Shown here in pieces: positions 1-64,000 of a DNA stretch of 64,000 bases. Position numbers and translations under genes: made by a program. The DNA comes from Cypionkella sp. GTDB taxonomy: Bacteria; Pseudomonadota; Alphaproteobacteria; Rhodobacterales; Rhodobacteraceae. The notes below the pieces were generated by a model. It saw only the letters and a list, made by a program, of their open reading frames with translations. It was not told the DNA's origin and did no database searches. The stretch lies in contig NZ_JAUSBA010000051.1 of NCBI RefSeq assembly GCF_030652235.1, positions 62,001 through 126,000 of the forward strand. The letters are read 5' to 3'. The first letter of the stretch is position 1; each line of letters begins with the position of its first letter.

Positions 1-450
1 GCGCGGATTGCCTTGGATCAGGCTTTGCTAGATTTATCCGAGACTTACGGCCCGAACATCGAAAGCTGGCGCTGGGGTGACGCGCATCAGGCGACGCATG
101 ATCACCCGGTTTTGGGCGATGTTCCGGTGCTGCGCTATTTTGTCAACATCCGGCAATCGACGTCTGGCGGCGACACCACCCTGCTACGCGGTCGCACCAA
201 AGGCACCGGGCCGAACCCTTATCTGAACGTGCATGCTGGCGGCTACCGCGGGGTTTATGATTTCGCCGACCCGGATTCCTCGGTGTTCATCCAAGCAACT
301 GGGCAATCCGGGCATCCTTTGTCGCGGTTCTACGATGATCTCAGCGAATTGTGGCGGCGGGGTGAGTATATCCCTATGTCGCTGGACCCCGAATTGGCGC
401 GGGCTGCGGCTGTGGGAGATATGATCTTGACGCCAGAAACGCCGCAATAA
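1..450 (+). CDS. Penicillin acylase family protein, C-terminal part (5' end outside the window)
   Basis: The frame is open from the first base, so the apparent TTG start near base 13 is internal and the gene is truncated by the window edge. About 149 residues remain. They match the C-terminal end of the beta chain of penicillin acylases (Ntn hydrolases that cleave amides or acyl-homoserine lactones, usually periplasmic). The marks are WRWGDAHQATHDHPVLG at the start of the visible part, a YRGVYDFAD segment, and the near-invariant GQSGHPLSRFYDDLSELW shortly before the end. The N-terminal nucleophile Ser and the signal peptide would lie upstream and cannot be checked. Substrate cannot be predicted. 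Recognition is by motif memory of the family. Confidence 0.8.
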   Translation, partial: ARIALDQALLDLSETYGPNIESWRWGDAHQATHDHPVLGDVPVLRYFVNIRQSTSGGDTTLLRGRTKGTGPNPYLNVHAGGYRGVYDFADPDSSVFIQATGQSGHPLSRFYDDLSELWRRGEYIPMSLDPELARAAAVGDMILTPETPQ

Positions 451-470
451 CAACGCCCTGAGAGGCGTTG
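451..470. terminator. Short hairpin between convergent acylase and hflX genes
   Basis: CAACGCC and GGCGTTG form a 7-bp stem around a 6-base loop directly after the acylase stop codon. hflX converges from the other side, so this may serve both strands. There is no long T run, so termination strength is uncertain. Confidence 0.5.
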
Positions 471-478
471 TTCAGCGG

Positions 479-1717
479 TTACTTTAATTCTCGGTAACGG
501 CCTTGCTGCTTTGCCGTCCAAAGCACGCTGATCTGCCAACCGGATTCGTCCTGCGTTTCCTGCTGGACCATTCCAGCATCATGTAACCAAGACCGCCGCT
601 TACCCTCACTGAAGCTAAGCTCAAGCACAGCCTCGGTTTTTTCTTCTTCAAACGCTGTTGATACCGCTTCAAGAAGGGCATCGACCCCCTCGCCCGTCAG
701 CGCCGAAACCGGAAACACCCCCGCGCGATTGGTGGCCTGCACCAACAGAGCCTCGCGCTGGCTGGCGTCCACGAGATCGAGCTTGTTCCAGACCTCAAAC
801 ATCGGCACGGCTTTGTTGACGCCCAGAGACGTTAGAATATCACCCACATCGGCGGCCTGCTCGGCGGTTTCAGGGTGGCTGATATCGCGCACATGCAAGA
901 TCAGATCGGCTTCCAGCACCTCCTCCAACGTGGCACGGAAGGCGGCGACGAGTTGGGTTGGCAGTTCGGAAATGAAACCCACAGTGTCCGAGGTGATCAC
1001 TTTGCGACCTGACGGCAGCACCACGCCGCGCATCGTCGGGTCCAACGTGGCGAACAGCATGTCCTTGGCCAAAACCTCGGCCCCGGTCATATGGTTAAAC
1101 AGTGTTGATTTTCCGGCATTGGTATAGCCCACCAAAGCCACCAGCGGAAACGGCACTTTGCGGCGCGAGGCGCGGTGCAGTTCGCGGGTCTTGGCAACGC
1201 GGTCAAGCTGACGTTTCAAGCGAATGACCTGATCGTCAATCGCCCGACGGTCAGATTCGATTTGCGTTTCCCCCGGCCCGCCGACAAAGCCGAAACCGCC
1301 GCGCTGACGCTCTAGGTGAGTCCAGGCGCGGACAAGTCTTGTGCGTTGGTAGGACAGCGCTGCGAGTTCCACCTGCAGCACGCCTTCACGGGTGCGGGCG
1401 CGGTCAGCAAAAATCTCAAGAATCAGACCGGTGCGGTCTAACAGTTTGACGCCCCATTCTTTTTCCAAATTCCGCTGCTGCACCGGGGTCACCGGACCAT
1501 CGACCAGAACCAGATCAATCTCAAGCCCATTCATCGTGGCCTTAAGGTCCTCGACCTTGCCCGAGCCGAACAAAGTCGCTGGCTGCATCCGTGGCAAGCG
1601 CACCACTTCGGCACCCAGAACTTCCAATCCGGGCAGAGCTGCGGCCAAGCTAACCGCCTCGGCCAGCCCATGTTCGGGCAAACGCCGCGATTTCACCGAC
1701 TTCAGATCGGGGTGCAA
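479..1717 (-). CDS. hflX: GTPase HflX
   Basis: HflX is a ribosome-associated GTPase that splits stalled or heat-damaged 70S ribosomes. Visible marks are the N-terminal HflX domain with GSGKVEDL near residue 51, the glycine-rich segment RQRGGFGFVGGPGETQIE (about 138-154), the P-loop GYTNAGKST (197-205), the DTVGF G3 motif and NKLD G4. Length is normal for the family. It lies directly downstream of hfq in the classical hfq-hflX order. The start is unusual: the only NTG codons in the frame are the TTG used here and upstream CTGs. The frame stays open for about 33 more codons, and the residues just upstream read TRAYV, which I recall as part of the conserved HflX start. The true N-terminus may therefore lie further upstream on a CTG or other non-ATG codon. 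Confidence 0.95.
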   Translation of the reverse strand: MHPDLKSVKSRRLPEHGLAEAVSLAAALPGLEVLGAEVVRLPRMQPATLFGSGKVEDLKATMNGLEIDLVLVDGPVTPVQQRNLEKEWGVKLLDRTGLILEIFADRARTREGVLQVELAALSYQRTRLVRAWTHLERQRGGFGFVGGPGETQIESDRRAIDDQVIRLKRQLDRVAKTRELHRASRRKVPFPLVALVGYTNAGKSTLFNHMTGAEVLAKDMLFATLDPTMRGVVLPSGRKVITSDTVGFISELPTQLVAAFRATLEEVLEADLILHVRDISHPETAEQAADVGDILTSLGVNKAVPMFEVWNKLDLVDASQREALLVQATNRAGVFPVSALTGEGVDALLEAVSTAFEEEKTEAVLELSFSEGKRRSWLHDAGMVQQETQDESGWQISVLWTAKQQGRYRELK

Positions 1718-1809
1718 AACATAGGCGCGCGTAAGTTTCGCCGCCGTAGAATGGGCGTCGATCTGGCCATTTTCAAACGGCCAATCGTCATCTTCTGGCA
1801 GATCAGAGA

Positions 1810-2043
1810 TCAGTCTTCACCTTCATATAGGTTAACCGGGCCACCCGGCATGATGGTTGATATCGCATGTTTATAGACCAGTTGCGATTGACCATCGCGG
1901 CGGAGCAGCACGCAAAAATTGTCAAACCAAGTGATCACACCTTGCAATTTCACCCCGTTGATCAGGAAAATCGTCACCGGAACCTTGGATTTCCGGACGT
2001 GATTGAGAAACGCGTCTTGCAAATTTTGTTTGTCTGCGGCCAT
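1810..2043 (-). CDS. hfq: RNA chaperone Hfq
   Basis: A 77-residue Sm-like protein forming a hexameric ring that pairs small RNAs with mRNAs; in Rhodobacteraceae and rhizobia it also affects nif and ntr gene expression. The Sm1 motif ([19 protein letters not shown]) and the Sm2 motif with YKHAIST are both present. There is only a short acidic tail after the Sm fold, as in other alphaproteobacterial Hfq. The gene sits about 150 bp after ntrX and is followed by hflX with no terminator between, so hfq-hflX are probably cotranscribed. Confidence 0.98.
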
Positions 2044-2194
2044 TTTTTTTTATCCTTATCGCCAGTCGCACCGAAAAGCGCGCCCTATCGCGCCCCGATA
2101 TTTAACTATGTCGCGCAAACTTGGCAGATTCCAGCGCAAAACGCTAAATACGCAGCCGATGTTCCTGATTTGGATTCTTTCTGCAACACTGGGC

Positions 2195-3592
2195 TTAGTC
2201 TTCGTCCGCGTCGTCGCCGCGCCCACCGGATTTGCCGGTGGTAACCACTCCTAAAGACTTTAACTTGCGGTGCAAGGCCGAGCGTTCCATGCCAACAAAC
2301 CCGGCTGTTCGGCTGATATTGCCGCCAAAACGGTTAATTTGGGTCAGCAAATACTCGCGTTCAAACACTTCGCGCGCCTCACGCAAAGGCAGGGTCGCCA
2401 TCGCGCCCCCCAGCACCATGCGCCCGCCGGTATCCGTTGGCGCTTCCTGCCCCGGCAACTCGCGCGCCTCAATCGGGCCGGTGCCGTCGCCCAGGATCAG
2501 CACCCGCTCGATCACGTTGCGCAGTTGGCGGATGTTGCCCGGCCATTGCATCGTCTGCAACATCGCTTCGGCTTCTTCGGTGAGTTTGCGCTGCGGCAGA
2601 CCTTGGGTGCGGTGGAACATATCGACGAAAGTTGTTGTTAATTCAGGAATATCCTCGCGGCGCTCGGCCAAGGACGGTACGGCGATGGGCACCACGTTCA
2701 GGCGATCATACAGCTCTTGCCGGAACCGGCCAGCGGCGATCTCGCTGCGCAAATCGCGGCTGGTCGAGGAAATCACCCGCAGATCAACGCGGATTTTATC
2801 GGAGCCTCCGACCCGCATGAACTGCTGATCGGTCAGCACGCGCAGGATTTTCGATTGCGTGCCCAGCGGCATTTCGGCCACTTCATCAAAGTACACAACG
2901 CCACCATGGCCTTGTTCCAACAAGCCTTTTTCAACACCGCGATCCGAAGTTTCGCGGCCAAACAGCACTTCCTCCATCCGGTCGGCGTCAATCGTGGCCG
3001 ACGAGACGGAGATGAAGGGCGCGCTCGCGCGGTTGGAATTAGAGTGGATGAAGCGCGCGGCCATCTCTTTGCCAGAACCCGCCGGCCCGGCCAGCATCAC
3101 CCGGCCGTTGGACTTAGTGACCTTTTCCAGCTGTGATTTCAAAGTTCTAAACGACGGACTTGATCCAATCATCTCGGAAGAGCTGACATCACGCCGCCGC
3201 AGATCAGCGTTCTCGCGACGCAGACGCGAGGTTTCCATGGCGCGGCTGACCACCACCATCAACTGATCAATGTTGAACGGTTTTTCGATGAAATCATAGG
3301 CGCCCTGCTTGATCGCGGCCACGGCGATTTCGATGTTACCGTGACCCGAGATGATTACGATCGGGATATCCGGGTTGTCACGCTTGACGGTTTTCAGAAT
3401 GTCGATGCCATCCATCCGACTGTCTTTCAGCCAGATGTCGAGGATCATCAGGCTGGGCGCTTCGGCGTTGATCTCGGACATGCAATCGTCGGAATTTGCA
3501 GCAAGACGAATGGTATAGCCCTCGTCCTTCAGAATATCGCCGATCAGTTCGCGGATGTCTTTTTCGTCGTCAACGATCAGAATATTGCTCAT
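2195..3592 (-). CDS. ntrX: Response regulator NtrX, AAA+ type
   Basis: Partner regulator of the NtrY kinase in nitrogen and redox control. Domains in order: receiver (about 1-120) with acidic pair D8/D9, phospho-acceptor D52 and K104; AAA+ domain with P-loop GPAGSGKE (169-176) and Walker B VVYFDE (232-237); C-terminal Fis-type helix-turn-helix ending in LHRKLKSLG. The region where sigma54 activators carry GAFTGA (about 211-228) reads FGRETSDRGVEKGLLEQG, so the sigma54-contact loop is absent. Walker B has VYFDE, so ATP hydrolysis is likely retained. By family knowledge, NtrX proteins of this group do not act as classical sigma54 activators. The gene overlaps ntrY by 4 bp. Confidence 0.95.
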   Translation of the reverse strand: MSNILIVDDEKDIRELIGDILKDEGYTIRLAANSDDCMSEINAEAPSLMILDIWLKDSRMDGIDILKTVKRDNPDIPIVIISGHGNIEIAVAAIKQGAYDFIEKPFNIDQLMVVVSRAMETSRLRRENADLRRRDVSSSEMIGSSPSFRTLKSQLEKVTKSNGRVMLAGPAGSGKEMAARFIHSNSNRASAPFISVSSATIDADRMEEVLFGRETSDRGVEKGLLEQGHGGVVYFDEVAEMPLGTQSKILRVLTDQQFMRVGGSDKIRVDLRVISSTSRDLRSEIAAGRFRQELYDRLNVVPIAVPSLAERREDIPELTTTFVDMFHRTQGLPQRKLTEEAEAMLQTMQWPGNIRQLRNVIERVLILGDGTGPIEARELPGQEAPTDTGGRMVLGGAMATLPLREAREVFEREYLLTQINRFGGNISRTAGFVGMERSALHRKLKSLGVVTTGKSGGRGDDADED

Positions 3593-5898
3593 TTTTCCCC
3601 CTGGCCGGTTTGGCTCGTGTTGCGCAAGCCCCGTTTGCGCGGGGCACGTGGCAGGTGGATCACCGCCATCGCTCCGCCGTGGGCGTTGTTTTCAAAGACG
3701 GGCGCATCTTCAAGTGTCAGCGTACCGCCATGTTCTTCAATGATTTTCTTCACAATAGGCAGACCCAAGCCGGTGCCTTTTTCACGGGTGGTGACATAGG
3801 GTTCAAACAGCCGCGCCCGGTCTGGTGGCAGGCCTATGCCGTTGTCCATGATGCGGATAACCGCTTCAGACTCGTCCACTGTCAAGCTGACGCGGATTTC
3901 CGGTTTGTGGTCTGGTGGATTTGACTTTTCATGCAAGGTTTCAATGGCTTCTCCTGCATTCTTAATCAAGTTTGTCAGCGCCTGCCCGATCATTGTGCCG
4001 TCAAGTTCCATCATCAGGGAGCCCTCGATCAACGTCCGGCGGAAGGTGACTGTGGGTTGGCCATTTTCTTGCAGCATAATGGCGGCGCGCAGCAAAGCCA
4101 CTAAATCCGTCTCACGTCGGTCCGGTTCGGGCATGCGGGCAAATTTGGAGAATTCATCCACAATCCGGCGTAAGTCGTTGGTTTGACGTATAATAACCTC
4201 GGTATACTGATCTAGGTCCTCGGGGTCTTGCACCTGCGATCTGAATTTGCGTTTGATGCGTTCGGCGGAAAGCTGAATCGGGGTCAGCGGGTTTTTGATC
4301 TCATGTGCGATGCGGCGGGCGACGTCGCCCCAAGCGGCCATGCGTTGTGCGGAAACCAGTTCGGTCACGTCGTCGAAGGCCACAACATAGCCTTCCAGCC
4401 GCCCGGAGTCGCTGCGTCGCACCGAGACGCGGACCAAAAGGCTTTCTAGCTTGCCCTTGCGGGTCAAGCGAACTTCTTCTTGCACGACAGAGCCGCCCAC
4501 CTCGCGCAGGCGCTCAAACAAGGGCGCAAATTCCGGGACGGCGGCGGCCAGTGGCACCTCGGCACCACCGTCCGCGAGTTCGAGCAGACGTTCGGCGGCG
4601 CGGTTGGCGAAATCAATATCGCCCTCGGCATCCAAGCCAATCACGCCAGCGGTGACGTTGGAGAGCACGGAATCAAACAGGCGGCGGCGTTGTTCCGTTT
4701 GGCGGTGGCCTTCCAAAAGGGCTTCACGCTGGCCTTTAAGTTGATGCGTCATCTGGTTGAAAACGCGCGATAATGTGGCAATCTCATCATCGCCTTCTTC
4801 TTCGATTACCTGCACGTCGAGATCGCCTTGGCTGACGCGACCCACCGCATAGGCCAATCGGCCCACCGGGCGGCTGAGGCGTTCGGCGAACCAAAGGCCC
4901 AGCCAGACGGCAGCCAAGACCAAAATTAAAGCGAAGCCGAGATACAACAGGCCAAAGTTGAACAGAATCTTGCCACGCTCGGATTCCAACTGCTGATAGA
5001 GCCGCACGGTTTCCTTGGTTTCATCCAGCAGCGACAGAATGCCGCCATCGACCTTGCGCGCGACATAGAGATAGCGGTCGGCGAATGCATCAAGATGCAC
5101 CAAAGCGCGGAATTCATCGTTGGCCCAGTCTTGGATCACCACCACTTCGCCTTGTTTGGCCTTACTGAGTTCCTCGGGCTTTGGCGGTTCAAAATCGAAC
5201 AGATAGGAGCGTTCGCCACGGGTCTTCAGGGTGGCTGTGCCGTCAATCAGATAGACCTCTTTCATCCCACGCTGAATAGCGGCTTGGCCTTGGGTCAGGA
5301 TCGGACGGACTTGGTCGTCTTGCAGGAAAAACGTCTTTTGTTTCGCGAGGTTCAGGAACGCACCAAGTGCCGAGGCATCGTCTTTCAGCGCCTTGGTTTG
5401 CTCATCTTCATAGGCTTGGGCAGCGGTTAAGGACGCCGAAACCACATTGCTGACGCGGTCGGAAAACCAGCCTTCAAGGCCAATGTTCACCGTCAGCACG
5501 GCAAAAACGGCGACCAGAATCGTCGGTACCAGCGCCACGAACGCGAACACCCCGGTCAGGCGCAAATGCAGCGCCGAACCTGCGGATTGCGAGCGGCGGT
5601 CCGCGATCATCCGCATCACCCTGGCCAATACAAGGCCCGCCACCAGCAGAATATAGACCATGTCGATGAGCAGGATCAGCCGCAGGTTTTGCGATGACGC
5701 GCCAAGGTTGAACGGCCCCAGCGCAAGGAAGGTCGCGACCGCGAGCATCGGCCCGAGGAATACGAGGCCAAACGTCAGCCCGTTTTGCACACGCCGCATC
5801 CGGCGCAGGCGCGCCAATTTGGCCCATGTGAGACTGCGGTAAGCGCCTTGCACGTTTCCCCCGGTTGTTACGCGGAGTGTCACTCCCGCCACAGGCAT
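3589..5898 (-). CDS. ntrY: Membrane sensor histidine kinase NtrY
   Basis: Membrane kinase that phosphorylates NtrX. The N-terminal third has several hydrophobic segments (about residues 38-60, 72-95, 110-135) followed by an extracytoplasmic stretch and another membrane pass near 310-335. Then come HAMP, a PAS domain, the H-box [13 protein letters not shown] (His near residue 532), an N box (LTNLIKNAGEAIE) and G boxes (DNGIGLP, GTGLGLPIV). A size of 769 residues is usual for NtrY. It is separated from ntrC by about 50 bp, consistent with a ntrBC-ntrYX transcription unit. Confidence 0.96.
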   Translation of the reverse strand: MPVAGVTLRVTTGGNVQGAYRSLTWAKLARLRRMRRVQNGLTFGLVFLGPMLAVATFLALGPFNLGASSQNLRLILLIDMVYILLVAGLVLARVMRMIADRRSQSAGSALHLRLTGVFAFVALVPTILVAVFAVLTVNIGLEGWFSDRVSNVVSASLTAAQAYEDEQTKALKDDASALGAFLNLAKQKTFFLQDDQVRPILTQGQAAIQRGMKEVYLIDGTATLKTRGERSYLFDFEPPKPEELSKAKQGEVVVIQDWANDEFRALVHLDAFADRYLYVARKVDGGILSLLDETKETVRLYQQLESERGKILFNFGLLYLGFALILVLAAVWLGLWFAERLSRPVGRLAYAVGRVSQGDLDVQVIEEEGDDEIATLSRVFNQMTHQLKGQREALLEGHRQTEQRRRLFDSVLSNVTAGVIGLDAEGDIDFANRAAERLLELADGGAEVPLAAAVPEFAPLFERLREVGGSVVQEEVRLTRKGKLESLLVRVSVRRSDSGRLEGYVVAFDDVTELVSAQRMAAWGDVARRIAHEIKNPLTPIQLSAERIKRKFRSQVQDPEDLDQYTEVIIRQTNDLRRIVDEFSKFARMPEPDRRETDLVALLRAAIMLQENGQPTVTFRRTLIEGSLMMELDGTMIGQALTNLIKNAGEAIETLHEKSNPPDHKPEIRVSLTVDESEAVIRIMDNGIGLPPDRARLFEPYVTTREKGTGLGLPIVKKIIEEHGGTLTLEDAPVFENNAHGGAMAVIHLPRAPRKRGLRNTSQTGQGEK

Positions 5899-5946
5899 TG
5901 TGCTTTTCGCGCCACGTCACGCGCGAAGCATTGCCCTGTGGCGGTT

Positions 5947-7314
5947 TTACATCAGCTTGCGCCGCCGTGTCACGCGGATATCGAGGTCTGTGATCTTCTT
6001 ACGCAAGGTATTGCGGTTGATGCCCAGCAGATCGGCACATTTGGCTTGGTTGCCCCCCGTGGCGTCAAGGGCGATTTCGATCAAAGGCACCTCCATTTCG
6101 CGCAAAATCCGGTCGTAGACGCCGGGTGGCGGCAGTTGGCCGCCGTGTAGATCGAAATAGCGCTGTAAATGTCGCGCGACTGAGGCCGACAATTTTTCGC
6201 CGTCCATGCCACCGGATCGGCTGATTTGCACCGGCTGCGTGGCACCGAGGGCCTGTTCGATCTCGGTTTTGGAGATTTCCGGCTCGGTCGCTGTGACCAG
6301 CAGACGCTTCAGCAGATTCTCCAACTGTCGGACGTTGCCCGGCCACGGATAGGCGCGCACGATGGCCATGGCCTCGGGCGAGAGGCGGCGTTGCAGGCCC
6401 ATGTCGCGCTCGCCGCGGGCAAGGAAGTGTTCGGCCAAAAGCGGGATATCTTCGACACGTTCGCGCAAGGGTGGCACTTGCAGGGTGACGCCGCCGAGAC
6501 GGTAGAACAGGTCTTTGCGGAAAACCCCGGCCTCCATCTTTTGGCCCAGATCGGCTTGCGAGGTCGCCATGATGCGCGGCGCGTGATCGCCCATCACATC
6601 GAGCATCCTGACCAAACGCGCCTGCGCGTCATCGTCGAAATCAGAGACTTCATCCAGCACGAGGCTGCCGCCTTTGGAACGCGCCAGCAGGGTTGCGATG
6701 CCGTCCACGCCCGCCAGATCAGTGGCTTGTGCGGTGACAAAGGGCTGGCTGCGGCGATCCGAGAAATCGTGAACGGCCCGCGCGATCAGCGATTTTCCGG
6801 TGCCGGATTCGCCGGAGATCAGCACGGGAAGATCGGCGTTCATCACCCTTGCGACGAGGCGATACAGCGCTTGCATTGAGGGCGTGCGACCGACAAGCGG
6901 CAGGTCATCACCCATTTCGCGCGGGGTCAGGTTGGGTTTGGGGGCGTGACGCTTCAAATCCAAAGCGCGCGCCGAGCGTTTCATCAGATCGGGAAGATCG
7001 AAGGGCTTCGGCAGATAGTCGAAGGCTTCGGCCTCAGCCGCCTGAATCGCCGTCATGATGGTGTTTTGCGCCGAGATCACGATCACCGGCAGGCCGGGGC
7101 GCAGTTTGGCAATGCGCGGCAGGGCTTCAAGGCCGTTGCCGTCGGGCATCATCACGTCGGAAATCACCAGATCGCCTTTGCCCTCTTCGACCCAGCGCAT
7201 CAGGGTCATCAGGCTGGAGGTTGCATGCACTTTACACCCGGCGCGGGTCAGCGCCTGGGTCAAAACCGTGCGGATGGTGCGGTCGTCATCGGCGACAAGA
7301 ATGGTGCCATCCAT
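5947..7314 (-). CDS. ntrC: Nitrogen regulator NtrC, GAFTGA-less form
   Basis: DNA-binding response regulator of nitrogen assimilation. The receiver has D53 as phospho-acceptor and K103. The AAA+ domain has P-loop GESGTGKS (168-175) and Walker B LVLDE (218-222). The stretch between these motifs is clearly shorter than in enteric NtrC and has no GAFTGA. The C-terminal Fis-like helix-turn-helix ends [12 protein letters not shown]. This is the form known from Rhodobacter capsulatus, where NtrC activates sigma70 polymerase. Its start overlaps the ntrB stop by one base (TGATG), so the two are translationally coupled. Confidence 0.95.
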
Positions 7315-8399
7315 CAGTGGGACTCCTCGGATAACTCGCGGGGTGCGAGCGGTAGGGAAATACGGAAAACCGTGCGACCTGGGGCGGAATCAACGGAAAT
7401 CCAGCCCTCGTGATCGGAGATAATTTTGGACACCAAGGCGAGGCCAAGTCCGGTGCCGTTTTCGCGGCCAGACACAAATGGCTCGAAAACATCGGTGGCG
7501 ATGCCGGGCGGAATGCCGGGGCCGTCGTCGATGATCTCAACCTGTAGTGGCAGGGTGGAGCCGGAACCGTCCTTGCGGCGGCGACGTAAACTGTGGTCGT
7601 AGAACGTGTGCAACCGGATGGTTCCACCTTTAGAACCAGCGGCTTCCGAGGCGTTCTTCAACAAGTTTAGGAACACCTGCATCAGTTGATCATTGTCAGC
7701 AAAGGTTGCAGGCAGCGAAGGGTCATAATCTTCGACAATGCTCATATGTGCGCCAAAACCGACGAGGGCCGAGCGACGGGCGCGATCCAGCGCGTCATGG
7801 ATATTTACGGCACGGCGGGCGGGCGGGCGCAGGTTGCCGAATTGCTCGACCTGTTCGAGCAGTTTGACAATGCGGCGGGTTTCTTCAACGATCAGATCGG
7901 TGAGTTCCATGTCTTCGGGGCTAAGCCCCATCGCCAGCAGTTGGGCGGCACCCGAGATACCAGCCAGCGGGTTTTTGATCTCATGCGCCAGCATTTCGGC
8001 CATGCCGATGGCGGATTTCGCGGCAGAGGTGACTTGCATCGAGCGGCCCAAGCGTTCGGCAATCTCACGCGGCGAAATCAGCAGCAGCACGCAGCCCGCG
8101 CTGTCTTGCAGCGGGGCCATTTGCAGCGCGCATTGCACCGGCGCGCGCTCGCCCGTGGTCACGTCAGCCTCGGCGATAAACAAAGGCGATTCGTGCGCAT
8201 GGACGCGGGCGAGTGCTTCTTCCATCGGGGCGTCAATCGACAGGCGGTCGAGCAGAGGTTGGCCGACGAGGCTTTTGGATGAGGCGTTCAGAAAGGTCTC
8301 AGCCGGTGGGTTCACATCGAGAATTAGGCCAGTGGGGCCGATCAGCAAGGCGGGCAGCGGCAAAGACGCCCAAAGCGCGGGGCCGTTGAACTGGGTCAT
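7314..8399 (-). CDS. ntrB: Nitrogen sensor kinase/phosphatase NtrB
   Basis: Cytoplasmic histidine kinase that sets the phosphorylation state of NtrC under PII control. A PAS-like N-terminal domain (about 10-110) is followed by the H-box [14 protein letters not shown] with H139, an N box ([11 protein letters not shown]) and G boxes ([16 protein letters not shown]). There are no membrane segments, as expected for NtrB. The start codon overlaps the dusB stop by 4 bp, giving the nifR3-ntrB-ntrC order described in Rhodobacter. Confidence 0.96.
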
Positions 8400-9388
8400 G
8401 CGGCCACCTCTCGGGGTTCGGTGAAGCTGTCGCGGATCAGGCTGCGGACGGTCGCGTGGATGGTGGCGGTGAGGATGGCATCGCGGTTGGTGGTGATGCC
8501 TGCGGCCTCAAGATACCAGCCAAGGTGTTTGCGGGCGACGCGCAGGCCAAGGTCGGGTCCGTAAAATGCCAGCATATGATCGTAATGCTCGATCACCAGA
8601 TCGGCGAGGGCGTGGCCTTGCGGTATGTGCGGCGCGGGGGTGCCGTAAAGCGCGTGGGCAATCTCGGCCAGCCGCCAAGGTGCGCCTTGCGCGCCGCGAC
8701 CGACCATCACGCCATCGGCTTGCGATAGGTGCAGGGCTTGGCGGGCGGTGGCAATGTCGATGATATCGCCGTTCGCAATCACCGGCACCGACACGGCGGC
8801 TTTCACCGCAGCGATGGCGGCCCAATCGGCGCGGCCCTTGTAGAACTGGCAGCGGGTGCGGCCGTGGATGGTGATCATTTGCACCCCTGCCCCTTCGGCG
8901 GATTTGGCGATTTGCGGCGCGTTAAGGCTTTGATCATCCCAGCCAAGGCGGGTTTTCAGCGTCACTGGGACGGCCACCGCATTGACCACTGCTTCGATCA
9001 GCGCAAGCGCCAGTTCAGGTTCCTTCATCAGGGCCGAACCGCAAGCGCCATTGCCACCCGCAGCCGTCACGCGTTTGGCGGGGCAGCCCATGTTGATGTC
9101 GATCACCTGCGCGCCTTGGTCTTGCACATAGCGCGCGGCCTCGGCCATCCAATAGGGATCGCGGCCTGCAAGCTGCACGGAAGTGGCGGCCTCGGAAAAC
9201 CCCAGTTCGGCGCGGGCGCGGGCCAAGGGTTGCGCCTTCATCACTTCTTCCGACGCGATCATTTCAGACACCACAAGGCCCGCACCAAAGCGCGCCACCA
9301 TCCGCCGGAATGGTAGATCGGTGATGCCCGCCATCGGTGCCAGAATCACCGGGGGGTGTAGAGAGAGTGCGCCTAATGACAGGGACAT
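8396..9388 (-). CDS. dusB: tRNA-dihydrouridine synthase DusB (NifR3)
   Basis: FMN enzyme that reduces uridines in the tRNA D-loop. The TIM barrel shows PMAGITDLPFR at the start, the flavin/active-site segment DINMGCPAKRV with the catalytic Cys region, TLKTRLGW, and the FMN phosphate-binding segment MVGRGAQGAPW near residue 225. It is first in the operon ahead of ntrBC and has a good ribosome-binding site (AAAGGAG, 6 bases before ATG). About 190 bp of intergenic DNA separates it from the divergent ispDF and must hold the promoter of the ntr operon. Confidence 0.95.
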   Translation of the reverse strand: MSLSLGALSLHPPVILAPMAGITDLPFRRMVARFGAGLVVSEMIASEEVMKAQPLARARAELGFSEAATSVQLAGRDPYWMAEAARYVQDQGAQVIDINMGCPAKRVTAAGGNGACGSALMKEPELALALIEAVVNAVAVPVTLKTRLGWDDQSLNAPQIAKSAEGAGVQMITIHGRTRCQFYKGRADWAAIAAVKAAVSVPVIANGDIIDIATARQALHLSQADGVMVGRGAQGAPWRLAEIAHALYGTPAPHIPQGHALADLVIEHYDHMLAFYGPDLGLRVARKHLGWYLEAAGITTNRDAILTATIHATVRSLIRDSFTEPREVAA

Positions 9389-9580
9389 TGCGGCTCCTTT
9401 GGCTGAAACATGCGCTTGGGCGGGGGGTTCGCCAAGGGTTGGCCTTCCCCTTTATGCCCTATTTCTAAGCAATGCACAAATATTAGGCTGTCATGCTGCA
9501 TTTCGCGACCAGTTGGGCATTGGCTGGGGCAGATTGTCAGGATTGCACCACTGGCTTAGATAGGGCGAAAAGGAAACAGC

Positions 9581-10705
9581 ATGACAACAGCTGCGATCAT
9601 CACCGCTGCGGGGCGCGGTTTGCGTGCCGGGGGCGGCCAGCCTAAGCAATGGCAGCTTCTGGGCGGTGTGGCGGTGGCGGCGCATGCACTGGCGGCGTTT
9701 GAGGGCATGCTGCGGGTGCTGGTGGTGCATCCTGAGGATCGCGGGCGGGCCGAAGGCTTGGGGCTGGATGTGCTGATCGTCGAGGGCGGGGCCTCGCGGT
9801 CGGCTTCGGTGCGCAATGCGCTTGAGGCGTTGGCGGGGTGTGGGGTTTCGCGCGTATTGATCCATGACGGCGCGCGGCCTTTGGTGTCCGCGGCGGTCAT
9901 TGATCGGGTGATTGCGGCGCTCGATCAGGCAGATGGAGCGGCCCCGGCGCTTGCGGTGACGGATGCTCTGTGGCGCGGGGATGCCGGGCTGGTGGTGGGC
10001 ACGGTGCCGCGCGAGGGGTTGTTTCGCGCACAGACGCCGCAGGGGTTTCGGTATGAAGCGATCCTCGCGGCACATAGGGCGCATCCGGGCGAGGCTGCCG
10101 ATGATGTGGCGGTGGCGCGTGAGCATGGCTTGGATGTGGTGATCGTCGCGGGCGATGAGGAAAACTTGAAACTGACCTATCCCGGCGATTTCGCGCGGGC
10201 TGAGGCGATCTTAAAGGGGCGGCAGATGGATCTGCGGGTGGGCAACGGCTTTGATGTGCATGCATATTGTGACGGTGACGGTGTGTGGCTCTGTGGGGTG
10301 AAGGTGCCGCATAGCCGCGCGCTTTTGGGCCATTCGGATGCCGATGTGGGGATGCATGCTTTGACGGACGCGATCTATGGCGCATTGGCCGAGGGTGATA
10401 TTGGCCGGCATTTCCCGCCCTCGGACCCGCAATGGAAGGGGGCGGAGAGCAAGATTTTCCTCGCCCATGCGATGCGATTGGCGCGGGCGAAGGGGTTTGC
10501 TTTGGCGAATTGCGATGTGACGTTGATCTGCGAGCGGCCCAAGGTGGGGCCGCATGCAGAAGCAATGCGGGAGGCTTTGGCGGGCGTTATGGAGGTGGCG
10601 GTGGAGCGGATTTCTGTGAAGGCGACCACCTCGGAGCGGCTGGGCTTTACCGGCCGTGAGGAAGGCATCGCGGCCATGGCCACTTGCGCTTTGGTACGGG
10701 CATGA
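9581..10705 (+). CDS. ispDF: Bifunctional IspD/IspF isoprenoid enzyme
   Basis: Catalyses two non-consecutive steps of the MEP pathway: CTP transfer to 2-C-methylerythritol 4-phosphate (IspD half, about 1-210) and formation of the 2,4-cyclodiphosphate (IspF half, about 215-374). The IspD half has the nucleotide loop [17 protein letters not shown] and IHDGARPL. The IspF half starts [11 protein letters not shown] with the metal-binding D and H, and has [19 protein letters not shown]. The fusion is typical of alphaproteobacteria. The stop overlaps the next start (ATGA). Confidence 0.97.
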
Positions 10706-11205
10706 GGGTGACGCGGGTTCTGGCGATCTGGTTTGGCGCGGGGTTGCTGCGGCCTGCGCCGGGGACGTGGGGATCACTGGTGGCGGTGATAATGGCGCTA
10801 CTGATCGACCGCTACTTGGGTTTCCCCGTGTTGCTGGTGGCAACCGTCGCCGTCACCGCCTTGGGGTTCTGGGCGGTTTCGGTGGAGTTGCGCGATACGC
10901 CATCCGCCGATCCTTCCGAGTTCGTGATTGATGAAGTGGCGGGACAGTGGATTGCGCTGCTGTTTTCCTCGGCCGCTTTCTGGGGACGCGGGCATGAGGG
11001 GTTCCTGCCCTACCCTGCCCCGATTGCCACGTTTTTGTTCTTCCGGTTGTTCGACATCTGGAAGCCGTGGATCATTGGCCGGGCGGATCGCAGGCATGAT
11101 CCGGCGGGGGTGATGCTTGACGATCTCTGGGCGGGGTTGTTTGCTGGGGGGGCGACGATTGTGGCGGCGGCGGCCTATCACATCCCGATGATCTTGATGA
11201 GGTGA
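10702..11205 (+). CDS. pgpA: Phosphatidylglycerophosphatase A
   Basis: Removes phosphate from phosphatidylglycerophosphate in the inner membrane to make phosphatidylglycerol. The start is placed at the ATG that overlaps the ispDF stop (ATGA), which gives [16 protein letters not shown]; a longer frame only adds six residues from within ispDF. Recognisable features are [31 protein letters not shown] with the acidic catalytic residues, RLFDIWKPW and [10 protein letters not shown], plus several hydrophobic segments. 167 residues is normal. Four bases separate it from pncC. Confidence 0.93.
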
Positions 11206-11208
11206 TCC

Positions 11209-11670
11209 ATGTCTGAACTGCTGCGGTTGGCGCGCTACTGGGGCTATCGGATTTCAACCGCCGAAAGCTGCACCGGCGGTATGGTGGCGGCGGCGCTGAC
11301 TGATGTGGCGGGATCGTCAGACATGTTCGACCGTGGGTTTGTGACCTACTCCAATCAGGCGAAGATCGACATGTTGGGGGTTTCGCCAGCGCTGTTGGCT
11401 GAGTTTGGCGCAGTGTCGGAAGCGGTGGCTGGCGCTATGGCCGAGGGGGCTTTGCGCCATTCGCAGGCCGATCTGGCGGTATCGACCACCGGGATTGCCG
11501 GGCCGGGTGGGTCGGAGTTCAAGCCCGAGGGGCGGGTGTGCTTTGGGCTGGCTTTGAAGGGAAAGGCCGTGGTGGTGGAGACGGTGGAGTTTGGCGCTTT
11601 GGGGCGGGACCGGGTGCGGATCGCGGCGCGGGATCATGCGTTGGGATTGTTGCTGCGAGCGATGGATTGA
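11209..11670 (+). CDS. pncC: Nicotinamide-nucleotide amidohydrolase (CinA C-terminal family)
   Basis: Single-domain CinA_C protein of 153 residues, without the N-terminal MoCF domain of full CinA. The family deamidates NMN to nicotinic acid mononucleotide in NAD recycling. Motifs seen are STAESCTGGMVAAALTDVAGSS (split here as two adjacent conserved blocks), the FDRGFVTYSNQAK segment, and STTGIAGPGG. Three bases after pgpA, so it probably ends the ispDF-pgpA-pncC operon. Confidence 0.9.
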   Translation: MSELLRLARYWGYRISTAESCTGGMVAAALTDVAGSSDMFDRGFVTYSNQAKIDMLGVSPALLAEFGAVSEAVAGAMAEGALRHSQADLAVSTTGIAGPGGSEFKPEGRVCFGLALKGKAVVVETVEFGALGRDRVRIAARDHALGLLLRAMD

Positions 11671-11684
11671 GCGGCAGGTGTCAG

Positions 11685-11716
11685 AGTGGGGCCAGCTCCA
11701 CACCCCGGGATATTTT
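11685..11716 (+). repeat. Dispersed intergenic repeat, copy 1 (GGGGCCAGC...CCCCGGGATATTTT)
   Basis: Degenerate member of a GC-rich intergenic element also seen near 22.65, 38.02, 40.30 and 43.94 kb. It follows the pncC stop. See the finding on the dispersed repeat. Confidence 0.45.
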
Positions 11717-11744
11717 AGAACAGATGAAAAATTTTAGATAAGTT

Positions 11745-12203
11745 TTACGGTTTTGTCGGGGCGTAGAGTTTCGCTGCCCGCACCTCAAACGCGCGCACCA
11801 CGCGGGTCATCGCTTCGTTGAACACAAGACCGATCAGACCAGCAAGGATCGGGTTGCGGAATTCGAAATCGACGGTGAACGAGACGTCGCAGCCGCTGGG
11901 TGTGTCTTTGAACGTCCAGATGGATTTCAGATGCTTGAACGGGCCGTCGATGTATTCGGTGAGGATTTTGGACTCAGCGGGCAGCAGGGTGACGCGACTG
12001 CCGAATTTCTCGCGAAAGACTTTGAAGCTGATCACCAGATCGGCCTGCATCACCTCGCCGCCGCCTGCGATCGGCGAGCGCGAGCGGATGCGGGCGGCGG
12101 CGGTCCAGGGCAGGAATTCGGGGTAGCGCGCGACATCAGCGACAAGGTCGTACATTTGTACGGCTTGATACGGCAGCTGCTTGGACTCATGGTGATGCGG
12201 CAC
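11745..12203 (-). CDS. COQ10/RatA-type START domain protein
   Basis: A 152-residue polyketide-cyclase/START fold related to mitochondrial COQ10, which binds ubiquinone and supports respiration, and to E. coli RatA. Visible features are the N-terminal LPYQAVQMYDLVADVARYPEFLPW, typical of the family, WTFKDTPSGCDVSFTVDFEF and the C-terminal amphipathic helix around MTRVVRAFEVRAAKLY. In alphaproteobacteria this gene often lies near lipA or hpt-type housekeeping genes. A role in quinone handling is inferred from the family; the toxin annotation RatA is less likely here. Confidence 0.88.
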   Translation of the reverse strand: MPHHHESKQLPYQAVQMYDLVADVARYPEFLPWTAAARIRSRSPIAGGGEVMQADLVISFKVFREKFGSRVTLLPAESKILTEYIDGPFKHLKSIWTFKDTPSGCDVSFTVDFEFRNPILAGLIGLVFNEAMTRVVRAFEVRAAKLYAPTKP

Positions 12204-12270
12204 AGGTAACCTATCGCGTGACTTAAGCGCAGGTATTGGTTAGAAAACCAACGGAAATCAAGAGGCCCCC

Positions 12271-12810
12271 ATGCAGACGCGTCCTTATGTCATCGACCAA
12301 ATGATCTCGGCCAAGGCGATTGCCGCGCGGGTCGAGGCATTGGCGCGCGAGATCACCGAACATTACAAGGGGTGCGACAAGCTGATCGTGGTCGGTCTGT
12401 TGCGCGGGTCTTTCGTGTTCGTCGCCGATCTGGTGCGTGAGATTGATCTGCCGGTGCAGGTGGATTTCCTTGAGGCGAGTTCTTACGGCGACGCGATGCA
12501 TTCCAGCCGCGAGGTGCGGATTTTGAAGGATCTGCGCGGTGAGATTGCGGGCGAGGATGTGCTGGTGGTCGAGGATATCGTCGATACCGGCTTCACCCTG
12601 CATCATGTGAAAAACCTGCTGATGTCGCGGCAACCGCATCGGTTGGAGGTCTGCGCTTTGCTCGACAAACCGACCCGGCGTGAGGTCGATATCAAGGCGA
12701 CTTGGACCGGGTTTGAGATCCCCGATGAGTTCGTCGTAGGCTATGGCATTGATTTTGCGCAGCGAAACCGCAACCTGCCTTACATCGGCAAAGTGCGGTT
12801 TACAGATTGA
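12271..12810 (+). CDS. hpt: Hypoxanthine phosphoribosyltransferase
   Basis: Purine salvage enzyme joining hypoxanthine or guanine to PRPP. The PRPP-binding motif [14 protein letters not shown] is intact; [16 protein letters not shown] contains the substrate-binding loop, and SSYGDAM is the flexible loop. 179 residues fits the family. The stop overlaps the start of the next small gene by one base (TGATG). Confidence 0.95.
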
Positions 12811-12983
12811 TGAATCCGATCTGGCTGATCCGTATGGCACGCTGGGCGCGCCGTCCGCCGTCGATGGGACGGGTGAAGCTGATGCTGGGCGTGGGGATTT
12901 TGTGTCTTATTCTGTTTGGCATTGAGCATGTCTGGGGTTGGCCAGACTGGCTGACGGTGAATGGCAAGACCAAGTTGCGCTAG
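12810..12983 (+). CDS. Small membrane protein, 57 residues, downstream of hpt
   Basis: Start codon overlaps the hpt stop (TGATG), so it is probably translated by coupling. The basic N-terminus (RMARWARRPPSMGRVK) is followed by a single hydrophobic segment (about residues 25-41, LMLGVGILCLILFGIEH), then WGWPDWL and a short basic tail. I recall similar small proteins in Rhodobacteraceae at this place, but no function is known to me. Predicted inner-membrane protein with N-in topology. Confidence 0.7.
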   Translation: MNPIWLIRMARWARRPPSMGRVKLMLGVGILCLILFGIEHVWGWPDWLTVNGKTKLR

Positions 12984-13096
12984 AACTGGCCTTCGACAAC
13001 GTTGTGCCAAAATCGCCCTTCCCAAACACCTATTCTGGTGTAACGTGCGGCAGAATTGGCCAAGCCAGATGGCTAAGCCCTTCAAAGGTCAGTGCC

Positions 13097-13987
13097 ATGT
13101 CGCGTCTGCTCTCTGCCGTTTTAGCCGTTGCACTTTTGGGGTTTGGCGGGTTTTTGCTGCTGTCGGCGCCGCATTCGGTCGATGTCGCGCTGTATGACGG
13201 GCTAAAAGGCGATGCGGCCAAGGGGGAGTTGGTGTTCTGGGCGGCGGGCTGTGCCTCGTGCCACATGGCCGCGGATGCCAAGGGCGCGGAGGAGTTGGTT
13301 TTGGCGGGCGGGCAGGAATTCCCTTCGGCCTTCGGCACCTTTGTGGCCCCCAATATCTCATCCGATCCGGTGCAGGGCATCGGCGGCTGGACGCTGGTGG
13401 AATTTGCCAATGCGGTGACGCAGGGCGTGGGCAAGCAAGGCGAGCATCTTTACCCCGCCCTGCCCTATAATGCCTATAACAAGATGGTGCCGCAGGATGT
13501 GGCGGATTTGAAAACCTTCATGGACGGGTTGCCTGTCTCGGCCGAGCCGAGCAAGCCGCATCAGATCGGCTTTCCGTTCAACATCCGGCGCAGTTTGGGA
13601 ATCTGGAAGCTGCTGTTTGAAAAAACCGACTGGGTGATCGCGGGCGATCTGACGCCCGAACAAACCCGAGGCCGCTACATTGCCGAGGCTTTGGCGCATT
13701 GCGGTGAATGTCACACGCCACGCAATGCTTTGGGCGGCTTGCAACGCGCGGCTTGGCTGTCAGGGGCGCCCAACCCGAATGGCAAGGGCCGCATCCCGAA
13801 CATCACGCCGGGCAAACTGACGTGGAGCGCGGCGGATGTGGTGGAATATCTGACCTCGGGCTTCACGCCGGAGTTTGACTCTGTTGGTGGCCATATGGCG
13901 CATGTGGTGGAGAATATGGCGAAGCTGCCCGAGTCGGATCGCCGCGCGGTGGCGGCGTATCTGCAACTGGTGCCTGCGGTGAACTGA
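13097..13987 (+). CDS. Membrane-anchored dihaem cytochrome c
   Basis: Two c-type haem sites, CASCH near residue 51 and CGECH near residue 200, in a layout like the cytochrome subunits of membrane alcohol and sugar dehydrogenases. The N-terminus MSRLLSAVLAVALLGFGG is an uncleaved signal anchor. The start was chosen at the ATG just before this segment; a longer frame begins 53 codons upstream but has no secretion signal at its start. The role is likely periplasmic electron transfer to the terminal oxidases; no dehydrogenase partner is adjacent. Confidence 0.88.
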   Translation: MSRLLSAVLAVALLGFGGFLLLSAPHSVDVALYDGLKGDAAKGELVFWAAGCASCHMAADAKGAEELVLAGGQEFPSAFGTFVAPNISSDPVQGIGGWTLVEFANAVTQGVGKQGEHLYPALPYNAYNKMVPQDVADLKTFMDGLPVSAEPSKPHQIGFPFNIRRSLGIWKLLFEKTDWVIAGDLTPEQTRGRYIAEALAHCGECHTPRNALGGLQRAAWLSGAPNPNGKGRIPNITPGKLTWSAADVVEYLTSGFTPEFDSVGGHMAHVVENMAKLPESDRRAVAAYLQLVPAVN

Positions 13988-14623
13988 ATGATCCTGATCG
14001 GCCAATATGACAGCCCGTTCGTGCGCCGGGTGGGCGTGGCCCTGACGCTTTATGGCATGGCGTTTGAGCATCGCCCGTGGTCGTCGTTTGGCGACGCGGA
14101 TCGGTTGCGCGCGTACAACCCGCTGACACGGGTGCCGGTTTTGGTGCTGGAGGATGGCTTTGTGTTGACCGACAGCCATATGATCTTGGACTATCTGGAT
14201 GGGCTGGTCGAGCAACCGCTGTTTCCGCGCACGGAGCCCGCAAGGCATCGGGTGCTGAAAGTGGCAGGCTTGGCCTGTGGGCTGGCGGATAAGGCGGTCA
14301 GCCTGTTCTATGAACGCGCGATGCATGAGGCGATCTCGCCCAGCTTTGACGCGCGCTGCCGTACCCAAATCGGTGCGGTGTTGGCAGCACTTGAGTCGGA
14401 TCTGGCTGGGCGTGCTGTTTCGGAGCAAGATAAGAACCCCTATTGGTTCGGGCCGCTCAGCCACGCCGATATCGCGGTGGGCTGTGCGTGGCGCTTTGTC
14501 ACCGAGGCGCATCCGGGGTTGATTGACCCCGCAAGCCTGCCAAACCTGCACCGATTGAGTGCGCGCCTTGAGGCGCTGGCTGCATTTCAGGCGCACTATC
14601 AAGCTTTCCTGCCACCGACCTGA
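13988..14623 (+). CDS. Glutathione S-transferase family protein
   Basis: Thioredoxin-like N-terminal domain (MILIGQYDSPFVRRVGVAL, with SPF at the glutathione-activating position, and the conserved cis-Pro block TRVPVLVLEDGFVLTDSHMILDYL) followed by an all-helical C-terminal domain. It begins directly after the stop of the cytochrome gene, without a spacer, so the two are probably cotranscribed. 211 residues is normal. Substrate unknown. Confidence 0.9.
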   Translation: MILIGQYDSPFVRRVGVALTLYGMAFEHRPWSSFGDADRLRAYNPLTRVPVLVLEDGFVLTDSHMILDYLDGLVEQPLFPRTEPARHRVLKVAGLACGLADKAVSLFYERAMHEAISPSFDARCRTQIGAVLAALESDLAGRAVSEQDKNPYWFGPLSHADIAVGCAWRFVTEAHPGLIDPASLPNLHRLSARLEALAAFQAHYQAFLPPT

Positions 14624-14829
14624 AGCCACATCCCCAAGCCTGATGCATAAGCCTTTGGCATAAGCGTGGATCGGCTGTAAACTCTTTGTGTACTTTAAGC
14701 CTTTAGCACGGGCGCTGCATCTGCCACCCCTTGCGGCTGCCCCGTGGCTGCGCAAGCGTGCACGCAACCGGCAGCGCCCTGCTCCGGGCAGGCCGCGCCC
14801 AGATCGGCGCTTTGCAAGCAGAGTAATCC

Positions 14830-15300
14830 ATGAAAAAACGTCTTATTGCCTTTACCACGATGGCGGCGCTGACGGCGTTTGGCGTCTATGCGCAGGATGC
14901 CGAAGATCCGTTCAAAGATGCGGTGGAAACCCGGCATGGCTTGATGCTGCAAATGGCCTCTGATCTGGGCACTTTGGGCGGCATGGCCAAGGGCGAGGTG
15001 GCCTATGACAAGACCTCGGCGACCAAAGCGGCGGCGAATGTGGCGGCGATTGCCTCGGTGATCTCGATGGCGCAGTTTCCAGCGGGGTCGGAAAATGGCA
15101 AATCCGCTGACAGCTATGCCTTGGCAGATATCTGGGCCAAGCAGGATGATTTTCTGGCCAAGATCACCGATCTGAACAATGCCACCGCGATGATGCAAAC
15201 GGCGGCGGCGACGGATGCTGATGCGATCAAAGCCAGCATGGCGCAGTTGGGCGGCGCGTGCTCGGCCTGCCACAAGGCCTATCGTCAGCCGGAAAGCTGA
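14830..15300 (+). CDS. Cytochrome c' (four-helix-bundle type)
   Basis: Secreted protein with signal peptide MKKRLIAFTTMAALTAFGVYA and cleavage after AQA-like YAQ. Haem is bound near the C-terminus by CSACHKAYR, which is the cytochrome c' arrangement (CxxCHxxYR). The rest is helical and alanine-rich. Cytochromes c' bind NO and CO and are thought to protect against nitrosative stress. A strong terminator follows directly. Confidence 0.88.
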   Translation: MKKRLIAFTTMAALTAFGVYAQDAEDPFKDAVETRHGLMLQMASDLGTLGGMAKGEVAYDKTSATKAAANVAAIASVISMAQFPAGSENGKSADSYALADIWAKQDDFLAKITDLNNATAMMQTAAATDADAIKASMAQLGGACSACHKAYRQPES

Positions 15301-15308
15301 TCTTTTGG

Positions 15309-15330
15309 GGGGGGCCGGGCAAGGCCCCCC
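15309..15330. terminator. Terminator between cytochrome c' and lipA
   Basis: GGGGGGCC and GGCCCCCC form an 8-bp GC stem with loop GGGCAA just after the cytochrome c' stop, and lipA ends 8 bases further on the other strand. Likely bidirectional. Confidence 0.75.
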
Positions 15331-15337
15331 TCAACTT

Positions 15338-16288
15338 TTAGGCGCGGCCCAGTTTTTTCAGCCTTGCTTCCCGCAACCGGGCGAAATCGTCGCCGGCGTG
15401 ATAGCTGGAGCGGGTCAGCGGTGTGGCCGACACCATCAAAAAGCCCTTGCCAAACGCCGTTTGCTCGTAGCTTTTGAATTCATCTGGCGTCACGAACCGA
15501 TCCACCCGGTGATGTTTTGGCGTTGGTTGCAGGTACTGGCCGATGGTCAGGAAATCGACATCGGCGGCGCGCATGTCGTCCATCACCTGATGCACGCCCT
15601 GGCGGTCTTCACCCAAGCCCACCATGATGCCGGATTTGGTGAACAAAGTCGGGTCGAGTTCTTTCACCTTCTGCAGCAGCCGCAAGCTGTGGAAATAGCG
15701 CGCGCCGGGACGCACCGTTGGGTAAAGCCCGGGCACGGTTTCAAGGTTGTGGTTGAACACATCCGGACGGGCCTCGACCACCTTTTCCAGCGCAGAAGGT
15801 GGGCATTTCAGGAAATCCGGTGTCAGAATTTCAATCGTGGTGCCGGGCGCGCGGTGGCGGATGGCGCGGATGGTCTGGGCGAAATGCTCGGCCCCACCAT
15901 CCTCCAGATCGTCGCGGTCCACCGAGGTGATCACCACATGGTTCAGGCCCAATTCGGCCACGGCATGGGCGACGCGCCCCGGCTCGAACGCATCCAGATT
16001 GTTCGGCTTGCCGGTTGCGATGTTGCAGAACGAACAGCCCCGGGTGCAAATCTCGCCCATGATCATCATGGTGGCGTGGCCTTGGCTCCAGCACTCGCCG
16101 ACGTTCGGGCAACCGGCCTCTTCGCAGACCGTCACCAGCTTTTTCTCACGCAGAATATCCCGTGTGCGTTTGTAGCCTTCCGAGGTTGGCGCGCGGACGC
16201 GAATCCAATCGGGCTTTTTCGGCTGCGCATTGTCGGGCTTATGCGCCTTTTCGGGGTGACGTTGATCCGGTAGCTTGAGATCGCGCAA
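15338..16288 (-). CDS. lipA: Lipoyl synthase
   Basis: Radical SAM enzyme inserting two sulfurs into octanoyl groups on E2 and GcvH proteins. The auxiliary cluster motif [12 protein letters not shown] and the SAM cluster motif CTRGCSFC are both complete. The N-terminus [14 protein letters not shown] matches what I recall for Rhodobacteraceae LipA, so the start is well placed, yet the codon is TTG rather than ATG. A purine-rich GGGGGGAAAA precedes it. A rare start codon may keep expression low. Confidence 0.96.
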
Positions 16289-16400
16289 CGGTTTTCCCCC
16301 CTGAAACAGCTATGGACCTTAAATAGTCTGCCTGACAGGGCTTGGCAACGGAGTTCCCCGCCGCAGGCCCATGCAGGCTTAACAAGGGTAAGGATTTGAA

Positions 16401-16523
16401 ATGGGAAAAAAACCAAATGCCGTGGCGCTGGGAACTGCGCTTTTCATGCAGCTTGGCCGTGGGGCGGCAGTTATTGGCGGGGCTGAGATTGGCTTTACTG
16501 GCATCGCTTTGGCATCAACGTAA
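16401..16523 (+). CDS. Possible 40-residue hydrophobic peptide
   Basis: A short frame begins MGKKPNAVALGTALFMQL and continues with a glycine/alanine-rich stretch (RGAAVIGGAEIGFTGIALAST) that could cross the membrane once. A weak AAGG lies 7-10 bases upstream of the ATG. It sits alone in the 320-bp gap between the divergent lipA and the lysE gene. A different frame of 74 codons overlaps it and looks random. No family recognised; this could be non-coding. Confidence 0.35.
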   Translation: MGKKPNAVALGTALFMQLGRGAAVIGGAEIGFTGIALAST

Positions 16524-16609
16524 CAGGGTTGGCGTGAACCCGGCCCCAGTATTCATTTCCGGTTGATCTGGGTCATGGGCGCGTTACCTTCGCCGCGTTA
16601 GGAAAGTCG

Positions 16610-17182
16610 ATGACCATGATAGATCTCACCCTCGCCGTGCTTGTGCTGCTGATCACGCCGGGCCCGACCAATACCTTGCTGTTTCTGGCCGGAGCCGAGC
16701 GCGGCTGGCGGTCTGCTTTGCGGCTGATCCCGGCAGAGCTGGCGGGTTATCTGGTCATGGTGGTGCCGTTGGCGCTGGTTGGCGTTGCGGTGTTGCACGA
16801 TGCGCCGCGCGCGCGGGCCCTGGTGGCGATTGCGGCAGGGCTGTGGGTGGCGTGGCTGGCAATCAAGCTGTGGTTGCCGCAAACCGGGCGGCGTGGTGGG
16901 CAAAGGGTCAGCACGGCTTTGGTGTTCACCACCACGATGCTCAATCCAAAAACGTTGATTTTCGGGCTGGTTTTATTGCCTTCGCCGGATGCGCTTGGGC
17001 CCCATCTGGTGCTGTTTTCGACTTTGGTGGTGGCGGTAGCGACGGGATGGGCCGGGTTTGGCGCGTGGTTGGGCGGCGTTTCGGGCGGCGAAGCTGGTGC
17101 GATGCTGTGGATCCGGCGCGGGGCTTCGGTGTGGTTGAGCGTGGTGTCGCTGACATTGCTGGCAAAAGGGCTGGGGGCTTAA
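16610..17182 (+). CDS. LysE/RhtB family exporter
   Basis: Inner-membrane amino-acid or metabolite exporter with about six hydrophobic segments. The family start LTLAVLVLLITPGPTNTLLF with the conserved TPGPTN is clear, and TTMLNPKTLIFGLVLLP is the second conserved block. 190 residues, slightly short compared with about 205 for the family. An alternative start lies two codons further in. Substrate unknown. Confidence 0.87.
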   Translation: MTMIDLTLAVLVLLITPGPTNTLLFLAGAERGWRSALRLIPAELAGYLVMVVPLALVGVAVLHDAPRARALVAIAAGLWVAWLAIKLWLPQTGRRGGQRVSTALVFTTTMLNPKTLIFGLVLLPSPDALGPHLVLFSTLVVAVATGWAGFGAWLGGVSGGEAGAMLWIRRGASVWLSVVSLTLLAKGLGA

Positions 17183-17251
17183 GGGCGCGCATGGGTTGAG
17201 GCCTTCGGCCGCCGGGGCGCGCAAGCGTGCGCGCCTGCTCACCGCGAAGAA

Positions 17252-17273
17252 CCCTCCACTGGAGGGCTTTTCC
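17252..17273 (+). terminator. Terminator after lysE
   Basis: CCCTCCACTGGAGGG folds into a tight hairpin followed by CTTTTCC, about 70 bp downstream of the exporter stop. Confidence 0.6.
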
Positions 17274-17294
17274 CCGGCACAGCCGGGGCACGGC

Positions 17295-18476
17295 TCACCC
17301 AATCAGCGGCCCCGATTTGCCGTAAGTCTCATCAAAATGCCACCGCAAGCGTTGCAACGCGATCCGCAACACCACCTTGCCCGAGCGCGCCGCCCAGCCC
17401 AGACGCTGCTCGGCGGTCTCGATGCCTTCCAGAAAGCAACACACCCGCAGCGCCACATCGCCAAGCCCCGGCCCCAGATCGCGCAAGGCTGCCGCGACCC
17501 GATCCCGTGCAGCACGCGGCCCTTCCGCTCCGCCCGCCTCGGCATGGAAACTGCCACGGTCGGCCCCGGTCAAAAACCGCTCCCAATTCTGCGCCACCCG
17601 CGGCCCCATCTGTGCCAGTTCAAAATCCTCGCGCAGACGTTCGGCGGCCACCACCAATTCGGGTTCCAGATACAGCTTGCCGTCCTTGTCGCGCCTACGC
17701 CCGAGCACGGAAACCGGGCTTTCCGCCAAATTGTAGCGGATGCGGCGTGGGCCGTCCTCGTCGGCAACCGTCCGACTGTCCCATTCGCGGTGTTGACCGC
17801 CAAACGCGGTTTGTGCCTCGGCAAAGCCCCCGGCGCGCGCATCATCATCGACCATCCGTTTCAACGCCGCCCGTCCGGTGCTGCTGATCTCATAGGTCGC
17901 CACTCGCCCCGGCTTGCGGCAGGAAATCCAATCTTTCAGTGCGAATGCCTGCGCGATCACCCGTTCCACCACCGCCGTCCGTGCGGTATGCCCATCAGGA
18001 AACTCGCGCATCACCACGGCTTTTTCCATGTCCGGCGCAAAGGCCAGCACCGCTCCCGGTTCAACCAGACGGCGCAAAATACGTTTGCCCTCTGAGGTGA
18101 TTGTCGCTTCATCGGCAACAATGTTCTGCGGGCGCAAAGGGGCTGTCATGGCGTCGTCATCCTTATTGATCTGGGGCAGGTTTGGCGCAGGGGCGCTGGT
18201 CAGGGCGGCCAGCGCTTCATCCAGCAAAGGGTCATCGCGCCGGGTCTCATAGCGGCGCACCGCGCGCATCACGGTCGAGGCATGACGGCCCTCGCGTCGC
18301 GCAAGCGCCCGATAAGATTGACCATCTTCGGTATGGTCCAGATAAAGCCGCACGGCGTCTGGTAGCCATCCGGGCAGGCACTGCAGGGGAGAGAGATTGC
18401 TTTGCATCTTGTTTTGCCGCGCCGCAGCGCCTTCCTGATCAAACCTTGCCGAAACGTTAACAAGCGTGGAAGGCAT
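17295..18476 (-). CDS. HTH protein with C-terminal DUF6456 domain
   Basis: Uncharacterised regulator-like protein of the Rhodobacterales. The N-terminal part (about 45-95) has a helix-turn-helix look with YRALARREGRHASTVMRAVRRYE. The last 80 residues match DUF6456 as I know it (RVAAALRDLGPGLGDVALRV..., then GIETAEQRLGWAARSGKVVL). The start is uncertain: a second ATG 23 codons downstream would remove a low-complexity head, and neither has a strong ribosome-binding site. It is transcribed away from the DUF6477 gene, and the shared 150-bp gap has a CtrA-like box. Confidence 0.75.
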   Translation of the reverse strand: MPSTLVNVSARFDQEGAAARQNKMQSNLSPLQCLPGWLPDAVRLYLDHTEDGQSYRALARREGRHASTVMRAVRRYETRRDDPLLDEALAALTSAPAPNLPQINKDDDAMTAPLRPQNIVADEATITSEGKRILRRLVEPGAVLAFAPDMEKAVVMREFPDGHTARTAVVERVIAQAFALKDWISCRKPGRVATYEISSTGRAALKRMVDDDARAGGFAEAQTAFGGQHREWDSRTVADEDGPRRIRYNLAESPVSVLGRRRDKDGKLYLEPELVVAAERLREDFELAQMGPRVAQNWERFLTGADRGSFHAEAGGAEGPRAARDRVAAALRDLGPGLGDVALRVCCFLEGIETAEQRLGWAARSGKVVLRIALQRLRWHFDETYGKSGPLIG

Positions 18477-18479
18477 TGA

Positions 18480-18494
18480 TTACCCAATCGTTAA
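18480..18494. promoter_or_regulatory. Possible CtrA box (TTAC-N7-TTAA)
   Basis: TTACCCAATCGTTAA differs by one base from the alphaproteobacterial CtrA consensus TTAA-N7-TTAA and lies a few bases upstream of the DUF6456 start, in the gap shared with the DUF6477 gene. A half site (GTTAAC) occurs 25 bases away. The motif is short and AT-rich, so chance occurrence is possible. Confidence 0.3.
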
Positions 18495-18629
18495 TTTCTG
18501 AGCCTTTGCCGATAATTGTTTATAAATCTTAAACAATCCCGGAAGCTTCCGCGCGCTGCAACTCGGCTTTGCGCAACGCCCAGTTGTGGCGTGCTATGCA
18601 GGCGCCACCACTTATGGAGGCCTTGCCAA

Positions 18630-18917
18630 ATGACCGATTTCCGCGCTTTGCTTGAAACCCTGAAGCGCCCCCGGATGTTGATCCGCGCCGCCCGTTGTGG
18701 CGTGCTGGATTACCGCCGCGACCGTGATCTGAAGCGCTTGGTGGATAGCACCCCCTCGCCTGAGCGCGCGGTGACGCGGTTGTTGGCCGAGGAGGAACGG
18801 CTGGAGGATATCCGAGTCAGCGGCGAGGCCAGCTATTCGGTATCACGCCATATTGAGGTGCTGATCGCCTTAATCGCCGAGGTGCGGCTGCTGCCGCGCG
18901 CGCCCAAAGCGATCTGA
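18630..18917 (+). CDS. DUF6477 family protein
   Basis: 95 residues, starting MTDFRALLETLKRPRMLIRAARCG, a signature I recall for a small Rhodobacteraceae family of unknown function. A good GGAGG ribosome-binding site 9 bases upstream fixes this start; the longer frame before it has no such site. Basic, helical, no signal peptide. A strong terminator follows. Confidence 0.8.
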   Translation: MTDFRALLETLKRPRMLIRAARCGVLDYRRDRDLKRLVDSTPSPERAVTRLLAEEERLEDIRVSGEASYSVSRHIEVLIALIAEVRLLPRAPKAI

Positions 18918-18935
18918 CCAAGCCACCCGAATAGC

Positions 18936-18964
18936 AAAAGGCCCGCAGCGATGCGGGCCTTTTC
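18936..18964. terminator. Bidirectional terminator between DUF6477 and mttB-family gene
   Basis: AAAAGGCCCGCA and TGCGGGCCTTTT form a 12-bp stem around GCGA with T runs on both strands, located between two convergent genes. Confidence 0.9.
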
Positions 18965-18981
18965 AAGATCGGCTGATCCGA

Positions 18982-20544
18982 TCACATAAACGCATCTGGC
19001 ATTGATGCCTTCTTCTTCGCCACATATTCGTCGATACTTTCCCGCACGCCGTCGTCAATCGCAGGAGCGACATAATCGCCGAGCATCTTCTTCACCCGCT
19101 CCGCCGCCAAGGTCTGCGTGTCGCGCGCGCCTTCCTCGGCCCAAGTCTCAAACGGTTTGTAGTCGAACAGATCCGAGCGCCAGAACGCAGTTTTAAAGTT
19201 GGCTTGGGTATGCTCGCAGCCCAAATAGTGACCGCCGGGGCCAACCTCGCGGATCGCGTCCATCGCCTGCCCGTTGGTGTCCATCATGATGCCCTGCGCC
19301 AGATGGTGCAAAGTGCCCAACTGATCGGCATCCATCACGAATTTCTCGTAAGAGCTGACCAGACCACCCTCCAGCCAACCGCAAGCGTGCAGCATGAAGT
19401 TCACCCCCGCCAGCAGCGCCATGTTCAGGCTGTTCGCCGTCTCATATGCCGCCTGCGCATCCGGCAGTTTCGATCCGCAGAACGACCCACCCGAGCGATA
19501 CGGCAGCCCCAAGCGCCGCACCAACTGCCCGACGCCATAGGTGATATGCGAGGCTTCCGGGGTGCCAAAGGTCGGGGCGCCCGAGTTCATGTCGATTGAG
19601 GTCACAAATGCGCCCGCGATCACTGGCGATCCGGGGCGAACAAGTTGGGAATACGAAACCCCCGCCAAAATTTCCGCCAAAACCTGCGTCAGCGTGCCCG
19701 CTACCGTCACCGGAGCCATGGCACCGCCCACGATGAACGGCGACACGATCGAGGCTTGGTTGTTCGATGCGTAAACCTCTAAAGCCCCCATCATGATGCC
19801 GTCAAAGGTCATCGGCGAGTTGATGTTGATCAGACTGGTCATCACCGTGTTCTGGTCAACAAAATCTGCGCCGAACAACAGCTTAGACATTTCCACCGAA
19901 TCTGCCGCCCGCGACGGTTCCGTCACCGAACCCATATAGGGCTTGTCCGACAGCACCATATGCGCGCGCAGCATATCAAGGTGGCGCTTGTTCACCGGAA
20001 CATCGGTCGGCTCGCAAACGGTGCCGCCCGAATGGTGCAACCATTTCGACATATAGCCCAGCTTCACGAATTTCTGGAAATCGTCCAGCGTGGCATAGCG
20101 CCGCCCGCCTGCGATATCGCGCACGAAAGGCGGGCCGTAAACCGGGGCCAGCACCAGATTGCGGCCGCCAACCTCGACATTGCGCTCTGGGTTGCGGGCG
20201 TATTGGGTGAAGGTTTTCGGTGCAGTCGAACACAACTTACGCGCCAGCCCACGCGGAATATGCACCCGCTCGCCGCGCACATCCGCACCCGCTTCGCGCC
20301 AGCGCACCAGCGCCGCTTCATTCTCGATAAAGTTGACGCCGATCTCTTCTAACACGGTTTCCGCATTGTATTCGATGATCTGCAAGGCTTCCTCGTTGAG
20401 GATCTCAAAGTTCGGGATGTTGCGCTGGATGTATTTCGCGGTCTCGAAACTGACCGCCGTGCGCTCTGCCCTCCGGGTTGCCCCACCACCACCCCGTGCC
20501 CGTCGACCACCAGCTTCTGCAACATCGCTCATCGCAATCTCCAT
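18982..20544 (-). CDS. Trimethylamine methyltransferase (MttB) family protein
   Basis: Corrinoid-dependent methyltransferase family protein of 520 residues (TIM barrel). Archaeal MttB carries pyrrolysine; this gene has no in-frame amber codon, so it is of the non-Pyl type, members of which demethylate glycine betaine or related quaternary amines. Conserved runs include LEEIGVNFIENEAA, the GPPFVRD segment, SPMTFDGIMMGALE and GGHYLGCEHTQANF near the C-terminus. The start may be 5 codons further in (MSDVAEAGG). No corrinoid protein or methyl-corrinoid:THF transferase is adjacent, so the partner must lie elsewhere. Confidence 0.88.
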   Translation of the reverse strand: MEIAMSDVAEAGGRRARGGGGATRRAERTAVSFETAKYIQRNIPNFEILNEEALQIIEYNAETVLEEIGVNFIENEAALVRWREAGADVRGERVHIPRGLARKLCSTAPKTFTQYARNPERNVEVGGRNLVLAPVYGPPFVRDIAGGRRYATLDDFQKFVKLGYMSKWLHHSGGTVCEPTDVPVNKRHLDMLRAHMVLSDKPYMGSVTEPSRAADSVEMSKLLFGADFVDQNTVMTSLININSPMTFDGIMMGALEVYASNNQASIVSPFIVGGAMAPVTVAGTLTQVLAEILAGVSYSQLVRPGSPVIAGAFVTSIDMNSGAPTFGTPEASHITYGVGQLVRRLGLPYRSGGSFCGSKLPDAQAAYETANSLNMALLAGVNFMLHACGWLEGGLVSSYEKFVMDADQLGTLHHLAQGIMMDTNGQAMDAIREVGPGGHYLGCEHTQANFKTAFWRSDLFDYKPFETWAEEGARDTQTLAAERVKKMLGDYVAPAIDDGVRESIDEYVAKKKASMPDAFM

Positions 20545-20795
20545 CCTCAGCCGCCTACGCGGCGCTGTTTTGCTAAGCTTATGACGTGAACGAAGCAGAC
20601 CTCGCCCCCCGAATACGCCGCATAATCGACAAAACCGACATGTTCCGGTTCTGTAAACGACTTATGCGCCTCCTCTGTGCGCAAAGACCCTCACGGGGGG
20701 TCAAGGCAGGCTGAAAGCCCGCCTTTCCACCGCAAACACACAAAAATCCCGTCCAGCGATCTTGCGATTCCCCGCACATCCGGCTACCCGAGGCC

Positions 20796-22352
20796 ATGAC
20801 ACAACATGATCGCCTTCTCATCATCGACTTCGGCTCTCAGGTCACGCAACTGATTGCGCGCCGCCTGCGGGAGTTGAACGTTTATTGCGAAATCCACCCC
20901 TATAATAAGGTGGATGATGCGTTCCTGAAAAGCTTTGCGCCGAAAGCGGTGATCTTGTCGGGTGGACCGGATTCGGTGACACGCGCAGGATCGCCCCGCG
21001 CGCCCGAGGCGCTCTGGTCGTTCGGCGTGCCAGTGTTGGGCATCTGCTACGGTCAGCAAACCATGATGCAGCAGTTGGGTGGTTTGGTTGAACATGGCCA
21101 CGGCACTGCCGAGTTTGGCCGCGCTTTCGTCACCCCCACCAACGATAATCTGTCGATCCTCGATGGTTGGTTCGCGGATGGCCGCGAACAGGTCTGGATG
21201 AGCCACGGCGACCATGTCTCCAAGATCGCCCCCGGCTTTCAGGTTTACGGCACCTCGCCCAACGCCCCCTTCGCCGTCACCGCCGATCCTGCGCGCCACT
21301 TTTACGCCGTGCAGTTCCACCCCGAGGTGCATCACACCCCGAAGGGTGCGAAACTTTACGAAAATTTCGTGAAGCTGGCCGGGTTCTCGGGCGATTGGAC
21401 GATGGACGCCTACCGCGAGCAAGCCATCGCCGCGATCCGCGCGCAAGTCGGCGACAAGAAGGTGATCTGTGCTTTGTCGGGGGGTGTTGACAGCTCTGTG
21501 ACCGCTATCCTGATCCATGAAGCGATTGGCGATCAGCTCACCTGCGTCTTTGTCGATCATGGCCTGCTGCGGCTGGGTGAGGCCGAGCAGGTCGTCGCGA
21601 TGTTCAGCGATAATTACAATCTGAACCTGATCCACGCCGACGAATCCGAACTGTTCTTGAGCAAACTCGAAGGCGTATCGGACCCCGAAACCAAGCGCAA
21701 AATCATCGGTGGCTTGTTCATCGACGTATTCCAGAAATACGCCAACGGCATTGAAGGCGCAGAATTTCTCGCCCAAGGCACGCTCTACCCCGATGTGATT
21801 GAAAGCGTCAGCTTCTCTGGCGGCCCTTCGGTGACGATCAAATCGCACCACAATGTCGGCGGTCTGCCCGCAAAAATGGGCCTGAAGCTTGTTGAGCCTT
21901 TGCGCGAGCTGTTCAAGGATGAAGTCCGCGCTTTGGGTCGTGAACTCGGGCTTCCCGCCTCTTTCATTGGCCGCCACCCCTTCCCCGGCCCCGGTCTTGC
22001 GATCCGCTGCCCCGGAGAGATCACCACCGAGAAACTCGACATCCTGCGTCAAGCCGATGCAGTCTATATCGACCAGATCCGCAAACACGGTCTCTATGAT
22101 GAAATCTGGCAAGCCTTCGCCGCCATTCTGCCGATGAAAACCGTCGGTGTGATGGGCGACGGGCGCACCTATGACTACGCTTTGGCTTTGCGCGCGGTGA
22201 CATCGGTCGATGGTATGACCGCCGACACCTACCCGTTCAGCCACGACTTCTTGGGCGAAACCATGACCCGCATCATCAATGAGGTCAAAGGCGTCAACCG
22301 GGTGTTCTACGATATCACCTCCAAGCCGCCCGGCACCATCGAACTCGAATGA
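20796..22352 (+). CDS. guaA: GMP synthase (glutamine-hydrolysing)
   Basis: Final step of GMP synthesis from XMP. The N-terminal class I glutaminase has nucleophile Cys in [10 protein letters not shown] and the His/Glu pair in [10 protein letters not shown]. The ATP-pyrophosphatase loop is [10 protein letters not shown]. The C-terminal dimerisation domain ends with [12 protein letters not shown], the usual GuaA ending with the XMP-binding PPGTIEWE variant. 518 residues is standard. The stop overlaps the start of the next gene (ATGA). Confidence 0.98.
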
Positions 22353-22627
22353 TCCGGTTGCGCGGCCATCTCATCTGCGCGACGTCGGAACAATCCGCCG
22401 CCGTGCAAGCGCATGTTGCCGAGCACACACGCCTTAGCCGCGCCGAGCCGGGGTGCCTTAGCTTTGAAGTCACCCCGACCGACGATCCGCTGAGGTGGGA
22501 GGTGCTGGAAACTTTCCGCACCCAAACTGATTTCAACGCCCATCAGGCCCGTACCCGCGCGTCCGACTGGTTTGACGCCACCCGCAATATCCTGCGCGAT
22601 TTCCGGGTCGAGGCGATCGGCGACTAA
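22349..22627 (+). CDS. ABM-domain putative quinol monooxygenase
   Basis: A 92-residue dimeric alpha-beta barrel protein of the antibiotic biosynthesis monooxygenase family. Marks are [17 protein letters not shown] and the [19 protein letters not shown] block with the conserved His. Translationally coupled to guaA by a 4-bp overlap. The family includes YgiN-like quinol monooxygenases; the actual substrate cannot be stated. Confidence 0.8.
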
Positions 22628-22650
22628 ACCTCTACCCCTTTCACATTGGC

Positions 22651-22695
22651 AAAAACACTCCGGGGGAGCGTAGCGGGGGCTGGCCCCCAACTCCG
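22651..22695 (-). repeat. Dispersed intergenic repeat, copy 2
   Basis: CTCCGGGGG followed by GGGGGCTGGCCCCCAACTCCG, a GC-rich palindromic element related to the copies near 11.69, 38.02, 40.30 and 43.94 kb. It lies downstream of the guaA operon, between convergent genes. Confidence 0.5.
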
Positions 22696-22774
22696 CGCAA
22701 CAGCCGAAGACCGCATCCCCGGCAGCGCCGTCGGAAGGGGCTCGATGCCCCGCGCGAAGGCACCTGTTTACAGG

Positions 22775-23374
22775 TCAGACAAACCCGCCATGTGCCACAA
22801 TCTGCGCCAAAGGCAGCCGACCATTCGGCACTTCGCGGGCTTGCAGCACTTCGGGCAATTTTTCGATATCGCCATGCTCACCGACCGCGATCACGGCATG
22901 CAGCACATAACCTTCCGGCAGGTTCAGGTTCTTGGCCAGCACATCGGCCTCAAACCCGCCCATCGCATGCGCCACCAACCCGGCATGATACGCCTGCAAC
23001 GCGAGATAGCCCCAAGCGGTGCCGGCATCAAAACTATGCGCGGAATTGGGCAGGTCTTTACCGTCTTTCTCAACCGTCGTGCGCGACGCGACGGCAATCA
23101 AAGCGGCGGCTCTTTCGGCCCAAGAGCGGTTAAACGGCACCAAAGAATCGGCGATCTTGCCGAAAGCTGCATCGCCGCGCAGACCGTAAGCAAACCGCCA
23201 CGGTTGGTTGTTGCTGGCGGAAGGCGCCCAACGTGCGGCCTCAAACAGCGGCAGCAGCTCGGCCTCGGTCAGGGTTTTGCCGGTAAAGCCACGCGGTGAG
23301 AAGCGTTCGGTGAATTGCGCATGGATCGGATGATCAGCAGTGCGGATGGTTTTGATAGCGGCGTGAGCGGTCAT
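22775..23374 (-). CDS. Nitroreductase family protein
   Basis: FMN/NAD(P)H oxidoreductase of about 199 residues. The FMN-binding N-terminal signature (RFSPRGFTGKTLTEAELL then EAARWAPSASNNQPWRF) is clear, and the C-terminal half has GYLALQAYHAGLVAHAMGGF. The start is the ATG preceded by GGAATCG; an upstream in-frame start 14 codons earlier has no ribosome-binding site. Substrate unknown. Confidence 0.87.
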   Translation of the reverse strand: MTAHAAIKTIRTADHPIHAQFTERFSPRGFTGKTLTEAELLPLFEAARWAPSASNNQPWRFAYGLRGDAAFGKIADSLVPFNRSWAERAAALIAVASRTTVEKDGKDLPNSAHSFDAGTAWGYLALQAYHAGLVAHAMGGFEADVLAKNLNLPEGYVLHAVIAVGEHGDIEKLPEVLQAREVPNGRLPLAQIVAHGGFV

Positions 23375-23514
23375 GACGATTCCATTTTTTGATCTATGAT
23401 CAACATAATGCTGCATTGCGGCATAACAAGGCCGTCCAGCGCAGACATGTCCCGCAAAAATGCACAGGATGCCAGCTCTGGCAAAGCGCCACGGATAGCG
23501 CTAGTCCTTCGGCC

Positions 23515-24810
23515 ATGCGCGCGTTGTCTCAAAACTTTTTGTTCCGTCACCGCGATTTCGGCCTATTTTGGACCGGTATGGCGCTTGTCAACATCGCAGC
23601 CCAGATAGAGGCCGTCACCATCGGCTGGCAGATCTATGCGCTGGGCCGCGCCACACTTTCCATCAAAGAAAGCGCGTTTCTGGTCGGCATGGTCGGCCTG
23701 TGCCAATTCCTGCCGCTGTTCGTGCTGACCCTGTGGGCCGGATCTTTGGCGGATCGTTACTCCCGCCGTATGATCGTCATGCTGGCACTGCTGGCGGAAA
23801 CCATCGGCGTTTTGGGCCTTGTGGCCTTGGCCCTACACCCCAAACCCGGCTTTACCGCAATCTTCGCCATCGCCGCTTTGTTCGGGGCCGCGCGCGCCTT
23901 CTTGTCGCCTGCGGCCACGGCTTTGGTGCCGATGCTGGTGCCGAAATCCGACATGCCGCAGGCGATCTCGCTGAAATCACTCAGCTGGCAGGGTGCTGTG
24001 ATCATCGGGCCGTGGCTGGGCGGGATGCTGTGCGCCATCTCGACCGCTGCCGCCTATGCCACCACGGCGGCGCTGTATGTCGCGGGCGTGGCGATCCTCG
24101 TGCTGATGCGCGCCAACACCACGCCCGAACGGCAACCGGGCAGCCAATGGGCACAGATCAAAGAGGGCCTCGCCTACACCTTCCACAACAAGATCGTGTT
24201 TGGCGCGATTTCGCTCGATCTGTTCGCGGTGCTGCTCGGCGGGGCGACCGCCCTGCTGCCCGCCTTCGCCAGCGATATTCTGCATGTCGGGCCCGAGGGC
24301 TTTGGCATCCTACGCTCGGGTCCGGCGATTGGCGCGGTGCTGGTGGCACTGGCGCTGGCCCGTTGGCCGCTGAAGCGCCGCGCCGGGATCAGGATGTTCT
24401 GGGCGGTGGGAGCCTTTGGACTGGCGACGGTGGTGTTCGGGCTGTCGCAGAATATCTATCTCTCGGTTGCAGCCCTAGCCGTGCTGGGGGCTGCGGATAT
24501 GATCTCGGTCTATGTCCGGCAAACCTTGGTGCAGATCGTCACCCCCGATCACATGCGCGGCCGGGTGTCTTCAGTGTCAGGTCTGTTCATCTCGGGCTCT
24601 AACGAGCTTGGAGAATTCGAATCCGGCGTCGTCTCGCGCTTTCTCGGCCCGGTCGGGGCGGCGGTGCTCGGCGGCATCGGCACCATGATCGTCACCGGCT
24701 CTTGGGCCTGGATGTTCCCGGCCCTGCGCAAAGCCGACCGTCTGGATGGGATCGAGCCTGACAGAGAAACGCTTCAGCCCCATTCGATGACCTCGCAGGT
24801 CAGCCAATGA
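23515..24810 (+). CDS. MFS transporter, EntS-like (MFS_3)
   Basis: Twelve-helix major facilitator, about 431 residues. The chosen ATG gives MRALSQNFLFRHRDFGLFWTG, the usual start of this subfamily (NxxFRxxWxG-type); the frame extends upstream but overlaps the divergent nitroreductase gene's leader. The cytoplasmic loop 2-3 motif reads GSLADRYSRRMIV. MFS_3 members export enterobactin-like compounds or drugs. The stop overlaps the next gene by 4 bp, so the two transporters form one unit. Confidence 0.88.
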   Translation: MRALSQNFLFRHRDFGLFWTGMALVNIAAQIEAVTIGWQIYALGRATLSIKESAFLVGMVGLCQFLPLFVLTLWAGSLADRYSRRMIVMLALLAETIGVLGLVALALHPKPGFTAIFAIAALFGAARAFLSPAATALVPMLVPKSDMPQAISLKSLSWQGAVIIGPWLGGMLCAISTAAAYATTAALYVAGVAILVLMRANTTPERQPGSQWAQIKEGLAYTFHNKIVFGAISLDLFAVLLGGATALLPAFASDILHVGPEGFGILRSGPAIGAVLVALALARWPLKRRAGIRMFWAVGAFGLATVVFGLSQNIYLSVAALAVLGAADMISVYVRQTLVQIVTPDHMRGRVSSVSGLFISGSNELGEFESGVVSRFLGPVGAAVLGGIGTMIVTGSWAWMFPALRKADRLDGIEPDRETLQPHSMTSQVSQ

Positions 24811-25715
24811 GTCCGCCCAAAGCCCCCAACTCGCCCGCGATCCGCGCGGCGTTCTGGATGATCGGCTCGATCCTCGCGTTCTCGGCGATGGCGATTGCCG
24901 CCAAACAGATCGGCCCGCGCCACGATAGTTTTGAAATCATGACGGTGCGCTCTGCCGTAGGCTTTGTGCTGGTGCTGGCTTTGACCGCAGCCTCTGGCAA
25001 GCTGCCCGAGATCACCGCCCGCAAACTTGGCGGTCATGCCCTGCGCAACGTGATCCATTTCACCGGGCAAAACCTGTGGTTCTGGGCGCTGACCATGATT
25101 CCCTTGGCGCAGCTTTTCGCCATCGAATTCACCTCGCCGTTGTGGGTGGTGCTGTTGGCCGCCCTGCTGCTGGGCGAGCGGCTGACCAAGATCCGGCTGA
25201 TCGCCGCCGCCTTGGGCTTTGTCGGCGTGCTGATCGTGGCCCGCCCGGATCTCGCGCATCTGAACCCCGGCGTTCTGGCCGCTGCCGCCTCGGCCCTTTG
25301 CTTTGCCACCACCAATGTGGTCACCAAAAAACTGACCGTGGGCATCTCTATTCTGTGCATCCTGTTCTGGCTGACGCTGATGCAGTTCTTCTTTGGTCTT
25401 ACCGCAGCGCTGAGCGATGGCATCTTCCATCTGCCCACCGCCGCCACCCTGCCGTGGCTCTGCGTGATCGGGCTTGCGGGGGTTTCCGCGCATTACTGCG
25501 TCACGGCTGCGCTGAAACTCGCGCCCGCCTCTTATGTCATGCCGCTGGACTTTCTGCGCCTGCCGCTGATCGCCGTGGTCGGCGCCTTGATCTATGCCGA
25601 ACCGCTTGACCCCTACGTGATCCTTGGCGCGGCGGTGATTTTTGCCGGCATTTGGCTGAACATCCGTGCGGAAATCCGACCCAAAGGCCACATCGCGCCA
25701 ATCACAACCCCGTGA
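24807..25715 (+). CDS. DMT/EamA family transporter
   Basis: Ten hydrophobic segments in two EamA repeats, about 302 residues. First repeat has SILAFSAMAIAAKQIGPRH, typical of the family; the second repeat ends with PLIAVVGALIYAEPLDPYV. Translation is coupled to the MFS gene (ATGA). Probably exports or imports a small metabolite; no substrate can be inferred. Confidence 0.88.
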   Translation: MSPPKAPNSPAIRAAFWMIGSILAFSAMAIAAKQIGPRHDSFEIMTVRSAVGFVLVLALTAASGKLPEITARKLGGHALRNVIHFTGQNLWFWALTMIPLAQLFAIEFTSPLWVVLLAALLLGERLTKIRLIAAALGFVGVLIVARPDLAHLNPGVLAAAASALCFATTNVVTKKLTVGISILCILFWLTLMQFFFGLTAALSDGIFHLPTAATLPWLCVIGLAGVSAHYCVTAALKLAPASYVMPLDFLRLPLIAVVGALIYAEPLDPYVILGAAVIFAGIWLNIRAEIRPKGHIAPITTP

Positions 25716-25841
25716 CGCCGCGTCATTGATTGACCACTGCACAGGCTTGCGCTTAGCGTGACAAATCACCGCATTGATCGCATTAACCCACGGAAAAGTT
25801 GGGACATGCCAAGATGCAGCATCGGTTACGGGGAGTAGACC

Positions 25842-26960
25842 ATGAAGCATATCGTCACCGCGCTTGGCGCATTGGCAATGACCACGACGCTGGCACAGGC
25901 GGGGGGGATTGACCGCTCTGGCACCAGCTATTCGGCGCTGTTTGACAAAGGCCGCATTGCGACGATTGGTTTTTCCAACGTGACCCCGTCGGTTGGCGGT
26001 GTGTTCACCCATCCGCTTGCTGGCCCAATCCCAACCGGAAATATGTCCGAAACCTACACGACGCTGTCGTTCAGCTATAAATCGGACATCAATGATAAAT
26101 TGTCCTATGCGATCTTCCTGAACCAGCCCTACGGCGCGGATGCCCATTACAAGGAAGGCATCTACAATGGGCTAGAGGCGCATTGGAAAAGCACGCAACT
26201 GGCGGCTTTGCTGAAGTATAACCTTAACGAGCGCGCCTCGGTTTACGGTGGTCTGCGTCTGGTCAGATCTTCCGCAGAAATCAATATTCCGGTGCAAATG
26301 CTGTCGCCACCCGCCACGCCGATCGTGATTGGGCCTTATACCGCAACAACCGATACCGACACGCAAGTCGGCTATGTGGTTGGTGCGGCCTATCAAATTC
26401 CCGACATTGCCCTGCGTGTGGCCCTGACCTACGAATCCTCCATCAAGCATGAGTTTGGCACGTCAGAGCGGTTTGCGGGCCTGAACGAGGGTGCCACCAT
26501 TGATGGCAAAACCGAAATCAGCATGCCGCAAAGCGTGACCTTGGATTTTCAGTCGGGGGTGGCGAAAGACACGCTGGTGTTCGGCTCGGTGACGTGGAGC
26601 GAGTGGTCGAAATGGCACGTTCGGCCCGATTACTATAACGGCGTGATCAATGATGAGATCACCGGTTTTTCGAATAATGTCATCACCTACGAATTGGGCG
26701 TTGGTCGCAAGATCAATGACAGCTTGTCAGTGTTCGCACGGATTGGCTATGAGAAATCCGATGGCGAGGAAGCCTCGCGACTTTCCCCCACCGATGGCCG
26801 TCGCAGCTTTGGCATCGGCGGGTCGTGGACCAAAGACAACGTCAAAATCACCGGTGGCGTTGAATATGTGAAGCTTGGCGATGCGGTTGACGCCTCAGGC
26901 ACCAAGTTTTCTGGCAATGATGCGGTCGGCGTCGGTGTGAACGTCGCCTTCACGTTCTGA
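25842..26960 (+). CDS. Outer-membrane channel of the FadL/OmpP1/TodX family
   Basis: Signal peptide MKHIVTALGALAMTTTLAQA with cleavage before GGIDRSG. The N-terminal part after cleavage (GIDRSGTSYSALFDKG) corresponds to the hatch region of FadL. The body is built of amphipathic beta strands and ends in phenylalanine (VGVNVAFTF), the outer-membrane assembly signal. The family takes up long-chain fatty acids or hydrophobic aromatics. It stands alone with its own terminator. Confidence 0.87.
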   Translation: MKHIVTALGALAMTTTLAQAGGIDRSGTSYSALFDKGRIATIGFSNVTPSVGGVFTHPLAGPIPTGNMSETYTTLSFSYKSDINDKLSYAIFLNQPYGADAHYKEGIYNGLEAHWKSTQLAALLKYNLNERASVYGGLRLVRSSAEINIPVQMLSPPATPIVIGPYTATTDTDTQVGYVVGAAYQIPDIALRVALTYESSIKHEFGTSERFAGLNEGATIDGKTEISMPQSVTLDFQSGVAKDTLVFGSVTWSEWSKWHVRPDYYNGVINDEITGFSNNVITYELGVGRKINDSLSVFARIGYEKSDGEEASRLSPTDGRRSFGIGGSWTKDNVKITGGVEYVKLGDAVDASGTKFSGNDAVGVGVNVAFTF

Positions 26961-26980
26961 TCGCAGCCTTTTAATTTTCC

Positions 26981-27010
26981 GGCCCCGCAGTGCTTGTGGG
27001 GCCGCTTTCA
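26981..27010 (+). terminator. Terminator after fadL-like gene
   Basis: GGCCCC and GGGGCC form a stem around an 11-base loop, followed by GCTTTCATTTT, 20 bases after the porin stop. Confidence 0.65.
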
Positions 27011-27074
27011 TTTTCGCTTCCCCCTCCCGGCCTGCGCCTGTAACAAAGCCGTGCCAAGCAAGCCGGAGCGCGCG

Positions 27075-27959
27075 ATGATTTACACCTCAGGACAAGATTT
27101 TCGCGCCGCCCGCCAAAAGCGCGTGCTGCTGTTTGGCATGTCGGGCTTGGGCAAAACCTATCTGTCGAACATGCTGCGGGATGCGGGCCAAGCGAACGCG
27201 GGCGGCTGGTTTCACTACTCGGTCGACTACCGCATCGGCACCCGTTATATGAACGAATTCATCGCCGACAACTTCAAGCGCGAGGCGATGAAGGTTCCGC
27301 TGCTGCGAGAATTGTTGATGTCGGATTCGGTCTATATCGCCTCGAACATCACCTTTAATAACTTGGCCCCGCTCTCGACCTATCTCGGCAAGCCCGGTGA
27401 TCCGGCGCGCGGTGGCATTGCGTTTGAGGAATATCAGCGCCGCCAGGCCGAACATGCGCAGGCCGAAATCTCAGCCATGCTGGATGTGCCGCGCTTTGTC
27501 GAACGCGCTAAAAATATCTATGGCTATCAGAACTTTATCTGCGATACCTCAGGTTCGATCTGCGAGGTGGTCGATGCCGAAAGCCCCGCCGATCCGGTGA
27601 TGCGCGCCTTGGCCGATAACCAGTTGCTCGTCTGGATCAAAGGCTCGGATACCCACAAAGCCGAACTTGCCCGCCGCTTTGACCGCGCCCCAAAGCCGAT
27701 GTATTACCGCCCGGATTTTCTGATGAAGTTATGGGCGGAATACCTTGTTCATGAAGGCAAATCCGCGACCGAAGTGGACCCAGACGCGTTCTTGCGCTTT
27801 GGTTATGCCCGCCTTTTGGATCATCGCCAGCCGCGCTATGCCGCGATGGCACGGTGGGGCGTGACCGTTACCGCCGAAGACGTGGCGCAGGTCAAAACCC
27901 CCACTGATTTCGATGACATGATCGAGACTGCCCTTGATCGCGCGAAGAACCACGCCTAA
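27075..27959 (+). CDS. Uncharacterised P-loop ATPase, 294 residues
   Basis: The start was put at [20 protein letters not shown], because the preceding part of the frame covers the terminator of the porin gene. A clear P-loop GMSGLGKT lies at about 21-28, preceded by RVLLF and followed by LSNMLR. The central part ([13 protein letters not shown]) may hold the second acidic site. It resembles a conserved alphaproteobacterial protein annotated only as ATPase; kinase or GTPase-like use of the P-loop is possible. It is 25 bp upstream of metA. Confidence 0.72.
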
Positions 27960-27984
27960 CTCTCTACAAAATCAGGATAAATCC

Positions 27985-28902
27985 ATGCCAATCACCCTGC
28001 CCGCCTCCCTGCCCGCCTTCGACGTTCTGCGGAATGAAGGCGTCATGGTGATGTCGCCCGAGCGGGCGCAGGCGCAGGAAATCCGCCCATTGCGCATCGG
28101 TCTGTTGAACCTGATGCCAAAGAAAATCCAGACCGAGAACCAATTCGCCCGACTGATCGGGGCAACACCGTTGCAGATCGACTTTCAACTGATCCGCATG
28201 TCGGAACATCAGGCAAAAAATACCGCCGCCGACCATATGGAAACCTTCTATCGCCCGTTCCAAGAGGTGAAATCCGAGAAATTCGATGGGCTGATCATCA
28301 CCGGTGCGCCCATCGAACATCTGCCGTTCGAGGAGGTCACCTATTGGGATGAACTCTGCGAGGTGATGGATTGGACCCAGACCAACGTGTTCTCGACCTT
28401 TGGCGTCTGCTGGGGTGGCATGGCGATGATCAACCATTTCCACGGCGTCAAAAAGCATATGCTGGATCACAAGGCGTTCGGGTGCTTCCGCCACATGAAC
28501 CTTGCGCCGACCTCGCCGTTTTTGCGCGGCTTTTCGGATGATTTTGTGATTCCGGTCAGCCGTTGGACCGAGATGAAACAGCCCGAAATTGACGCAGCCC
28601 CCGGCCTGCGCACGCTTTTGGGCAGCGATCAGGTTGGCCCCTGTCTGGTCGAAGACCCGGAGCATCGCGCGCTTTATATCTTCAACCATTTTGAATATGA
28701 CAGCGACACGCTGAAGCAGGAATATGACCGCGATGTGGCCGCTGGCACCCCGATCAATGTGCCGGACAATTACTACCCGAACGACAATCCGGCCCTACCT
28801 CCGCTGAACCGCTGGCGCAGCCACGCGCATTTGCTTTACGGCAACTGGATCAACGAGATTTATCAGGGCACCCCTTATGACATGGCAGAAATTGGCCGCT
28901 AA
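27985..28902 (+). CDS. metA: Homoserine O-acyltransferase MetA
   Basis: Activates homoserine for methionine synthesis. The nucleophile Cys is in [17 protein letters not shown] and the catalytic His/Glu are in [30 protein letters not shown] is the family N-terminal block. Alphaproteobacterial MetA proteins often use acetyl-CoA rather than succinyl-CoA; the acyl specificity cannot be read safely here. The start is the ATG giving [15 protein letters not shown], 17 codons into the open frame. Confidence 0.95.
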
Positions 28903-29854
28903 GATCCTGATATCGGCCGCGATCTTGGTTGGCTTGTCGGCAGTCACGCTGTATCGCGCCCAATCGCGTGAGGCCGCGATTGCCGCTGAATTCCCGCCCG
29001 AGGGCCAGTTCCTGACGGTGAACGGCGCGCAGGTGCATGCCTATGTCACAGGCCAAGGCCCCGATCTGATCCTGATTCACGGGGCCTCCGGCAATGCCCG
29101 CGATATGACGGTGGCACTTGCCGCTGATCTGGAACAATCCTACCGCGTCATTGCTTTTGACCGCCCCGGTCTGGGCTGGTCAGACCCGATCCCCGACCAA
29201 TCTTTGCGCAGCCAAGCCCTGCACCTGTCGGATGCTGCCGCACAGTTGAACGTCCACGATCCCATTATCGTCGGCCAAAGTTATGGCGGTTCGGTCACCT
29301 TGGCTTGGGCGTTGTTCGCCCCACTGAAACCGCGCGCCTTGGTGCTGATCTCGGCCCCCTCACTGCCATGGCCCGGCCCGCTCGACATCTTCTACCGATT
29401 GACCGATAGCGGCATCGGTGCGGCACTGATCCCGCCGCTGGCCTCGGCTTTCACCCCTGACAGCTATCTTGACGCCACCATCGCGGCCATCTTCGCCCCC
29501 GATCCGGTGCCGCCCGGCTATGCCCAAGCCATCGCCGCGAAACTGACGATGCGCAGCAACACCCTGCGCGCCAATTTTGAGCAAGTGAACAAGCTACGCC
29601 CCGAAATCGTCGCGCAAGAACCGCTCTACCCGCAACTCACGCTGCCCATTGAGCTGATCCACGGCAGTGCGGACACCATCGTGCCGCTGGTGATCCACTC
29701 TAAACCACTGTCAGAACGCCTGCCCAACGCGCATCTGACGGTGATCGAAGATGCGGGCCACATGCCGCACTACAGCCACCGCGACGAAACTCTGGCGGCG
29801 ATTGAACACGCCGCCCAACGCTCTGGATTGCGCCCAAGCCCGCAATCGCCATAG
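28877..29854 (+). CDS. Alpha/beta hydrolase, membrane-anchored
   Basis: N-terminal signal anchor (about residues 8-26, [19 protein letters not shown]) followed by an alpha/beta-hydrolase fold. Catalytic residues: nucleophile Ser in VGQSYGGS, acid Asp in [10 protein letters not shown], and His in [11 protein letters not shown]; the oxyanion block is LIHGASGNA. The start lies 26 bp inside metA, in another frame, so the two are likely coupled. A methionine-pathway role is not implied by the family. Confidence 0.87.
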
Positions 29855-29882
29855 TGGGGCAACCCTAAAGCTGGAGGAAATC

Positions 29883-30755
29883 ATGGATCTGCCCTTTGAC
29901 GGCGCAATCAGCCGCTATTTCAAGGAAGCCGCCCCGAAAGAGGTGCGCAAAACCATCGAAAAGGCCAGCAAGGATCAGATTCTGTGGAAGGATTACCCTT
30001 ACCGGACCGAGATGAAGAAAGCGGACTACAACGTCCAGATGGATGCGCTTCAGGTGCAACTTGTGCGGATGGCGGCGGATGTGAAAGCCACCGGCAAGCG
30101 CATGGTGGTGGTGTTTGAAGGCCGTGATGCGGCGGGCAAAGGTGGGGCGATTTCTGCGGCGCATCTGAACCTCAACCCCCGCGTCGCGGGCATTGTGGCG
30201 CTGCCAAAGCCGACCGAGCGCGAGGCCGCACAATGGTATTTCCAGCGCTACGTCGATTGGCTGCCTGCGGCGGGTGAAATCGCCTTCTTCGACCGCTCTT
30301 GGTACAATCGCGGCATCGTCGAGCATGTCTTCGGCTTTTGTACCCCGGAACAGCGCGCGAAATTTTTCCGGCAACTGCCCGAATTTGAACGGATGCTGGT
30401 GGATGAGGGGATTGTGCTGGTCAAGCTGTGGCTGGAAGTCGGCCAAGCCGAACAGTTGCAGCGGTTTTTGGATCGTGAGCAAGACCCGCTGAAGCAATGG
30501 AAGCTGAGCCAAATCGACATTGATGGCTTGGCGAAATGGCAGGAATATAGCACCGCGATTGATGAAACCTTCGCCCAAAGTCATTCCAATTACGCGCCAT
30601 GGACGGTGATCCTGTCGGATGACAAGCTGCGCACCCGGATTTGTGCGATACAAAACATCCTGCTTTCGGTGGATTACAAAGGCAAAGATCTGGCCGTGAT
30701 CGGCAAGATTGATGACAAAATCTGCGGTGGGCCAAAGTTAAGGCAAAAAGGGTGA
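29883..30755 (+). CDS. ppk2: Polyphosphate kinase 2 family protein
   Basis: PPK2 phosphorylates nucleotides with polyphosphate. Walker A is [14 protein letters not shown], the lid region is [17 protein letters not shown], and Walker B is [10 protein letters not shown]. About 290 residues with a single domain indicates the class I type, which uses NDP. The start is the ATG after a GGAGG site (GGAGGAAATC); the frame upstream covers the hydrolase gene. Its GTG-initiated neighbour overlaps by 4 bp. Confidence 0.93.
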
Positions 30756-31366
30756 AACGCGGCTACCATCACGGCAATCTGCGCCAAGCCTTGGTTGAGG
30801 CGGCGTTGGAACTGATCGCGGATCAAGGCCCGACTGGCTTTACCCTGTCCGAAGCCGCAAAAGCCGCCGATGTCACCCCCGCCGCCGTCTACCGCCATTT
30901 CGCGGGCCGAGATGATCTGATCGCCGAGGTCGCGCGCCAAGGCTACGACATTTTCGCCGCCCTGATGGAGTTTGCCTATAACAACGGCCAGCCCACCGCG
31001 CTCGCGGCGTTTGAGGCCACAGGCCGCGCCTATCTGGCTTTCGCCCGCAAATATCCCGGCCATTACATGGCGATGTTCGAATCCGGCCTTAGCCTGCAAG
31101 CGCATCCCGATCTGGCCATCGTCGCGCAAAAGGCCCGCGCGGTGCTGGAACAAGCCGCCGAGCAACTGTCGCAACATCTGCCCGCCAACAAACGCCCGCC
31201 CTCCAGCATGTTCTCGGCGCATATCTGGGCGCTAAGCCACGGCGTGGTGGAACTTTACATGCGCGGCGCGCCGGGGGCAAAAAGCCCATTTCCGCCGGAA
31301 GATTTGCTGGAAGCAGGCATCGGGATCTATCTGCGCGGCTTGGGGCTGTTGCGGCCAGATTCCTAG
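30752..31366 (+). CDS. TetR/AcrR family regulator
   Basis: N-terminal helix-turn-helix with [18 protein letters not shown] and [27 protein letters not shown] (shown here as two blocks). The C-terminal ligand domain is of the WHG type, with [12 protein letters not shown]. The start is a GTG that overlaps the ppk2 stop (GTGA), so regulation of or with ppk2 is likely. Ligand unknown. Confidence 0.9.
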
Positions 31367-31369
31367 ACG

Positions 31370-31600
31370 TTACAGATAACCTCTCGTTCGAATGAACCTA
31401 AAAATTCTTACCAAACATGAGATTATAAAAATCATTAGAAATATGTATTTCCATACAAACACGGTGCCAGAAAATCGCGTTGTGTAGACCTGATTGTAAT
31501 TCACCACATGTGCGAATAGCGACATCAGGCCAAAGCCAATGTAGTTAGAATGCAGCGCAGATAATAATTTATACACGTAATGCCCCAGACTCGATGCCAC
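31370..31600 (-). CDS. Doubtful small membrane ORF in an AT-rich gap
   Basis: A 76-codon frame with a GTG start, no ribosome-binding site, and AT-rich codons unlike its neighbours. It encodes a hydrophobic stretch (SGTVFVWKYIFLMIFIISCL) with a basic tail (RIFRFIRTRGYL). It occupies the gap between the TetR gene and the transporter operon. It may be a foreign remnant or just random coding potential of AT-rich DNA. Confidence 0.25.
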   Translation of the reverse strand: MASSLGHYVYKLLSALHSNYIGFGLMSLFAHVVNYNQVYTTRFSGTVFVWKYIFLMIFIISCLVRIFRFIRTRGYL

Positions 31601-31630
31601 GGAGACAGACGAAAGCCTGAAACACTTTGT

Positions 31631-32743
31631 TCAGCGGAACAGCACCAGTGCCCCCGGCGACCATGCCACCCGCGTTTGCGTGCCGATATCCAGCACAGGT
31701 CGCCCGAATACGTTGCGCATCGACAGCCGCATCGGCTCGGTGGTGCCTTCCAGCTTGATGTCGTAATAGGTCATATCGCCGTAATAGACGACCTCAACCA
31801 CCTCGGCCTTACTTTCGCGGTCGGTTGCCGTCTGGCCATCAAACAGGATCGTCAGCGTCTCGGGACGGAAGCCAATCGAGGCGCCGGAACTGCCCGGCGC
31901 CACCGACACTTGTTCGGCATCCAGCGTAAGCCTGCCAAAACCCTTGGCCTCCACCTCTACCTTGCCCTCCACCTCTGACAGAATATCGGCAGGCAAAAAG
32001 TTCATCGTGCCAATGAAATCCGCCACTTTCCGGCTATTCGGACGCCTGTACAAAGTTTCGGGATCAGCCAGTTGCACGATCTCGCCCTCAAACATCACCG
32101 CAATGCGGTCCGACATCACCAAGGCTTCTTCCTGATCATGTGTCACCAGAATGAAGGTGATGCCAACCTGGCGTTGCAGCTTGATCAGCTCCATCTGCAT
32201 CTGCTCGCGCATCTTTTTGTCCAAGGCGCTCAACGGTTCATCCAGCAGCAGCACCTTCGGCTTTAGGATCAGCGCGCGCGCCAATGCCACCCGCTGCCGC
32301 TGCCCGCCCGAAAGCGCATGCGCCGCCCGCGCGCCGTAGCCTTTCAACCCGACCATTTCCAAAGCCTCGGCCACCGCTTTGGCTTTCTCCGCAGCCGAGC
32401 GCGGGTCTTTGCGCAGACCAAAGCCCACATTCTGCTCCACCGTCAGATGCGGGAAGATCGCGTAGGATTGGAACACCATATTGGTTGGCCGCACATTGGC
32501 CGGCACATTCGCCATATCCTTGCCGTCAATCATCACCACGCCCGAGGAAATGCCCTCAAACCCGGCAATGGTGCGCAGCAGCGTGGTCTTGCCACACCCA
32601 GACGGCCCCAGCAGGCTGAAAAACTCGCCCGCTTTGATCGTCGCGGTGATACCGCGCAGGGCGTGATAGTCGCCATAATACTTATGAACGTCTTTGAACT
32701 CGATCATCGTCTGATCGGCAGCGGTTGATGTTTCAGACGTCAC
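31631..32743 (-). CDS. ABC transporter ATPase, spermidine/putrescine type
   Basis: 370 residues: ABC domain plus a C-terminal TOBE domain, as in PotA. Walker A LLGPSGCGKTTLLR, signature LSGGQRQRVALARAL, Walker B LLLDEPLSALD, and H-loop ILVTHDQEEAL are all present. It is third in a three-gene unit and overlaps the upstream permease gene by 4 bp. Polyamine uptake is a family-level inference. Confidence 0.92.
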   Translation of the reverse strand: MTSETSTAADQTMIEFKDVHKYYGDYHALRGITATIKAGEFFSLLGPSGCGKTTLLRTIAGFEGISSGVVMIDGKDMANVPANVRPTNMVFQSYAIFPHLTVEQNVGFGLRKDPRSAAEKAKAVAEALEMVGLKGYGARAAHALSGGQRQRVALARALILKPKVLLLDEPLSALDKKMREQMQMELIKLQRQVGITFILVTHDQEEALVMSDRIAVMFEGEIVQLADPETLYRRPNSRKVADFIGTMNFLPADILSEVEGKVEVEAKGFGRLTLDAEQVSVAPGSSGASIGFRPETLTILFDGQTATDRESKAEVVEVVYYGDMTYYDIKLEGTTEPMRLSMRNVFGRPVLDIGTQTRVAWSPGALVLFR

Positions 32744-33546
32744 AGGAAGCCTCCAGTACCCTTACCACCGGTTTTGGCGAGGCCACGGCGGCGGAAATAT
32801 TCTGCGGTTGCAAGCAAGGCGATGGACAGACACACAAGAATCGTCCCCAAAGCCAGAATGACCGGCACGTTCTGCGGAAAGCGGAACTGGCCAAAGATAT
32901 AGACCGGCAGGGTGTTTTCATTGCCCGCCAAAAAGAACGCCATGATGAATTCATCAAGGCTGATGGTGAAGGTGATCAGCAGCGATGAGATGATCCCCGG
33001 CAACACCAGCGGCAGGATCACCAAGCGGAACGCCGAAATCGGGGTCTCCCCCAAGTCATAAGCGGCTTCTTCCAGTGATTGATCCAAAGACTGGAACGCC
33101 GCCGACAGGATCGCAATCGAGAACGGCGTGCAGACCAGCACGTGCCCCAAGATCACCGTGAACAGGCTGAGCGGCATGCCGATGCCCAGCAAAACCGTCA
33201 GCAGTGCCACCGCAAGAATGATATCCGGCATCACCAAAGGCAGCATGATCAGCCCCATCAGCGGCGTCTTGAACGGAAACGCATAACGGCTAGAGGCGCG
33301 CGAGGCGAAAACACCCAGGCAGGTCGAGATCACCGCGGCACTACAGCCGATGATCAACGAGTTTTTCAGCGCCTGATGCAGTGCCGGATCATCCCACAGC
33401 TTGCTAAACCAGATCGTGGTGAAGCCGTTCAGCGGAAAGGCGATCGTGGTGGCGTTGTTAAACGCAAAGATCGGCAGCAGCACGATCGGCGCGTAAAGAA
33501 AAATCAGATAAAAGATCGTATAGCCGCGAAACCAGCCGCCCTTCAT
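32740..33546 (-). CDS. ABC transporter permease, PotC type
   Basis: Six membrane segments and the EAA loop (EEAAYDLGETPISAFRLVILPL) that contacts the ATPase. LPFSL-type start YTIFYLIFLYAPIVLLPIFAFN and the NNATT...LNGFTTIWF block are typical of PotC-like proteins. Overlaps genes on both sides by 4 bp. Confidence 0.92.
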   Translation of the reverse strand: MKGGWFRGYTIFYLIFLYAPIVLLPIFAFNNATTIAFPLNGFTTIWFSKLWDDPALHQALKNSLIIGCSAAVISTCLGVFASRASSRYAFPFKTPLMGLIMLPLVMPDIILAVALLTVLLGIGMPLSLFTVILGHVLVCTPFSIAILSAAFQSLDQSLEEAAYDLGETPISAFRLVILPLVLPGIISSLLITFTISLDEFIMAFFLAGNENTLPVYIFGQFRFPQNVPVILALGTILVCLSIALLATAEYFRRRGLAKTGGKGTGGFL

Positions 33547-34490
33547 CGCTTATTCCCCCGCAAGAATCGCCTGTTCAGGAACAAAAACAACAGGCTGACT
33601 GCCATCACCAGCGCCATCGAGGACACCGCCAGCGCCGATCCCAGCGGATAATTGTCCAGTTTTTTGTAGTTCAACTCGACAAGGTTAGCGACCATCTTGC
33701 CCTCTGGCCCGCCGACCAAACTGGGTGTGACGTAGTCGCCAATGGTCGGAATAAACACGATCAGCACCGAAGAAATCACCCCGGGCATCGCAAGGGGCAG
33801 CGTCACCCGCCAGAACGTCATGAACGGGCTTTCGCCCAGATCGCGCCCGGCCTCAAGGAACGAGCGGTCAATCTTTTCAAGCGAGACGAAAATCGGCAGG
33901 ATCGCAAACGGCGCATAGGCATGCGCGAGGGTGATCACCACCGAATTGACATTGTACAAAAGCCAGGTGATCGGCTCTTGGATCAGGCCAATCTCGAGCA
34001 GACCGAAGTTGATCGGCCCGCCGGTGCCCAAAATCACCTTCCATAGAAACACCCGGATCAGGTAACTGGTCCAGAACGGAATGGTGATCAAAAACAGCCA
34101 CAGCGACTTTTTCGACGGCGCGACGTAAAAGCTGACGTAATAAGCCACCGGAAACGCCAGCAGCACCGTCACCGCCGTCACCACCATCGAAATCATCAGC
34201 GACCGCCACATCAGCGTCAGAGCCAGTGGGTCCGACCACACACCTTTGTAGGTCTGCGACTCGGTCAGAACGCCGTTGACATCCTTGTAGGAATGACACT
34301 CACCAAAGTAATTACACAGTTGAAATTTCGGGATAATCTGCAAATATCCGTCGGTCATAAAGCTATAAACTAAGATCATCCCCAAGGGGGCCGCCAGCAG
34401 CAAAATCGCGTAAATTGCGGTGGGGCTGATCATCAACAGCCCGTTGGCGGCCTCAGATCCCCTGAAGCGCACCTTTGGTTTCGATTGCAT
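33543..34490 (-). CDS. ABC transporter permease, PotB type
   Basis: First gene of the transporter unit. Six segments, a larger periplasmic loop after the first (about 50-90, containing two Cys in CNYFGEC), and the EAA loop EAGRDLGESPFMTFWRVTLPL. TIPFWTSYLIRVFLW is a PotB hallmark. The operon has no gene for the periplasmic binding protein on either side, and about 150 bp upstream of this start no gene is seen. Confidence 0.92.
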   Translation of the reverse strand: MQSKPKVRFRGSEAANGLLMISPTAIYAILLLAAPLGMILVYSFMTDGYLQIIPKFQLCNYFGECHSYKDVNGVLTESQTYKGVWSDPLALTLMWRSLMISMVVTAVTVLLAFPVAYYVSFYVAPSKKSLWLFLITIPFWTSYLIRVFLWKVILGTGGPINFGLLEIGLIQEPITWLLYNVNSVVITLAHAYAPFAILPIFVSLEKIDRSFLEAGRDLGESPFMTFWRVTLPLAMPGVISSVLIVFIPTIGDYVTPSLVGGPEGKMVANLVELNYKKLDNYPLGSALAVSSMALVMAVSLLFLFLNRRFLRGNKR

Positions 34491-34642
34491 ACCCGTCCCC
34501 CTGTTGCGCCTTGGCTGGCACAGCTTTGCATCTTTTGATCAAATTAAGTCGATCCTGCAAAACCGCGCAAGTCTTATCTGATCGCAAACCCTGAACGATC
34601 ATCGCCGCCAAGCGCCCCTCGCGCAAGGAAAACAGGATGAAT

Positions 34643-34894
34643 TCAGATCCGCTCGATCTGAATCGCCCGCTTTTTTAGCTCCGCGTACAGACAGGCGAGC
34701 ACCCTTGGCGCGCCCACCGCCGCCTGTAACGCATCCAAGATCCCCTGATCGCCCGCACCATCCGACACCCGCCAGACCAGCCGTTGCTTCAGGCCATCAT
34801 CATAGACAATCTCGGTCAGGCCGGTGCGCGACTTGCGCATGCCCAGAAAATCAGCGCCCGCACCAAGCACGTGAAACGTGGTTTGAAGTCCCAT
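34643..34894 (-). CDS. Hypothetical protein, 83 residues
   Basis: Small soluble protein with no family I can name. GAAAGG lies 7 bases before the ATG (MGLQTTFHVLGAGADFLG). The segments KSRTGLTEIVYDDGLKQRLV and LACLYAELKKRAIQIER suggest a mixed alpha-beta fold. It is oriented like the transporter operon but separated from it by 150 bp. Confidence 0.55.
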   Translation of the reverse strand: MGLQTTFHVLGAGADFLGMRKSRTGLTEIVYDDGLKQRLVWRVSDGAGDQGILDALQAAVGAPRVLACLYAELKKRAIQIERI

Positions 34895-35017
34895 TTTTGG
34901 GCCTTTCTTTTATGTGTCTGGCCAACCTGCTCGATCCTAGAATCTTGCGCGCCAACTTCCCTGCGGTCAATTCCTGTCAAAAGGATTGTGCCCCACCGAG
35001 TCCAGAAAGCCACACAG

Positions 35018-36418
35018 TCACACCCCCATATCGTTGGGGGGGCGCGGCAGCATGTACCCCATCGCCGCCAACCCCGCATCAAGTTGCTGCCTTGGAATCC
35101 CACCCGCAATCGCCAGACGCACCGCATTGGGGGCCCGCCCATTGCTCATCGCATATTGGTCAGCGGCGCGCAGCAAAACCCCCTGTTCTTCCGCCATCCG
35201 GGTGAAAGTATAGGCCCGCCACCCCTGCGGCAGCCGCAACCAGGCAAACGGAATTCCCTTCTGCCACGACAGATCAAACGCACCCAAACGATTGACAACC
35301 ATCTGCAAACGTTCAGAAAAATCTGTCTCGACCTTTGCGCGGATCGTATGCGCAGCCCCCGAGTTGAACAGTTCCAGCGCAAACTCGGCCAGCGGCTTTG
35401 ACAAAGCAAAGAACGCGTGCTGCGCCGCCAGCCGCCCGGTTGGCCCCATTCCGGTTGGGCAAATCACATAACCAAAGCGCAATGCCGCCGAGACGGATTT
35501 CGACAGGCTGCCCGCATACCAAACCCGCTCCGGTGCCAAGGCCCGCAAGGCAGGGTCCGGCGCGCCAGAATAGAAATAGCACTCATCTTCGATAATTTGC
35601 AGATCATAGCGCCGCGCGATGGATACAATTTGCGACTGTCTCTCTTGGCTCATCCGCGCGGTGGTCGGGTTTTGTGCGCTGGGGGTCAGACATAACACCT
35701 GCGCACCATAGCGTTTGCACGCCGCCTCTAATGCATCCGGGCGAATACCTTCATCGTCCAACTCAATCCCGATCACCTCGGCCCGCGCCGCACGCGCGGC
35801 ATAGCGAAAGCCGGGATAGGCCAGATCCTCGATCAGCACCACCGGGCGGTCGCCGCGCAAACAGCAATCGAGGATCAGCCCGATGCCGCTTTGGCCGCCA
35901 TGCGTCAGCATCACATCATCTTCGCCAATCGGCCCCAGCGCCCGGTCAGCCAGCCAACCCACCACCGCCTCGCGCAACGGGGCCTCACCACTTTGATGCG
36001 TATAATCAAGCCATTCCGTGCCAACACTTAGAGAAACCTTACGCAGGATATCGCCAAAAACCTCCACCTGTCCGACATCCGGCAGTTGCGGCGAACGCAG
36101 ATCAACCCGCCCATCTTCTATCCCCGGATCGCGGTCGATGAACAAAGGTTGCGTCGGCCCCAAGCGCGGCTTGCGCGCCGCCACAAACGTGCCGCGCCCC
36201 ACCGTCGCTTCCAGCAGGCCTTCCTGCGTGGCGATCTGATAAGCCCGGCTGACCGTCCCCGGCGTCACCGACAAGCGGTAAGCCAAATCGCGCACAGTCG
36301 GCAATTGTGTGCCTTGCGGCAAGGTGGCGGTTCGGATTGCCTCGCGCAAAGCCCGCGCCAGCGAGAGATACTTCGGCCCTTCGTCACCAGCGAGATCTGG
36401 CACCCAGATTGTATGCAT
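35018..36418 (-). CDS. MocR-type regulator (GntR HTH fused to PLP aminotransferase fold)
   Basis: A winged HTH (about 15-80, with LPTVRDLAYRLSVTPGTVSRAY) followed by a fold-type I aminotransferase domain. The PLP lysine is in AGSLSKSVSAALRFGY, and the Asp/Asn contacts in IIEDECYFYS. The start was set at MHTIWVPDLAG, with AGAGGAAC upstream; the frame extends 14 codons further, but without such a site. MocR proteins use a PLP-bound intermediate to sense amines, vitamin B6 or GABA. Direct repeats upstream of the gene look like its operator. Confidence 0.92.
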   Translation of the reverse strand: MHTIWVPDLAGDEGPKYLSLARALREAIRTATLPQGTQLPTVRDLAYRLSVTPGTVSRAYQIATQEGLLEATVGRGTFVAARKPRLGPTQPLFIDRDPGIEDGRVDLRSPQLPDVGQVEVFGDILRKVSLSVGTEWLDYTHQSGEAPLREAVVGWLADRALGPIGEDDVMLTHGGQSGIGLILDCCLRGDRPVVLIEDLAYPGFRYAARAARAEVIGIELDDEGIRPDALEAACKRYGAQVLCLTPSAQNPTTARMSQERQSQIVSIARRYDLQIIEDECYFYSGAPDPALRALAPERVWYAGSLSKSVSAALRFGYVICPTGMGPTGRLAAQHAFFALSKPLAEFALELFNSGAAHTIRAKVETDFSERLQMVVNRLGAFDLSWQKGIPFAWLRLPQGWRAYTFTRMAEEQGVLLRAADQYAMSNGRAPNAVRLAIAGGIPRQQLDAGLAAMGYMLPRPPNDMGV

Positions 36419-36450
36419 AACAATGTTCCTCTGGCGATTCGCCGACTGGC

Positions 36451-36494
36451 ATTGTATCAATCATAGCAGGCAACTGCATCTTGTATCAATACAA
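36451..36494. promoter_or_regulatory. Likely MocR operator: direct repeats TTGTATCAAT 29 bp apart
   Basis: TTGTATCAAT occurs at 36452-36461 and again at 36481-36490, in the gap between the divergent MocR and DUF1127 genes. The second copy continues into ACAA, making the palindrome TTGTATCAATACAA. MocR regulators such as GabR bind two spaced direct repeats, which fits this layout and suggests autoregulation and control of the DUF1127 gene. Confidence 0.6.
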
Positions 36495-36507
36495 TCGGAT
36501 GAAGCGC

Positions 36508-36720
36508 ATGTCGTATAACCAAGCCCTCGCTCTGAATGGCCAAGCTCTGCCGCCGCTGTCGCGCGTTGCAGTCTCGCTCGCGCTGACCGTCGCGGCATGG
36601 GAACTGCGCTATCGCACCCGAAAGCAGTTGGCACAGATGCCCAAGCACATGCTGCGCGACATTGGCCTTTCTGAAGACCACGCGGAACTTGAGGCCGAAA
36701 AGCCGTTCTGGCGCGCCTGA
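36508..36720 (+). CDS. DUF1127 small protein
   Basis: About 70 residues, MSYNQALALNG at the start and the DUF1127 signature RYRTRKQLAQMPKHMLRDIGLS towards the end. Members include regulators of phosphate, arginine and RNA metabolism in Agrobacterium and Rhodobacter (CcaF1-like). An earlier ATG three codons upstream, and a TTG within the operator repeat, are less likely starts. Terminated by a clear hairpin. Confidence 0.85.
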   Translation: MSYNQALALNGQALPPLSRVAVSLALTVAAWELRYRTRKQLAQMPKHMLRDIGLSEDHAELEAEKPFWRA

Positions 36721-36744
36721 CCCATTCTCCCTGTTCCCCAACCT

Positions 36745-36773
36745 CGGGCCGGTGCTTTCCGGCCCGTTTTTTT
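36745..36773 (+). terminator. Terminator after DUF1127 gene
   Basis: CGGGCCGG and CCGGCCCG flank TGCTTT and are followed by a run of seven T. Canonical intrinsic terminator. Confidence 0.9.
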
Positions 36774-36823
36774 ATGCCCAACCTCGGTAAGCCATAAGAC
36801 CCGCAACGGGGTGACTGCAAAAC

Positions 36824-36853
36824 AAAAGGCCCGTGGAACACCACGGGCCTTTT
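36824..36853 (-). terminator. Terminator after rpsI
   Basis: AAAAGGCCCGTGG and CCACGGGCCTTTT form a 13-bp stem around AACA, 20 bases after the rpsI stop, with T runs on both strands. Confidence 0.9.
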
Positions 36854-36874
36854 GCGCAATCCAGATGATAAAGC

Positions 36875-37360
36875 TTAGCGCTTCGAGAACTGGAACGACT
36901 TACGGGCTTTCGCCTTGCCGTATTTCTTACGCTCAACCACACGGCTGTCGCGGGTCAGGAAGCCTGCGGCTTTCAGCGCCCCACGCAGAGCGGGTTCATA
37001 AAGCTGCAAGGCTTTGGAAACGCCATGCTTCACAGCGCCAGCTTGGCCGGAAAGACCGCCGCCCGCAACCGTTGCCATCACGTCGAACTGGCCTTCAACG
37101 CCCGCCACGGTGAACGGCTGACGCAGGATCATTTGCAGCACCGGACGCGCGAAATAAACCGCCATCTCTTTGCCATTCACAACCACTTTGCCCGAGCCCG
37201 GTTTGATCCAGACGCGTGCAACGGCGTTCTTGCGCTTGCCGGTCGCATAAGAACGGCCCAGCTTGTCACGCACAGAGACGCGCACGATAGCCAAAGGTGC
37301 TGCCGGGGAAGCCGCACTAACGGCCGATTTCAGATCGTCGAGAGATTTGATTTCGGACAT
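36875..37360 (-). CDS. rpsI: Ribosomal protein S9
   Basis: Small-subunit protein whose C-terminal tail reaches the P site. The family ends in [11 protein letters not shown], with the usual final [24 protein letters not shown] and the [19 protein letters not shown] block are conserved. The N-terminal 35 residues are an alphaproteobacterial extension. Three bases separate it from rplM, the standard operon. Confidence 0.98.
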
Positions 37361-37363
37361 GAT

Positions 37364-37828
37364 TTATGCGCTCCGGGTGTTCTTCGGGTTCAGCGATGCA
37401 ACATCGAGAACGGTGGGCTGTTGCGCCTCATGCGGATGCTCAGCCGACGCGTAAACGCGCAGGTTGGTCATCTGAACGCGGCCCAGACGGTTGCGGGTGA
37501 TCATACGCTCAACAGCTTTGACCACGACGCGCTCGGGGTGTGCGCCTTCCAAGACTTGCTTGGCGGTGCGCTGCTTGATGCCGCCCGGGTGGCCGGTGTG
37601 CCAGTAGTAGATCTTGTCGTTGCGCTTGTTACCGGTCATCTGGATTTTGTCCGCGTTGATGACGATAACATTATCACCCATATCCATGTGGGGGGTGAAG
37701 GTCGGCTTATTTTTGCCGCGCAGGATAGAAGCCACGATCGTTGCAAGACGGCCCAGAACGATGCCTTCGGCGTCGATCAGGATCCATTTCTTGTCAATGT
37801 CCGCAGGCGTAGCGGAGAAGGTTTTCAT
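37364..37828 (-). CDS. rplM: Ribosomal protein L13
   Basis: Large-subunit protein binding 23S r[38 protein letters not shown] and MLPRNRLG-like [18 protein letters not shown] are seen. 154 residues, normal. The 230-bp upstream gap holds the operon promoter and a dispersed repeat. Confidence 0.98.
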
Positions 37829-38021
37829 CTTGAACCCATAAGAGAGAGGGCGAGAGTCACCTCTCGCATTTCGGATGGTGGCTTATCGCTGAACCAGCGC
37901 GCAGCGTCAAGCGCAGGAATAGATATAATAAAACGCAAATTCAATGACTTATGATATGCGGTATTATATTACCCCAACCCAACCTCAAACAGTTTGACTA
38001 AAATTGGTCATCCTCTCTGCT

Positions 38022-38061
38022 CAAATAACCCACAGGGGTCTGGGGGTGTGAAACCCCCAGC
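38022..38061 (+). repeat. Dispersed intergenic repeat, copy 3
   Basis: AAATAACCCACAGGGGTCTGGGGGTGTGAAACCCCCAGC-type sequence (hyphenated as AAATAACCCACAGGGG then TCTGGGGGTGTGAAACCCCC). Closely related to the copy at 40303. Ends four bases before the sseB-like stop codon. Confidence 0.7.
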
Positions 38062-38064
38062 GGT

Positions 38065-38847
38065 TTACCGCAAGCGCGGCGGCTTGCCGTCCATCCCCGG
38101 TGCCGCCCGCTCCACTGCAGCCTGCACCAGCAGATCCGGCACCTCAAACACCACCGCCACCCGCGCAAGCGCGACCACTACCGCATCGCTTGAGGCCAAA
38201 AACGTCACATCCAACTCCCCCGCCTCCAGCCCGGAAAACACCAAAGCCTCCGACAGCGCCCGCGCCAAAGCCTCCTCGGCCCCCGGCCGCGCATCCATCA
38301 CCGCCAGCATATGGCCCAGCCGCCCGTCACTATAGCGCACCCCCGCCAGCAGCGCCGCCCGCGCCAAGCCAGCCGCGCCGCCAAGCGTAAACGTCAAAGC
38401 ATCGCTCAATGCCTCTGGCAGACCCTTCGGTGCGAAAAACTGCGCAGGTGTGGCCTCGACCTCGACAGGCGCCGCCTCCAACATCTCGCACAGCCAGCGC
38501 AAGGCTTCTGGCGGCAACAACACCTCTGACACAGCGCCAGTGCCAAAGTTCAGCCCCAACGACAGCCCCTGCCCCAGCATTTGCTGCGCAATCAACCGCC
38601 CCGGCAGGGCTGCATAAGGCAGGCCCCCGCCCCCGCCCGCCATCACCGCCAACCTTTCCTCGGAATCGTATGCCAGCAACACCGGGCCGTCCGGCAGATC
38701 GAACACCTTAGGGTCCACCCGCGCGTCTTCCGCCTCGCGCTCCAGCAGCAGGAACAAGGTGGCATCCGCCAGCAGCCGGTAAAACCGCAACCCCGCCGAG
38801 GCGTCCCCCGCCTGCATCGCGCCATAAGCCTGATCGAGACTTTGCAT
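38065..38847 (-). CDS. SseB-family protein
   Basis: About 260 residues; the N-terminal SseB-like domain shows LLADATLFLLLEREAEDARV and an acidic-rich strand region FDLPDGPVLLAYDSEERL. The C-terminal half looks like the SseB C-terminal domain. The start is the ATG 7 bases after GGAGG; the frame continues upstream without such a site. Function unknown in this group (E. coli SseB is named for serine sensitivity). Confidence 0.75.
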   Translation of the reverse strand: MQSLDQAYGAMQAGDASAGLRFYRLLADATLFLLLEREAEDARVDPKVFDLPDGPVLLAYDSEERLAVMAGGGGGLPYAALPGRLIAQQMLGQGLSLGLNFGTGAVSEVLLPPEALRWLCEMLEAAPVEVEATPAQFFAPKGLPEALSDALTFTLGGAAGLARAALLAGVRYSDGRLGHMLAVMDARPGAEEALARALSEALVFSGLEAGELDVTFLASSDAVVVALARVAVVFEVPDLLVQAAVERAAPGMDGKPPRLR

Positions 38848-38995
38848 CACATCCTCCATTTTGCCATCGCTACCGCCACAAACGCCGCACCGCAACAGCG
38901 CAGCAACACTCGCAGACTTCCGTCAAATCCCGATTGTGACGCCACTGCCCCCCAGATAGGGAGGGACAAAACCCGTGCCGCCCCGGAATCCTGCT

Positions 38996-40243
38996 ATGTA
39001 TCGTGTCTCGCTCTTCATGCGCCATTTCGCCTTAGCCCTTTGTCTTGGCATCCTTGCCGCCACGCTTTGGCTTAACTTGGATGCCGCAAGTTACTATGAT
39101 TTCATTGAAGGACGCATCGCTGATCTGCACGCGCCCGCCTTTTTCACCAATCTGCTGCCAGCTTGGCTGACGCAATGGTCGCTGCAAAGCCCGGCCCTGA
39201 CCCCCGCCTCGCTCACCTCTCACGGGCTGATGGCATTGTTCATGTTCTTCGTCGGTAAGGAATTGTGGGAGGCGCTGATCCTAGAGCGTGGCGCGCTGTC
39301 TGGCCCGCAATCTTTAGTCCCACTTGGCGGTGTGATTGGGGCGACACTGGGTGCAGCCCTTGTCTGGATACTCACCAGCGCGCTGATCGAAACCGCCGCC
39401 GAATCCAGCCTTGGCATCGGCTGGCAAGTCCCGCTCGGCTCTGACGTGGTGCTCGGCTATGTCTTGGGCCGCCGGGTGTTCGGCCCAAACCACCCCGCCC
39501 TGCATGTGCTGCTGCTGGTCACCATCGCCTGCGATTTTCTCGGCCTCTTGGTGCTGGGTCTGTCCTACCCCAGTGGTGGTTTTTTCCGCTTGGGCTGGCT
39601 CGCGCTGCCGCTGCTCGCCAGCTTTGGCGTCTGGGCGCTCTATGGCCGCCGCCAACGCCTGAACGCCTCCGAAGCCGCCCGTCGCCGGGGCCTGATGCTT
39701 TGGCCCTATATCTTGGCCGCAGCCGTCTCTTTCATCGGCGTAGCCGCCGCAGGTCTGCCCCCGGCGCTTGGCCTGCTGCCCGTGATCCCCGCCATCCCGC
39801 ACGCAGACCGCTCGTTCGGATTTTTTGCCGAGGCCGAGAATTTTCTGTACGACCCGCTCAACCGCATCGCCCATCTGCTGGTGCGCCCGCTTGCGCTTGT
39901 GCTGTTCCTGTTTGGCCTGACCCGCGGTGGTATTGACCTTTCGGCCGCAGCCCCCACCACCCTCACCACGCTTGCCGCGCTCTGGATCGGCAAACCCTTG
40001 GGCTTTCTGCTTGGCTGCTGGCTTGCGGCCCGCATCACCCGCCGCACCTTGCCGCAAGGCATCGCCCTGCGCGAATTGCTGCTGATCGCCATGCTGCTGG
40101 GGATAGGCTTCACCGTCCCGGTCCTCGCTCTGGACACCGCTTTGCCCGGCGGCGGCATGGCCGAAGCCGCCCGCCTTGGCTTGGCACTTTCGCTTCTCGC
40201 CGCCGCCGCCGCTTTGCTGCTTGCCCGCCTCACCCGCCGCTAG
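38996..40243 (+). CDS. nhaA: NhaA-family Na+/H+ antiporter with altered Asp pair
   Basis: Inner-membrane antiporter of about 415 residues with many hydrophobic segments. The family marks WQVPLGSDVVLGYVLGRR (E. coli T132-D133 region) and LWIGKPLGFLLGCWLA (K300 region) are present, so membership is firm. At the ion site E. coli has the pair D163-D164 (IIDDLG). Here the aligned segment reads IACDFLG, with Asp kept at 163 and Phe at 164. That makes ion coupling doubtful or different. The start is the ATG giving MYRVSLFMRHF; an in-frame ATG 7 codons upstream also exists. Confidence 0.85.
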   Translation: MYRVSLFMRHFALALCLGILAATLWLNLDAASYYDFIEGRIADLHAPAFFTNLLPAWLTQWSLQSPALTPASLTSHGLMALFMFFVGKELWEALILERGALSGPQSLVPLGGVIGATLGAALVWILTSALIETAAESSLGIGWQVPLGSDVVLGYVLGRRVFGPNHPALHVLLLVTIACDFLGLLVLGLSYPSGGFFRLGWLALPLLASFGVWALYGRRQRLNASEAARRRGLMLWPYILAAAVSFIGVAAAGLPPALGLLPVIPAIPHADRSFGFFAEAENFLYDPLNRIAHLLVRPLALVLFLFGLTRGGIDLSAAAPTTLTTLAALWIGKPLGFLLGCWLAARITRRTLPQGIALRELLLIAMLLGIGFTVPVLALDTALPGGGMAEAARLGLALSLLAAAAALLLARLTRR

Positions 40244-40302
40244 AAGCCGACCAACCTTAACAAATTCCCCAAAATTTGCCTAAAATTGCGTTTCATCTTG
40301 GC

Positions 40303-40343
40303 CTAAATACTCCACGGGGGTGTGGGGGTGTGAAGCCCCCACC
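40303..40343 (+). repeat. Dispersed intergenic repeat, copy 4
   Basis: TAAATACTCCACGGGGGTG followed by TGGGGGTGTGAAGCCCCCACC, nearly the same as copy 3 at 38.02 kb and in the same orientation. It lies 60 bases after the nhaA stop. Confidence 0.7.
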
Positions 40344-40723
40344 GCTGTCAGCCAGCGCTTCGCTTACCGATCACAATAAGCACTTGGACATCTTCCCAAT
40401 AAGGCGTCGCCCGCAGCGCACCACTCAGGGAAAGGCGTTCATGCAGCACGCGAAACGCCGCCTGACCCGCACCGCACCCCAATCCGCCCGCATCACACCA
40501 CGCATCACATCCGCGTGCGCGCAGACAATTTCCCCCACCAATACCGCCCCACCTTGCGCCATTGTCCATGGATGCGACATAATGATGCCTCAAAGCCGGA
40601 TTAGACCCGTAGTAGGCTCTTGCGCGTCACCAAGAACCAAGCGTTAACACTTCTTCGGTAAGGCTGGGGGCGCTGGCCGATACCGATGTGCACAGACAGG
40701 AGGCAGACCCGTCACGGGCAGCC
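40344..40723. other. Gap without a convincing gene, upstream of kpsT
   Basis: 380 bp. The minus strand has an 81-codon frame (TTG start) with a tail reading LRATPYWEDVQVLIVIGKR, which has a protein-like look, but a Cys/Gly-rich middle and no ribosome-binding site. It could be the remnant of a gene. A GGAGG occurs near 40700 with no start codon at the right distance. The promoter for the kps genes must lie here. Confidence 0.4.
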
Positions 40724-41377
40724 ATGATCGCGTTTGAGAATGTCAGCAAGTCCTTCTGGACAGGGAAGTCGCGCAAGGTGATCCTTGATCGCGCCTCTTT
40801 CACCGTTGAGGTCGGCAATTCTCTGGGCATCCTCGCCAAAAACGGCACCGGCAAAACCACCATCATCAACATGATGGCCGGGCTAGAGAAACCCGATGAG
40901 GGCAAGGTCATCCGCACCTCGCGGATCTCTTTCCCGCTCGGCTTCATGGGCGGCATCCTGTCGAAACACACCGCGACTGAAAACGCCCGCTACATCGCGC
41001 GACTTTACGGCCTCGACCCCGATTATGTCGAAAGCTTCTGCCGCTGGCTGTCAAACATCGACGAATATTTTGACCAACCGATCGGCAAATATTCCTCGGG
41101 CATGCGCTCGCGCTTCTCTTTTGCTTTGATGCTGGCGTTAGAGTTTGACATTTACCTGATCGACGAAGGCATGCCGTCTTCCACTGATGTTGAATTCAAC
41201 CGCAAAGCGGGTCAGGTGCTGCGCCAGCGCTTGAAAAACGCCACCGTGGTGGTGGTGTCGCACCAGCCCTCGACACTGGAGAAATTCTGCCGCTCGGCCG
41301 CGGTATTGCGCAATGGCCAGTTGTATATGTTTGAAACTTTAGAAGAGGCGAAGCGGCTTTATGACTACCAAACTTAG
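40724..41377 (+). CDS. kpsT: Capsule polysaccharide export ATPase, KpsT type
   Basis: ABC ATPase that drives export of a lipid-linked capsule chain. Walker A reads GILAKNGTGKTTIIN, the signature is KYSSGMRSRFSFAL (group 2 capsule form, SSGMRSR), Walker B IYLIDEGM, and the H-loop VVVSHQPST. About 217 residues, as in KpsT. The start was set at MIAFENVSKSFW; an ATG 12 codons upstream is also open. It overlaps kpsE by 17 bp. The matching permease KpsM is not next to it. Confidence 0.9.
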   Translation: MIAFENVSKSFWTGKSRKVILDRASFTVEVGNSLGILAKNGTGKTTIINMMAGLEKPDEGKVIRTSRISFPLGFMGGILSKHTATENARYIARLYGLDPDYVESFCRWLSNIDEYFDQPIGKYSSGMRSRFSFALMLALEFDIYLIDEGMPSSTDVEFNRKAGQVLRQRLKNATVVVVSHQPSTLEKFCRSAAVLRNGQLYMFETLEEAKRLYDYQT

Positions 41378-43076
41378 TGTTCAGCGCTTCCGCACCCGTC
41401 GCCCCGATCCGGTTCAGGCCCCCGCGCCGCTGCCGCTGCCGCTGACCGTGGCTGCCACCAAAGCGGCCCCATCGAAAGCCGCGCAGCCAACTGCCGCAAA
41501 ACCCGCGGCTCCGGCGCAACCCCGCGTCGGGGATCGCGCCTTCTTTCCCACCGAAGAAGACGATGGCTTCGCGGGCATGACCTTCCCCACCGCCAACAAA
41601 CCTGTCACCAAAAGTCCCCCCGAAGATATCGACACCATCCGGCAAGAATCCCTGACGGGTCGGCAGTTGCGCATGGCCCGGCGGCTTGCGCAAAAACACG
41701 GCCTGCCCGCCACTTCGGATTTTGACGCGGTGCGGCTCTTGCGCAACGCAGGCATCGACCCGTTCCAAGCCAATTCGGTGCTGGAACTGGTGTCCTCCAG
41801 CGACGGTCCGCCGGTGCCGCCCTCAGGTTCACGCGCGCTGATCCTGACCCCCGGCGGCGATGGCATCCAACTGCCGCAAACCATCAAACCGGTCCAGCTG
41901 CCCTCGACCGAAGAACAGATGGAACGGGCGCATTTTGCCGAAGTTGGCAGAATCCAGCGCGATATCGTCGCCCGCCGCCGCAAGAAATCCCTGCTGCTGG
42001 CGGCGCGTTTGTTCGTGTTTGTCGGCCTGCCCACCATTCTTGCGGCGATCTATTACTATACCATCGCCACGCCGATGTATGCCTCGCACAGCGAATTCGT
42101 CATTCAGCAAAACGATGCGGCTCCCTCTGGCATCAGCTCGATGCTGAAAGGCTCGGCGATGGCAACCTCGCAGGATTCGATTGCGGCCCAAGGCTATCTG
42201 CAAAGCCAGGACGCAATGGTGCGGCTGGATCAAGACATCGGCTTTCGCAATCAGTTCTCAGCCCCCAGCATCGACCCGCTGCAGCGGCTTGATGTCAACG
42301 CCACGCAATCGGCGACCTACAAGGCTTACAAGAAGTTTGTGAAAATTTCCTACGATCCGACCGAAGGGTTGATCAAGATGGATGTGATCACCCCAGATCC
42401 CGAACTGTCAGTACAATACTCCAAAGCCTTGATCGGTTACGCCGAAGAACGCGCCGATCAACTGACGGCACAGGTGCGCGACGATCAGATGCTGGGCTCG
42501 CGAGAAAGCAATGATGAGGCCGAGGCCAAGTTGGCCGAGGCCAATGAGCGTGTTGTCGCCTTGCAGGAGAAAAACAAAATCCTGTCGTCTGAGGTCGAGG
42601 TCAGCCTGATCAGCGCGCAGATTGGCCAGCTTGACACCCAGCTGACCACCGAAAAGCTGTCGCTGGCGCAAATGGAAGCGAACGCCAATCCGAACCAAGC
42701 CCGGATGGAGCCTGTGAAGCGCCGCATCGCGACGCTGGAAGATCAGACCGCACAGTTGCGCGCCAAACTGACAGAGAATGACGCCAACGGCCAGTCGCTG
42801 GCACGCGTGCAATCTGAACTGCTGGTGGCGCAAGCCGAGGTGGCGATGCGTCAGCTGTTGCTGTCGCAATCGGTGCAAGCGATGGAACTGGCGCGCAATG
42901 AGGCCAATCGGCAGACCCGCTATCTGTCGGTCTCGGTCAACCCGGTTGCCGCCGATGAGGCCGCCTATCCGCGTGCCTTCGAGTCCACTTTGGTGGTGAT
43001 GCTGATCCTGATCGGGATTTATCTGATGATCACCATGACCATCGCTATTCTGTATGAACAGGTGACCTCGGGATGA
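41361..43076 (+). CDS. kpsE: Capsule polysaccharide export inner-membrane protein, KpsE type
   Basis: PCP/Wzz-like export protein. A long Pro/Ala-rich cytoplasmic N-terminal part (about 1-205) not found in E. coli KpsE; first membrane segment about 212-235; periplasmic domain beginning YASHSEFVIQQND; coiled-coil stretch about 370-500; second membrane segment about 538-565 (ESTLVVMLILIGIYLMITMT). 571 residues, longer than the usual 380-ish. It overlaps kdsA by 4 bp. Confidence 0.87.
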   Translation: MTTKLSVQRFRTRRPDPVQAPAPLPLPLTVAATKAAPSKAAQPTAAKPAAPAQPRVGDRAFFPTEEDDGFAGMTFPTANKPVTKSPPEDIDTIRQESLTGRQLRMARRLAQKHGLPATSDFDAVRLLRNAGIDPFQANSVLELVSSSDGPPVPPSGSRALILTPGGDGIQLPQTIKPVQLPSTEEQMERAHFAEVGRIQRDIVARRRKKSLLLAARLFVFVGLPTILAAIYYYTIATPMYASHSEFVIQQNDAAPSGISSMLKGSAMATSQDSIAAQGYLQSQDAMVRLDQDIGFRNQFSAPSIDPLQRLDVNATQSATYKAYKKFVKISYDPTEGLIKMDVITPDPELSVQYSKALIGYAEERADQLTAQVRDDQMLGSRESNDEAEAKLAEANERVVALQEKNKILSSEVEVSLISAQIGQLDTQLTTEKLSLAQMEANANPNQARMEPVKRRIATLEDQTAQLRAKLTENDANGQSLARVQSELLVAQAEVAMRQLLLSQSVQAMELARNEANRQTRYLSVSVNPVAADEAAYPRAFESTLVVMLILIGIYLMITMTIAILYEQVTSG

Positions 43077-43918
43077 TGCACAACGCAATGAAACAGGTCG
43101 CCATAGGCGGTCTTCGTATCGGCAATGATCTGCCCCTGCTGGTGATCGCGGGGCCCTGTCAGCTGGAAAGTCTGGACCATGCCCAGATGATCGCTGGCGT
43201 TATGGCCGAGGCCTGTGCGGCTGTCGGCGCGCAATATGTCTTCAAGGCCAGCTATGACAAAGCCAACCGCACCTCGCTGTCGGGCCGCCGTGGCATGGGC
43301 ATGGCCGCCGGGCTCAAGGTGCTGGAAGCCGTGCGCGGCTCTGGCATCCCGGTGCTGACCGACATTCACGACATCGCACAGGCGCGCGAAGCCGCGCAGG
43401 TGGTTGATGTCATCCAAATCCCAGCTTTCCTGTGCCGTCAGACCGATCTGCTGCTGGCCGCAGGCAAGACCGGGGCGGTGGTGAACGTCAAAAAGGGCCA
43501 GTTTCTGGCCCCGTGGGACATGGCCAATGTCGCCGAAAAACTCGCCTCGACGGGCAATGAACGCATCCTGCTGACCGAGCGCGGGGCGAGCTTTGGCTAC
43601 AACACCCTTGTCACCGACATGCGCAGCCTGCCGATCATGGCGCGCACCGGCTATCCGGTGATCATGGATGCCACCCATTCGGTGCAGCAACCCGGCGGGC
43701 TTGGTGGTTCCAGCGGCGGCCAACGCGAATTTGCGCCGGTGATGGCCCGCGCCGCAGTGTCGTTGGGGATCGCGGGGGTGTTTATTGAGACGCATGAAGC
43801 ACCGGATACCGCACCCTCCGATGGGCCGAACATGATCCCTCTGGATCAGATGGCCGCCTTGATCACCAGCCTGATGGCGTTTGACCGCTTGGCGAAGGCC
43901 GATCCCCTGCACGTTTGA
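43073..43918 (+). CDS. kdsA: 3-deoxy-8-phosphooctulonate synthase
   Basis: Condenses PEP and arabinose 5-phosphate to KDO 8-phosphate for LPS and capsule linkers. Conserved blocks: VIAGPCQLES, FKASYDKANRTS, GVPVLTDIHD-like GIPVLTDIHD, IQIPAFLCRQTDLL, ERGASFGYNTLV, DATHSVQQPGG. Coupled to kpsE by ATGA, which suggests KDO supply for the capsule. Whether a second copy exists for LPS cannot be seen here. Confidence 0.96.
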   Translation: MMHNAMKQVAIGGLRIGNDLPLLVIAGPCQLESLDHAQMIAGVMAEACAAVGAQYVFKASYDKANRTSLSGRRGMGMAAGLKVLEAVRGSGIPVLTDIHDIAQAREAAQVVDVIQIPAFLCRQTDLLLAAGKTGAVVNVKKGQFLAPWDMANVAEKLASTGNERILLTERGASFGYNTLVTDMRSLPIMARTGYPVIMDATHSVQQPGGLGGSSGGQREFAPVMARAAVSLGIAGVFIETHEAPDTAPSDGPNMIPLDQMAALITSLMAFDRLAKADPLHV

Positions 43919-43940
43919 AGTGTTGCTGGTTGATTGATCA

Positions 43941-44007
43941 GCAGCGGGGGCCAGCCCCCTAGCCTGTTTTTTCTCGCAGAAAATACAGGCCTACCCCCGG
44001 GATATTT
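43941..44007 (-). repeat. Dispersed intergenic repeat, copy 5
   Basis: GCAGCGGGGGCCAGCCCCCT and, 40 bases on, CCTACCCCCGGGATATTTGC. Two half-elements with the same words as copies 1 and 2 (GGCCAGC, CCCCGGGATATTT). Placed after the kdsA operon. Confidence 0.5.
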
Positions 44008-44105
44008 GCGCACAGAGGAGGACCATTTCAGACAGATTCTAGGGAAAGTGTTAAAAATCCCTTAAAGGCACCCAGTCATATCATTGATATAAAACAACAA
44101 TAAAA

Positions 44106-44122
44106 GGTCCCGAGTTGGGACC
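44106..44122 (-). terminator. Terminator after the yhiN-like gene
   Basis: GGTCCC and GGGACC pair around GAGTT; on the minus strand this is followed by TTTTATTG. It lies directly after the flavoprotein stop. Confidence 0.75.
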
Positions 44123-44125
44123 ACC

Positions 44126-45304
44126 TTAGGCCACCTGCCCCGCAGCCCAGCCCGATGACCACGCCCATTGAAAATTATACCCGCCAAGCCACCCCGTCAC
44201 ATCCACCACTTCGCCGATAAAAAACAAGCCCGGCACGGACCGCGCCATCATCGTCCGCCCATCCAGCCCATCGGTATCTACGCCCCCCAAAGTTACCTCT
44301 GCCGTCCGATAGCCCTCTGATCCCACAGGCCGCAGCCGCCAGTCCCGCAGCATTCCCGCCACCCGCTCCAACTCACCCCGCCCCAACTCCGCCATCGGCG
44401 CGGTGATCGCCAGACTGGCCTCGATATGCCGCGCCAACTTCTCGGGCACGATCCGCCCCAGCACCGTCCTCAGCGCCAGCTTGCCCTGCTCTCGCTTGGC
44501 CTGCCCCAACTCCGCCGTCACATCCCGTCCGGGGGCCAGATCCAACCGCACCTCATCGCCCTCACGCCAATAGCTCGACGCCTGCAACACCGCAGGCCCC
44601 GAGAGCCCGCGATGGGTAAACAGCACCGCCTCATCAAAGCCGGTCTTCCCCGCCGAGACCCGCCCCTGCACCGCCACACCGGCCAGCGGCACCATCCAAT
44701 CCAACTCCTGCGCCGCGAAAGTCAGCGGCACCAAACCGGGCCGGGTTTCCACCAAAGCCAGTCCAAAACTCTCTGCCACCTGGTAGCCGAACCCGCTCGC
44801 GCCCATCTTCGGAATAGACTTGCCCCCGGTCGCCACCACCACTGACGCCGCCCGCACCACCCCCCGCGCGGTCTCGACCTCAAACCCCGTCGAAGCCTGC
44901 CGTACCGCGGTCACGCCACAGCCCAGCCACAGCATCACCCCGGTGTGGGCCATATCGCCCAACAGCATATCCACAACCTGCTTGGCCGAGCCATCACAGA
45001 ACAGCTGCCCCAAGGTCTTCTCATGCCAAGCAATCCCTGCGCCATCCATCCGCGCGATAAAATCCCACTGGGTGAACCGCTTAAGCGCCGACAAAGCAAA
45101 GCGCGGATTCTGCGAGATGAACCGATCCGGCGCGATCCCCAAATTGGTAAAGTTACACCGCCCGCCGCCCGAGATGCGAATCTTCTCACCAGCAGCCTTG
45201 GCATGGTCGACCAGCAACACCCGCCGCCCGCGCCTCCCCGCCTCAATGGCCGCGAACATGCCCGCCGCGCCAGCCCCCAAAACGATGACATCAACCTGTT
45301 CCAT
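44126..45304 (-). CDS. YhiN/HI0933-family flavoprotein
   Basis: FAD/NAD(P)-binding oxidoreductase of 392 residues. The dinucleotide motif is VLGAGAAGMFAAIEAGRRG; the family block KIRISGGGRCNFTN follows, and the C-terminus has FFIGEVVDVTGWLGGYNFQW. The biochemical role of the family is unknown. It ends the core region before the tRNA gene. Confidence 0.92.
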   Translation of the reverse strand: MEQVDVIVLGAGAAGMFAAIEAGRRGRRVLLVDHAKAAGEKIRISGGGRCNFTNLGIAPDRFISQNPRFALSALKRFTQWDFIARMDGAGIAWHEKTLGQLFCDGSAKQVVDMLLGDMAHTGVMLWLGCGVTAVRQASTGFEVETARGVVRAASVVVATGGKSIPKMGASGFGYQVAESFGLALVETRPGLVPLTFAAQELDWMVPLAGVAVQGRVSAGKTGFDEAVLFTHRGLSGPAVLQASSYWREGDEVRLDLAPGRDVTAELGQAKREQGKLALRTVLGRIVPEKLARHIEASLAITAPMAELGRGELERVAGMLRDWRLRPVGSEGYRTAEVTLGGVDTDGLDGRTMMARSVPGLFFIGEVVDVTGWLGGYNFQWAWSSGWAAGQVA

Positions 45305-45405
45305 GCCCCCTCATACGCCGCGAGGCCCGCGCCTGACAACCACATGATGATTTTCGCAAAACCCCCTTGCACCCCCCCGATGCCTTCGCTAATAACCGCC
45401 GTAGT

Positions 45406-45480
45406 TGGGGCGTCGCCAAGCGGTAAGGCATCGGTTTTTGGTACCGACATACGGAGGTTCGATCCCTCCCGCCCCAGCCA
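45406..45480 (+). tRNA. tRNA-Gln (anticodon UUG), CCA encoded
   Basis: 75 bases fold as a cloverleaf: acceptor TGGGGCG pairs with CGCCCCA; the D-arm region is CGCCAAGCGGTAAGGC; the anticodon arm TCGGTTTTTGGTACCGA carries TTG; the T-arm is GGAGGTTCGATCCCTCC; discriminator G and encoded CCA follow. The 3' part is duplicated at 62577, marking it as the attachment site of the island. Confidence 0.95.
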
Positions 45481-45483
45481 ACT
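45464..45483 (+). repeat. attL core, 20 bp
   Basis: CCCTCCCGCCCCAGCCAACT, covering the 3' T-stem, acceptor, CCA and three bases beyond the tRNA. The copy at the other end is identical, and after one mismatch ATT also matches. Confidence 0.9.
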
Positions 45484-45531
45484 CATTATATTGTGTAAAA
45501 TCATACGCTTAGCGGACCGTCGGTCGGCGAA

Positions 45532-45558
45532 TGTGTTACAGTCTTGTGTGTGTAACAC
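45532..45558. promoter_or_regulatory. Left arm sites: TGTGTTACAGTC and inverted TGTAACAC
   Basis: TGTGTTACAGTC at 45532-45543 and its inverse TGTAACAC at 45551-45558. The same word occurs twice beside attR. Likely binding sites for the integrase N-terminal domain or an excisionase. Confidence 0.6.
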
Positions 45559-45589
45559 GCGGGCTTTTCGACTCCACCTCGGACGCATC

Positions 45590-45623
45590 AAAAAAGCCCG
45601 CCACGGCGCGAACCGGGCGGGCT
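45590..45623 (-). terminator. Terminator for leftmost island operon
   Basis: On the minus strand AGCCCGCC and GGCGGGCT pair around 13 bases, followed by six T. About 30 bases after the stop of the 83-residue gene. Confidence 0.85.
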
Positions 45624-45649
45624 ATGGTCGTGTGGTGTTGTGATCGAGG

Positions 45650-45901
45650 TTAGGCGGCCTCGCCATGCACGTTCACCGTCCGGCGGATCGCTTCATTCGC
45701 TGCGTCGATTGCTTGACGCATCTTTACCCGTGCAGCCTTCAAATCGCCCTTGATACGTTCAACTTCGACACGGGCTTGTTCTTCATTGTTAAGCGCAGCA
45801 AGTGCCTCACGGCGCTTCCGTTCACGATAACCGCTGATGAACGCCGTCATTGAGGGGCTGAGTGATGTTTCAGCATCTGCAACCTGTTCCATATCCATCA
45901 T
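45650..45901 (-). CDS. Island hypothetical protein, 83 residues, coiled coil
   Basis: Charged helical protein. The stretch from about residue 27 to 75 (RKRREALAALNNEEQARVEV and on) has a heptad-like pattern and probably forms a coiled coil. It has no family I recognise. Overlaps the preceding gene by 4 bp and is followed by a terminator; first genes of this kind in satellites are often regulatory or interference factors, but nothing here shows that. Confidence 0.6.
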   Translation of the reverse strand: MMDMEQVADAETSLSPSMTAFISGYRERKRREALAALNNEEQARVEVERIKGDLKAARVKMRQAIDAANEAIRRTVNVHGEAA

Positions 45902-46239
45902 GCTACCACCTGCGCGCCGCCACGGCGTTCGGCCATCAGATCGGCCACCGTGCGATAAATACCTTCACCCGGCTTCCAGAACGTCACCTGCAAAGCGGCA
46001 TAGCTGTGCGTCTCGTGCATGGCGACAATCGGGCCGATCAGCGACTCGGTGAAGAACTCGATAAGGTGGAAAGCACCAATTTCCGGCTCCACGCTGATCG
46101 TAGGGCGCTTCCACATACCGCCGTCTGCCATCGGGTTGCCATGCGCCTCGTGCAGGAAGCTGTTGAACTCCTTCTGGTTCATGCAGATGGTAATTGTGTT
46201 GGTTTCTTGTATCATTGGTCGCGCGTTCTCAGTGCCCAT
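45898..46239 (-). CDS. Island hypothetical protein, 113 residues
   Basis: Start set at MGTENARPMIQETNT, where AAGGAACCC precedes the ATG; the open frame goes 45 codons further up but has no such site. Mixed alpha-beta character with ITICMNQKEFNSFLHEAHG and VEPEIGAFHLIEFFTES. Unknown family. Overlaps the next gene (ATGA). Confidence 0.6.
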   Translation of the reverse strand: MGTENARPMIQETNTITICMNQKEFNSFLHEAHGNPMADGGMWKRPTISVEPEIGAFHLIEFFTESLIGPIVAMHETHSYAALQVTFWKPGEGIYRTVADLMAERRGGAQVVA

Positions 46240-46370
46240 AATGGGTTCCTTTTGATTGTCGATGTTTTGAAGTCTTGCTTCCCTAAAGCCTATAGCGGCC
46301 GATTCGAGCGTTGCGCTTGGCGGGCGTTCACGTTCCCGTGATGTCCGCAACCGTGATCTGTTTTTTTGCG

Positions 46371-46646
46371 TCAAGCGGCTTTTGAACGGGCCAAGTCGAA
46401 CGCGCCATCGGCGTAACCGCGCAGAAAGTTGGTATCTTTACTGACAGCCGGGATGCCAGTCTGTGCGGCCTCAAACCCAGCCTCGTAGGCTTCCAGTTCG
46501 GCTTTCAGCGTGTCAGGCCACAAACCACCTACTTCGCCAAGCGTGGTGATCACGTTGTTCTCAAATTCGGGATGGTCACGGTCGAGGCTAACAAGCGCCG
46601 CAACAAGCGTGTCAAAACGGTCAGTAGGGATATACTGATCAATCAT
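46371..46646 (-). CDS. Island hypothetical protein, 91 residues
   Basis: Acidic small protein starting MIDQYIPTDRFDTLVAALVS, with GLWPDTLKAELEAYEAGFEA in the middle and ARSKAA at the end. The start is judged by position; the ribosome-binding site is weak (GAGAAAC). No known family. It precedes the 113-residue gene by about 130 bp. Confidence 0.55.
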   Translation of the reverse strand: MIDQYIPTDRFDTLVAALVSLDRDHPEFENNVITTLGEVGGLWPDTLKAELEAYEAGFEAAQTGIPAVSKDTNFLRGYADGAFDLARSKAA

Positions 46647-46762
46647 GGAGTTTCTCACTCTAGTTTTATGGAGGGGATTTGCAGATGGGCGCGACTTGCG
46701 GCGCTGCGCCCATCTGCTTGGCACTGGAGAACCAGAGGTGCCTTAATTCCTCTGATAAAATT

Positions 46763-46792
46763 AATCTAGGTGATCCCGATTCGCAGTGCAAG
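46763..46792 (+). repeat. 30-bp imperfect direct repeat, copy A
   Basis: AATCTAGGTGATCCCGATTC followed by GCAGTGCAAG. It matches copy B at 46970 at 27 of 30 positions. The differing bases lie around a small palindrome (CGATTCG here, GAGATTCTC in B). Confidence 0.75.
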
Positions 46793-46897
46793 ACATAAAA
46801 GAAACTTTTTGTAAACTGTAAAAATGCAAAAGTGTCTTTCGTTATTTACATATTTGGTTATTCGCTAAAATATCAAAGCTACAGTTCGGATAGAAAT

Positions 46898-46927
46898 GAA
46901 AAAGGGCGCACCTGAACGGATGCGCCC
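46898..46927 (-). terminator. Terminator downstream of rep gene
   Basis: Read on the minus strand, GGGCGCATCC pairs with GGTGCGCCC around GTTCA, followed by TTTTT. It lies 60 bases after the rep stop. Confidence 0.9.
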
Positions 46928-46969
46928 TATTAGTGGAAAGACGCCTGCAAGCAACTTTCCGATGACAAG

Positions 46970-46999
46970 AATCTAGGTGATCGAGATTCTCAGTGCAAG
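46970..46999 (+). repeat. 30-bp imperfect direct repeat, copy B
   Basis: AATCTAGGTGATCGAGATTC followed by TCAGTGCAAG. It covers the stop codon and last codons of the rep gene. Starts 207 bp from copy A. Confidence 0.75.
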
Positions 47000-47862
47000 G
47001 CCGCTTTCGCAGTTTTCACCGACGAATTGCGGTTGGCCGGGGTAGCAGTCGTTATTTGAGCCTTGCGCCGTTCCTCGTAATCATCACGGGCCAGCCGGGT
47101 AAGGCTCTGCGAGGTGTAGGTCAGCCGATCGTCATAGAGTTCATTCAGGGTGTAGCGCTTATCCTTGGCGATGTAGCGGTGCCAGCGGTCGCCATCGGTC
47201 AGACGCACCAGCTTCACCTGTGTGCTGCCAGCGTGGCCTCTGACGTATCCAGCGCCCTGCCGCAGCGCCTTCTTCACCTTGGCTTCCTGATCAGGTGCAG
47301 CGAGAACAACGCCGTGCAGGTGCAGCCGCCCTTCTGGTGACACCTCAAGGTGCAGCGCCATCGGCAGACCGGACAGACCCTGTTCCTTCAAAGCCTCAGT
47401 AATGCGCCTAGACAGGTTCCGCATAGGGTTCTCTGAATGGAGTGAGCCGCTTTCCCGCCCGAACGAGAGGTTCAACGAAACCGCTTTGCCGCCCCGTGCC
47501 TGTGTGGTCTTGATGGCGGCGCGGAACTTTTCTTCTGGTGACAGCTTCAACCATGCCTTCGGCGTGGTGCTGACTGTTCCTGTGGGTGTGCTGCGTGCTG
47601 TGGGTGGTGATGTTACAGGGGGTGCCGTGGGGGTGGCTTGAGGTGTGGTGTGGGTGCCTAACTGGTCAAACACTTCGTTTTGGGTGCTAAGTGCATTGAT
47701 TTTGCTTACAGAAGTGACTGTTGCAGGGTGGACAAAATTTGCGGGCTGGATGGGGGTGCTTTGCAGGCGGGAAAGCGTGGCAAGAACGGCCTCAAAATCT
47801 TCGAGGCTCATGGTGACAGGCACGTTTATGCACTGTGCGGGTTGTGGTGACAGGTCAGGCAT
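46990..47862 (-). CDS. Probable HUH-type replication initiator
   Basis: About 290 residues. The first half is Pro/Thr-rich and likely unstructured. The second half has MALHLEVSPEGRLHLHGVVL, where HLH fits the HUH metal-binding motif (near residue 180), and WHRYIAKDKRY near residue 230, where YIAK fits the YxxK catalytic motif. This combination suggests a rolling-circle or phage-type nicking enzyme acting at the element's origin. The start was placed at MPDLSPQPAQ, because the open frame further up runs into the divergent promoter; MSLEDFEAVL is an alternative. I cannot assign a named Pfam family with confidence. Confidence 0.6.
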   Translation of the reverse strand: MPDLSPQPAQCINVPVTMSLEDFEAVLATLSRLQSTPIQPANFVHPATVTSVSKINALSTQNEVFDQLGTHTTPQATPTAPPVTSPPTARSTPTGTVSTTPKAWLKLSPEEKFRAAIKTTQARGGKAVSLNLSFGRESGSLHSENPMRNLSRRITEALKEQGLSGLPMALHLEVSPEGRLHLHGVVLAAPDQEAKVKKALRQGAGYVRGHAGSTQVKLVRLTDGDRWHRYIAKDKRYTLNELYDDRLTYTSQSLTRLARDDYEERRKAQITTATPANRNSSVKTAKAALH

Positions 47863-47988
47863 CGGTGATCTCGGCTTGCAGGCTTCGAGATGGAGATAAG
47901 CGATGGGCGTGGGCGTGCAAGGGGGGTATGGTAAAATTACAACACATTGCCCGGTTGGTGTATGCGAGGTCGTGCTTTGACACACCCC

Positions 47989-48018
47989 TTGACTCTGTAA
48001 TCTCACAGTGCCTACTGA
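47989..48018 (+). promoter_or_regulatory. Probable promoter of the AIPR gene
   Basis: TTGACT (47989-47994), 18-bp spacer, TACTGA (48013-48018), followed by GGTAAGG just upstream of the ATG at 48046. The divergent promoter for rep must be in the same 180-bp gap. Confidence 0.5.
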
Positions 48019-48045
48019 ATTTTTAAGTATACATGGTAAGGCAGA

Positions 48046-49719
48046 ATGAGAAACATAACTCAACTAGAATATTCTCTAATTCAAAGCAGAGTTGAACTTA
48101 CCAAAAAACGAAACGGCTTAGAAACGGACTCACGAGCATTTGCTCACGTCATTCTTGAGTCTATGACTGAACATGGCGATGGTGAAATATCACCACATAT
48201 TACCGATGGCGGCCATGATCGCGGCGCTGATGCAGTATACATTCAGGAGAAAGGCGGTGTGGCGACGATCTCGATCTTTCAGTTCAAATACGCCACAACT
48301 ATCAGCAGTGCGCAACGGAACTTTCCGGGCGCAGAGATAGACAAAATATGCAGCTTGATTTCTGACATTATGAATAGAGCGAGTGGCCTGATAGCAAGTG
48401 TAAACGGAATCTTAGCCCAAAAAATCAATGATATTTGGGGACTGGTTGACGCCGGAACTCATCTTAATTTTAAGATATTTTTATCATCAAACACCAACGG
48501 CCTTGCAGATCTTGAGAGAAAAAGATTGAGTGCCTATTGCGCAGATCACCGAATAGTGACATTTGAAGAAATATCGCACTCTGCGGTAATATCAATGATT
48601 TCGGCTGATGACAGGATAGCAGAAGCAGGAACGCTTGACTGTATTGACCTGCAAAAATATGAGAGATCAGACGGTGATATAAGGGGTGTAATCGCAAATA
48701 TAGATGCCGGATCTTTTGTCCGGTTAATCTGTCATGATGATTTGCAGACCATTAAGCGGCACATATTTTATGACAATATACGCGGATTCCTAGGAATTGA
48801 CGGCGGTTATAACAAGCAAATCGAAGCAAGCGCGCTTGCCGATGACAGCCACCTATTTTGGTATCTCAATAACGGCATTACTATTATAGCTAAGGACTTT
48901 TCACATCAGCCAATTCGGGGGTCCAAGATTCATTTGACTGACTTTCAGATTGTGAACGGCGCTCAGACCTCCTATTCACTATTTGAGGCATATAAGGTCG
49001 ACCCGGTAAAAGTCTCATCGTTGGTGCTTCTTGTCAAAATATTTGCTTCGAGCCGAACGGACGTTGCGAACAGTATTGCCATCGCAACAAATAGCCAAGC
49101 ACGCATCGGCCCTCGTGATCTGCGTGCAAATGATGCTATCCAGAAGAAAATCGAAGCTGTTTTTCTAAACAGTGGCATACTTTACGAGAGGAAGAAGAAT
49201 CAGTATTCGTCAAAATCCGATATGGCAGTATTCGATTCGCTAAAATTAGGTCAGGCAATACTTGCCTACCATATTCGTGAGCCGCACAGAGCAAGAACCA
49301 GTTCAGATGAAATCTTCTCATCACGCTACTACAACGAAATATTTTCAGACGCTCTCGATGCGAACTACCTTGTTCTGATCGCTAAATTGTTCATTGCAGT
49401 TAGTGCAAGTCGTGAGTTCACTATGGAAGCAATAAGAGCGCACGGAACAGTTACTCGTGTTGATGACTTTTCAGCATACAGCCAGTGGCATATGCTGTTC
49501 TGTATTTCGCTACTCGCCAGACGTGATCAAATGTTGATCCCGCCGGAGTCTGATTTTCCAAAATATATTGAGGAAGCAAACGCAATTGTCTCAAAGATCG
49601 CAATTAGTAATCAATCTTTTTCTTATTACAAGTTTTTTAGATCACCCAAAGCAAAGGAGTTAATCCAAGCCGAAATTGGCTCTGGGTCTGCGCAACTCGC
49701 GTTCGATATTTTTAGTTAA
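48046..49719 (+). CDS. AIPR-family phage-defence protein with nuclease-like N-terminus
   Basis: 557 residues. The AIPR domain is recognised by the chain RGFLGIDGGYN (about 246), FWYLNNGITIIAKD (about 270-283) and FQIVNGAQTSYSLFEA (about 300-315). The family was named for abortive phage infection. Residues 53-81 read like a PD-(D/E)xK core: GGHDRGADAV with D62, a hydrophobic strand, then QFK with K81. The gene is much richer in AT than its neighbours, runs against the structural operon and has its own promoter. Inferred role: blocking competing phages when the element is resident. Confidence 0.8.
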   Translation: MRNITQLEYSLIQSRVELTKKRNGLETDSRAFAHVILESMTEHGDGEISPHITDGGHDRGADAVYIQEKGGVATISIFQFKYATTISSAQRNFPGAEIDKICSLISDIMNRASGLIASVNGILAQKINDIWGLVDAGTHLNFKIFLSSNTNGLADLERKRLSAYCADHRIVTFEEISHSAVISMISADDRIAEAGTLDCIDLQKYERSDGDIRGVIANIDAGSFVRLICHDDLQTIKRHIFYDNIRGFLGIDGGYNKQIEASALADDSHLFWYLNNGITIIAKDFSHQPIRGSKIHLTDFQIVNGAQTSYSLFEAYKVDPVKVSSLVLLVKIFASSRTDVANSIAIATNSQARIGPRDLRANDAIQKKIEAVFLNSGILYERKKNQYSSKSDMAVFDSLKLGQAILAYHIREPHRARTSSDEIFSSRYYNEIFSDALDANYLVLIAKLFIAVSASREFTMEAIRAHGTVTRVDDFSAYSQWHMLFCISLLARRDQMLIPPESDFPKYIEEANAIVSKIAISNQSFSYYKFFRSPKAKELIQAEIGSGSAQLAFDIFS

Positions 49720-49755
49720 CCCCGTTCGCTACCCCATTTATACATAGCCTAATCG

Positions 49756-52113
49756 TCACCCTTTACGGTTCAGCATCGCACCGGGCCGGAACTGGCGACC
49801 TATCTCGTCACGCACCACCGCCCGCATAGATAGTTCGGTTTCGCGTGCCACCTGCTTGGCGAGATCGGCATTTTGCTCTGGCGTTCCACCGCTGGCGGTG
49901 ACTGTCACGGGCGCGTTGATGGTCACGCTGGGGGCGGATACCCCGCCAGACTCGCGCAGAGAGTCACCAGAGGCCCGTGCCGATGCTTTGGCCATACCCA
50001 CCGCCCCGCCGTCGGCATAGCCCTGTAGCGCGCTCCTATGGAGTCCTTCGAGGTTTGCCACGCCAAGGCGGTTCACGCTGGCCTTGCTGAAAACATACTC
50101 GCCACCGTGGACAATTCCCTTCGGCTCATACTTTCCGCCAGCCCCCGTGAAGCCGCCACCCGAAAAGCCCAGCAGTCCGCCGATCCAGCCCATGAACGAA
50201 CCCGCACCAGCACCTTCAAACATCGCCATCAACTTTTTCTGCGCAGCCACTTTAAGCATCTGCAACAGCAGACCTTTCAGGGCTTCGCCCGCCGTCATGC
50301 TGCCATCGGCCATCGACATGAAAATGTCGGTCAAGGCTTGCGCGCCTTTCGCCCCGGCCTGTTCGATCTGTTGCAGCTTGTCGGTGGCGGTTTCGGCGTT
50401 CTGGCCTGCGGTCGCGTAGGCAGCCGCAAGCTGATCAATCTGCGCTTCCAGTTCGGGCGTGATCTGCTTTCCGGCCTGTTGCGCTGCGGTCAGCAGTTCG
50501 GCTTTCTGGCGGGCGAACTCCAGCGCGTTGCCATACTGTTTGCCACCAGCCGCCACCGCCAGCATCACCACGGCTTCACGCTCCAGCGCCGCCGTTTCTT
50601 GCTGAATCGAGGCCAGCGCCTTTGCAAAGTCATCTTGCTTGGCGGCACCACCAGCGCCCCCTCCGGGTTTGGGTGCGTCTGGCACGCCGAAGTCAGGGTC
50701 GTTCGGCGCGCGCTTAGGCTTGACGCTGGTTGTCGGTGCCAGCGGCGATGCGGGTTCGGGCGGCAACAGATCACCGCCAGAGGCCAGCGGCGTTCCGCTG
50801 TCCATGAGGGCGATGCCAGCGACAGCATCGCGGGCAGCGGCTGCGGCACCGGGCAGAAGGCCGATCCATTCAAGCAGGCTGGAAACCTGCCCGATGACGC
50901 CCGCCAGCCGCGCCTGATCAAGTTCACCCATCGCGGTCAGGGTGTCTTGTGCCTCTGTCACCACGTCCTTCAGCTTTTCGGCGTAGGCTTCGCCGCTAAT
51001 GGTGCCAGCTTCAAATTCCCGCGCAGCATCACCGATGTGCGTGGCGAGGCCAGTGAACGCCTGCGCGGCAGCTTCGTCGCCCAAACCGCGCATCATGTTT
51101 GACGCATCGCTCAAAGCCGGAACAAGCAGCCGCGCCTCGGTTGCAAGATCACCATACTCGATCTTGAGGCTTTCGATCTGTTCAAGCGCGTCTTGCGGCA
51201 CCTCTGGCATATCGGCCAAGCGGTCGCTGGTGCCTTTGCCGACAAGGCGCGCGGTGTCCACCGGGTCAAAGGTCAACTTCGGCGTCTCGCGGTCGATCAG
51301 GCCGAAGAAATATCCAGCTTCGACAACGCCTGTGCGCCAAACAGACGCCAGCCGGGTTTCGACTTCGGAAAACTTGGCGTCTAGCTCGCCTGCCTTCTTC
51401 ACCGCGCCTTCGTCCAGCACCAGCCCCAGATCGCGCGCGCGGGCGATCTGCGCAGAGATGCCGGCTTGCCCCTTGTCCAGCAATTCGACAAAGCGTTCAC
51501 CCCCGGAACCGCCAAACACTTCGTCGGCAATCCTGATCTGTGCCGCTTTGTCCAGCCCTTCCATGCGCCCGATGATCTCAAGCATCAGCGCGGACGGGTC
51601 TTTCAGCTTCTTTTCAAGGTCCACGGCGCTAAAGCCAAGCCGCTTGAACGCATCCGCGCCCGAACCGCTGCCTGTCTGGATAAATTCATCGGCGCGCAAA
51701 GACAGTTCCTTGAACCCATCAGTGAGGGCGTCGATGCCGATGCGGTTCTGATCAGCGACAAACTGCCATTCTTGGAAGGCTTCGACGTTCACCCCAGCGC
51801 GCTTGGCGGCGTCACCGATCTCGGCCATGCCGCGCACGATCTGGCGGGTGTTAGCAACAGCATCGGCAACACTTAGGGCGGCGATTGCAGGAAGTGCTAT
51901 CTTCGGCAAGGCGATACCCTTGAACGCCTTCGCCATGCGACCACCAGCCGCCTCGTAGCTTTTCGCCATAGCGTCGGCTGACTTTTTGGCGTTCCGCTGC
52001 ATATCAGTCGAGAACTTCTTTTGCGCTCCGTTCGCTTTCTTGAGGGCGCGTTCGAGGCCGTCGATGCGTGCCTCAAGAGGGATAACGAGGCCGGGAAGGT
52101 TTACGTCGGTCAT
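49756..52113 (-). CDS. Tail tape measure protein
   Basis: 785 residues. Helical, Ala/Lys-rich N-terminal part with a hydrophobic run (about 67-85, GIALPKIALPAIAALS), and a C-terminal end typical of phage tape measures: GFSGGGFTGAGGKYEPKGIV then HGGEYVFSKASVNRLG. Sets tail length in siphophages. No tail tube gene accompanies it in this element. Located 11 bases after the large terminase, an unusual place. Confidence 0.87.
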   Translation of the reverse strand: MTDVNLPGLVIPLEARIDGLERALKKANGAQKKFSTDMQRNAKKSADAMAKSYEAAGGRMAKAFKGIALPKIALPAIAALSVADAVANTRQIVRGMAEIGDAAKRAGVNVEAFQEWQFVADQNRIGIDALTDGFKELSLRADEFIQTGSGSGADAFKRLGFSAVDLEKKLKDPSALMLEIIGRMEGLDKAAQIRIADEVFGGSGGERFVELLDKGQAGISAQIARARDLGLVLDEGAVKKAGELDAKFSEVETRLASVWRTGVVEAGYFFGLIDRETPKLTFDPVDTARLVGKGTSDRLADMPEVPQDALEQIESLKIEYGDLATEARLLVPALSDASNMMRGLGDEAAAQAFTGLATHIGDAAREFEAGTISGEAYAEKLKDVVTEAQDTLTAMGELDQARLAGVIGQVSSLLEWIGLLPGAAAAARDAVAGIALMDSGTPLASGGDLLPPEPASPLAPTTSVKPKRAPNDPDFGVPDAPKPGGGAGGAAKQDDFAKALASIQQETAALEREAVVMLAVAAGGKQYGNALEFARQKAELLTAAQQAGKQITPELEAQIDQLAAAYATAGQNAETATDKLQQIEQAGAKGAQALTDIFMSMADGSMTAGEALKGLLLQMLKVAAQKKLMAMFEGAGAGSFMGWIGGLLGFSGGGFTGAGGKYEPKGIVHGGEYVFSKASVNRLGVANLEGLHRSALQGYADGGAVGMAKASARASGDSLRESGGVSAPSVTINAPVTVTASGGTPEQNADLAKQVARETELSMRAVVRDEIGRQFRPGAMLNRKG

Positions 52114-52124
52114 AGCGGTGTCTC

Positions 52125-53732
52125 CTAGAATGTGAACAGGTCCGCATCGGCGGCGTTGTAAGCTGATTGGTTGGTTTCGGCTGCGCAGGCGCGCGACACG
52201 GCCATAGCGGCGGCGATTGCGCCGTCTATGCGGTCGGTTTTCTTGCCTTTGTGCATCCTGATCAGGCCAGTGTCGTTGCGGCTGGCAACCACGCTGGCGA
52301 AGTGATGGCGAAGCACCGGGTGGCCGTCATGCCTGATAAGATGCCCGTTCACGGTGCGCGCAAGGTCGCCAGCCGCTACACCCATCGTCAGAGGTGCTTG
52401 GCGCATTTCCACCGTAGGGATGCCGTCATCATAGAGGTGCTGCATGGTGACGCGCGCGAGGTGCGGGTCAAAGGCCACCTCTTGCACGTCAAACCGCCCG
52501 CAAAGTTCACGCACACAATCTTCAACCGCGGCGGGTGCAATAATCGGGCCGGGAACCGCGGTGATCAGACCTTCATCACGCCACCGTTCGTATGGCACCC
52601 CGTCGCGGTCGCCACGCTCTTTCAGGTCATCACCGGGAACAAAGAACCACGGCTTGACCGTGATCTGCCCGTCATCATGCAGGAAGGCTGCCACCACCGC
52701 CGTAAGGTCGCCACTGATAGACATATCAACGCCAATCCAGCACGGCAGCGCCTCAAGGTCGGTCAGGTCGTCGGCAAAGCAGCGGGCGTCGTAGGTGTCG
52801 AGGTCAAACAACGGGCTGCGGCTGTGTGCCATCCACAGATTGAGGTTGAACTGTTGGAAGGCGTAGCGGTCAGATGGTCGGCCTTCGGCCTCTTTGGCCG
52901 CTGCGCGCAGCCCGCTTAGGCTCGGAAAGCCGTGGATAAGGCCGGGGTTCACCCGCTGCCATACCGCTTCATCCTGCCAATCGTCATCGGGTCCGGCCTC
53001 AAAAATGATCGGCAGATATTCCGGGTTGTCGATTTCGCCCAAAGCCACCCGGCGCGCGTAGCTGTATTGCTCTGCCCCTAGGTTTTCAGAACCCCGGCCT
53101 GCGGTCGTGGCGATGACGGTCAGACTTTGATCCACCTTCACCATGCCGGATTTCAGGGCTTCCCAGAGGTCGCGGCCTTTCCAGACGTGGATTTCGTCAA
53201 TCAGGGTGAAGGATGGGGTCTTACCATGCTGCGCGCCGCCGTCGCTGGAAACGGCGATCAGGGTCACGTCCTGCGCTTTCAGCACGATTTTCTTGGCGCT
53301 GTTGTGGGCGTCATAGATGCGCGTTGCTGCCACCAGCCGCTTGTCGGCCCGAACGATATTGGCGGCTTCACGAAAGCCGATGCCTGCTTGTTCGCGGTCA
53401 CTGGCGGCAAAGATCACTTGTCCGGCTGGCACCTTTTCCGGGCCGATGGTGTGCAACAACGCCAGCGCGGCGGCGAGGCTGGTCTTGCGGTTGCCGCGCG
53501 GGATCATCAAGAACACGTTGCGCACGATACGGCTGCCATCGGGATGGCGCGGGCCGTAGATGCGCCGCACGATACGTTCTTGCCACGGGAAAAGCTGGAA
53601 AGCGCGCTTCGGCAAGGTGCTGTTTGGGTGCTTCAACAGGCGCAAGAAACGCACGGCACGTTCACCGAAGCCGAACGGGTCCGGGATCGGGCTGTTGTCG
53701 TAAATCCATGCCGGGTAGGTGCTTGCGGTCAT
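52125..53732 (-). CDS. Terminase large subunit, HK97 type
   Basis: Motor and nuclease for DNA packaging, about 535 residues. ATPase: Walker A MIPRGNRKTS (78-85 core), Walker B FTLIDE (175-180), coupling motif IATTAGRG. Nuclease: first acidic residue in CWIGVDMS and the last in KTDRIDGAIAAAMA. The start was put at MTASTYPAW, one base after the small-subunit stop; the longer frame starts inside that gene. Confidence 0.95.
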   Translation of the reverse strand: MTASTYPAWIYDNSPIPDPFGFGERAVRFLRLLKHPNSTLPKRAFQLFPWQERIVRRIYGPRHPDGSRIVRNVFLMIPRGNRKTSLAAALALLHTIGPEKVPAGQVIFAASDREQAGIGFREAANIVRADKRLVAATRIYDAHNSAKKIVLKAQDVTLIAVSSDGGAQHGKTPSFTLIDEIHVWKGRDLWEALKSGMVKVDQSLTVIATTAGRGSENLGAEQYSYARRVALGEIDNPEYLPIIFEAGPDDDWQDEAVWQRVNPGLIHGFPSLSGLRAAAKEAEGRPSDRYAFQQFNLNLWMAHSRSPLFDLDTYDARCFADDLTDLEALPCWIGVDMSISGDLTAVVAAFLHDDGQITVKPWFFVPGDDLKERGDRDGVPYERWRDEGLITAVPGPIIAPAAVEDCVRELCGRFDVQEVAFDPHLARVTMQHLYDDGIPTVEMRQAPLTMGVAAGDLARTVNGHLIRHDGHPVLRHHFASVVASRNDTGLIRMHKGKKTDRIDGAIAAAMAVSRACAAETNQSAYNAADADLFTF

Positions 53733-53733
53733 G

Positions 53734-54126
53734 CTACACCGCCAGCGGGTTGTCTGCGTCGTCATCATCGGCGACGTTGTTGCCGATGCGGGCGCGGCTT
53801 GTGGGTGTCAAACCATACTCGGCTGCCAACTGGCGGGCGGTCTGCGCTGCGCGATTGAGAACGCCAAACAGTTTTGCGTCGATTATGCCGCCAGCGGTTT
53901 GGCGGTCTGTCTCGATCTGCCGGATGATGCCAATACAGGTGACGTAATTTTCCACCCCCGCCAGATCGGCGCGGGTGATGATCTGCCGCGCGATCAGTTG
54001 CGGCATAATACGCTTCCACTCTGCTTTCGCCTGCACCGACAGCCATGACGGCACGGGTGGCGCTTTCGACAGGGCGTCATCATCCGGGGAAAGAGTGGGC
54101 TTGATACCTCTGGAATGAACGCTCAT
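53734..54126 (-). CDS. Terminase small subunit, P27 family
   Basis: About 130 residues; recognises the packaging site. The P27-like central part WKRIMPQLIARQIITRADLA, then YVTCIGIIRQIETDR, is clear, as is the AEYGLTPTSRARI end. Next to the large subunit, as expected. The start at MSVHSRGIKPTL is favoured over an upstream ATG five codons away. Confidence 0.88.
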   Translation of the reverse strand: MSVHSRGIKPTLSPDDDALSKAPPVPSWLSVQAKAEWKRIMPQLIARQIITRADLAGVENYVTCIGIIRQIETDRQTAGGIIDAKLFGVLNRAAQTARQLAAEYGLTPTSRARIGNNVADDDDADNPLAV

Positions 54127-54191
54127 GCTGCACCTTGACACTTAGTGTCCGCAGCATTGCCTCCACCAGATAAGTGAACCAGTGAGCCTAG

Positions 54192-54584
54192 ATGAAAGAC
54201 TTCATACTTTTTGCGTCGATTTTGACCGCCGGGATTTTGGGTTTCATTGTCAAGCAAAACGCCGATGATCTGACAAGTCTTAAAGCTAGTCTCAGCAGCG
54301 CCGAAACGCAGTTGGCGGCGGCAAGTGCCGACAAAGTCACTGCCGGAGAACGAACCGCATATGGCTCGATCTGCGTTGATTGGATAAAAGATGTCGAGGA
54401 AAAGAAGGGAACCAAAGGTGAATACTCTTTGGGACGCTCTTGGAAAAAACACGGACAATTTGTGTTTGAGGTTATGACCCCGGCAGAGGGCGGAAACATG
54501 GTGGTTTGCACCTATGACGAGCAATCCGGTGTGGTGGTTCGACCAGCAGACAGTGAACGAAGCATATGGATGTTCTATGAATAG
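54192..54584 (+). CDS. Membrane-anchored hypothetical protein, reversed within the structural operon
   Basis: 130 residues with an N-terminal hydrophobic segment (DFILFASILTAGILGFIV) followed by a short helical stretch and a soluble domain with two Cys (SICVDW and VVCTYD). It is the only gene on the plus strand in a 12-kb run of minus-strand genes and is squeezed between two of them with gaps of 2 and 65 bases. This looks like a moron: an added gene with its own control. No family recognised. Confidence 0.65.
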   Translation: MKDFILFASILTAGILGFIVKQNADDLTSLKASLSSAETQLAAASADKVTAGERTAYGSICVDWIKDVEEKKGTKGEYSLGRSWKKHGQFVFEVMTPAEGGNMVVCTYDEQSGVVVRPADSERSIWMFYE

Positions 54585-54586
54585 GC

Positions 54587-54907
54587 TCATGGCTGCACCC
54601 CTACGGCGCGCAGCTTCCAGCCGTCGCGCCGCCCGATCTCTGTGATGGCTTTCAGGTCATAGCTGCGGCCTTCAAACAGGATACGGTCGCCTGTGGTGAT
54701 CGGTGTAGGGTGCCAGCGCACGATAAACACCAGAGTCTCGGCCTCGGCTTGACCGAAGCCTGTGGCGATTTCATCCGCGTTCTGTTCACGCACCTCGGCT
54801 CGAACGGTCAGCAAATTCGTCCAGGTGATTGCCGGGACTCTGCCGGGTAGCCCGGTTTCGACTGCGCGTTGAACGGTGATAATTCTGTCTAGTTTACCTG
54901 CTTCCAT
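54587..54907 (-). CDS. Head closure / head-tail adaptor protein
   Basis: About 106 residues of the SPP1 gp16-like family: MEAGKLDRIITVQRAVETG at the start, then WTNLLTVRAEVREQNADE and DRILFEGRSYDLKAITEIGR. Seals the portal after packaging. The start at MEAGKLDR is supported by the family N-terminus; an ATG five codons upstream is less typical. Confidence 0.85.
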   Translation of the reverse strand: MEAGKLDRIITVQRAVETGLPGRVPAITWTNLLTVRAEVREQNADEIATGFGQAEAETLVFIVRWHPTPITTGDRILFEGRSYDLKAITEIGRRDGWKLRAVGVQP

Positions 54908-54909
54908 GA

Positions 54910-55329
54910 TCAGAACCCCCACCGGATGACCGCTTCCAGCGTCATCACGCCATGCACATACGAAAGGTCAGGTTGGGGGTCGCGCAGCCATATCGTGCGG
55001 GGCTTGGCGTAGTCGTCAACGGCAAAGCCAGCACCAGCAGGGGCGTCGATCAGGGCTTGCAGCACCGCCATACCGATGGCTTTGGCCGTCTCGGCACCGT
55101 CTTCAATCGCCCAGATATGCAGATCGAGGAACACCCGCGCGACGTGCTGCGATACGGGCGCGCGGCCAAGATATTCGGTCTGCGCACCCGCAAGGATGAT
55201 GCACGGCGTCTTGTCGGGCCGGGTCGAACCTGCGCGAACATGCGCCACTGGCACCAGCGCAAGCACCTCTGGCGATGCCACCAGCGCGGCTGCAACAGCG
55301 TCTTGGAAGGCTACTGTGGGCTCAAGCAT
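54910..55329 (-). CDS. DUF3168 tail completion protein
   Basis: 139 residues with MLEPTVAFQDAVAAALVASP at the start and HVRAGSTRPDKTPCIILAG and FLDLHIWAIEDGAETAKAIG, typical of DUF3168 (tail-terminator-like proteins of siphophages and gene transfer agents). Overlaps the preceding gene by 8 bp. Confidence 0.85.
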   Translation of the reverse strand: MLEPTVAFQDAVAAALVASPEVLALVPVAHVRAGSTRPDKTPCIILAGAQTEYLGRAPVSQHVARVFLDLHIWAIEDGAETAKAIGMAVLQALIDAPAGAGFAVDDYAKPRTIWLRDPQPDLSYVHGVMTLEAVIRWGF

Positions 55330-55771
55330 CGGATGCACTCCCGTTTTTGGCCGCTGCGCGTATGGCAGCACCCACGGCGCGGCCGATGCGCGCTTTGAAC
55401 TTGGCGCGGGTCAGACGTTCGGCCGGGCGCATAAACGGCTGTGCCTCGTGGTTTACGGTGCCAAATTCTTGCAGATGGCCGTGGCGCATATCGGGGTTGC
55501 CCACGGTAACAAGGGCTTGGTTTTCGGCAGCGGTGCGCTTGCCACCACCAGCGGCATATGGCGGCGTGGTGCCACCGGGCGGCGTGACTGCAATCGAGGC
55601 GATCAAGTCGCCTTCGTCTTGCGGTGCCAGCGCGCGCATGGTCGCGGCAAGATCTTCCGCACCCTGCACAAGCGCGGGCCGAACGTGCGCCACGATCTCA
55701 GCCGGGATAGCTTCAAGTCGTTTCGCAAGAGCGCGTGATTGTGCTGCAAGGTCAAATGATTGCGAAGCCAT
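55322..55771 (-). CDS. HK97 gp10-like morphogenesis protein
   Basis: 149 residues: MASQSFDLAAQSRALAKRLE, then the LAPQDEGDLIASIAV block and HGHLQEFGTVNHEAQPFMRP, which is the conserved core of HK97 gp10 proteins (GT-x-x-x-x-A-x-PF). The start lies one base after the stop of the connector gene; the longer open frame only overlaps that gene. Confidence 0.88.
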   Translation of the reverse strand: MASQSFDLAAQSRALAKRLEAIPAEIVAHVRPALVQGAEDLAATMRALAPQDEGDLIASIAVTPPGGTTPPYAAGGGKRTAAENQALVTVGNPDMRHGHLQEFGTVNHEAQPFMRPAERLTRAKFKARIGRAVGAAIRAAAKNGSASDA

Positions 55772-55772
55772 C

Positions 55773-56060
55773 TTACACCACCCACTGACGGTAGGCTTGC
55801 AAAAGATCATGCACGCCGAAGGGGATTGCGTAAGCATTGCCGCCCACGGTCGCGGCTTCCCTGATTTCATACCAGTATGCCGCCATCATCAGCACGGCTT
55901 GCGTGATTGCAGCGGGTGCCGGGTCGTAAATCCAGCCGCCGATGTAGCTCGCGCAATAACCTTCGGCGGCTTCCAGCTTGTGCTGTAACAACACATCATC
56001 GAGGTCATGTTCGATATTCAACTGCGATTTCAGCAGGCTAAGAGGTGTAAGTGATGTCAT
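55773..56060 (-). CDS. Head-tail connector (gp6-like)
   Basis: 95 residues, with LSLLKSQLNIEHDLDDVLLQ and LEAAEGYCASYIGG then QAVLMMAAYWYEIREA, the family layout of HK97 gp6. Forms a ring beneath the portal. First gene of the head-completion group after a 73-base gap. Confidence 0.85.
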   Translation of the reverse strand: MTSLTPLSLLKSQLNIEHDLDDVLLQHKLEAAEGYCASYIGGWIYDPAPAAITQAVLMMAAYWYEIREAATVGGNAYAIPFGVHDLLQAYRQWVV

Positions 56061-56133
56061 GGTTTAACCTGCTCTGTGGGTGAAAAACTTATTTCGGGTG
56101 TCTCTTGTAAGAACCTCCCCCCGCCGGTCCCCT

Positions 56134-56532
56134 TCATAGGGTGGAAGTCGTTACCCACCCCCGCTGCACTGGTGCGTCTGCCGTCTGCCGTGCGTCTTGT
56201 GTGAGGGCGCGCTCTGGCGTCCAGCCGCGTGCAAGACGTTGCAGGATAAGCACGCGGGATATTCCCGTGCGGTTCGACCAGTCAGCAGCGTTCAGGGTTT
56301 CGCCGTTGTGGGTGATCAGCTTTGGCGCGGATGACGTGCTGTCAGTCACAACCTGCTTCGGCCGGGTGATGGCTTCGGCCTCTGACCACCCCAAGGCGAG
56401 GCGGCTGTAAATCTTGAACGCCGGGACGCCAGAGCGTTTTGACCATTGCGTGATGGTCAGGGTTTCGCCGTTGTGGGTGATGGCGTCGGTGTTGATGGTG
56501 CGCTTGACGGGTGGCTTGATGGAGCGCTTCAT
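56134..56532 (-). CDS. Protein with two tandem NUMOD-like DNA-binding repeats
   Basis: 132 residues. Two copies of a 39-residue unit: ITHNGETLTITQWSKRSGVP continuing to LALGWSEAEAIT, and ITHNGETLNAADWSNRTGIS continuing to LARGWTPERALT. The unit resembles the NUMOD1-like helix-turn-helix found beside phage HNH nucleases. Its start overlaps the HNH stop (ATGA). It may guide or support the HNH protein at the packaging site. Confidence 0.65.
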   Translation of the reverse strand: MKRSIKPPVKRTINTDAITHNGETLTITQWSKRSGVPAFKIYSRLALGWSEAEAITRPKQVVTDSTSSAPKLITHNGETLNAADWSNRTGISRVLILQRLARGWTPERALTQDARQTADAPVQRGWVTTSTL

Positions 56533-56879
56533 GCTCTGCGCTCCTGACGTTGCTTGTCGCTGTTGTGGCAGCGCTGGCAAAGCGATTGCCAATTTCTAAA
56601 ATCCCAGAACAAGCTTTGGTCGCCACCATGCGGCTTGATGTGATCCACCACGGTTGCCGCCTTGCCGCACATCACGCACCATGAATGATGGAACAGCCAC
56701 TCTAGGCGGGCCTGTTCCCACTTGCGGCTGTAGCCACGCTGGCGGGCTGTGGGGCGCTTGGCGTCAAACCGGGCGTTGCGGGCGCGGGTGCTGGCGATCT
56801 GACACGCGCAGCGGGTGCCGTGCGCGACGGTGCGGCCACAGTTGCAGAGGTGTGGGGGTCGTGGCATGGCGGTCCTCAT
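56529..56879 (-). CDS. HNH endonuclease of packaging module
   Basis: 116 residues. The zinc-binding and HNH motif is CVMCGKAATVVDHIKP, then LFWDFRNWQSLCQRCHNSDK, with paired Cys before and after. HNH proteins of this type cooperate with the HK97-type terminase. The first ATG overlaps the upstream stop (ATGA); a second ATG four codons on (MPRPPHLCNCG) has GAGGA at better spacing and may be the real start. Confidence 0.88.
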   Translation of the reverse strand: MRTAMPRPPHLCNCGRTVAHGTRCACQIASTRARNARFDAKRPTARQRGYSRKWEQARLEWLFHHSWCVMCGKAATVVDHIKPHGGDQSLFWDFRNWQSLCQRCHNSDKQRQERRA

Positions 56880-57484
56880 TGCATCATGCGCAGGGCTTCG
56901 AGGCCCGTGCGGTCAAAGTCGGGATCGAGGCCAGCGGCGATATTGGCTTCGCGCTGTGCATCGGTTTGGGTGGTGTCATCCTTGTCGGCAGCGGTGCCGT
57001 GGATGGCCTCTAGGCGGGCGATGTGCCCAGCGAGGGCTTCGGTGATCTCGGTTGGCGTGGCGTGCCACGTCTCTGCCGGGGTCCAGCCAAGCCAGCCCGT
57101 GCCGATGCGGTAAAGGTCTGCGAAGGCGTCAGCCCACGACAGGGTTTTGCCTTTAGGCGCGGCGCTGGTGGTGTCGGTGGCGGGTGTGGGCAGGAAAGCC
57201 GCCAGCAGACTCGATAGCGGGCCTGTGACAGCGTGCTTGTAGGTTTGAAGCGGTTCGGTGCTGATCGAGGCAAGAAAGCGCTGTGCGGCGCTGTGATCGG
57301 TTGTGGCGATCTCGATCATGGCGCGGATGGTGGCGGTGTCGAACTGATCAAGTTTGGTGATCAGCGGGCCGAAGCCATCATGCAGGCGCTCAAGGCGAAG
57401 TGCTGACCGCAGAGACGCGCGCAGCCGCACGGTGTTGCCACCGTGCGAAAGCGTGAACTCTGTCTCTGCGACCAGCGGGTTCAT
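56876..57484 (-). CDS. Gene-transfer-agent-like tail assembly chaperone (two-part)
   Basis: 202 residues. The first half (FTLSHGGNTVRLRASLRSAL, RLERLHDGFGPLITKL) resembles the Phage_TAC_11 / GTA chaperone; the second (LYRIGTGWLGWTPAETWHAT, PTEITEAL) resembles the Rcc01693-type chaperone with W-x-P-x-x-W-x-x-TP. It follows the capsid gene with a 3-base gap. In Rhodobacter GTA the two parts are separate genes. Assignment is by similarity in pattern only. Confidence 0.6.
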   Translation of the reverse strand: MNPLVAETEFTLSHGGNTVRLRASLRSALRLERLHDGFGPLITKLDQFDTATIRAMIEIATTDHSAAQRFLASISTEPLQTYKHAVTGPLSSLLAAFLPTPATDTTSAAPKGKTLSWADAFADLYRIGTGWLGWTPAETWHATPTEITEALAGHIARLEAIHGTAADKDDTTQTDAQREANIAAGLDPDFDRTGLEALRMMQ

Positions 57485-57487
57485 GGC

Positions 57488-59002
57488 TTATACGGCCATT
57501 TTCAGCTTGCGGAAAACGGCTGCGCTGGTGACGCCAGCTCCCACCCGGCGGCGGGCGTGAAAGCGGGCCATACCCACCGTGCGCTGCGTCAGCAGATCGG
57601 GCAGCACGTCCAGCGCGATACGGTCATAGATGCGATACCCGGCTTTGAAGTCGCCAAAGATGATCGGCGTGGTGGCGTTCGCGACGTTCGGCATATCCAG
57701 CGCTTCGACAACCGGACGGCCAAGGATCGTTTCCGGCTGGCCTGCCTGATAGGACGGCTGCCACAGATATTGCCCGGTCGTGTCTTTCAGGGTGCGCAGC
57801 ACGGCAAGCGTGGTGCCGTTCATCACCCAAGTGCCACGGTTGCGATAGGTCGCGGGCATTGAGTAAAACAGCTTGATCAGCGCATCTGCCGACAGGTTGG
57901 TCGCGTGGCCGTTGTTCGTTTCGGCAATGCCTGCGGCGGTCATAAAGCCCGTGGGTTCAACAGCGGTCGCACCGTTCACGAACGACACGGCCTCTTTCAT
58001 GCCGAAGTCTTCGGCCAAGGCCAAACGCACTTCGGCTTCCACGTTCGCAGAGTCCTCAAGCATCCGCAGCGATAGGTCCACAAAGGTCGCAAGTTCCTTC
58101 ACCGCGATCTCGCCTTGATCGAACGAAGGCTGAGACGCGGTGCGCTCCACCACTTCACCCACCCAAAGAGCGTTGGTGACGCCCGTGCGCTTCGGCAACA
58201 GGACGTTGTGGCTGGCGGTCGTGCGCACGTCTGCGATGGCGCGGATCGGGCTGAACTCGATCAGGTTGCGGATGAACTCGCCAGAGACTTCCTCTGGTGC
58301 CAAAACGTAGGCCGGGGCGTCATTGGCGACGGTCAGGGCTTTCTTGTCGAACTCGCCACCTTGCAGGAACGACACGAACGCCTTGCGCTCTGGTGCGATC
58401 ACCGCGCCGGAAACATGCGCGCCGTGGGGGCGGTTGCTTTTGGCCTCAAGTTGATCGAGGCGCGCTTTCATCGCGTCGAAAGCCTTGGTGTCGATTTGCG
58501 GTGCGTTGGCCGGGGTTTGGGTTTCGTCGGTCATGGTGTTTTCCTCTGGGGTGTTTTCCGCATTTGCGGCTTTGATGGACGTGATCACCGCGCCGGGATG
58601 GCTCGGGATAGCGACTATGCTGATCTCGAAAAGATCGAGGGCGGCGATGGTGCGACCACGCGGGCGCGGCGTGGCTGATTTCGTGACAAAGCCGATTGAG
58701 AGCCCGGAGACAGCGCCCGCTTGGATCATGGCGCGAACCTCCGCAGCGCGGGCCACGTCATCCACCAGCAAGCGGCCTTTCACAGTCAGACCTTCGGCGG
58801 TTTCAGTGATTTCGTTCCAGACGCCGATCACCTGTGCCTGATCATGGGCGAACAGCATGGGCAGCGAGGCCGGGGCGGTGAAAGCGCCTTTGGTGATCAC
58901 GTCGCCCACACGGTCAGGTCCAGAGAACGGCCACGCGGTGCCAGTGATCTCGCCTGCGTCGTCAACCGCGAAGGCGGCTTTGAACTCGATACGGTCGGTC
59001 AT
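57488..59002 (-). CDS. Prohead protease-major capsid fusion, HK97 type
   Basis: 504 residues in one frame. The protease part (1 to about 145) has H53 in LFAHD and S102 in SGLSIGF, with the IEISIVAIP-like LFEISIVAIPSHPGA end. From about 157 the capsid part begins MTDETQTPANAP, with a scaffold/delta-like segment (DAMKARLDQLEAK) and the HK97 fold (TGVTNALWVGEVVERT, FVNGATAVEPTGF, WVMNGTTLAVLRTLKD). An internal start with its own ribosome-binding site lies exactly at this joint. Confidence 0.92.
   Translation of the reverse strand: MTDRIEFKAAFAVDDAGEITGTAWPFSGPDRVGDVITKGAFTAPASLPMLFAHDQAQVIGVWNEITETAEGLTVKGRLLVDDVARAAEVRAMIQAGAVSGLSIGFVTKSATPRPRGRTIAALDLFEISIVAIPSHPGAVITSIKAANAENTPEENTMTDETQTPANAPQIDTKAFDAMKARLDQLEAKSNRPHGAHVSGAVIAPERKAFVSFLQGGEFDKKALTVANDAPAYVLAPEEVSGEFIRNLIEFSPIRAIADVRTTASHNVLLPKRTGVTNALWVGEVVERTASQPSFDQGEIAVKELATFVDLSLRMLEDSANVEAEVRLALAEDFGMKEAVSFVNGATAVEPTGFMTAAGIAETNNGHATNLSADALIKLFYSMPATYRNRGTWVMNGTTLAVLRTLKDTTGQYLWQPSYQAGQPETILGRPVVEALDMPNVANATTPIIFGDFKAGYRIYDRIALDVLPDLLTQRTVGMARFHARRRVGAGVTSAAVFRKLKMAV
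58532..58547 (-). promoter_or_regulatory. Internal ribosome-binding site and ATG inside the protease-capsid fusion
   Basis: On the minus strand AGAGGA is followed by AAACACC and ATG (codon 157). This could produce free capsid protein of about 348 residues besides the fusion. Confidence 0.6.
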
Positions 59003-59376
59003 GCTGGCACCTGCAAGGCTGCGGCAAGATCACCAGTGGCGGCGGCTTCGGCAAGCTGCGCGTCATCGGCAACGCCAGACCACCGCGCATCAAGAATGTT
59101 CAACGCCAGCGCCATCAGCTCGCCCAGCGGGCGGTTTGTGGCATAGGCTTGCACCTTGCGGAGAGAATACTCAGGACTTGCTCCCCCGCCGATCATCCCA
59201 AGCCGGATGATCTCGCGCAGGGAGTCTGCGGCGAACTGTCCGGCGATGAAGGTGGCGTAGATCGCACCGATGCCTTGGCCCGTGATATGCTCAAGTTCGG
59301 TCAGCATTTCGTCGGTCAGGCAAAAGGTATAATCGGTCGTTCCGAAAAACCCCCGGTGTGAGATTTTATCAGGCAT
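58999..59376 (-). CDS. Gene-transfer-agent-like tail assembly chaperone (Phage_TAC_11)
   Basis: 125 residues. FCLTDEMLTELEHITGQGIG then SLREIIRLGMIGGGASPEYS and the LGELMALALNILDARWSGV end match what I recall for the GTA family chaperone. The start at MPDKISHRGFFG follows AAGGA; it overlaps the portal by 8 bp and the protease by 4 bp. A tail chaperone between portal and protease is unusual. Confidence 0.65.
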   Translation of the reverse strand: MPDKISHRGFFGTTDYTFCLTDEMLTELEHITGQGIGAIYATFIAGQFAADSLREIIRLGMIGGGASPEYSLRKVQAYATNRPLGELMALALNILDARWSGVADDAQLAEAAATGDLAAALQVPA

Positions 59377-60574
59377 CTTGAGATTCCTTTTTAGCGGCGT
59401 CATTCGCGCCCGTGGTGGTATAGGGGTTTTGAAGGGTGTTGCCTTCGGCGTGGGCTGGCAGGTTCAAGCCGCCGCGAACCTCATTGGCCGTCATTGCACC
59501 CATAGATCGGAATTGACCGTATGCCGTGGCACGTTCGGCAAGTTTTACCGTGGACAGGTCTTCGGTGATAAACTCGACATAATAAGCGCGCCGTTCCTCT
59601 GGTGTCAGCAACACGCGCGCATAAGCCGCCTGCCACTTATTAAGCCACGGTCGCAGCGTGGTCTGAATAAACTGCCGCTGCATTTCTTCGGCATTTGACC
59701 ATGTGCTGCGCGACAGCTCAAAAAGCATCGTTGGCGGCACTCTAAAAATACGCGCGACTTCGTGGATTTGCTCAAGGCGGTTTTCACTGAATTGCGCATC
59801 GGTCAGCGTCATTGTGATTTGCTGATAGGCCATGCCTTCGTCAAGCAAAGCCACGCCGCCAGATTTCGGGCCGGAGTGGGTGTCGGTCCAAGCCTTTTTC
59901 AGCTTCACCTTGGCTTCATCGCCAACCGTTTTCGGCGCGGTGATGATGCCGCCGGGGCTGGCACCGTTCGCCAGCAGCTTGGCGAGGTGGCCGGAAAGCG
60001 CTGCCGCCGTGGCGAGGGCTTCACGGCCAAGGCTGATCGGTGATGCGTCAAAAAACGGCTGGATATGCAGGATTTCGGTATAGGCATAACGCACTGTGCC
60101 GCGCGCCGTCTGCAACAGGTAATAGGGCTCACCGTCATCATCATGCTTGAACTGGACGGCGGCGGGATCGAGGCGGTGCAATTCAAGCGGTGTGCCGTCT
60201 GCGGCGCGGACAACCACGGCATAGCCTGCGCCATGCAGTAGGGCGTCTGCGGTCAGGGTCGTGCGCAGCGCCTCTGCGCTTGTCCACGGGTTCGCCTCGT
60301 CATGGATCAGGTGATAGGCCGGATGATCCTTGGCAGTCGCTTTGGTTTCGCGCTCAAAGAGTTTTACAGGAAGGGTGCCAGCGGTTTCAGAAATTAACGC
60401 GACAGCGCAAGCGACAGCGGGAATACGCATTGCGCCCGCTGCACTAAAAGACAGACCACCGATATTTGAGATACCGCCAAAAACGGAAAAGGCTTCATCG
60501 TCTGAAAGCGAAAAAGATTTGACCTCTGGCTTAAAGCCAAGTGCCGATTTTACGGTGTCGAGTAATCCAGTCAT
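59369..60574 (-). CDS. HK97 family portal protein
   Basis: 401 residues. ETAGTLPVKLFERET, AYHLIHDEANPWTSAEALR, the ILHIQPFFDASPISLGREAL block and RIFRVPPTMLFELSRSTWSN are typical of HK97-type portals. First gene of the head module, 72 bases after the integrase stop. Ends in a mobile tail (GANDAAKKESQDA). Confidence 0.95.
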   Translation of the reverse strand: MTGLLDTVKSALGFKPEVKSFSLSDDEAFSVFGGISNIGGLSFSAAGAMRIPAVACAVALISETAGTLPVKLFERETKATAKDHPAYHLIHDEANPWTSAEALRTTLTADALLHGAGYAVVVRAADGTPLELHRLDPAAVQFKHDDDGEPYYLLQTARGTVRYAYTEILHIQPFFDASPISLGREALATAAALSGHLAKLLANGASPGGIITAPKTVGDEAKVKLKKAWTDTHSGPKSGGVALLDEGMAYQQITMTLTDAQFSENRLEQIHEVARIFRVPPTMLFELSRSTWSNAEEMQRQFIQTTLRPWLNKWQAAYARVLLTPEERRAYYVEFITEDLSTVKLAERATAYGQFRSMGAMTANEVRGGLNLPAHAEGNTLQNPYTTTGANDAAKKESQDA

Positions 60575-60646
60575 CGGCGTTTATCCTGTGAAGCATCTTC
60601 ATAGGATCAATGTAGAGTCAGCCGAATCAGTTGTAAGGGGTTTGCG

Positions 60647-62449
60647 TTATTTTATTTTGTCAAGCACTAAATGGTCGAGACTTAGGCCGGGATATTGAAT
60701 CGCATTCACCAGTTCCACGCGCTGTTCAAGCATCCCTTGAGGCATAATACCGTATCGGCCAGTCATAGATTTTTCAGTGTGTCCTAAAATAAATCCGAAC
60801 TGCTGATCGAGGAAACCGCCACGCCGCAAAGCATCTGCCGCACCATGCCGAAAAGAATAAAGCGAAAGTCCCCTACCCACCTTGAGACCGATCCTTGTCA
60901 AATATCGCCCAAACTCACGCGACACATCAGCCATCATCTGACCACGCTTATTCCGCACCGCGCCGGGGAACAGCGCCGTGCCACCCTCTTTCACGCGGCC
61001 TTCGTGGTAGCCGATAAAGCCAAGCCTGATCAGTTCGGGGTGAACCGGAACAACACGCATTGACCCTTCGGTTTTCACCGACTTGCCTTCGTCGGTTTCG
61101 TCGCCTTCGGTGGTGACGTGCATGATCCAGTGGCCGTGCTGTTGCCGAACGTCATTGACGGCAAGCTGACCGATCTCTGCGGGCCGCGCGCCAGAGAACA
61201 GCATGATCAGCGGCACCCAGAACCGATGATCACGGATCAGGAAGTTACCGGGTTTTGCGATCTTGCGCCATTCATCATCACTCTGGCACCCCACAAACCA
61301 CGGCGAGGCGAACAGCGCTTTAAGCTGATCGGTGTCAAACGGCAGCGTGGGGGTTTTTGTCTCTTTCTTGAGTGCCAGCCCCAACGTGGCGTTTTCGTTC
61401 ACATAGCCGTTGTCCACAGCCCACGACAGAAACGCGCCAAGGCTAGACAGATAGCGGTTCACGGTGCGGTCAGCGATCACCGGCTTGCCGATCTTCTCGT
61501 TCGCCTTGACGATCTGTGAGATATTCATGCCAGCGAACACGTTGGTTTCGGTCGCCTTGACCGGGTATTTCACAAGCAACTGCTTCCAGTTTCGCACTTC
61601 GACTTTGCTGATCGAGGCGATGGGAAAGCTGGCACCCACCAGTTCAACGAATGTCCCGATGTCCCGGCGCATCTGGTGAAGGCGATCCTGCGCAACACCG
61701 CTGGGGTTTTCTCTGGCGAAAATGTCGAAAAGTTCCATAATCGTCTCACCGGGCTTCGCAGAGGCGCGGCGCTGCCCGCTGGCGGGCCGCACAAGCTGAT
61801 CACGGGGTTCGCCGGAGTAGTCGCCAGCATCGCGCTCTAGGGTGCGCTGTAGCCCCTCTATGCCGCCGCGCATCATGGCGCGGGCGATGCCCACCCATTC
61901 AGGCGAACCGGGCGCTGCATAGAGGCGGTTGGCGCGCAGGAACTCGTTCACGTCATCCGCGATGGGTGTCATCTCGCCTTTGATCAGGTTCGCGCGCGTG
62001 TCGGCCAGCTTCGCCTTGCGCATGGCGCTGTTGAACTCTGCCGCGTTTTGTTTGGCCTGAAAGCCCACGGTCGCCGCCAGCATCGCCAGACGGTCGGTCA
62101 GGTCCAGACCCTCGGCCTGCGCGGTCGCTACCGCCTCGGCCTTGGCCTCTTGCACGTCGCCTTCGGTTGGCAGGTTCACGCGGGCGGCTTCGTCGTCAGC
62201 AAGGGTTTGGCCGTAGTGCGACCACGCCGCCAACGCCTCGTCGTCCTTGGTCAGGTTCTTGCGGGCGCGCAGGTCGTCAAATTCGAGGTGCCAAGCCTGC
62301 ATCTGCGGATGCAGCCGCCGTTTGGCTTCTGGCAACTCGTTGGTGCCTAGCGCCTTCACCAGCTCTGTTTTGCCGATCACTTCCACCAGATCGACAGGAA
62401 CGCGGATGCGGGCCGAATAGCTTGCACCGCGTCTCAGAAGGTTGCTCAT
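60647..62449 (-). CDS. int: Tyrosine recombinase (integrase)
   Basis: 600 residues. N-terminal DUF6538-like opening (MSNLLRRGASYSARIRVPVD), long helical linker, core-binding domain (about 235-350), and catalytic domain with the first Arg in SGARPAEIGQLAV (about 420), His-x-x-Arg in YSFRHGAADALRRGG (about 530), the later His in LGHTEKSMTGRYG, and the Tyr at its end (about 563). Longer than typical phage integrases because of the N-terminal part. Transcribed from near attR inward. Confidence 0.93.
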   Translation of the reverse strand: MSNLLRRGASYSARIRVPVDLVEVIGKTELVKALGTNELPEAKRRLHPQMQAWHLEFDDLRARKNLTKDDEALAAWSHYGQTLADDEAARVNLPTEGDVQEAKAEAVATAQAEGLDLTDRLAMLAATVGFQAKQNAAEFNSAMRKAKLADTRANLIKGEMTPIADDVNEFLRANRLYAAPGSPEWVGIARAMMRGGIEGLQRTLERDAGDYSGEPRDQLVRPASGQRRASAKPGETIMELFDIFARENPSGVAQDRLHQMRRDIGTFVELVGASFPIASISKVEVRNWKQLLVKYPVKATETNVFAGMNISQIVKANEKIGKPVIADRTVNRYLSSLGAFLSWAVDNGYVNENATLGLALKKETKTPTLPFDTDQLKALFASPWFVGCQSDDEWRKIAKPGNFLIRDHRFWVPLIMLFSGARPAEIGQLAVNDVRQQHGHWIMHVTTEGDETDEGKSVKTEGSMRVVPVHPELIRLGFIGYHEGRVKEGGTALFPGAVRNKRGQMMADVSREFGRYLTRIGLKVGRGLSLYSFRHGAADALRRGGFLDQQFGFILGHTEKSMTGRYGIMPQGMLEQRVELVNAIQYPGLSLDHLVLDKIK

Positions 62450-62481
62450 TTTGGCCTATCCTGTCACATGTGGAACGGTCG

Positions 62482-62505
62482 TGTGTTACAGTCATGTGTT
62501 ACAGT
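62482..62505. promoter_or_regulatory. Right arm sites: two TGTGTTACAGT repeats
   Basis: TGTGTTACAGTC at 62482-62493 and TGTGTTACAGT at 62495-62505, in the same orientation and 13 bases apart. The same word and its inverse lie beside attL. They sit about 30-55 bases upstream of int, so they may also control int. Confidence 0.6.
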
Positions 62506-62576
62506 TTTTTTCAGGATAGTCAATAAATGTCATATAGTTACATGAAAACATGGGCTTAAAAAATGTTGTAATAATG

Positions 62577-62596
62577 CCCTCCCGCCCCAGCCAACT
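62577..62596 (+). repeat. attR core, 20 bp
   Basis: CCCTCCCGCCCCAGCCAACT, identical to the 3' end of tRNA-Gln plus three bases. Here there is no tRNA body upstream, so this is the duplicate copy and the left one is the functional gene. Confidence 0.9.
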
Positions 62597-62905
62597 TATT
62601 TGCAGGTTTGGTTCGAAGTTGAAAGCGACGGCTCTGCCGTTGCTGGTTTTGATTTGCGGCCAAGGGCTTATTCACCTTGCCGTCGTGCCGTTGCTCCCAG
62701 AAGTTCACGCGAGGTTTCAGGCAACTGGTGGTGGATCTGCCCCAAGCGATGCCCCAGTTTGGGTGGAACGGGTGGCGGGGGTTAGAGTCGGCGGGGGCTT
62801 TTAGCTGACGTTTTGTCTAAGCCTTATACCGTTGGAAGTTGGCAAGCTGACCAAGCCTTGTTAAAGCATCGTAGAACCCATTCGTTTGATTTGGAGCCGT
62901 AGAGT
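62597..62905. other. Gap right of the island without a convincing gene
   Basis: 309 bp. Two short open frames on the plus strand lack ribosome-binding sites and known motifs. It contains no hairpin with a T run. This is presumably the chromosomal sequence that followed the tRNA before insertion. Confidence 0.5.
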
Positions 62906-63328
62906 ATGCGTTGCGTTTGGACGGCATTGGCCCTTTTGGCACTTTCCAGTCCGGCAACGGCAGACGAATGCAAGATCGTTTGGTGGGATCTTTTTCTCCC
63001 TCAGTCCGATGTTGAGTTTGAGAAGACCTCGGATGCAAGCGCCCTGCTCACTTTGAAAAATACCGGCAAGCTCGAACCGATCAGCTTCGAGTTGGCTCTA
63101 CGAAATGTAACCAAAGATGATGGGAAAGGGCTGAGCTTGCTGCTTGGCACGCAGACACTGGTGGCTGGAGGGGTGTCAAATCAGGTGACTGTTACACTGC
63201 AGCCAAAGACCACGAGTTGGTTGGTTGGCTTCGAAAGCGAGCAGATCGTTCGAGCCAAAGACGGTCAAACTTTCGGCGGCGTGGTGAGGCTTACTGGGCA
63301 TTTGGTCTGCAATCAGCTTAAGCCGTGA
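62906..63328 (+). CDS. Secreted hypothetical protein, 140 residues
   Basis: Signal peptide MRCVWTALALLALSSPATA, cleaved before DECKIVW. The mature part is mostly beta-like, with two Cys (DECK near the start and LVCNQL near the end) that could form one disulfide in the periplasm. The middle ALLTLKNTGKLEPISFELAL resembles a small immunoglobulin-like strand pattern. No family recognised. Confidence 0.6.
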   Translation: MRCVWTALALLALSSPATADECKIVWWDLFLPQSDVEFEKTSDASALLTLKNTGKLEPISFELALRNVTKDDGKGLSLLLGTQTLVAGGVSNQVTVTLQPKTTSWLVGFESEQIVRAKDGQTFGGVVRLTGHLVCNQLKP

Positions 63329-63715
63329 AGGTGGGCAAACCGTCCGCTACATTCGATGGCGCAGATGGCAACGAGCAACCTGGGATGACCGCCTCACCCT
63401 TTAGGAGCCAAGGTCCACTTTGTGCGCATAGCGCCCCTGCCCTTCGTCACGCTTGATTGCAAGACCGCTGCTTGCGCTGCCTCAAGCTCTTTCCAGTCTC
63501 CGTTATAGGGCGGTTAACACTCCACCAGAGGGCCTAGGTCTGGGGTGGGGGAATAGGTATAAGTAATGGATGATAAAGGGTTATCTGGAGGGACTAGAAG
63601 GAAGTGTATCCTCCTCCTCCCCCCTAGAGCCTGAAGGGAATAACCAACCTCCCCAGTCCTCTCCTCCCAGCTAGATAACCGTCCTAGATACCCCGCAACC
63701 ATTCGTTCTGCTCCC
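63329..63715. other. Non-coding stretch of 387 bp
   Basis: No frame with a ribosome-binding site or known motif. Pyrimidine-rich patches (CCTCCTCCTCCCCCC near 63610) occur. Nothing else seen. Confidence 0.5.
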
Positions 63716-64000
63716 TTAATAGGGAATGACCAGCTTGCCCTTCATAACCTCCCACAGCTTAAGGCGTTCCAGATACTTCTCCTGTCTGGGGACTTGGCAC
63801 CAAGAAATGAAATCCAAGACTCGATCGGGAGGAGTATCGGCCCGAAACTCGTCAAGTCCAGCTCCAGACTGCGAAACCGATAACGCTCGCCCGACAACTG
63901 CTGCCGATGCCTCAGCCATCACCCGTTTAAGTTCAGCCACGCGTGTATAGTCGATAATGAAGCTGTCGTGCACCGAGAGGACGCAAACACCTTGATGCAC
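63716..64000 (-). CDS. C-terminal part of an unrecognised protein (5' end outside the window)
   Basis: 95 codons, open to the window edge; the GTG at the edge is just an internal valine or a chance start. The piece GVCVLSVHDSFIIDYTRVAE resembles the VHDS-type motif C of single-subunit RNA polymerases and family A DNA polymerases in local pattern, but the rest (PPDRVLDFISWCQVPRQEKY) does not help. No function is assigned. Confidence 0.5.
   Translation of the reverse strand: MHQGVCVLSVHDSFIIDYTRVAELKRVMAEASAAVVGRALSVSQSGAGLDEFRADTPPDRVLDFISWCQVPRQEKYLERLKLWEVMKGKLVIPY

Follow-up and report, generated by a model that had tools for sequence, protein, structure and literature searches.

What kind of element carries a full set of head and packaging genes and a tail length tape measure protein (TMP), with no tail tube found, is the question posed by a 17-kb mobile island at a tRNA-Gln gene in the genome of a Cypionkella sp. 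(Rhodobacteraceae). The answer to which we give a probability of about 0.72 is that it is a capsid-forming satellite whose own TMP and chaperones are combined with the tube and tip of a helper. This reading is based on gene content and the gaps in it, conservation, purifying selection, the distribution of the family and the presence at one tRNA site of different islands or of none; from these we infer the island's induction, excision, replication and packaging, its helper and its chimeric tail. The window, i.e., the whole 64,000-nt stretch of DNA that was analyzed, holds the island between direct repeats with a span of 17,113 bp (Table 1, with gene identities from Pfam and PHROGs profile matches).

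Table 1. The island and its integration site, in window coordinates
Feature	Position	Strand	Evidence or remark
tRNA-Gln(ttg), integration target	45406..45480	+	
attL core, 24 nt	45464..45487	.	23/24 nt identical to attR; 20 nt exact
83-aa protein	45650..45901	-	no convincing family match
Protein of up to 158 aa	45898..46374	-	relatives in L107 and the island of G777
Protein of up to 117 aa	46371..46724	-	family in 12/30 clustered elements
Rep, probable HUH-type replication initiator	46990..48063	-	weak PF23343 (0.019) and alignment
AIPR/AbiU-family abortive-infection protein, 557 aa	48046..49719	+	PF10592 1e-37; PADLOC AbiU 7e-65
TMP, 785 aa	49756..52113	-	phrog_10574 4e-127
Terminase large subunit (TerL)	52125..53768	-	PF03354 + PF20441
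Terminase small subunit (TerS)	53734..54141	-	PF05119 8e-19
130-aa protein, opposite strand	54192..54584	+	relative at same position in G026a (39%)
Head closure (head completion)	54587..54922	-	PF05521
Tail terminator / DUF3168	54910..55371	-	PF11367
HK97-gp10-like neck protein	55322..55870	-	PF04883, phrog_5
Head-tail connector	55773..56060	-	PF05135, phrog_40
Repeat protein adjoining HNH gene	56134..56592	-	phrog_3377/1065
HNH endonuclease, probably of packaging module	56529..56879	-	PF01844
Tail assembly chaperone-like protein, 202 aa	56876..57484	-	TAC_6 PF09550 1.5e-5 at residues 122-153; phrog_7493
Fused prohead protease - HK97 major capsid protein	57488..59002	-	PF04586 + PF05065
GTA-gp10-like tail assembly chaperone (TAC_11), 134 aa	58999..59403	-	PF11836 5e-21, phrog_8985
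Portal	59369..60574	-	PF04860 2e-91
Tyrosine integrase	60647..62449	-	DUF6538 + PF00589
attR core	62577..62600	.	

An earlier note on this DNA had listed a full head and packaging set with an integrase and a replication initiator, and the profiles recovered all of these, the initiator as a probable one; the core genes look intact, with lengths that agree with those of relatives. The island thus has its own major capsid protein, protease, portal, connectors and closure, and its own TerS, TerL and HNH endonuclease, as do the capsid-forming satellites termed cf-PICIs, which are described as making their own heads and using helper tails (PMC10690885, PMC11389934, PMC13230959); the use of helper tails is presumed for the island. 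In having an integrase and a tRNA site it is consistent with a chromosomal island: the att repeat lies at the tRNA, and in the genus this one tRNA-Gln is occupied by three diverged islands (those of the window, G781 and G777) and is island-free in one further genome. In the Rep alignment H-x-H was read in five of six relatives and W..Y in all, making an HUH-type initiator probable. To judge from its profile matches the AIPR/AbiU gene is defence cargo in a variable slot, without a match in the islands of G781 and G777; such cargo differs between islands, some of which bear anti-phage genes. NCBIfam added nothing for ten island proteins beyond weak matches to the TMP and the AIPR protein.

The note had also held that tail tube, tip and lysis genes are missing, and the searches bear this out, no tube, tip, fibre or lysis gene having been found. 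Profiles were run for lysozyme and, on the tail side, for distal tail, hubs, NlpC, g15/J and major tail proteins of two types; across all stop-to-stop ORFs of at least 30 aa, independently of the gene caller and under HMMER default filters, none matched at E ≤ 10 in the islands of the window, G777 and G781. In positive controls, which are partly circular, each tail profile matched 25–36 records and lysozyme 6; a first g12 profile drifted (141 matches) and was rebuilt for the final searches. The C63-type hub profile is a single sequence without a control, and the hub profiles are of GTA/siphophage type, so that a remote hub could be missed. Pfam searches of 129 non-core ORFs from 23 related elements matched 37 families, and none of the 25 listed relates to lysis. 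This set, drawn from 192 listed ORFs after removal of 43 from the window or six tube-bearing or cut elements, 19 below 60 aa and a 498-aa ORF of G031 across a segment joint, is incomplete, since the rough gene caller misses or shortens ORFs (of the window's AIPR gene only 62 aa remained). Three of the 129 encode gpM-like minor tail proteins, and phrog_32 ('tail assembly protein') is matched by two non-core ORFs of related elements, neither among the ten ORFs of the gpM check. As head, motor and tail-length parts are encoded and tube, tip and lysis genes were not found, the island very likely depends on the tails of another phage.

The 785-residue tape measure and two tail-chaperone-like proteins noticed earlier were recovered by profiles, although the TMP falls 1.2 bits below the cut-off of PF10145. 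The dN/dS ratios are 0.145 for the TMP (against L004, 782 codons), 0.128 for TAC_11 and 0.065 for TerL, values by which all three genes are under purifying selection. The name 'tail tube protein' is given to the 134-aa protein by both PHROGs (phrog_8985) and the Pfam text. It was nonetheless rejected as a tube and read as a chaperone, because its AF2 model is mostly helical (mean pLDDT 74.8) and matches no solved structure at E ≤ 0.001, and because related full siphophages encode a separate major tail protein. The 202-aa protein was likewise rejected, its model being mostly helical (pLDDT 73.3) and without a fold match; confidence in both models, which were built from 6 sequences, is moderate. 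The family u152, a third candidate, was set aside because its matches are to HNH-associated repeat families and some elements lack it.

Among known systems, the possession of its own TMP and its own tail assembly chaperone (TAC) aligns the island with PLE-type satellites that form chimeric tails. PLE11 of Vibrio cholerae supplies TMP, TAC and hub and was shown in 2026 to produce chimeric tails, which its TMP enters and which are about 10 nm shorter; without tmp, some 99.9% of transduction is lost (all PMC12987554). This is the direct proof from which, by analogy, the island may be thought to set the length of a borrowed tail. Unlike the island, which builds its own head, PLE uses helper capsid proteins (PMC12987554) and has a contractile helper and a baseplate hub of its own, BhuB; the hub profiles had no match in the window island. 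The departures from cf-PICIs lie elsewhere: AlpA and Pri-Rep, their signature genes according to PMC10448857, were not found, AlpA among 20 island ORFs or the Pfam families listed for related elements (a diverged small regulator could escape), and Pri-Rep by any primase match in the island, where the HUH-type Rep is present instead. The island family further conserves the two chaperones and the TMP. Extended Data Fig. 10b of PMC12987554, however, shows putative tmp genes in sampled cf-PICIs, so that a tmp gene is not unique to the island.

Further parallels are partial. The E. coli satellites targeted by odn-like nucleases also have capsid genes, a putative tape measure and few other tail genes, but, as far as PMC10448857 describes them, a baseplate component is present in them and terminases, protease and adaptors are not, whereas in the island the packaging set is complete and no gene for a baseplate was detected. 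MulchRoom and MiniFlayer, from Streptomyces hosts, encode their own capsid and packaging; the tail of MulchRoom equals that of its helper in length and MiniFlayer carries a tail fibre (PMC10690885). For the integrating Streptomyces satellite, unlike the island, the relevant passages of PMC10690885 report no tail-component homologues. A literature search for satellites in Rhodobacteraceae found none.

The earlier note proposed looking for the same genes and gaps at tRNA-Gln in other Rhodobacteraceae, and such islands lie in G781 (Cypionkella sp. RYN_515), G777 and G026a, with further relatives at tRNA-Thr and tRNA-Val; tube and lysis profiles, matches to which would have made this an ordinary or decayed phage, found nothing in the three congeneric islands. 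The order int-portal-TAC11-procapsid-TAC6-HNH-connector-neck-terminator-closure-TerS-TerL-TMP recurs in L004/G781, G382, G026a, G329, G025 and G031, the last with inserted genes and a split TerL, while G252 keeps it from portal to TMP and has a different integrase at the far end. A class-wide TMP search at E ≤ 1e-40 returned the source genome alone (1/385). The first relatives were found by TMP search, so their retention of the TMP holds by construction. A scan based on the portal instead covered the best 80 of 184 relatives, with portals of this clade only and some contigs shared with the TMP-based scan; it reaches 10 kb beyond the portal, so that the stretch after the TMP is mostly unseen. 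In the 50 loci readable past TerL, all 11 core genes were present in every one, the two chaperones always and the TMP in 49.

In a TerL tree the window falls inside a 41-row clade without a detected tube (SH-aLRT 100), surrounded by tube-bearing relatives; the tree holds 89 of 125 rows, with only every third viral row kept from L187 onward, and was made by a quick method with long branches among the full phages. L185, L163, L164, L252 and L253 have no tube match, yet lie outside this clade. L121, G329 and again L185, all with no tube detected, keep a gpM-like gene. As distant TerL relatives keep the tube and these three the gpM-like protein, tail genes seem to have been lost in a series of steps across the wider group, and the original proposal of a tail-borrowing capsid-forming satellite, which gene set and gaps support, is qualified to that extent. 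L205 has a lysozyme-like ORF close to TerS and no TerL profile match in the examined stretch.

A tailed prophage had been sought in the same genome, and one is present (C63, G000:C63, about 1.8–20 kb), though nothing marks it as the helper. It shares with the island the order portal-TAC-procapsid-HNH-connector-neck-terminator-closure-TerS-TerL-TMP and has, unlike the island, a major tail protein (phrog_158, 4e-4), a tail-fibre-type protein (phrog_11439, 1.8e-77) and a phage lysozyme; its integrase is its own and its TAC is of another family. The position of the major tail protein in C63 and its kin is occupied in the island by the repeat protein. At E ≤ 1e-4 a phrog_158-type tube was detected in 25 of 394 family genomes, the match in C63 being too weak for its genome to count, and in one of seven other island hosts of the family sample (G026), which speaks against a consistent resident helper of this type. 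The best named phage matches of the island TMP are RcapNL (29% over 84%) and phi2LM21 (55% over 24%), and in RHph_X2_26 and phi2LM21 a TAC_11 or TAC_6 profile match adjoins the TMP; all three phages have, unlike the island, a full RcGTA-type tail (TP901-type tube, distal tail, hub, NlpC, g15/J). A resident helper of the RcapNL type was rejected, as at E ≤ 0.001 the TP901-type tube occurs once per genome, inside the gene transfer agent (GTA) cluster, in 11/11 genomes (8 carry these islands and 3 the sister group), and outside it in none.

That last pattern invites the thought that the island is a satellite of the host's own GTA, placing its heads, packaging and tape measure on the resident tube and tip; the helper would then be a domesticated host system and not a phage. 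The GTA is always resident and offers the sole TP901-type tube in the genomes searched, the chaperone domains PF11836 and PF09550 belong to GTA-named families, and in a fold-based tree an E. coli cf-PICI capsid groups with that of the R. capsulatus GTA (PMC12846349). We hold this to be very improbable, as the nearest tube-bearing relatives have a phrog_158-type tube and the island chaperones barely resemble those of the GTA (no usable blastp match to g10, a weak one to g10.1). Nor is the island itself a GTA: it has an integrase, g9 and g12–g15 gave no match in it, and the host's GTA-type cluster lies at G000:C76. Decay of a siphoprophage, with tube, tip and lysis genes already gone and the rest to follow, would explain the fuller, tube-bearing relatives of the same gene order (C63, G046, G047, G250) and the internally deleted ones: L181 (TAC11, capsid and TAC_6 matches absent between portal and HNH), L232 (no matches between capsid and TerS) and L244 (no TMP, short TerL frame). 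It would leave unexplained why the gap is common to a diverged 41-row TerL clade, why the genes are intact and under purifying selection, and why one tRNA-Gln holds three diverged islands and is empty in one genome, with spans between tRNA repeats of 16.8–20.2 kb in four genomes; its probability appears minimal.

An autonomous small phage, with tube, tip and lysis proteins too diverged for recognition, finds room in five small genes (83–158 aa) without clear function, but this too seems quite unlikely. Clustering of 30 elements gave no non-core family present in all, though the caller misses some ORFs; the commonest, u152 (20/30), has the HNH-associated matches mentioned above; and apart from Rep and AIPR no gene without an assigned role reaches 160 aa in the listed parts. 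Moreover, the tube of L122, L126, L134, L183 and L184 sits exactly between capsid and TAC_6, where the gap between stop-to-stop frames has a median of 4 nt in the family (75 loci; 164–859 nt in 6). The remaining alternatives concern the role of the TMP and chaperones in a capsid-forming satellite. That the satellite uses complete helper tails and that these proteins disturb helper tail assembly, in a Tai/Tab/Rta-like role, is unlikely: satellites and prophages do carry tail-assembly inhibitors (PMC11364771, PMC10884400, PMC12987554), but as far as these sources describe them they are not a TMP-TAC set, PLE employs TMP and TAC structurally, and assembly calls for what the island has, a TMP of full length, a terminator and a pair of chaperones. 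That TMP and chaperones are non-functional leftovers of a phage ancestor in an otherwise ordinary satellite of this kind would agree with the single gpM-like tail genes of some relatives; it is made very unlikely by the TMP in 49 of 50 loci found without it and by its low dN/dS over 782 codons.

Under the favored reading of a satellite on borrowed tails, the island would integrate at tRNA-Gln, excise, replicate probably by its HUH-type Rep, and build HK97-type heads that it fills via its own TerS, TerL, HNH and neck proteins. A helper would supply the tube, tip and lysis functions; the chaperone pair and the 785-aa TMP would recruit the helper's tube subunits into a chimeric tail of satellite-set length, from which the satellite TMP would be ejected together with the DNA. 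A likelier reading than GTA parasitism is that of a long-established Rhodobacteraceae lineage in which the tube was lost a single time and which, from then on, has been an obligate tail pirate dictating its own tail length. The family, with its TMP retained in nearly all readable loci, and its surviving tube-bearing or fuller relatives may be seen as a natural series for asking which parts of a tail are indispensable to a satellite, and in this non-pathogenic bacterium a single-gene deletion could put to the test whether a satellite sets the length of a borrowed tail.

The island is no lone relic and belongs to a family, with matches to its 785-aa tape measure protein (TMP) in 22 of 394 genomes of the bacterial family at E ≤ 1e-10, its own included. 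A direct repeat bounds it at the 3' end of the tRNA. Starting from its integrase end and reading the minus strand, the island has integrase, portal, a GTA-gp10-like chaperone (TAC11), a protease-capsid fusion, a 202-aa TAC_6 protein, HNH, an HNH-associated repeat protein, connector, HK97-gp10 neck protein, tail terminator and head closure, then a 130-aa ORF (plus strand), TerS, TerL and TMP, beyond which lie an AIPR/AbiU gene (plus strand), Rep and three small unknowns. Among the regions fetched, the integrase-to-TMP order is common to G382, G026a, G329, G025, G031 and L004; G031 has extra genes inserted and TerL split, its order otherwise being that of the window. G252 has the same order from portal to TMP, with a different integrase at the far end, and in G091 contig ends carry only the TMP and the genes that follow it. 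The G031 TerL frame is broken by ~1.1 kb with a 336-aa reverse-strand ORF; TerL is also split in L240, whose TerL tree row is identical to that of G031; the cause may be an intron or an insertion.

Coordinates of the features discussed (window-based unless another sequence is named)
Feature	Sequence	Position	Remark
tRNA-Gln(ttg)	window	45406-45480	
Direct repeat, first copy	window	45464-45487	20 nt exact, 23/24 overall
Direct repeat, second copy	window	62577-62600	span 17,113 bp
Capsid	window	57488-59002	
Capsid	L004	3295-4824	60% identical to window
GTA-gp10-like chaperone	window	58999-59403	"tail tube" in databases
AbiU/AIPR gene	window	kilobase 48001-49000	lowest-G+C kilobase of window (0.426)
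Right flank with homologue in G779	window	63543-63687	87.6%
GTA-type cluster (L089-L091)	G000:C76	26.4-40 kb	own genome
Prophage (L086)	G000:C63	~1.8-20 kb	own genome
Broken TerL frame (G031)	L078	13239-16028	
Stretch with lysozyme-like ORF	L205	16330-18382	

The earlier note had proposed looking for the same gene set at tRNA-Gln in other Rhodobacteraceae, and it is there in G781, G777 and G026a. G781, G777 and G779 share the window's genus, and in G781 and G777 the island occupies the same tRNA-Gln. In G781 (Cypionkella sp. RYN_515, the genome of L004) the proteins from integrase to TMP are 82–97% identical to those of the window, with only the repeat protein and the capsid, the latter at 59%, outside this range; the G777 island is far more diverged (33–78% protein identity). 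Spans between tRNA repeats are 18,049 bp in G026a (Gln), 16,786 bp in G025 (Thr) and 20,168 bp in G031 (Val). At the tRNA-Gln site G247 and G775 have zero island matches, and G779 has zero island-protein matches within ~4 kb after the tRNA; there the homologue of the window's right flank lies 1.2 kb past the tRNA, in a stretch assembled twice in identical copies, and elsewhere the genome gave only a short partial TMP match.

That tail tube and lysis genes are missing, as the earlier note had read from the sequence, is borne out by profiles of the distal tail, NlpC, g15/J, phage lysozyme, two kinds of hub and two major tail proteins unrelated to each other (one of TP901/RcGTA g9 type, one of phrog_158 type). 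With default filters no profile reached even E ≤ 10 on any stop-to-stop ORF of ≥30 aa in the three islands (window, G777 and G781). Control records were matched by the TP901 tube (25), phrog_158 tube (31), g12 (36), g13 (30), g14 (29), g15 (30) and lysozyme (6) profiles, controls that are partly circular and leave the C63 hub profile without one. A Pfam search of 129 non-core ORFs, drawn from 23 related elements, matched 37 families, of which the 25 listed include no lysis family, and three ORFs (in L121, G329 and L185) match a minor tail protein family. The database label "tail tube" for the GTA-gp10-like protein was set aside: its model is mostly helical, and in the related phages RcapNL, phi2LM21 and RHph_X2_26 the major tail protein is a different gene, placed upstream of that for the TMP. 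The 202-aa protein is likewise mostly helical by prediction, and neither chaperone model has a counterpart among solved structures at E ≤ 0.001. Their families, PF11836 and PF09550, are those of RcGTA g10 and g10.1, respectively.

Since the first relatives had been found via the TMP, viral contigs were rescanned with the portal, yielding 184 relatives, of which 80 were kept as loci ending 10 kb past the portal, so that the stretch beyond the TMP falls mostly outside them. Of the fifty that reach at least 400 nt past TerL, none lacks any of the 11 core genes, and 49 carry the TMP, the sole exception being L244, where the TerL frame is short. Tube and tip profiles matched none of the 80 at E ≤ 0.001; lysozyme matched in L205. 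In the L205 stretch examined, the lysozyme-like ORF comes soon past TerS and a TerL profile match is absent; the packaging module there may be rearranged. All 12 genes occur together on 51 contigs, whose ends are not necessarily element ends; their median length is 16,832 bases, and 48 fall in the range 11.5–20.4 kb.

Some relatives have a tube. A phrog_158-type major tail protein lies between capsid and TAC_6 in L122 (PHROG, 8e-21), L126, L134, L183 and L184 (by our own profile, L134 and L184 also by blastp). Over 75 portal-scan loci the stop-to-stop frames of capsid and TAC_6 lie a median of 4 nt apart; in six the gap is 164–859 nt, and four of these match the cement-like C63_127. In a second tube-bearing set (G046, G047, G250 and C63) the tube lies between HNH and connector. 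Both TMP and tail tube are retained in the sister group G046/G047/G250, where G250 has a distal tail protein as well and no large tip protein was called past the TMP; the group's spans (L068-L069, L070-L071 and L072-L073, respectively) measure 17.1–17.7 kb at tRNA-Trp, -Arg and -Leu. Might these be satellites one reduction step behind? In a TerL tree using 89 of 125 rows, the window falls in a 41-row clade (SH-aLRT 100) with 38 rows lacking a tube match and three unclassed (L135 and L139, on cut contigs, and L181), surrounded by tube-bearing groups. The simplest reading of the tree would be one old tube loss in this clade; over the whole tree the no-tube label needs at least 7 changes.

Nei-Gojobori dN/dS between the window and L004, by our own script, is 0.057 for portal, 0.065 for TerL, 0.094 for the terminator, 0.128 for TAC11, 0.145 for TMP (782 codons), 0.32 for TAC_6 and 0.378 for capsid. 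Portal and TerL are ~96% identical between these islands, and the capsid, only 60% identical, may well have been exchanged. Four of ten ORFs searched with PADLOC had strong matches: AbiU/AIPR in the window (7e-65), a type IV restriction-like protein in G025, and both another such protein and PDC-S33 in L145. ORFs of relatives gave single Pfam matches each to an NgoMIV-type restriction enzyme and a cytosine methylase. The low G+C of the AbiU/AIPR gene's kilobase suggests recent acquisition; satellites with immune-gene hot spots are described in passages of PMC11364771. Among six aligned relatives of Rep, five have an H-x-H motif and all six a W..Y pattern, which we take as marks of HUH initiators, and on these motifs Rep reads as one.

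As to a helper, a tailed prophage in the same genome, which the earlier note had advised seeking, was found on contig C63, with a tube, a tail-fibre-type protein and a lysozyme; it is possibly a helper or sibling of the island. This small, complete-looking siphoprophage has the island's head/packaging order and an integrase beside tRNA-Cys, and its contig begins inside or near it. In each of 11 genomes a single TP901-type tube was detected, always in a GTA cluster, and the own genome's only one found is in its complete-looking, RcGTA-type cluster on C76. Phrog_158-type tubes are present in 25 of 394 family genomes (E ≤ 1e-4), among them one of the seven other island hosts in the sample. A missing resident helper is not decisive, because for the cf-PICI EcCIEDL933, according to passages of PMC11389934, 17 resident prophages gave no detectable mobilisation.

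In the literature searched, neither this Rhodobacteraceae island family nor a cf-PICI with a chaperone pair and TMP was met, absences of little weight with the founding cf-PICI papers outside the search. Parts of PMC12987554 report that the Vibrio cholerae satellite PLE11 encodes TMP, TAC and hub, that the TMP in its particles is the satellite's own, with that of the helper kept out, that tails are shortened by ~10 nm and that transduction falls by ~99.9% once tmp is deleted; the legend of its Extended Data Fig. 10 gives putative tmp genes in a sampling of cf-PICIs. E. coli satellites with capsid genes, a putative tape measure and few other tail genes appear in portions of PMC10448857. AlpA and Pri-Rep were not found in the island, which is therefore not classed as a plain cf-PICI. 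Its overall working would be that of a cf-PICI, and its tail genes liken it to PLE.
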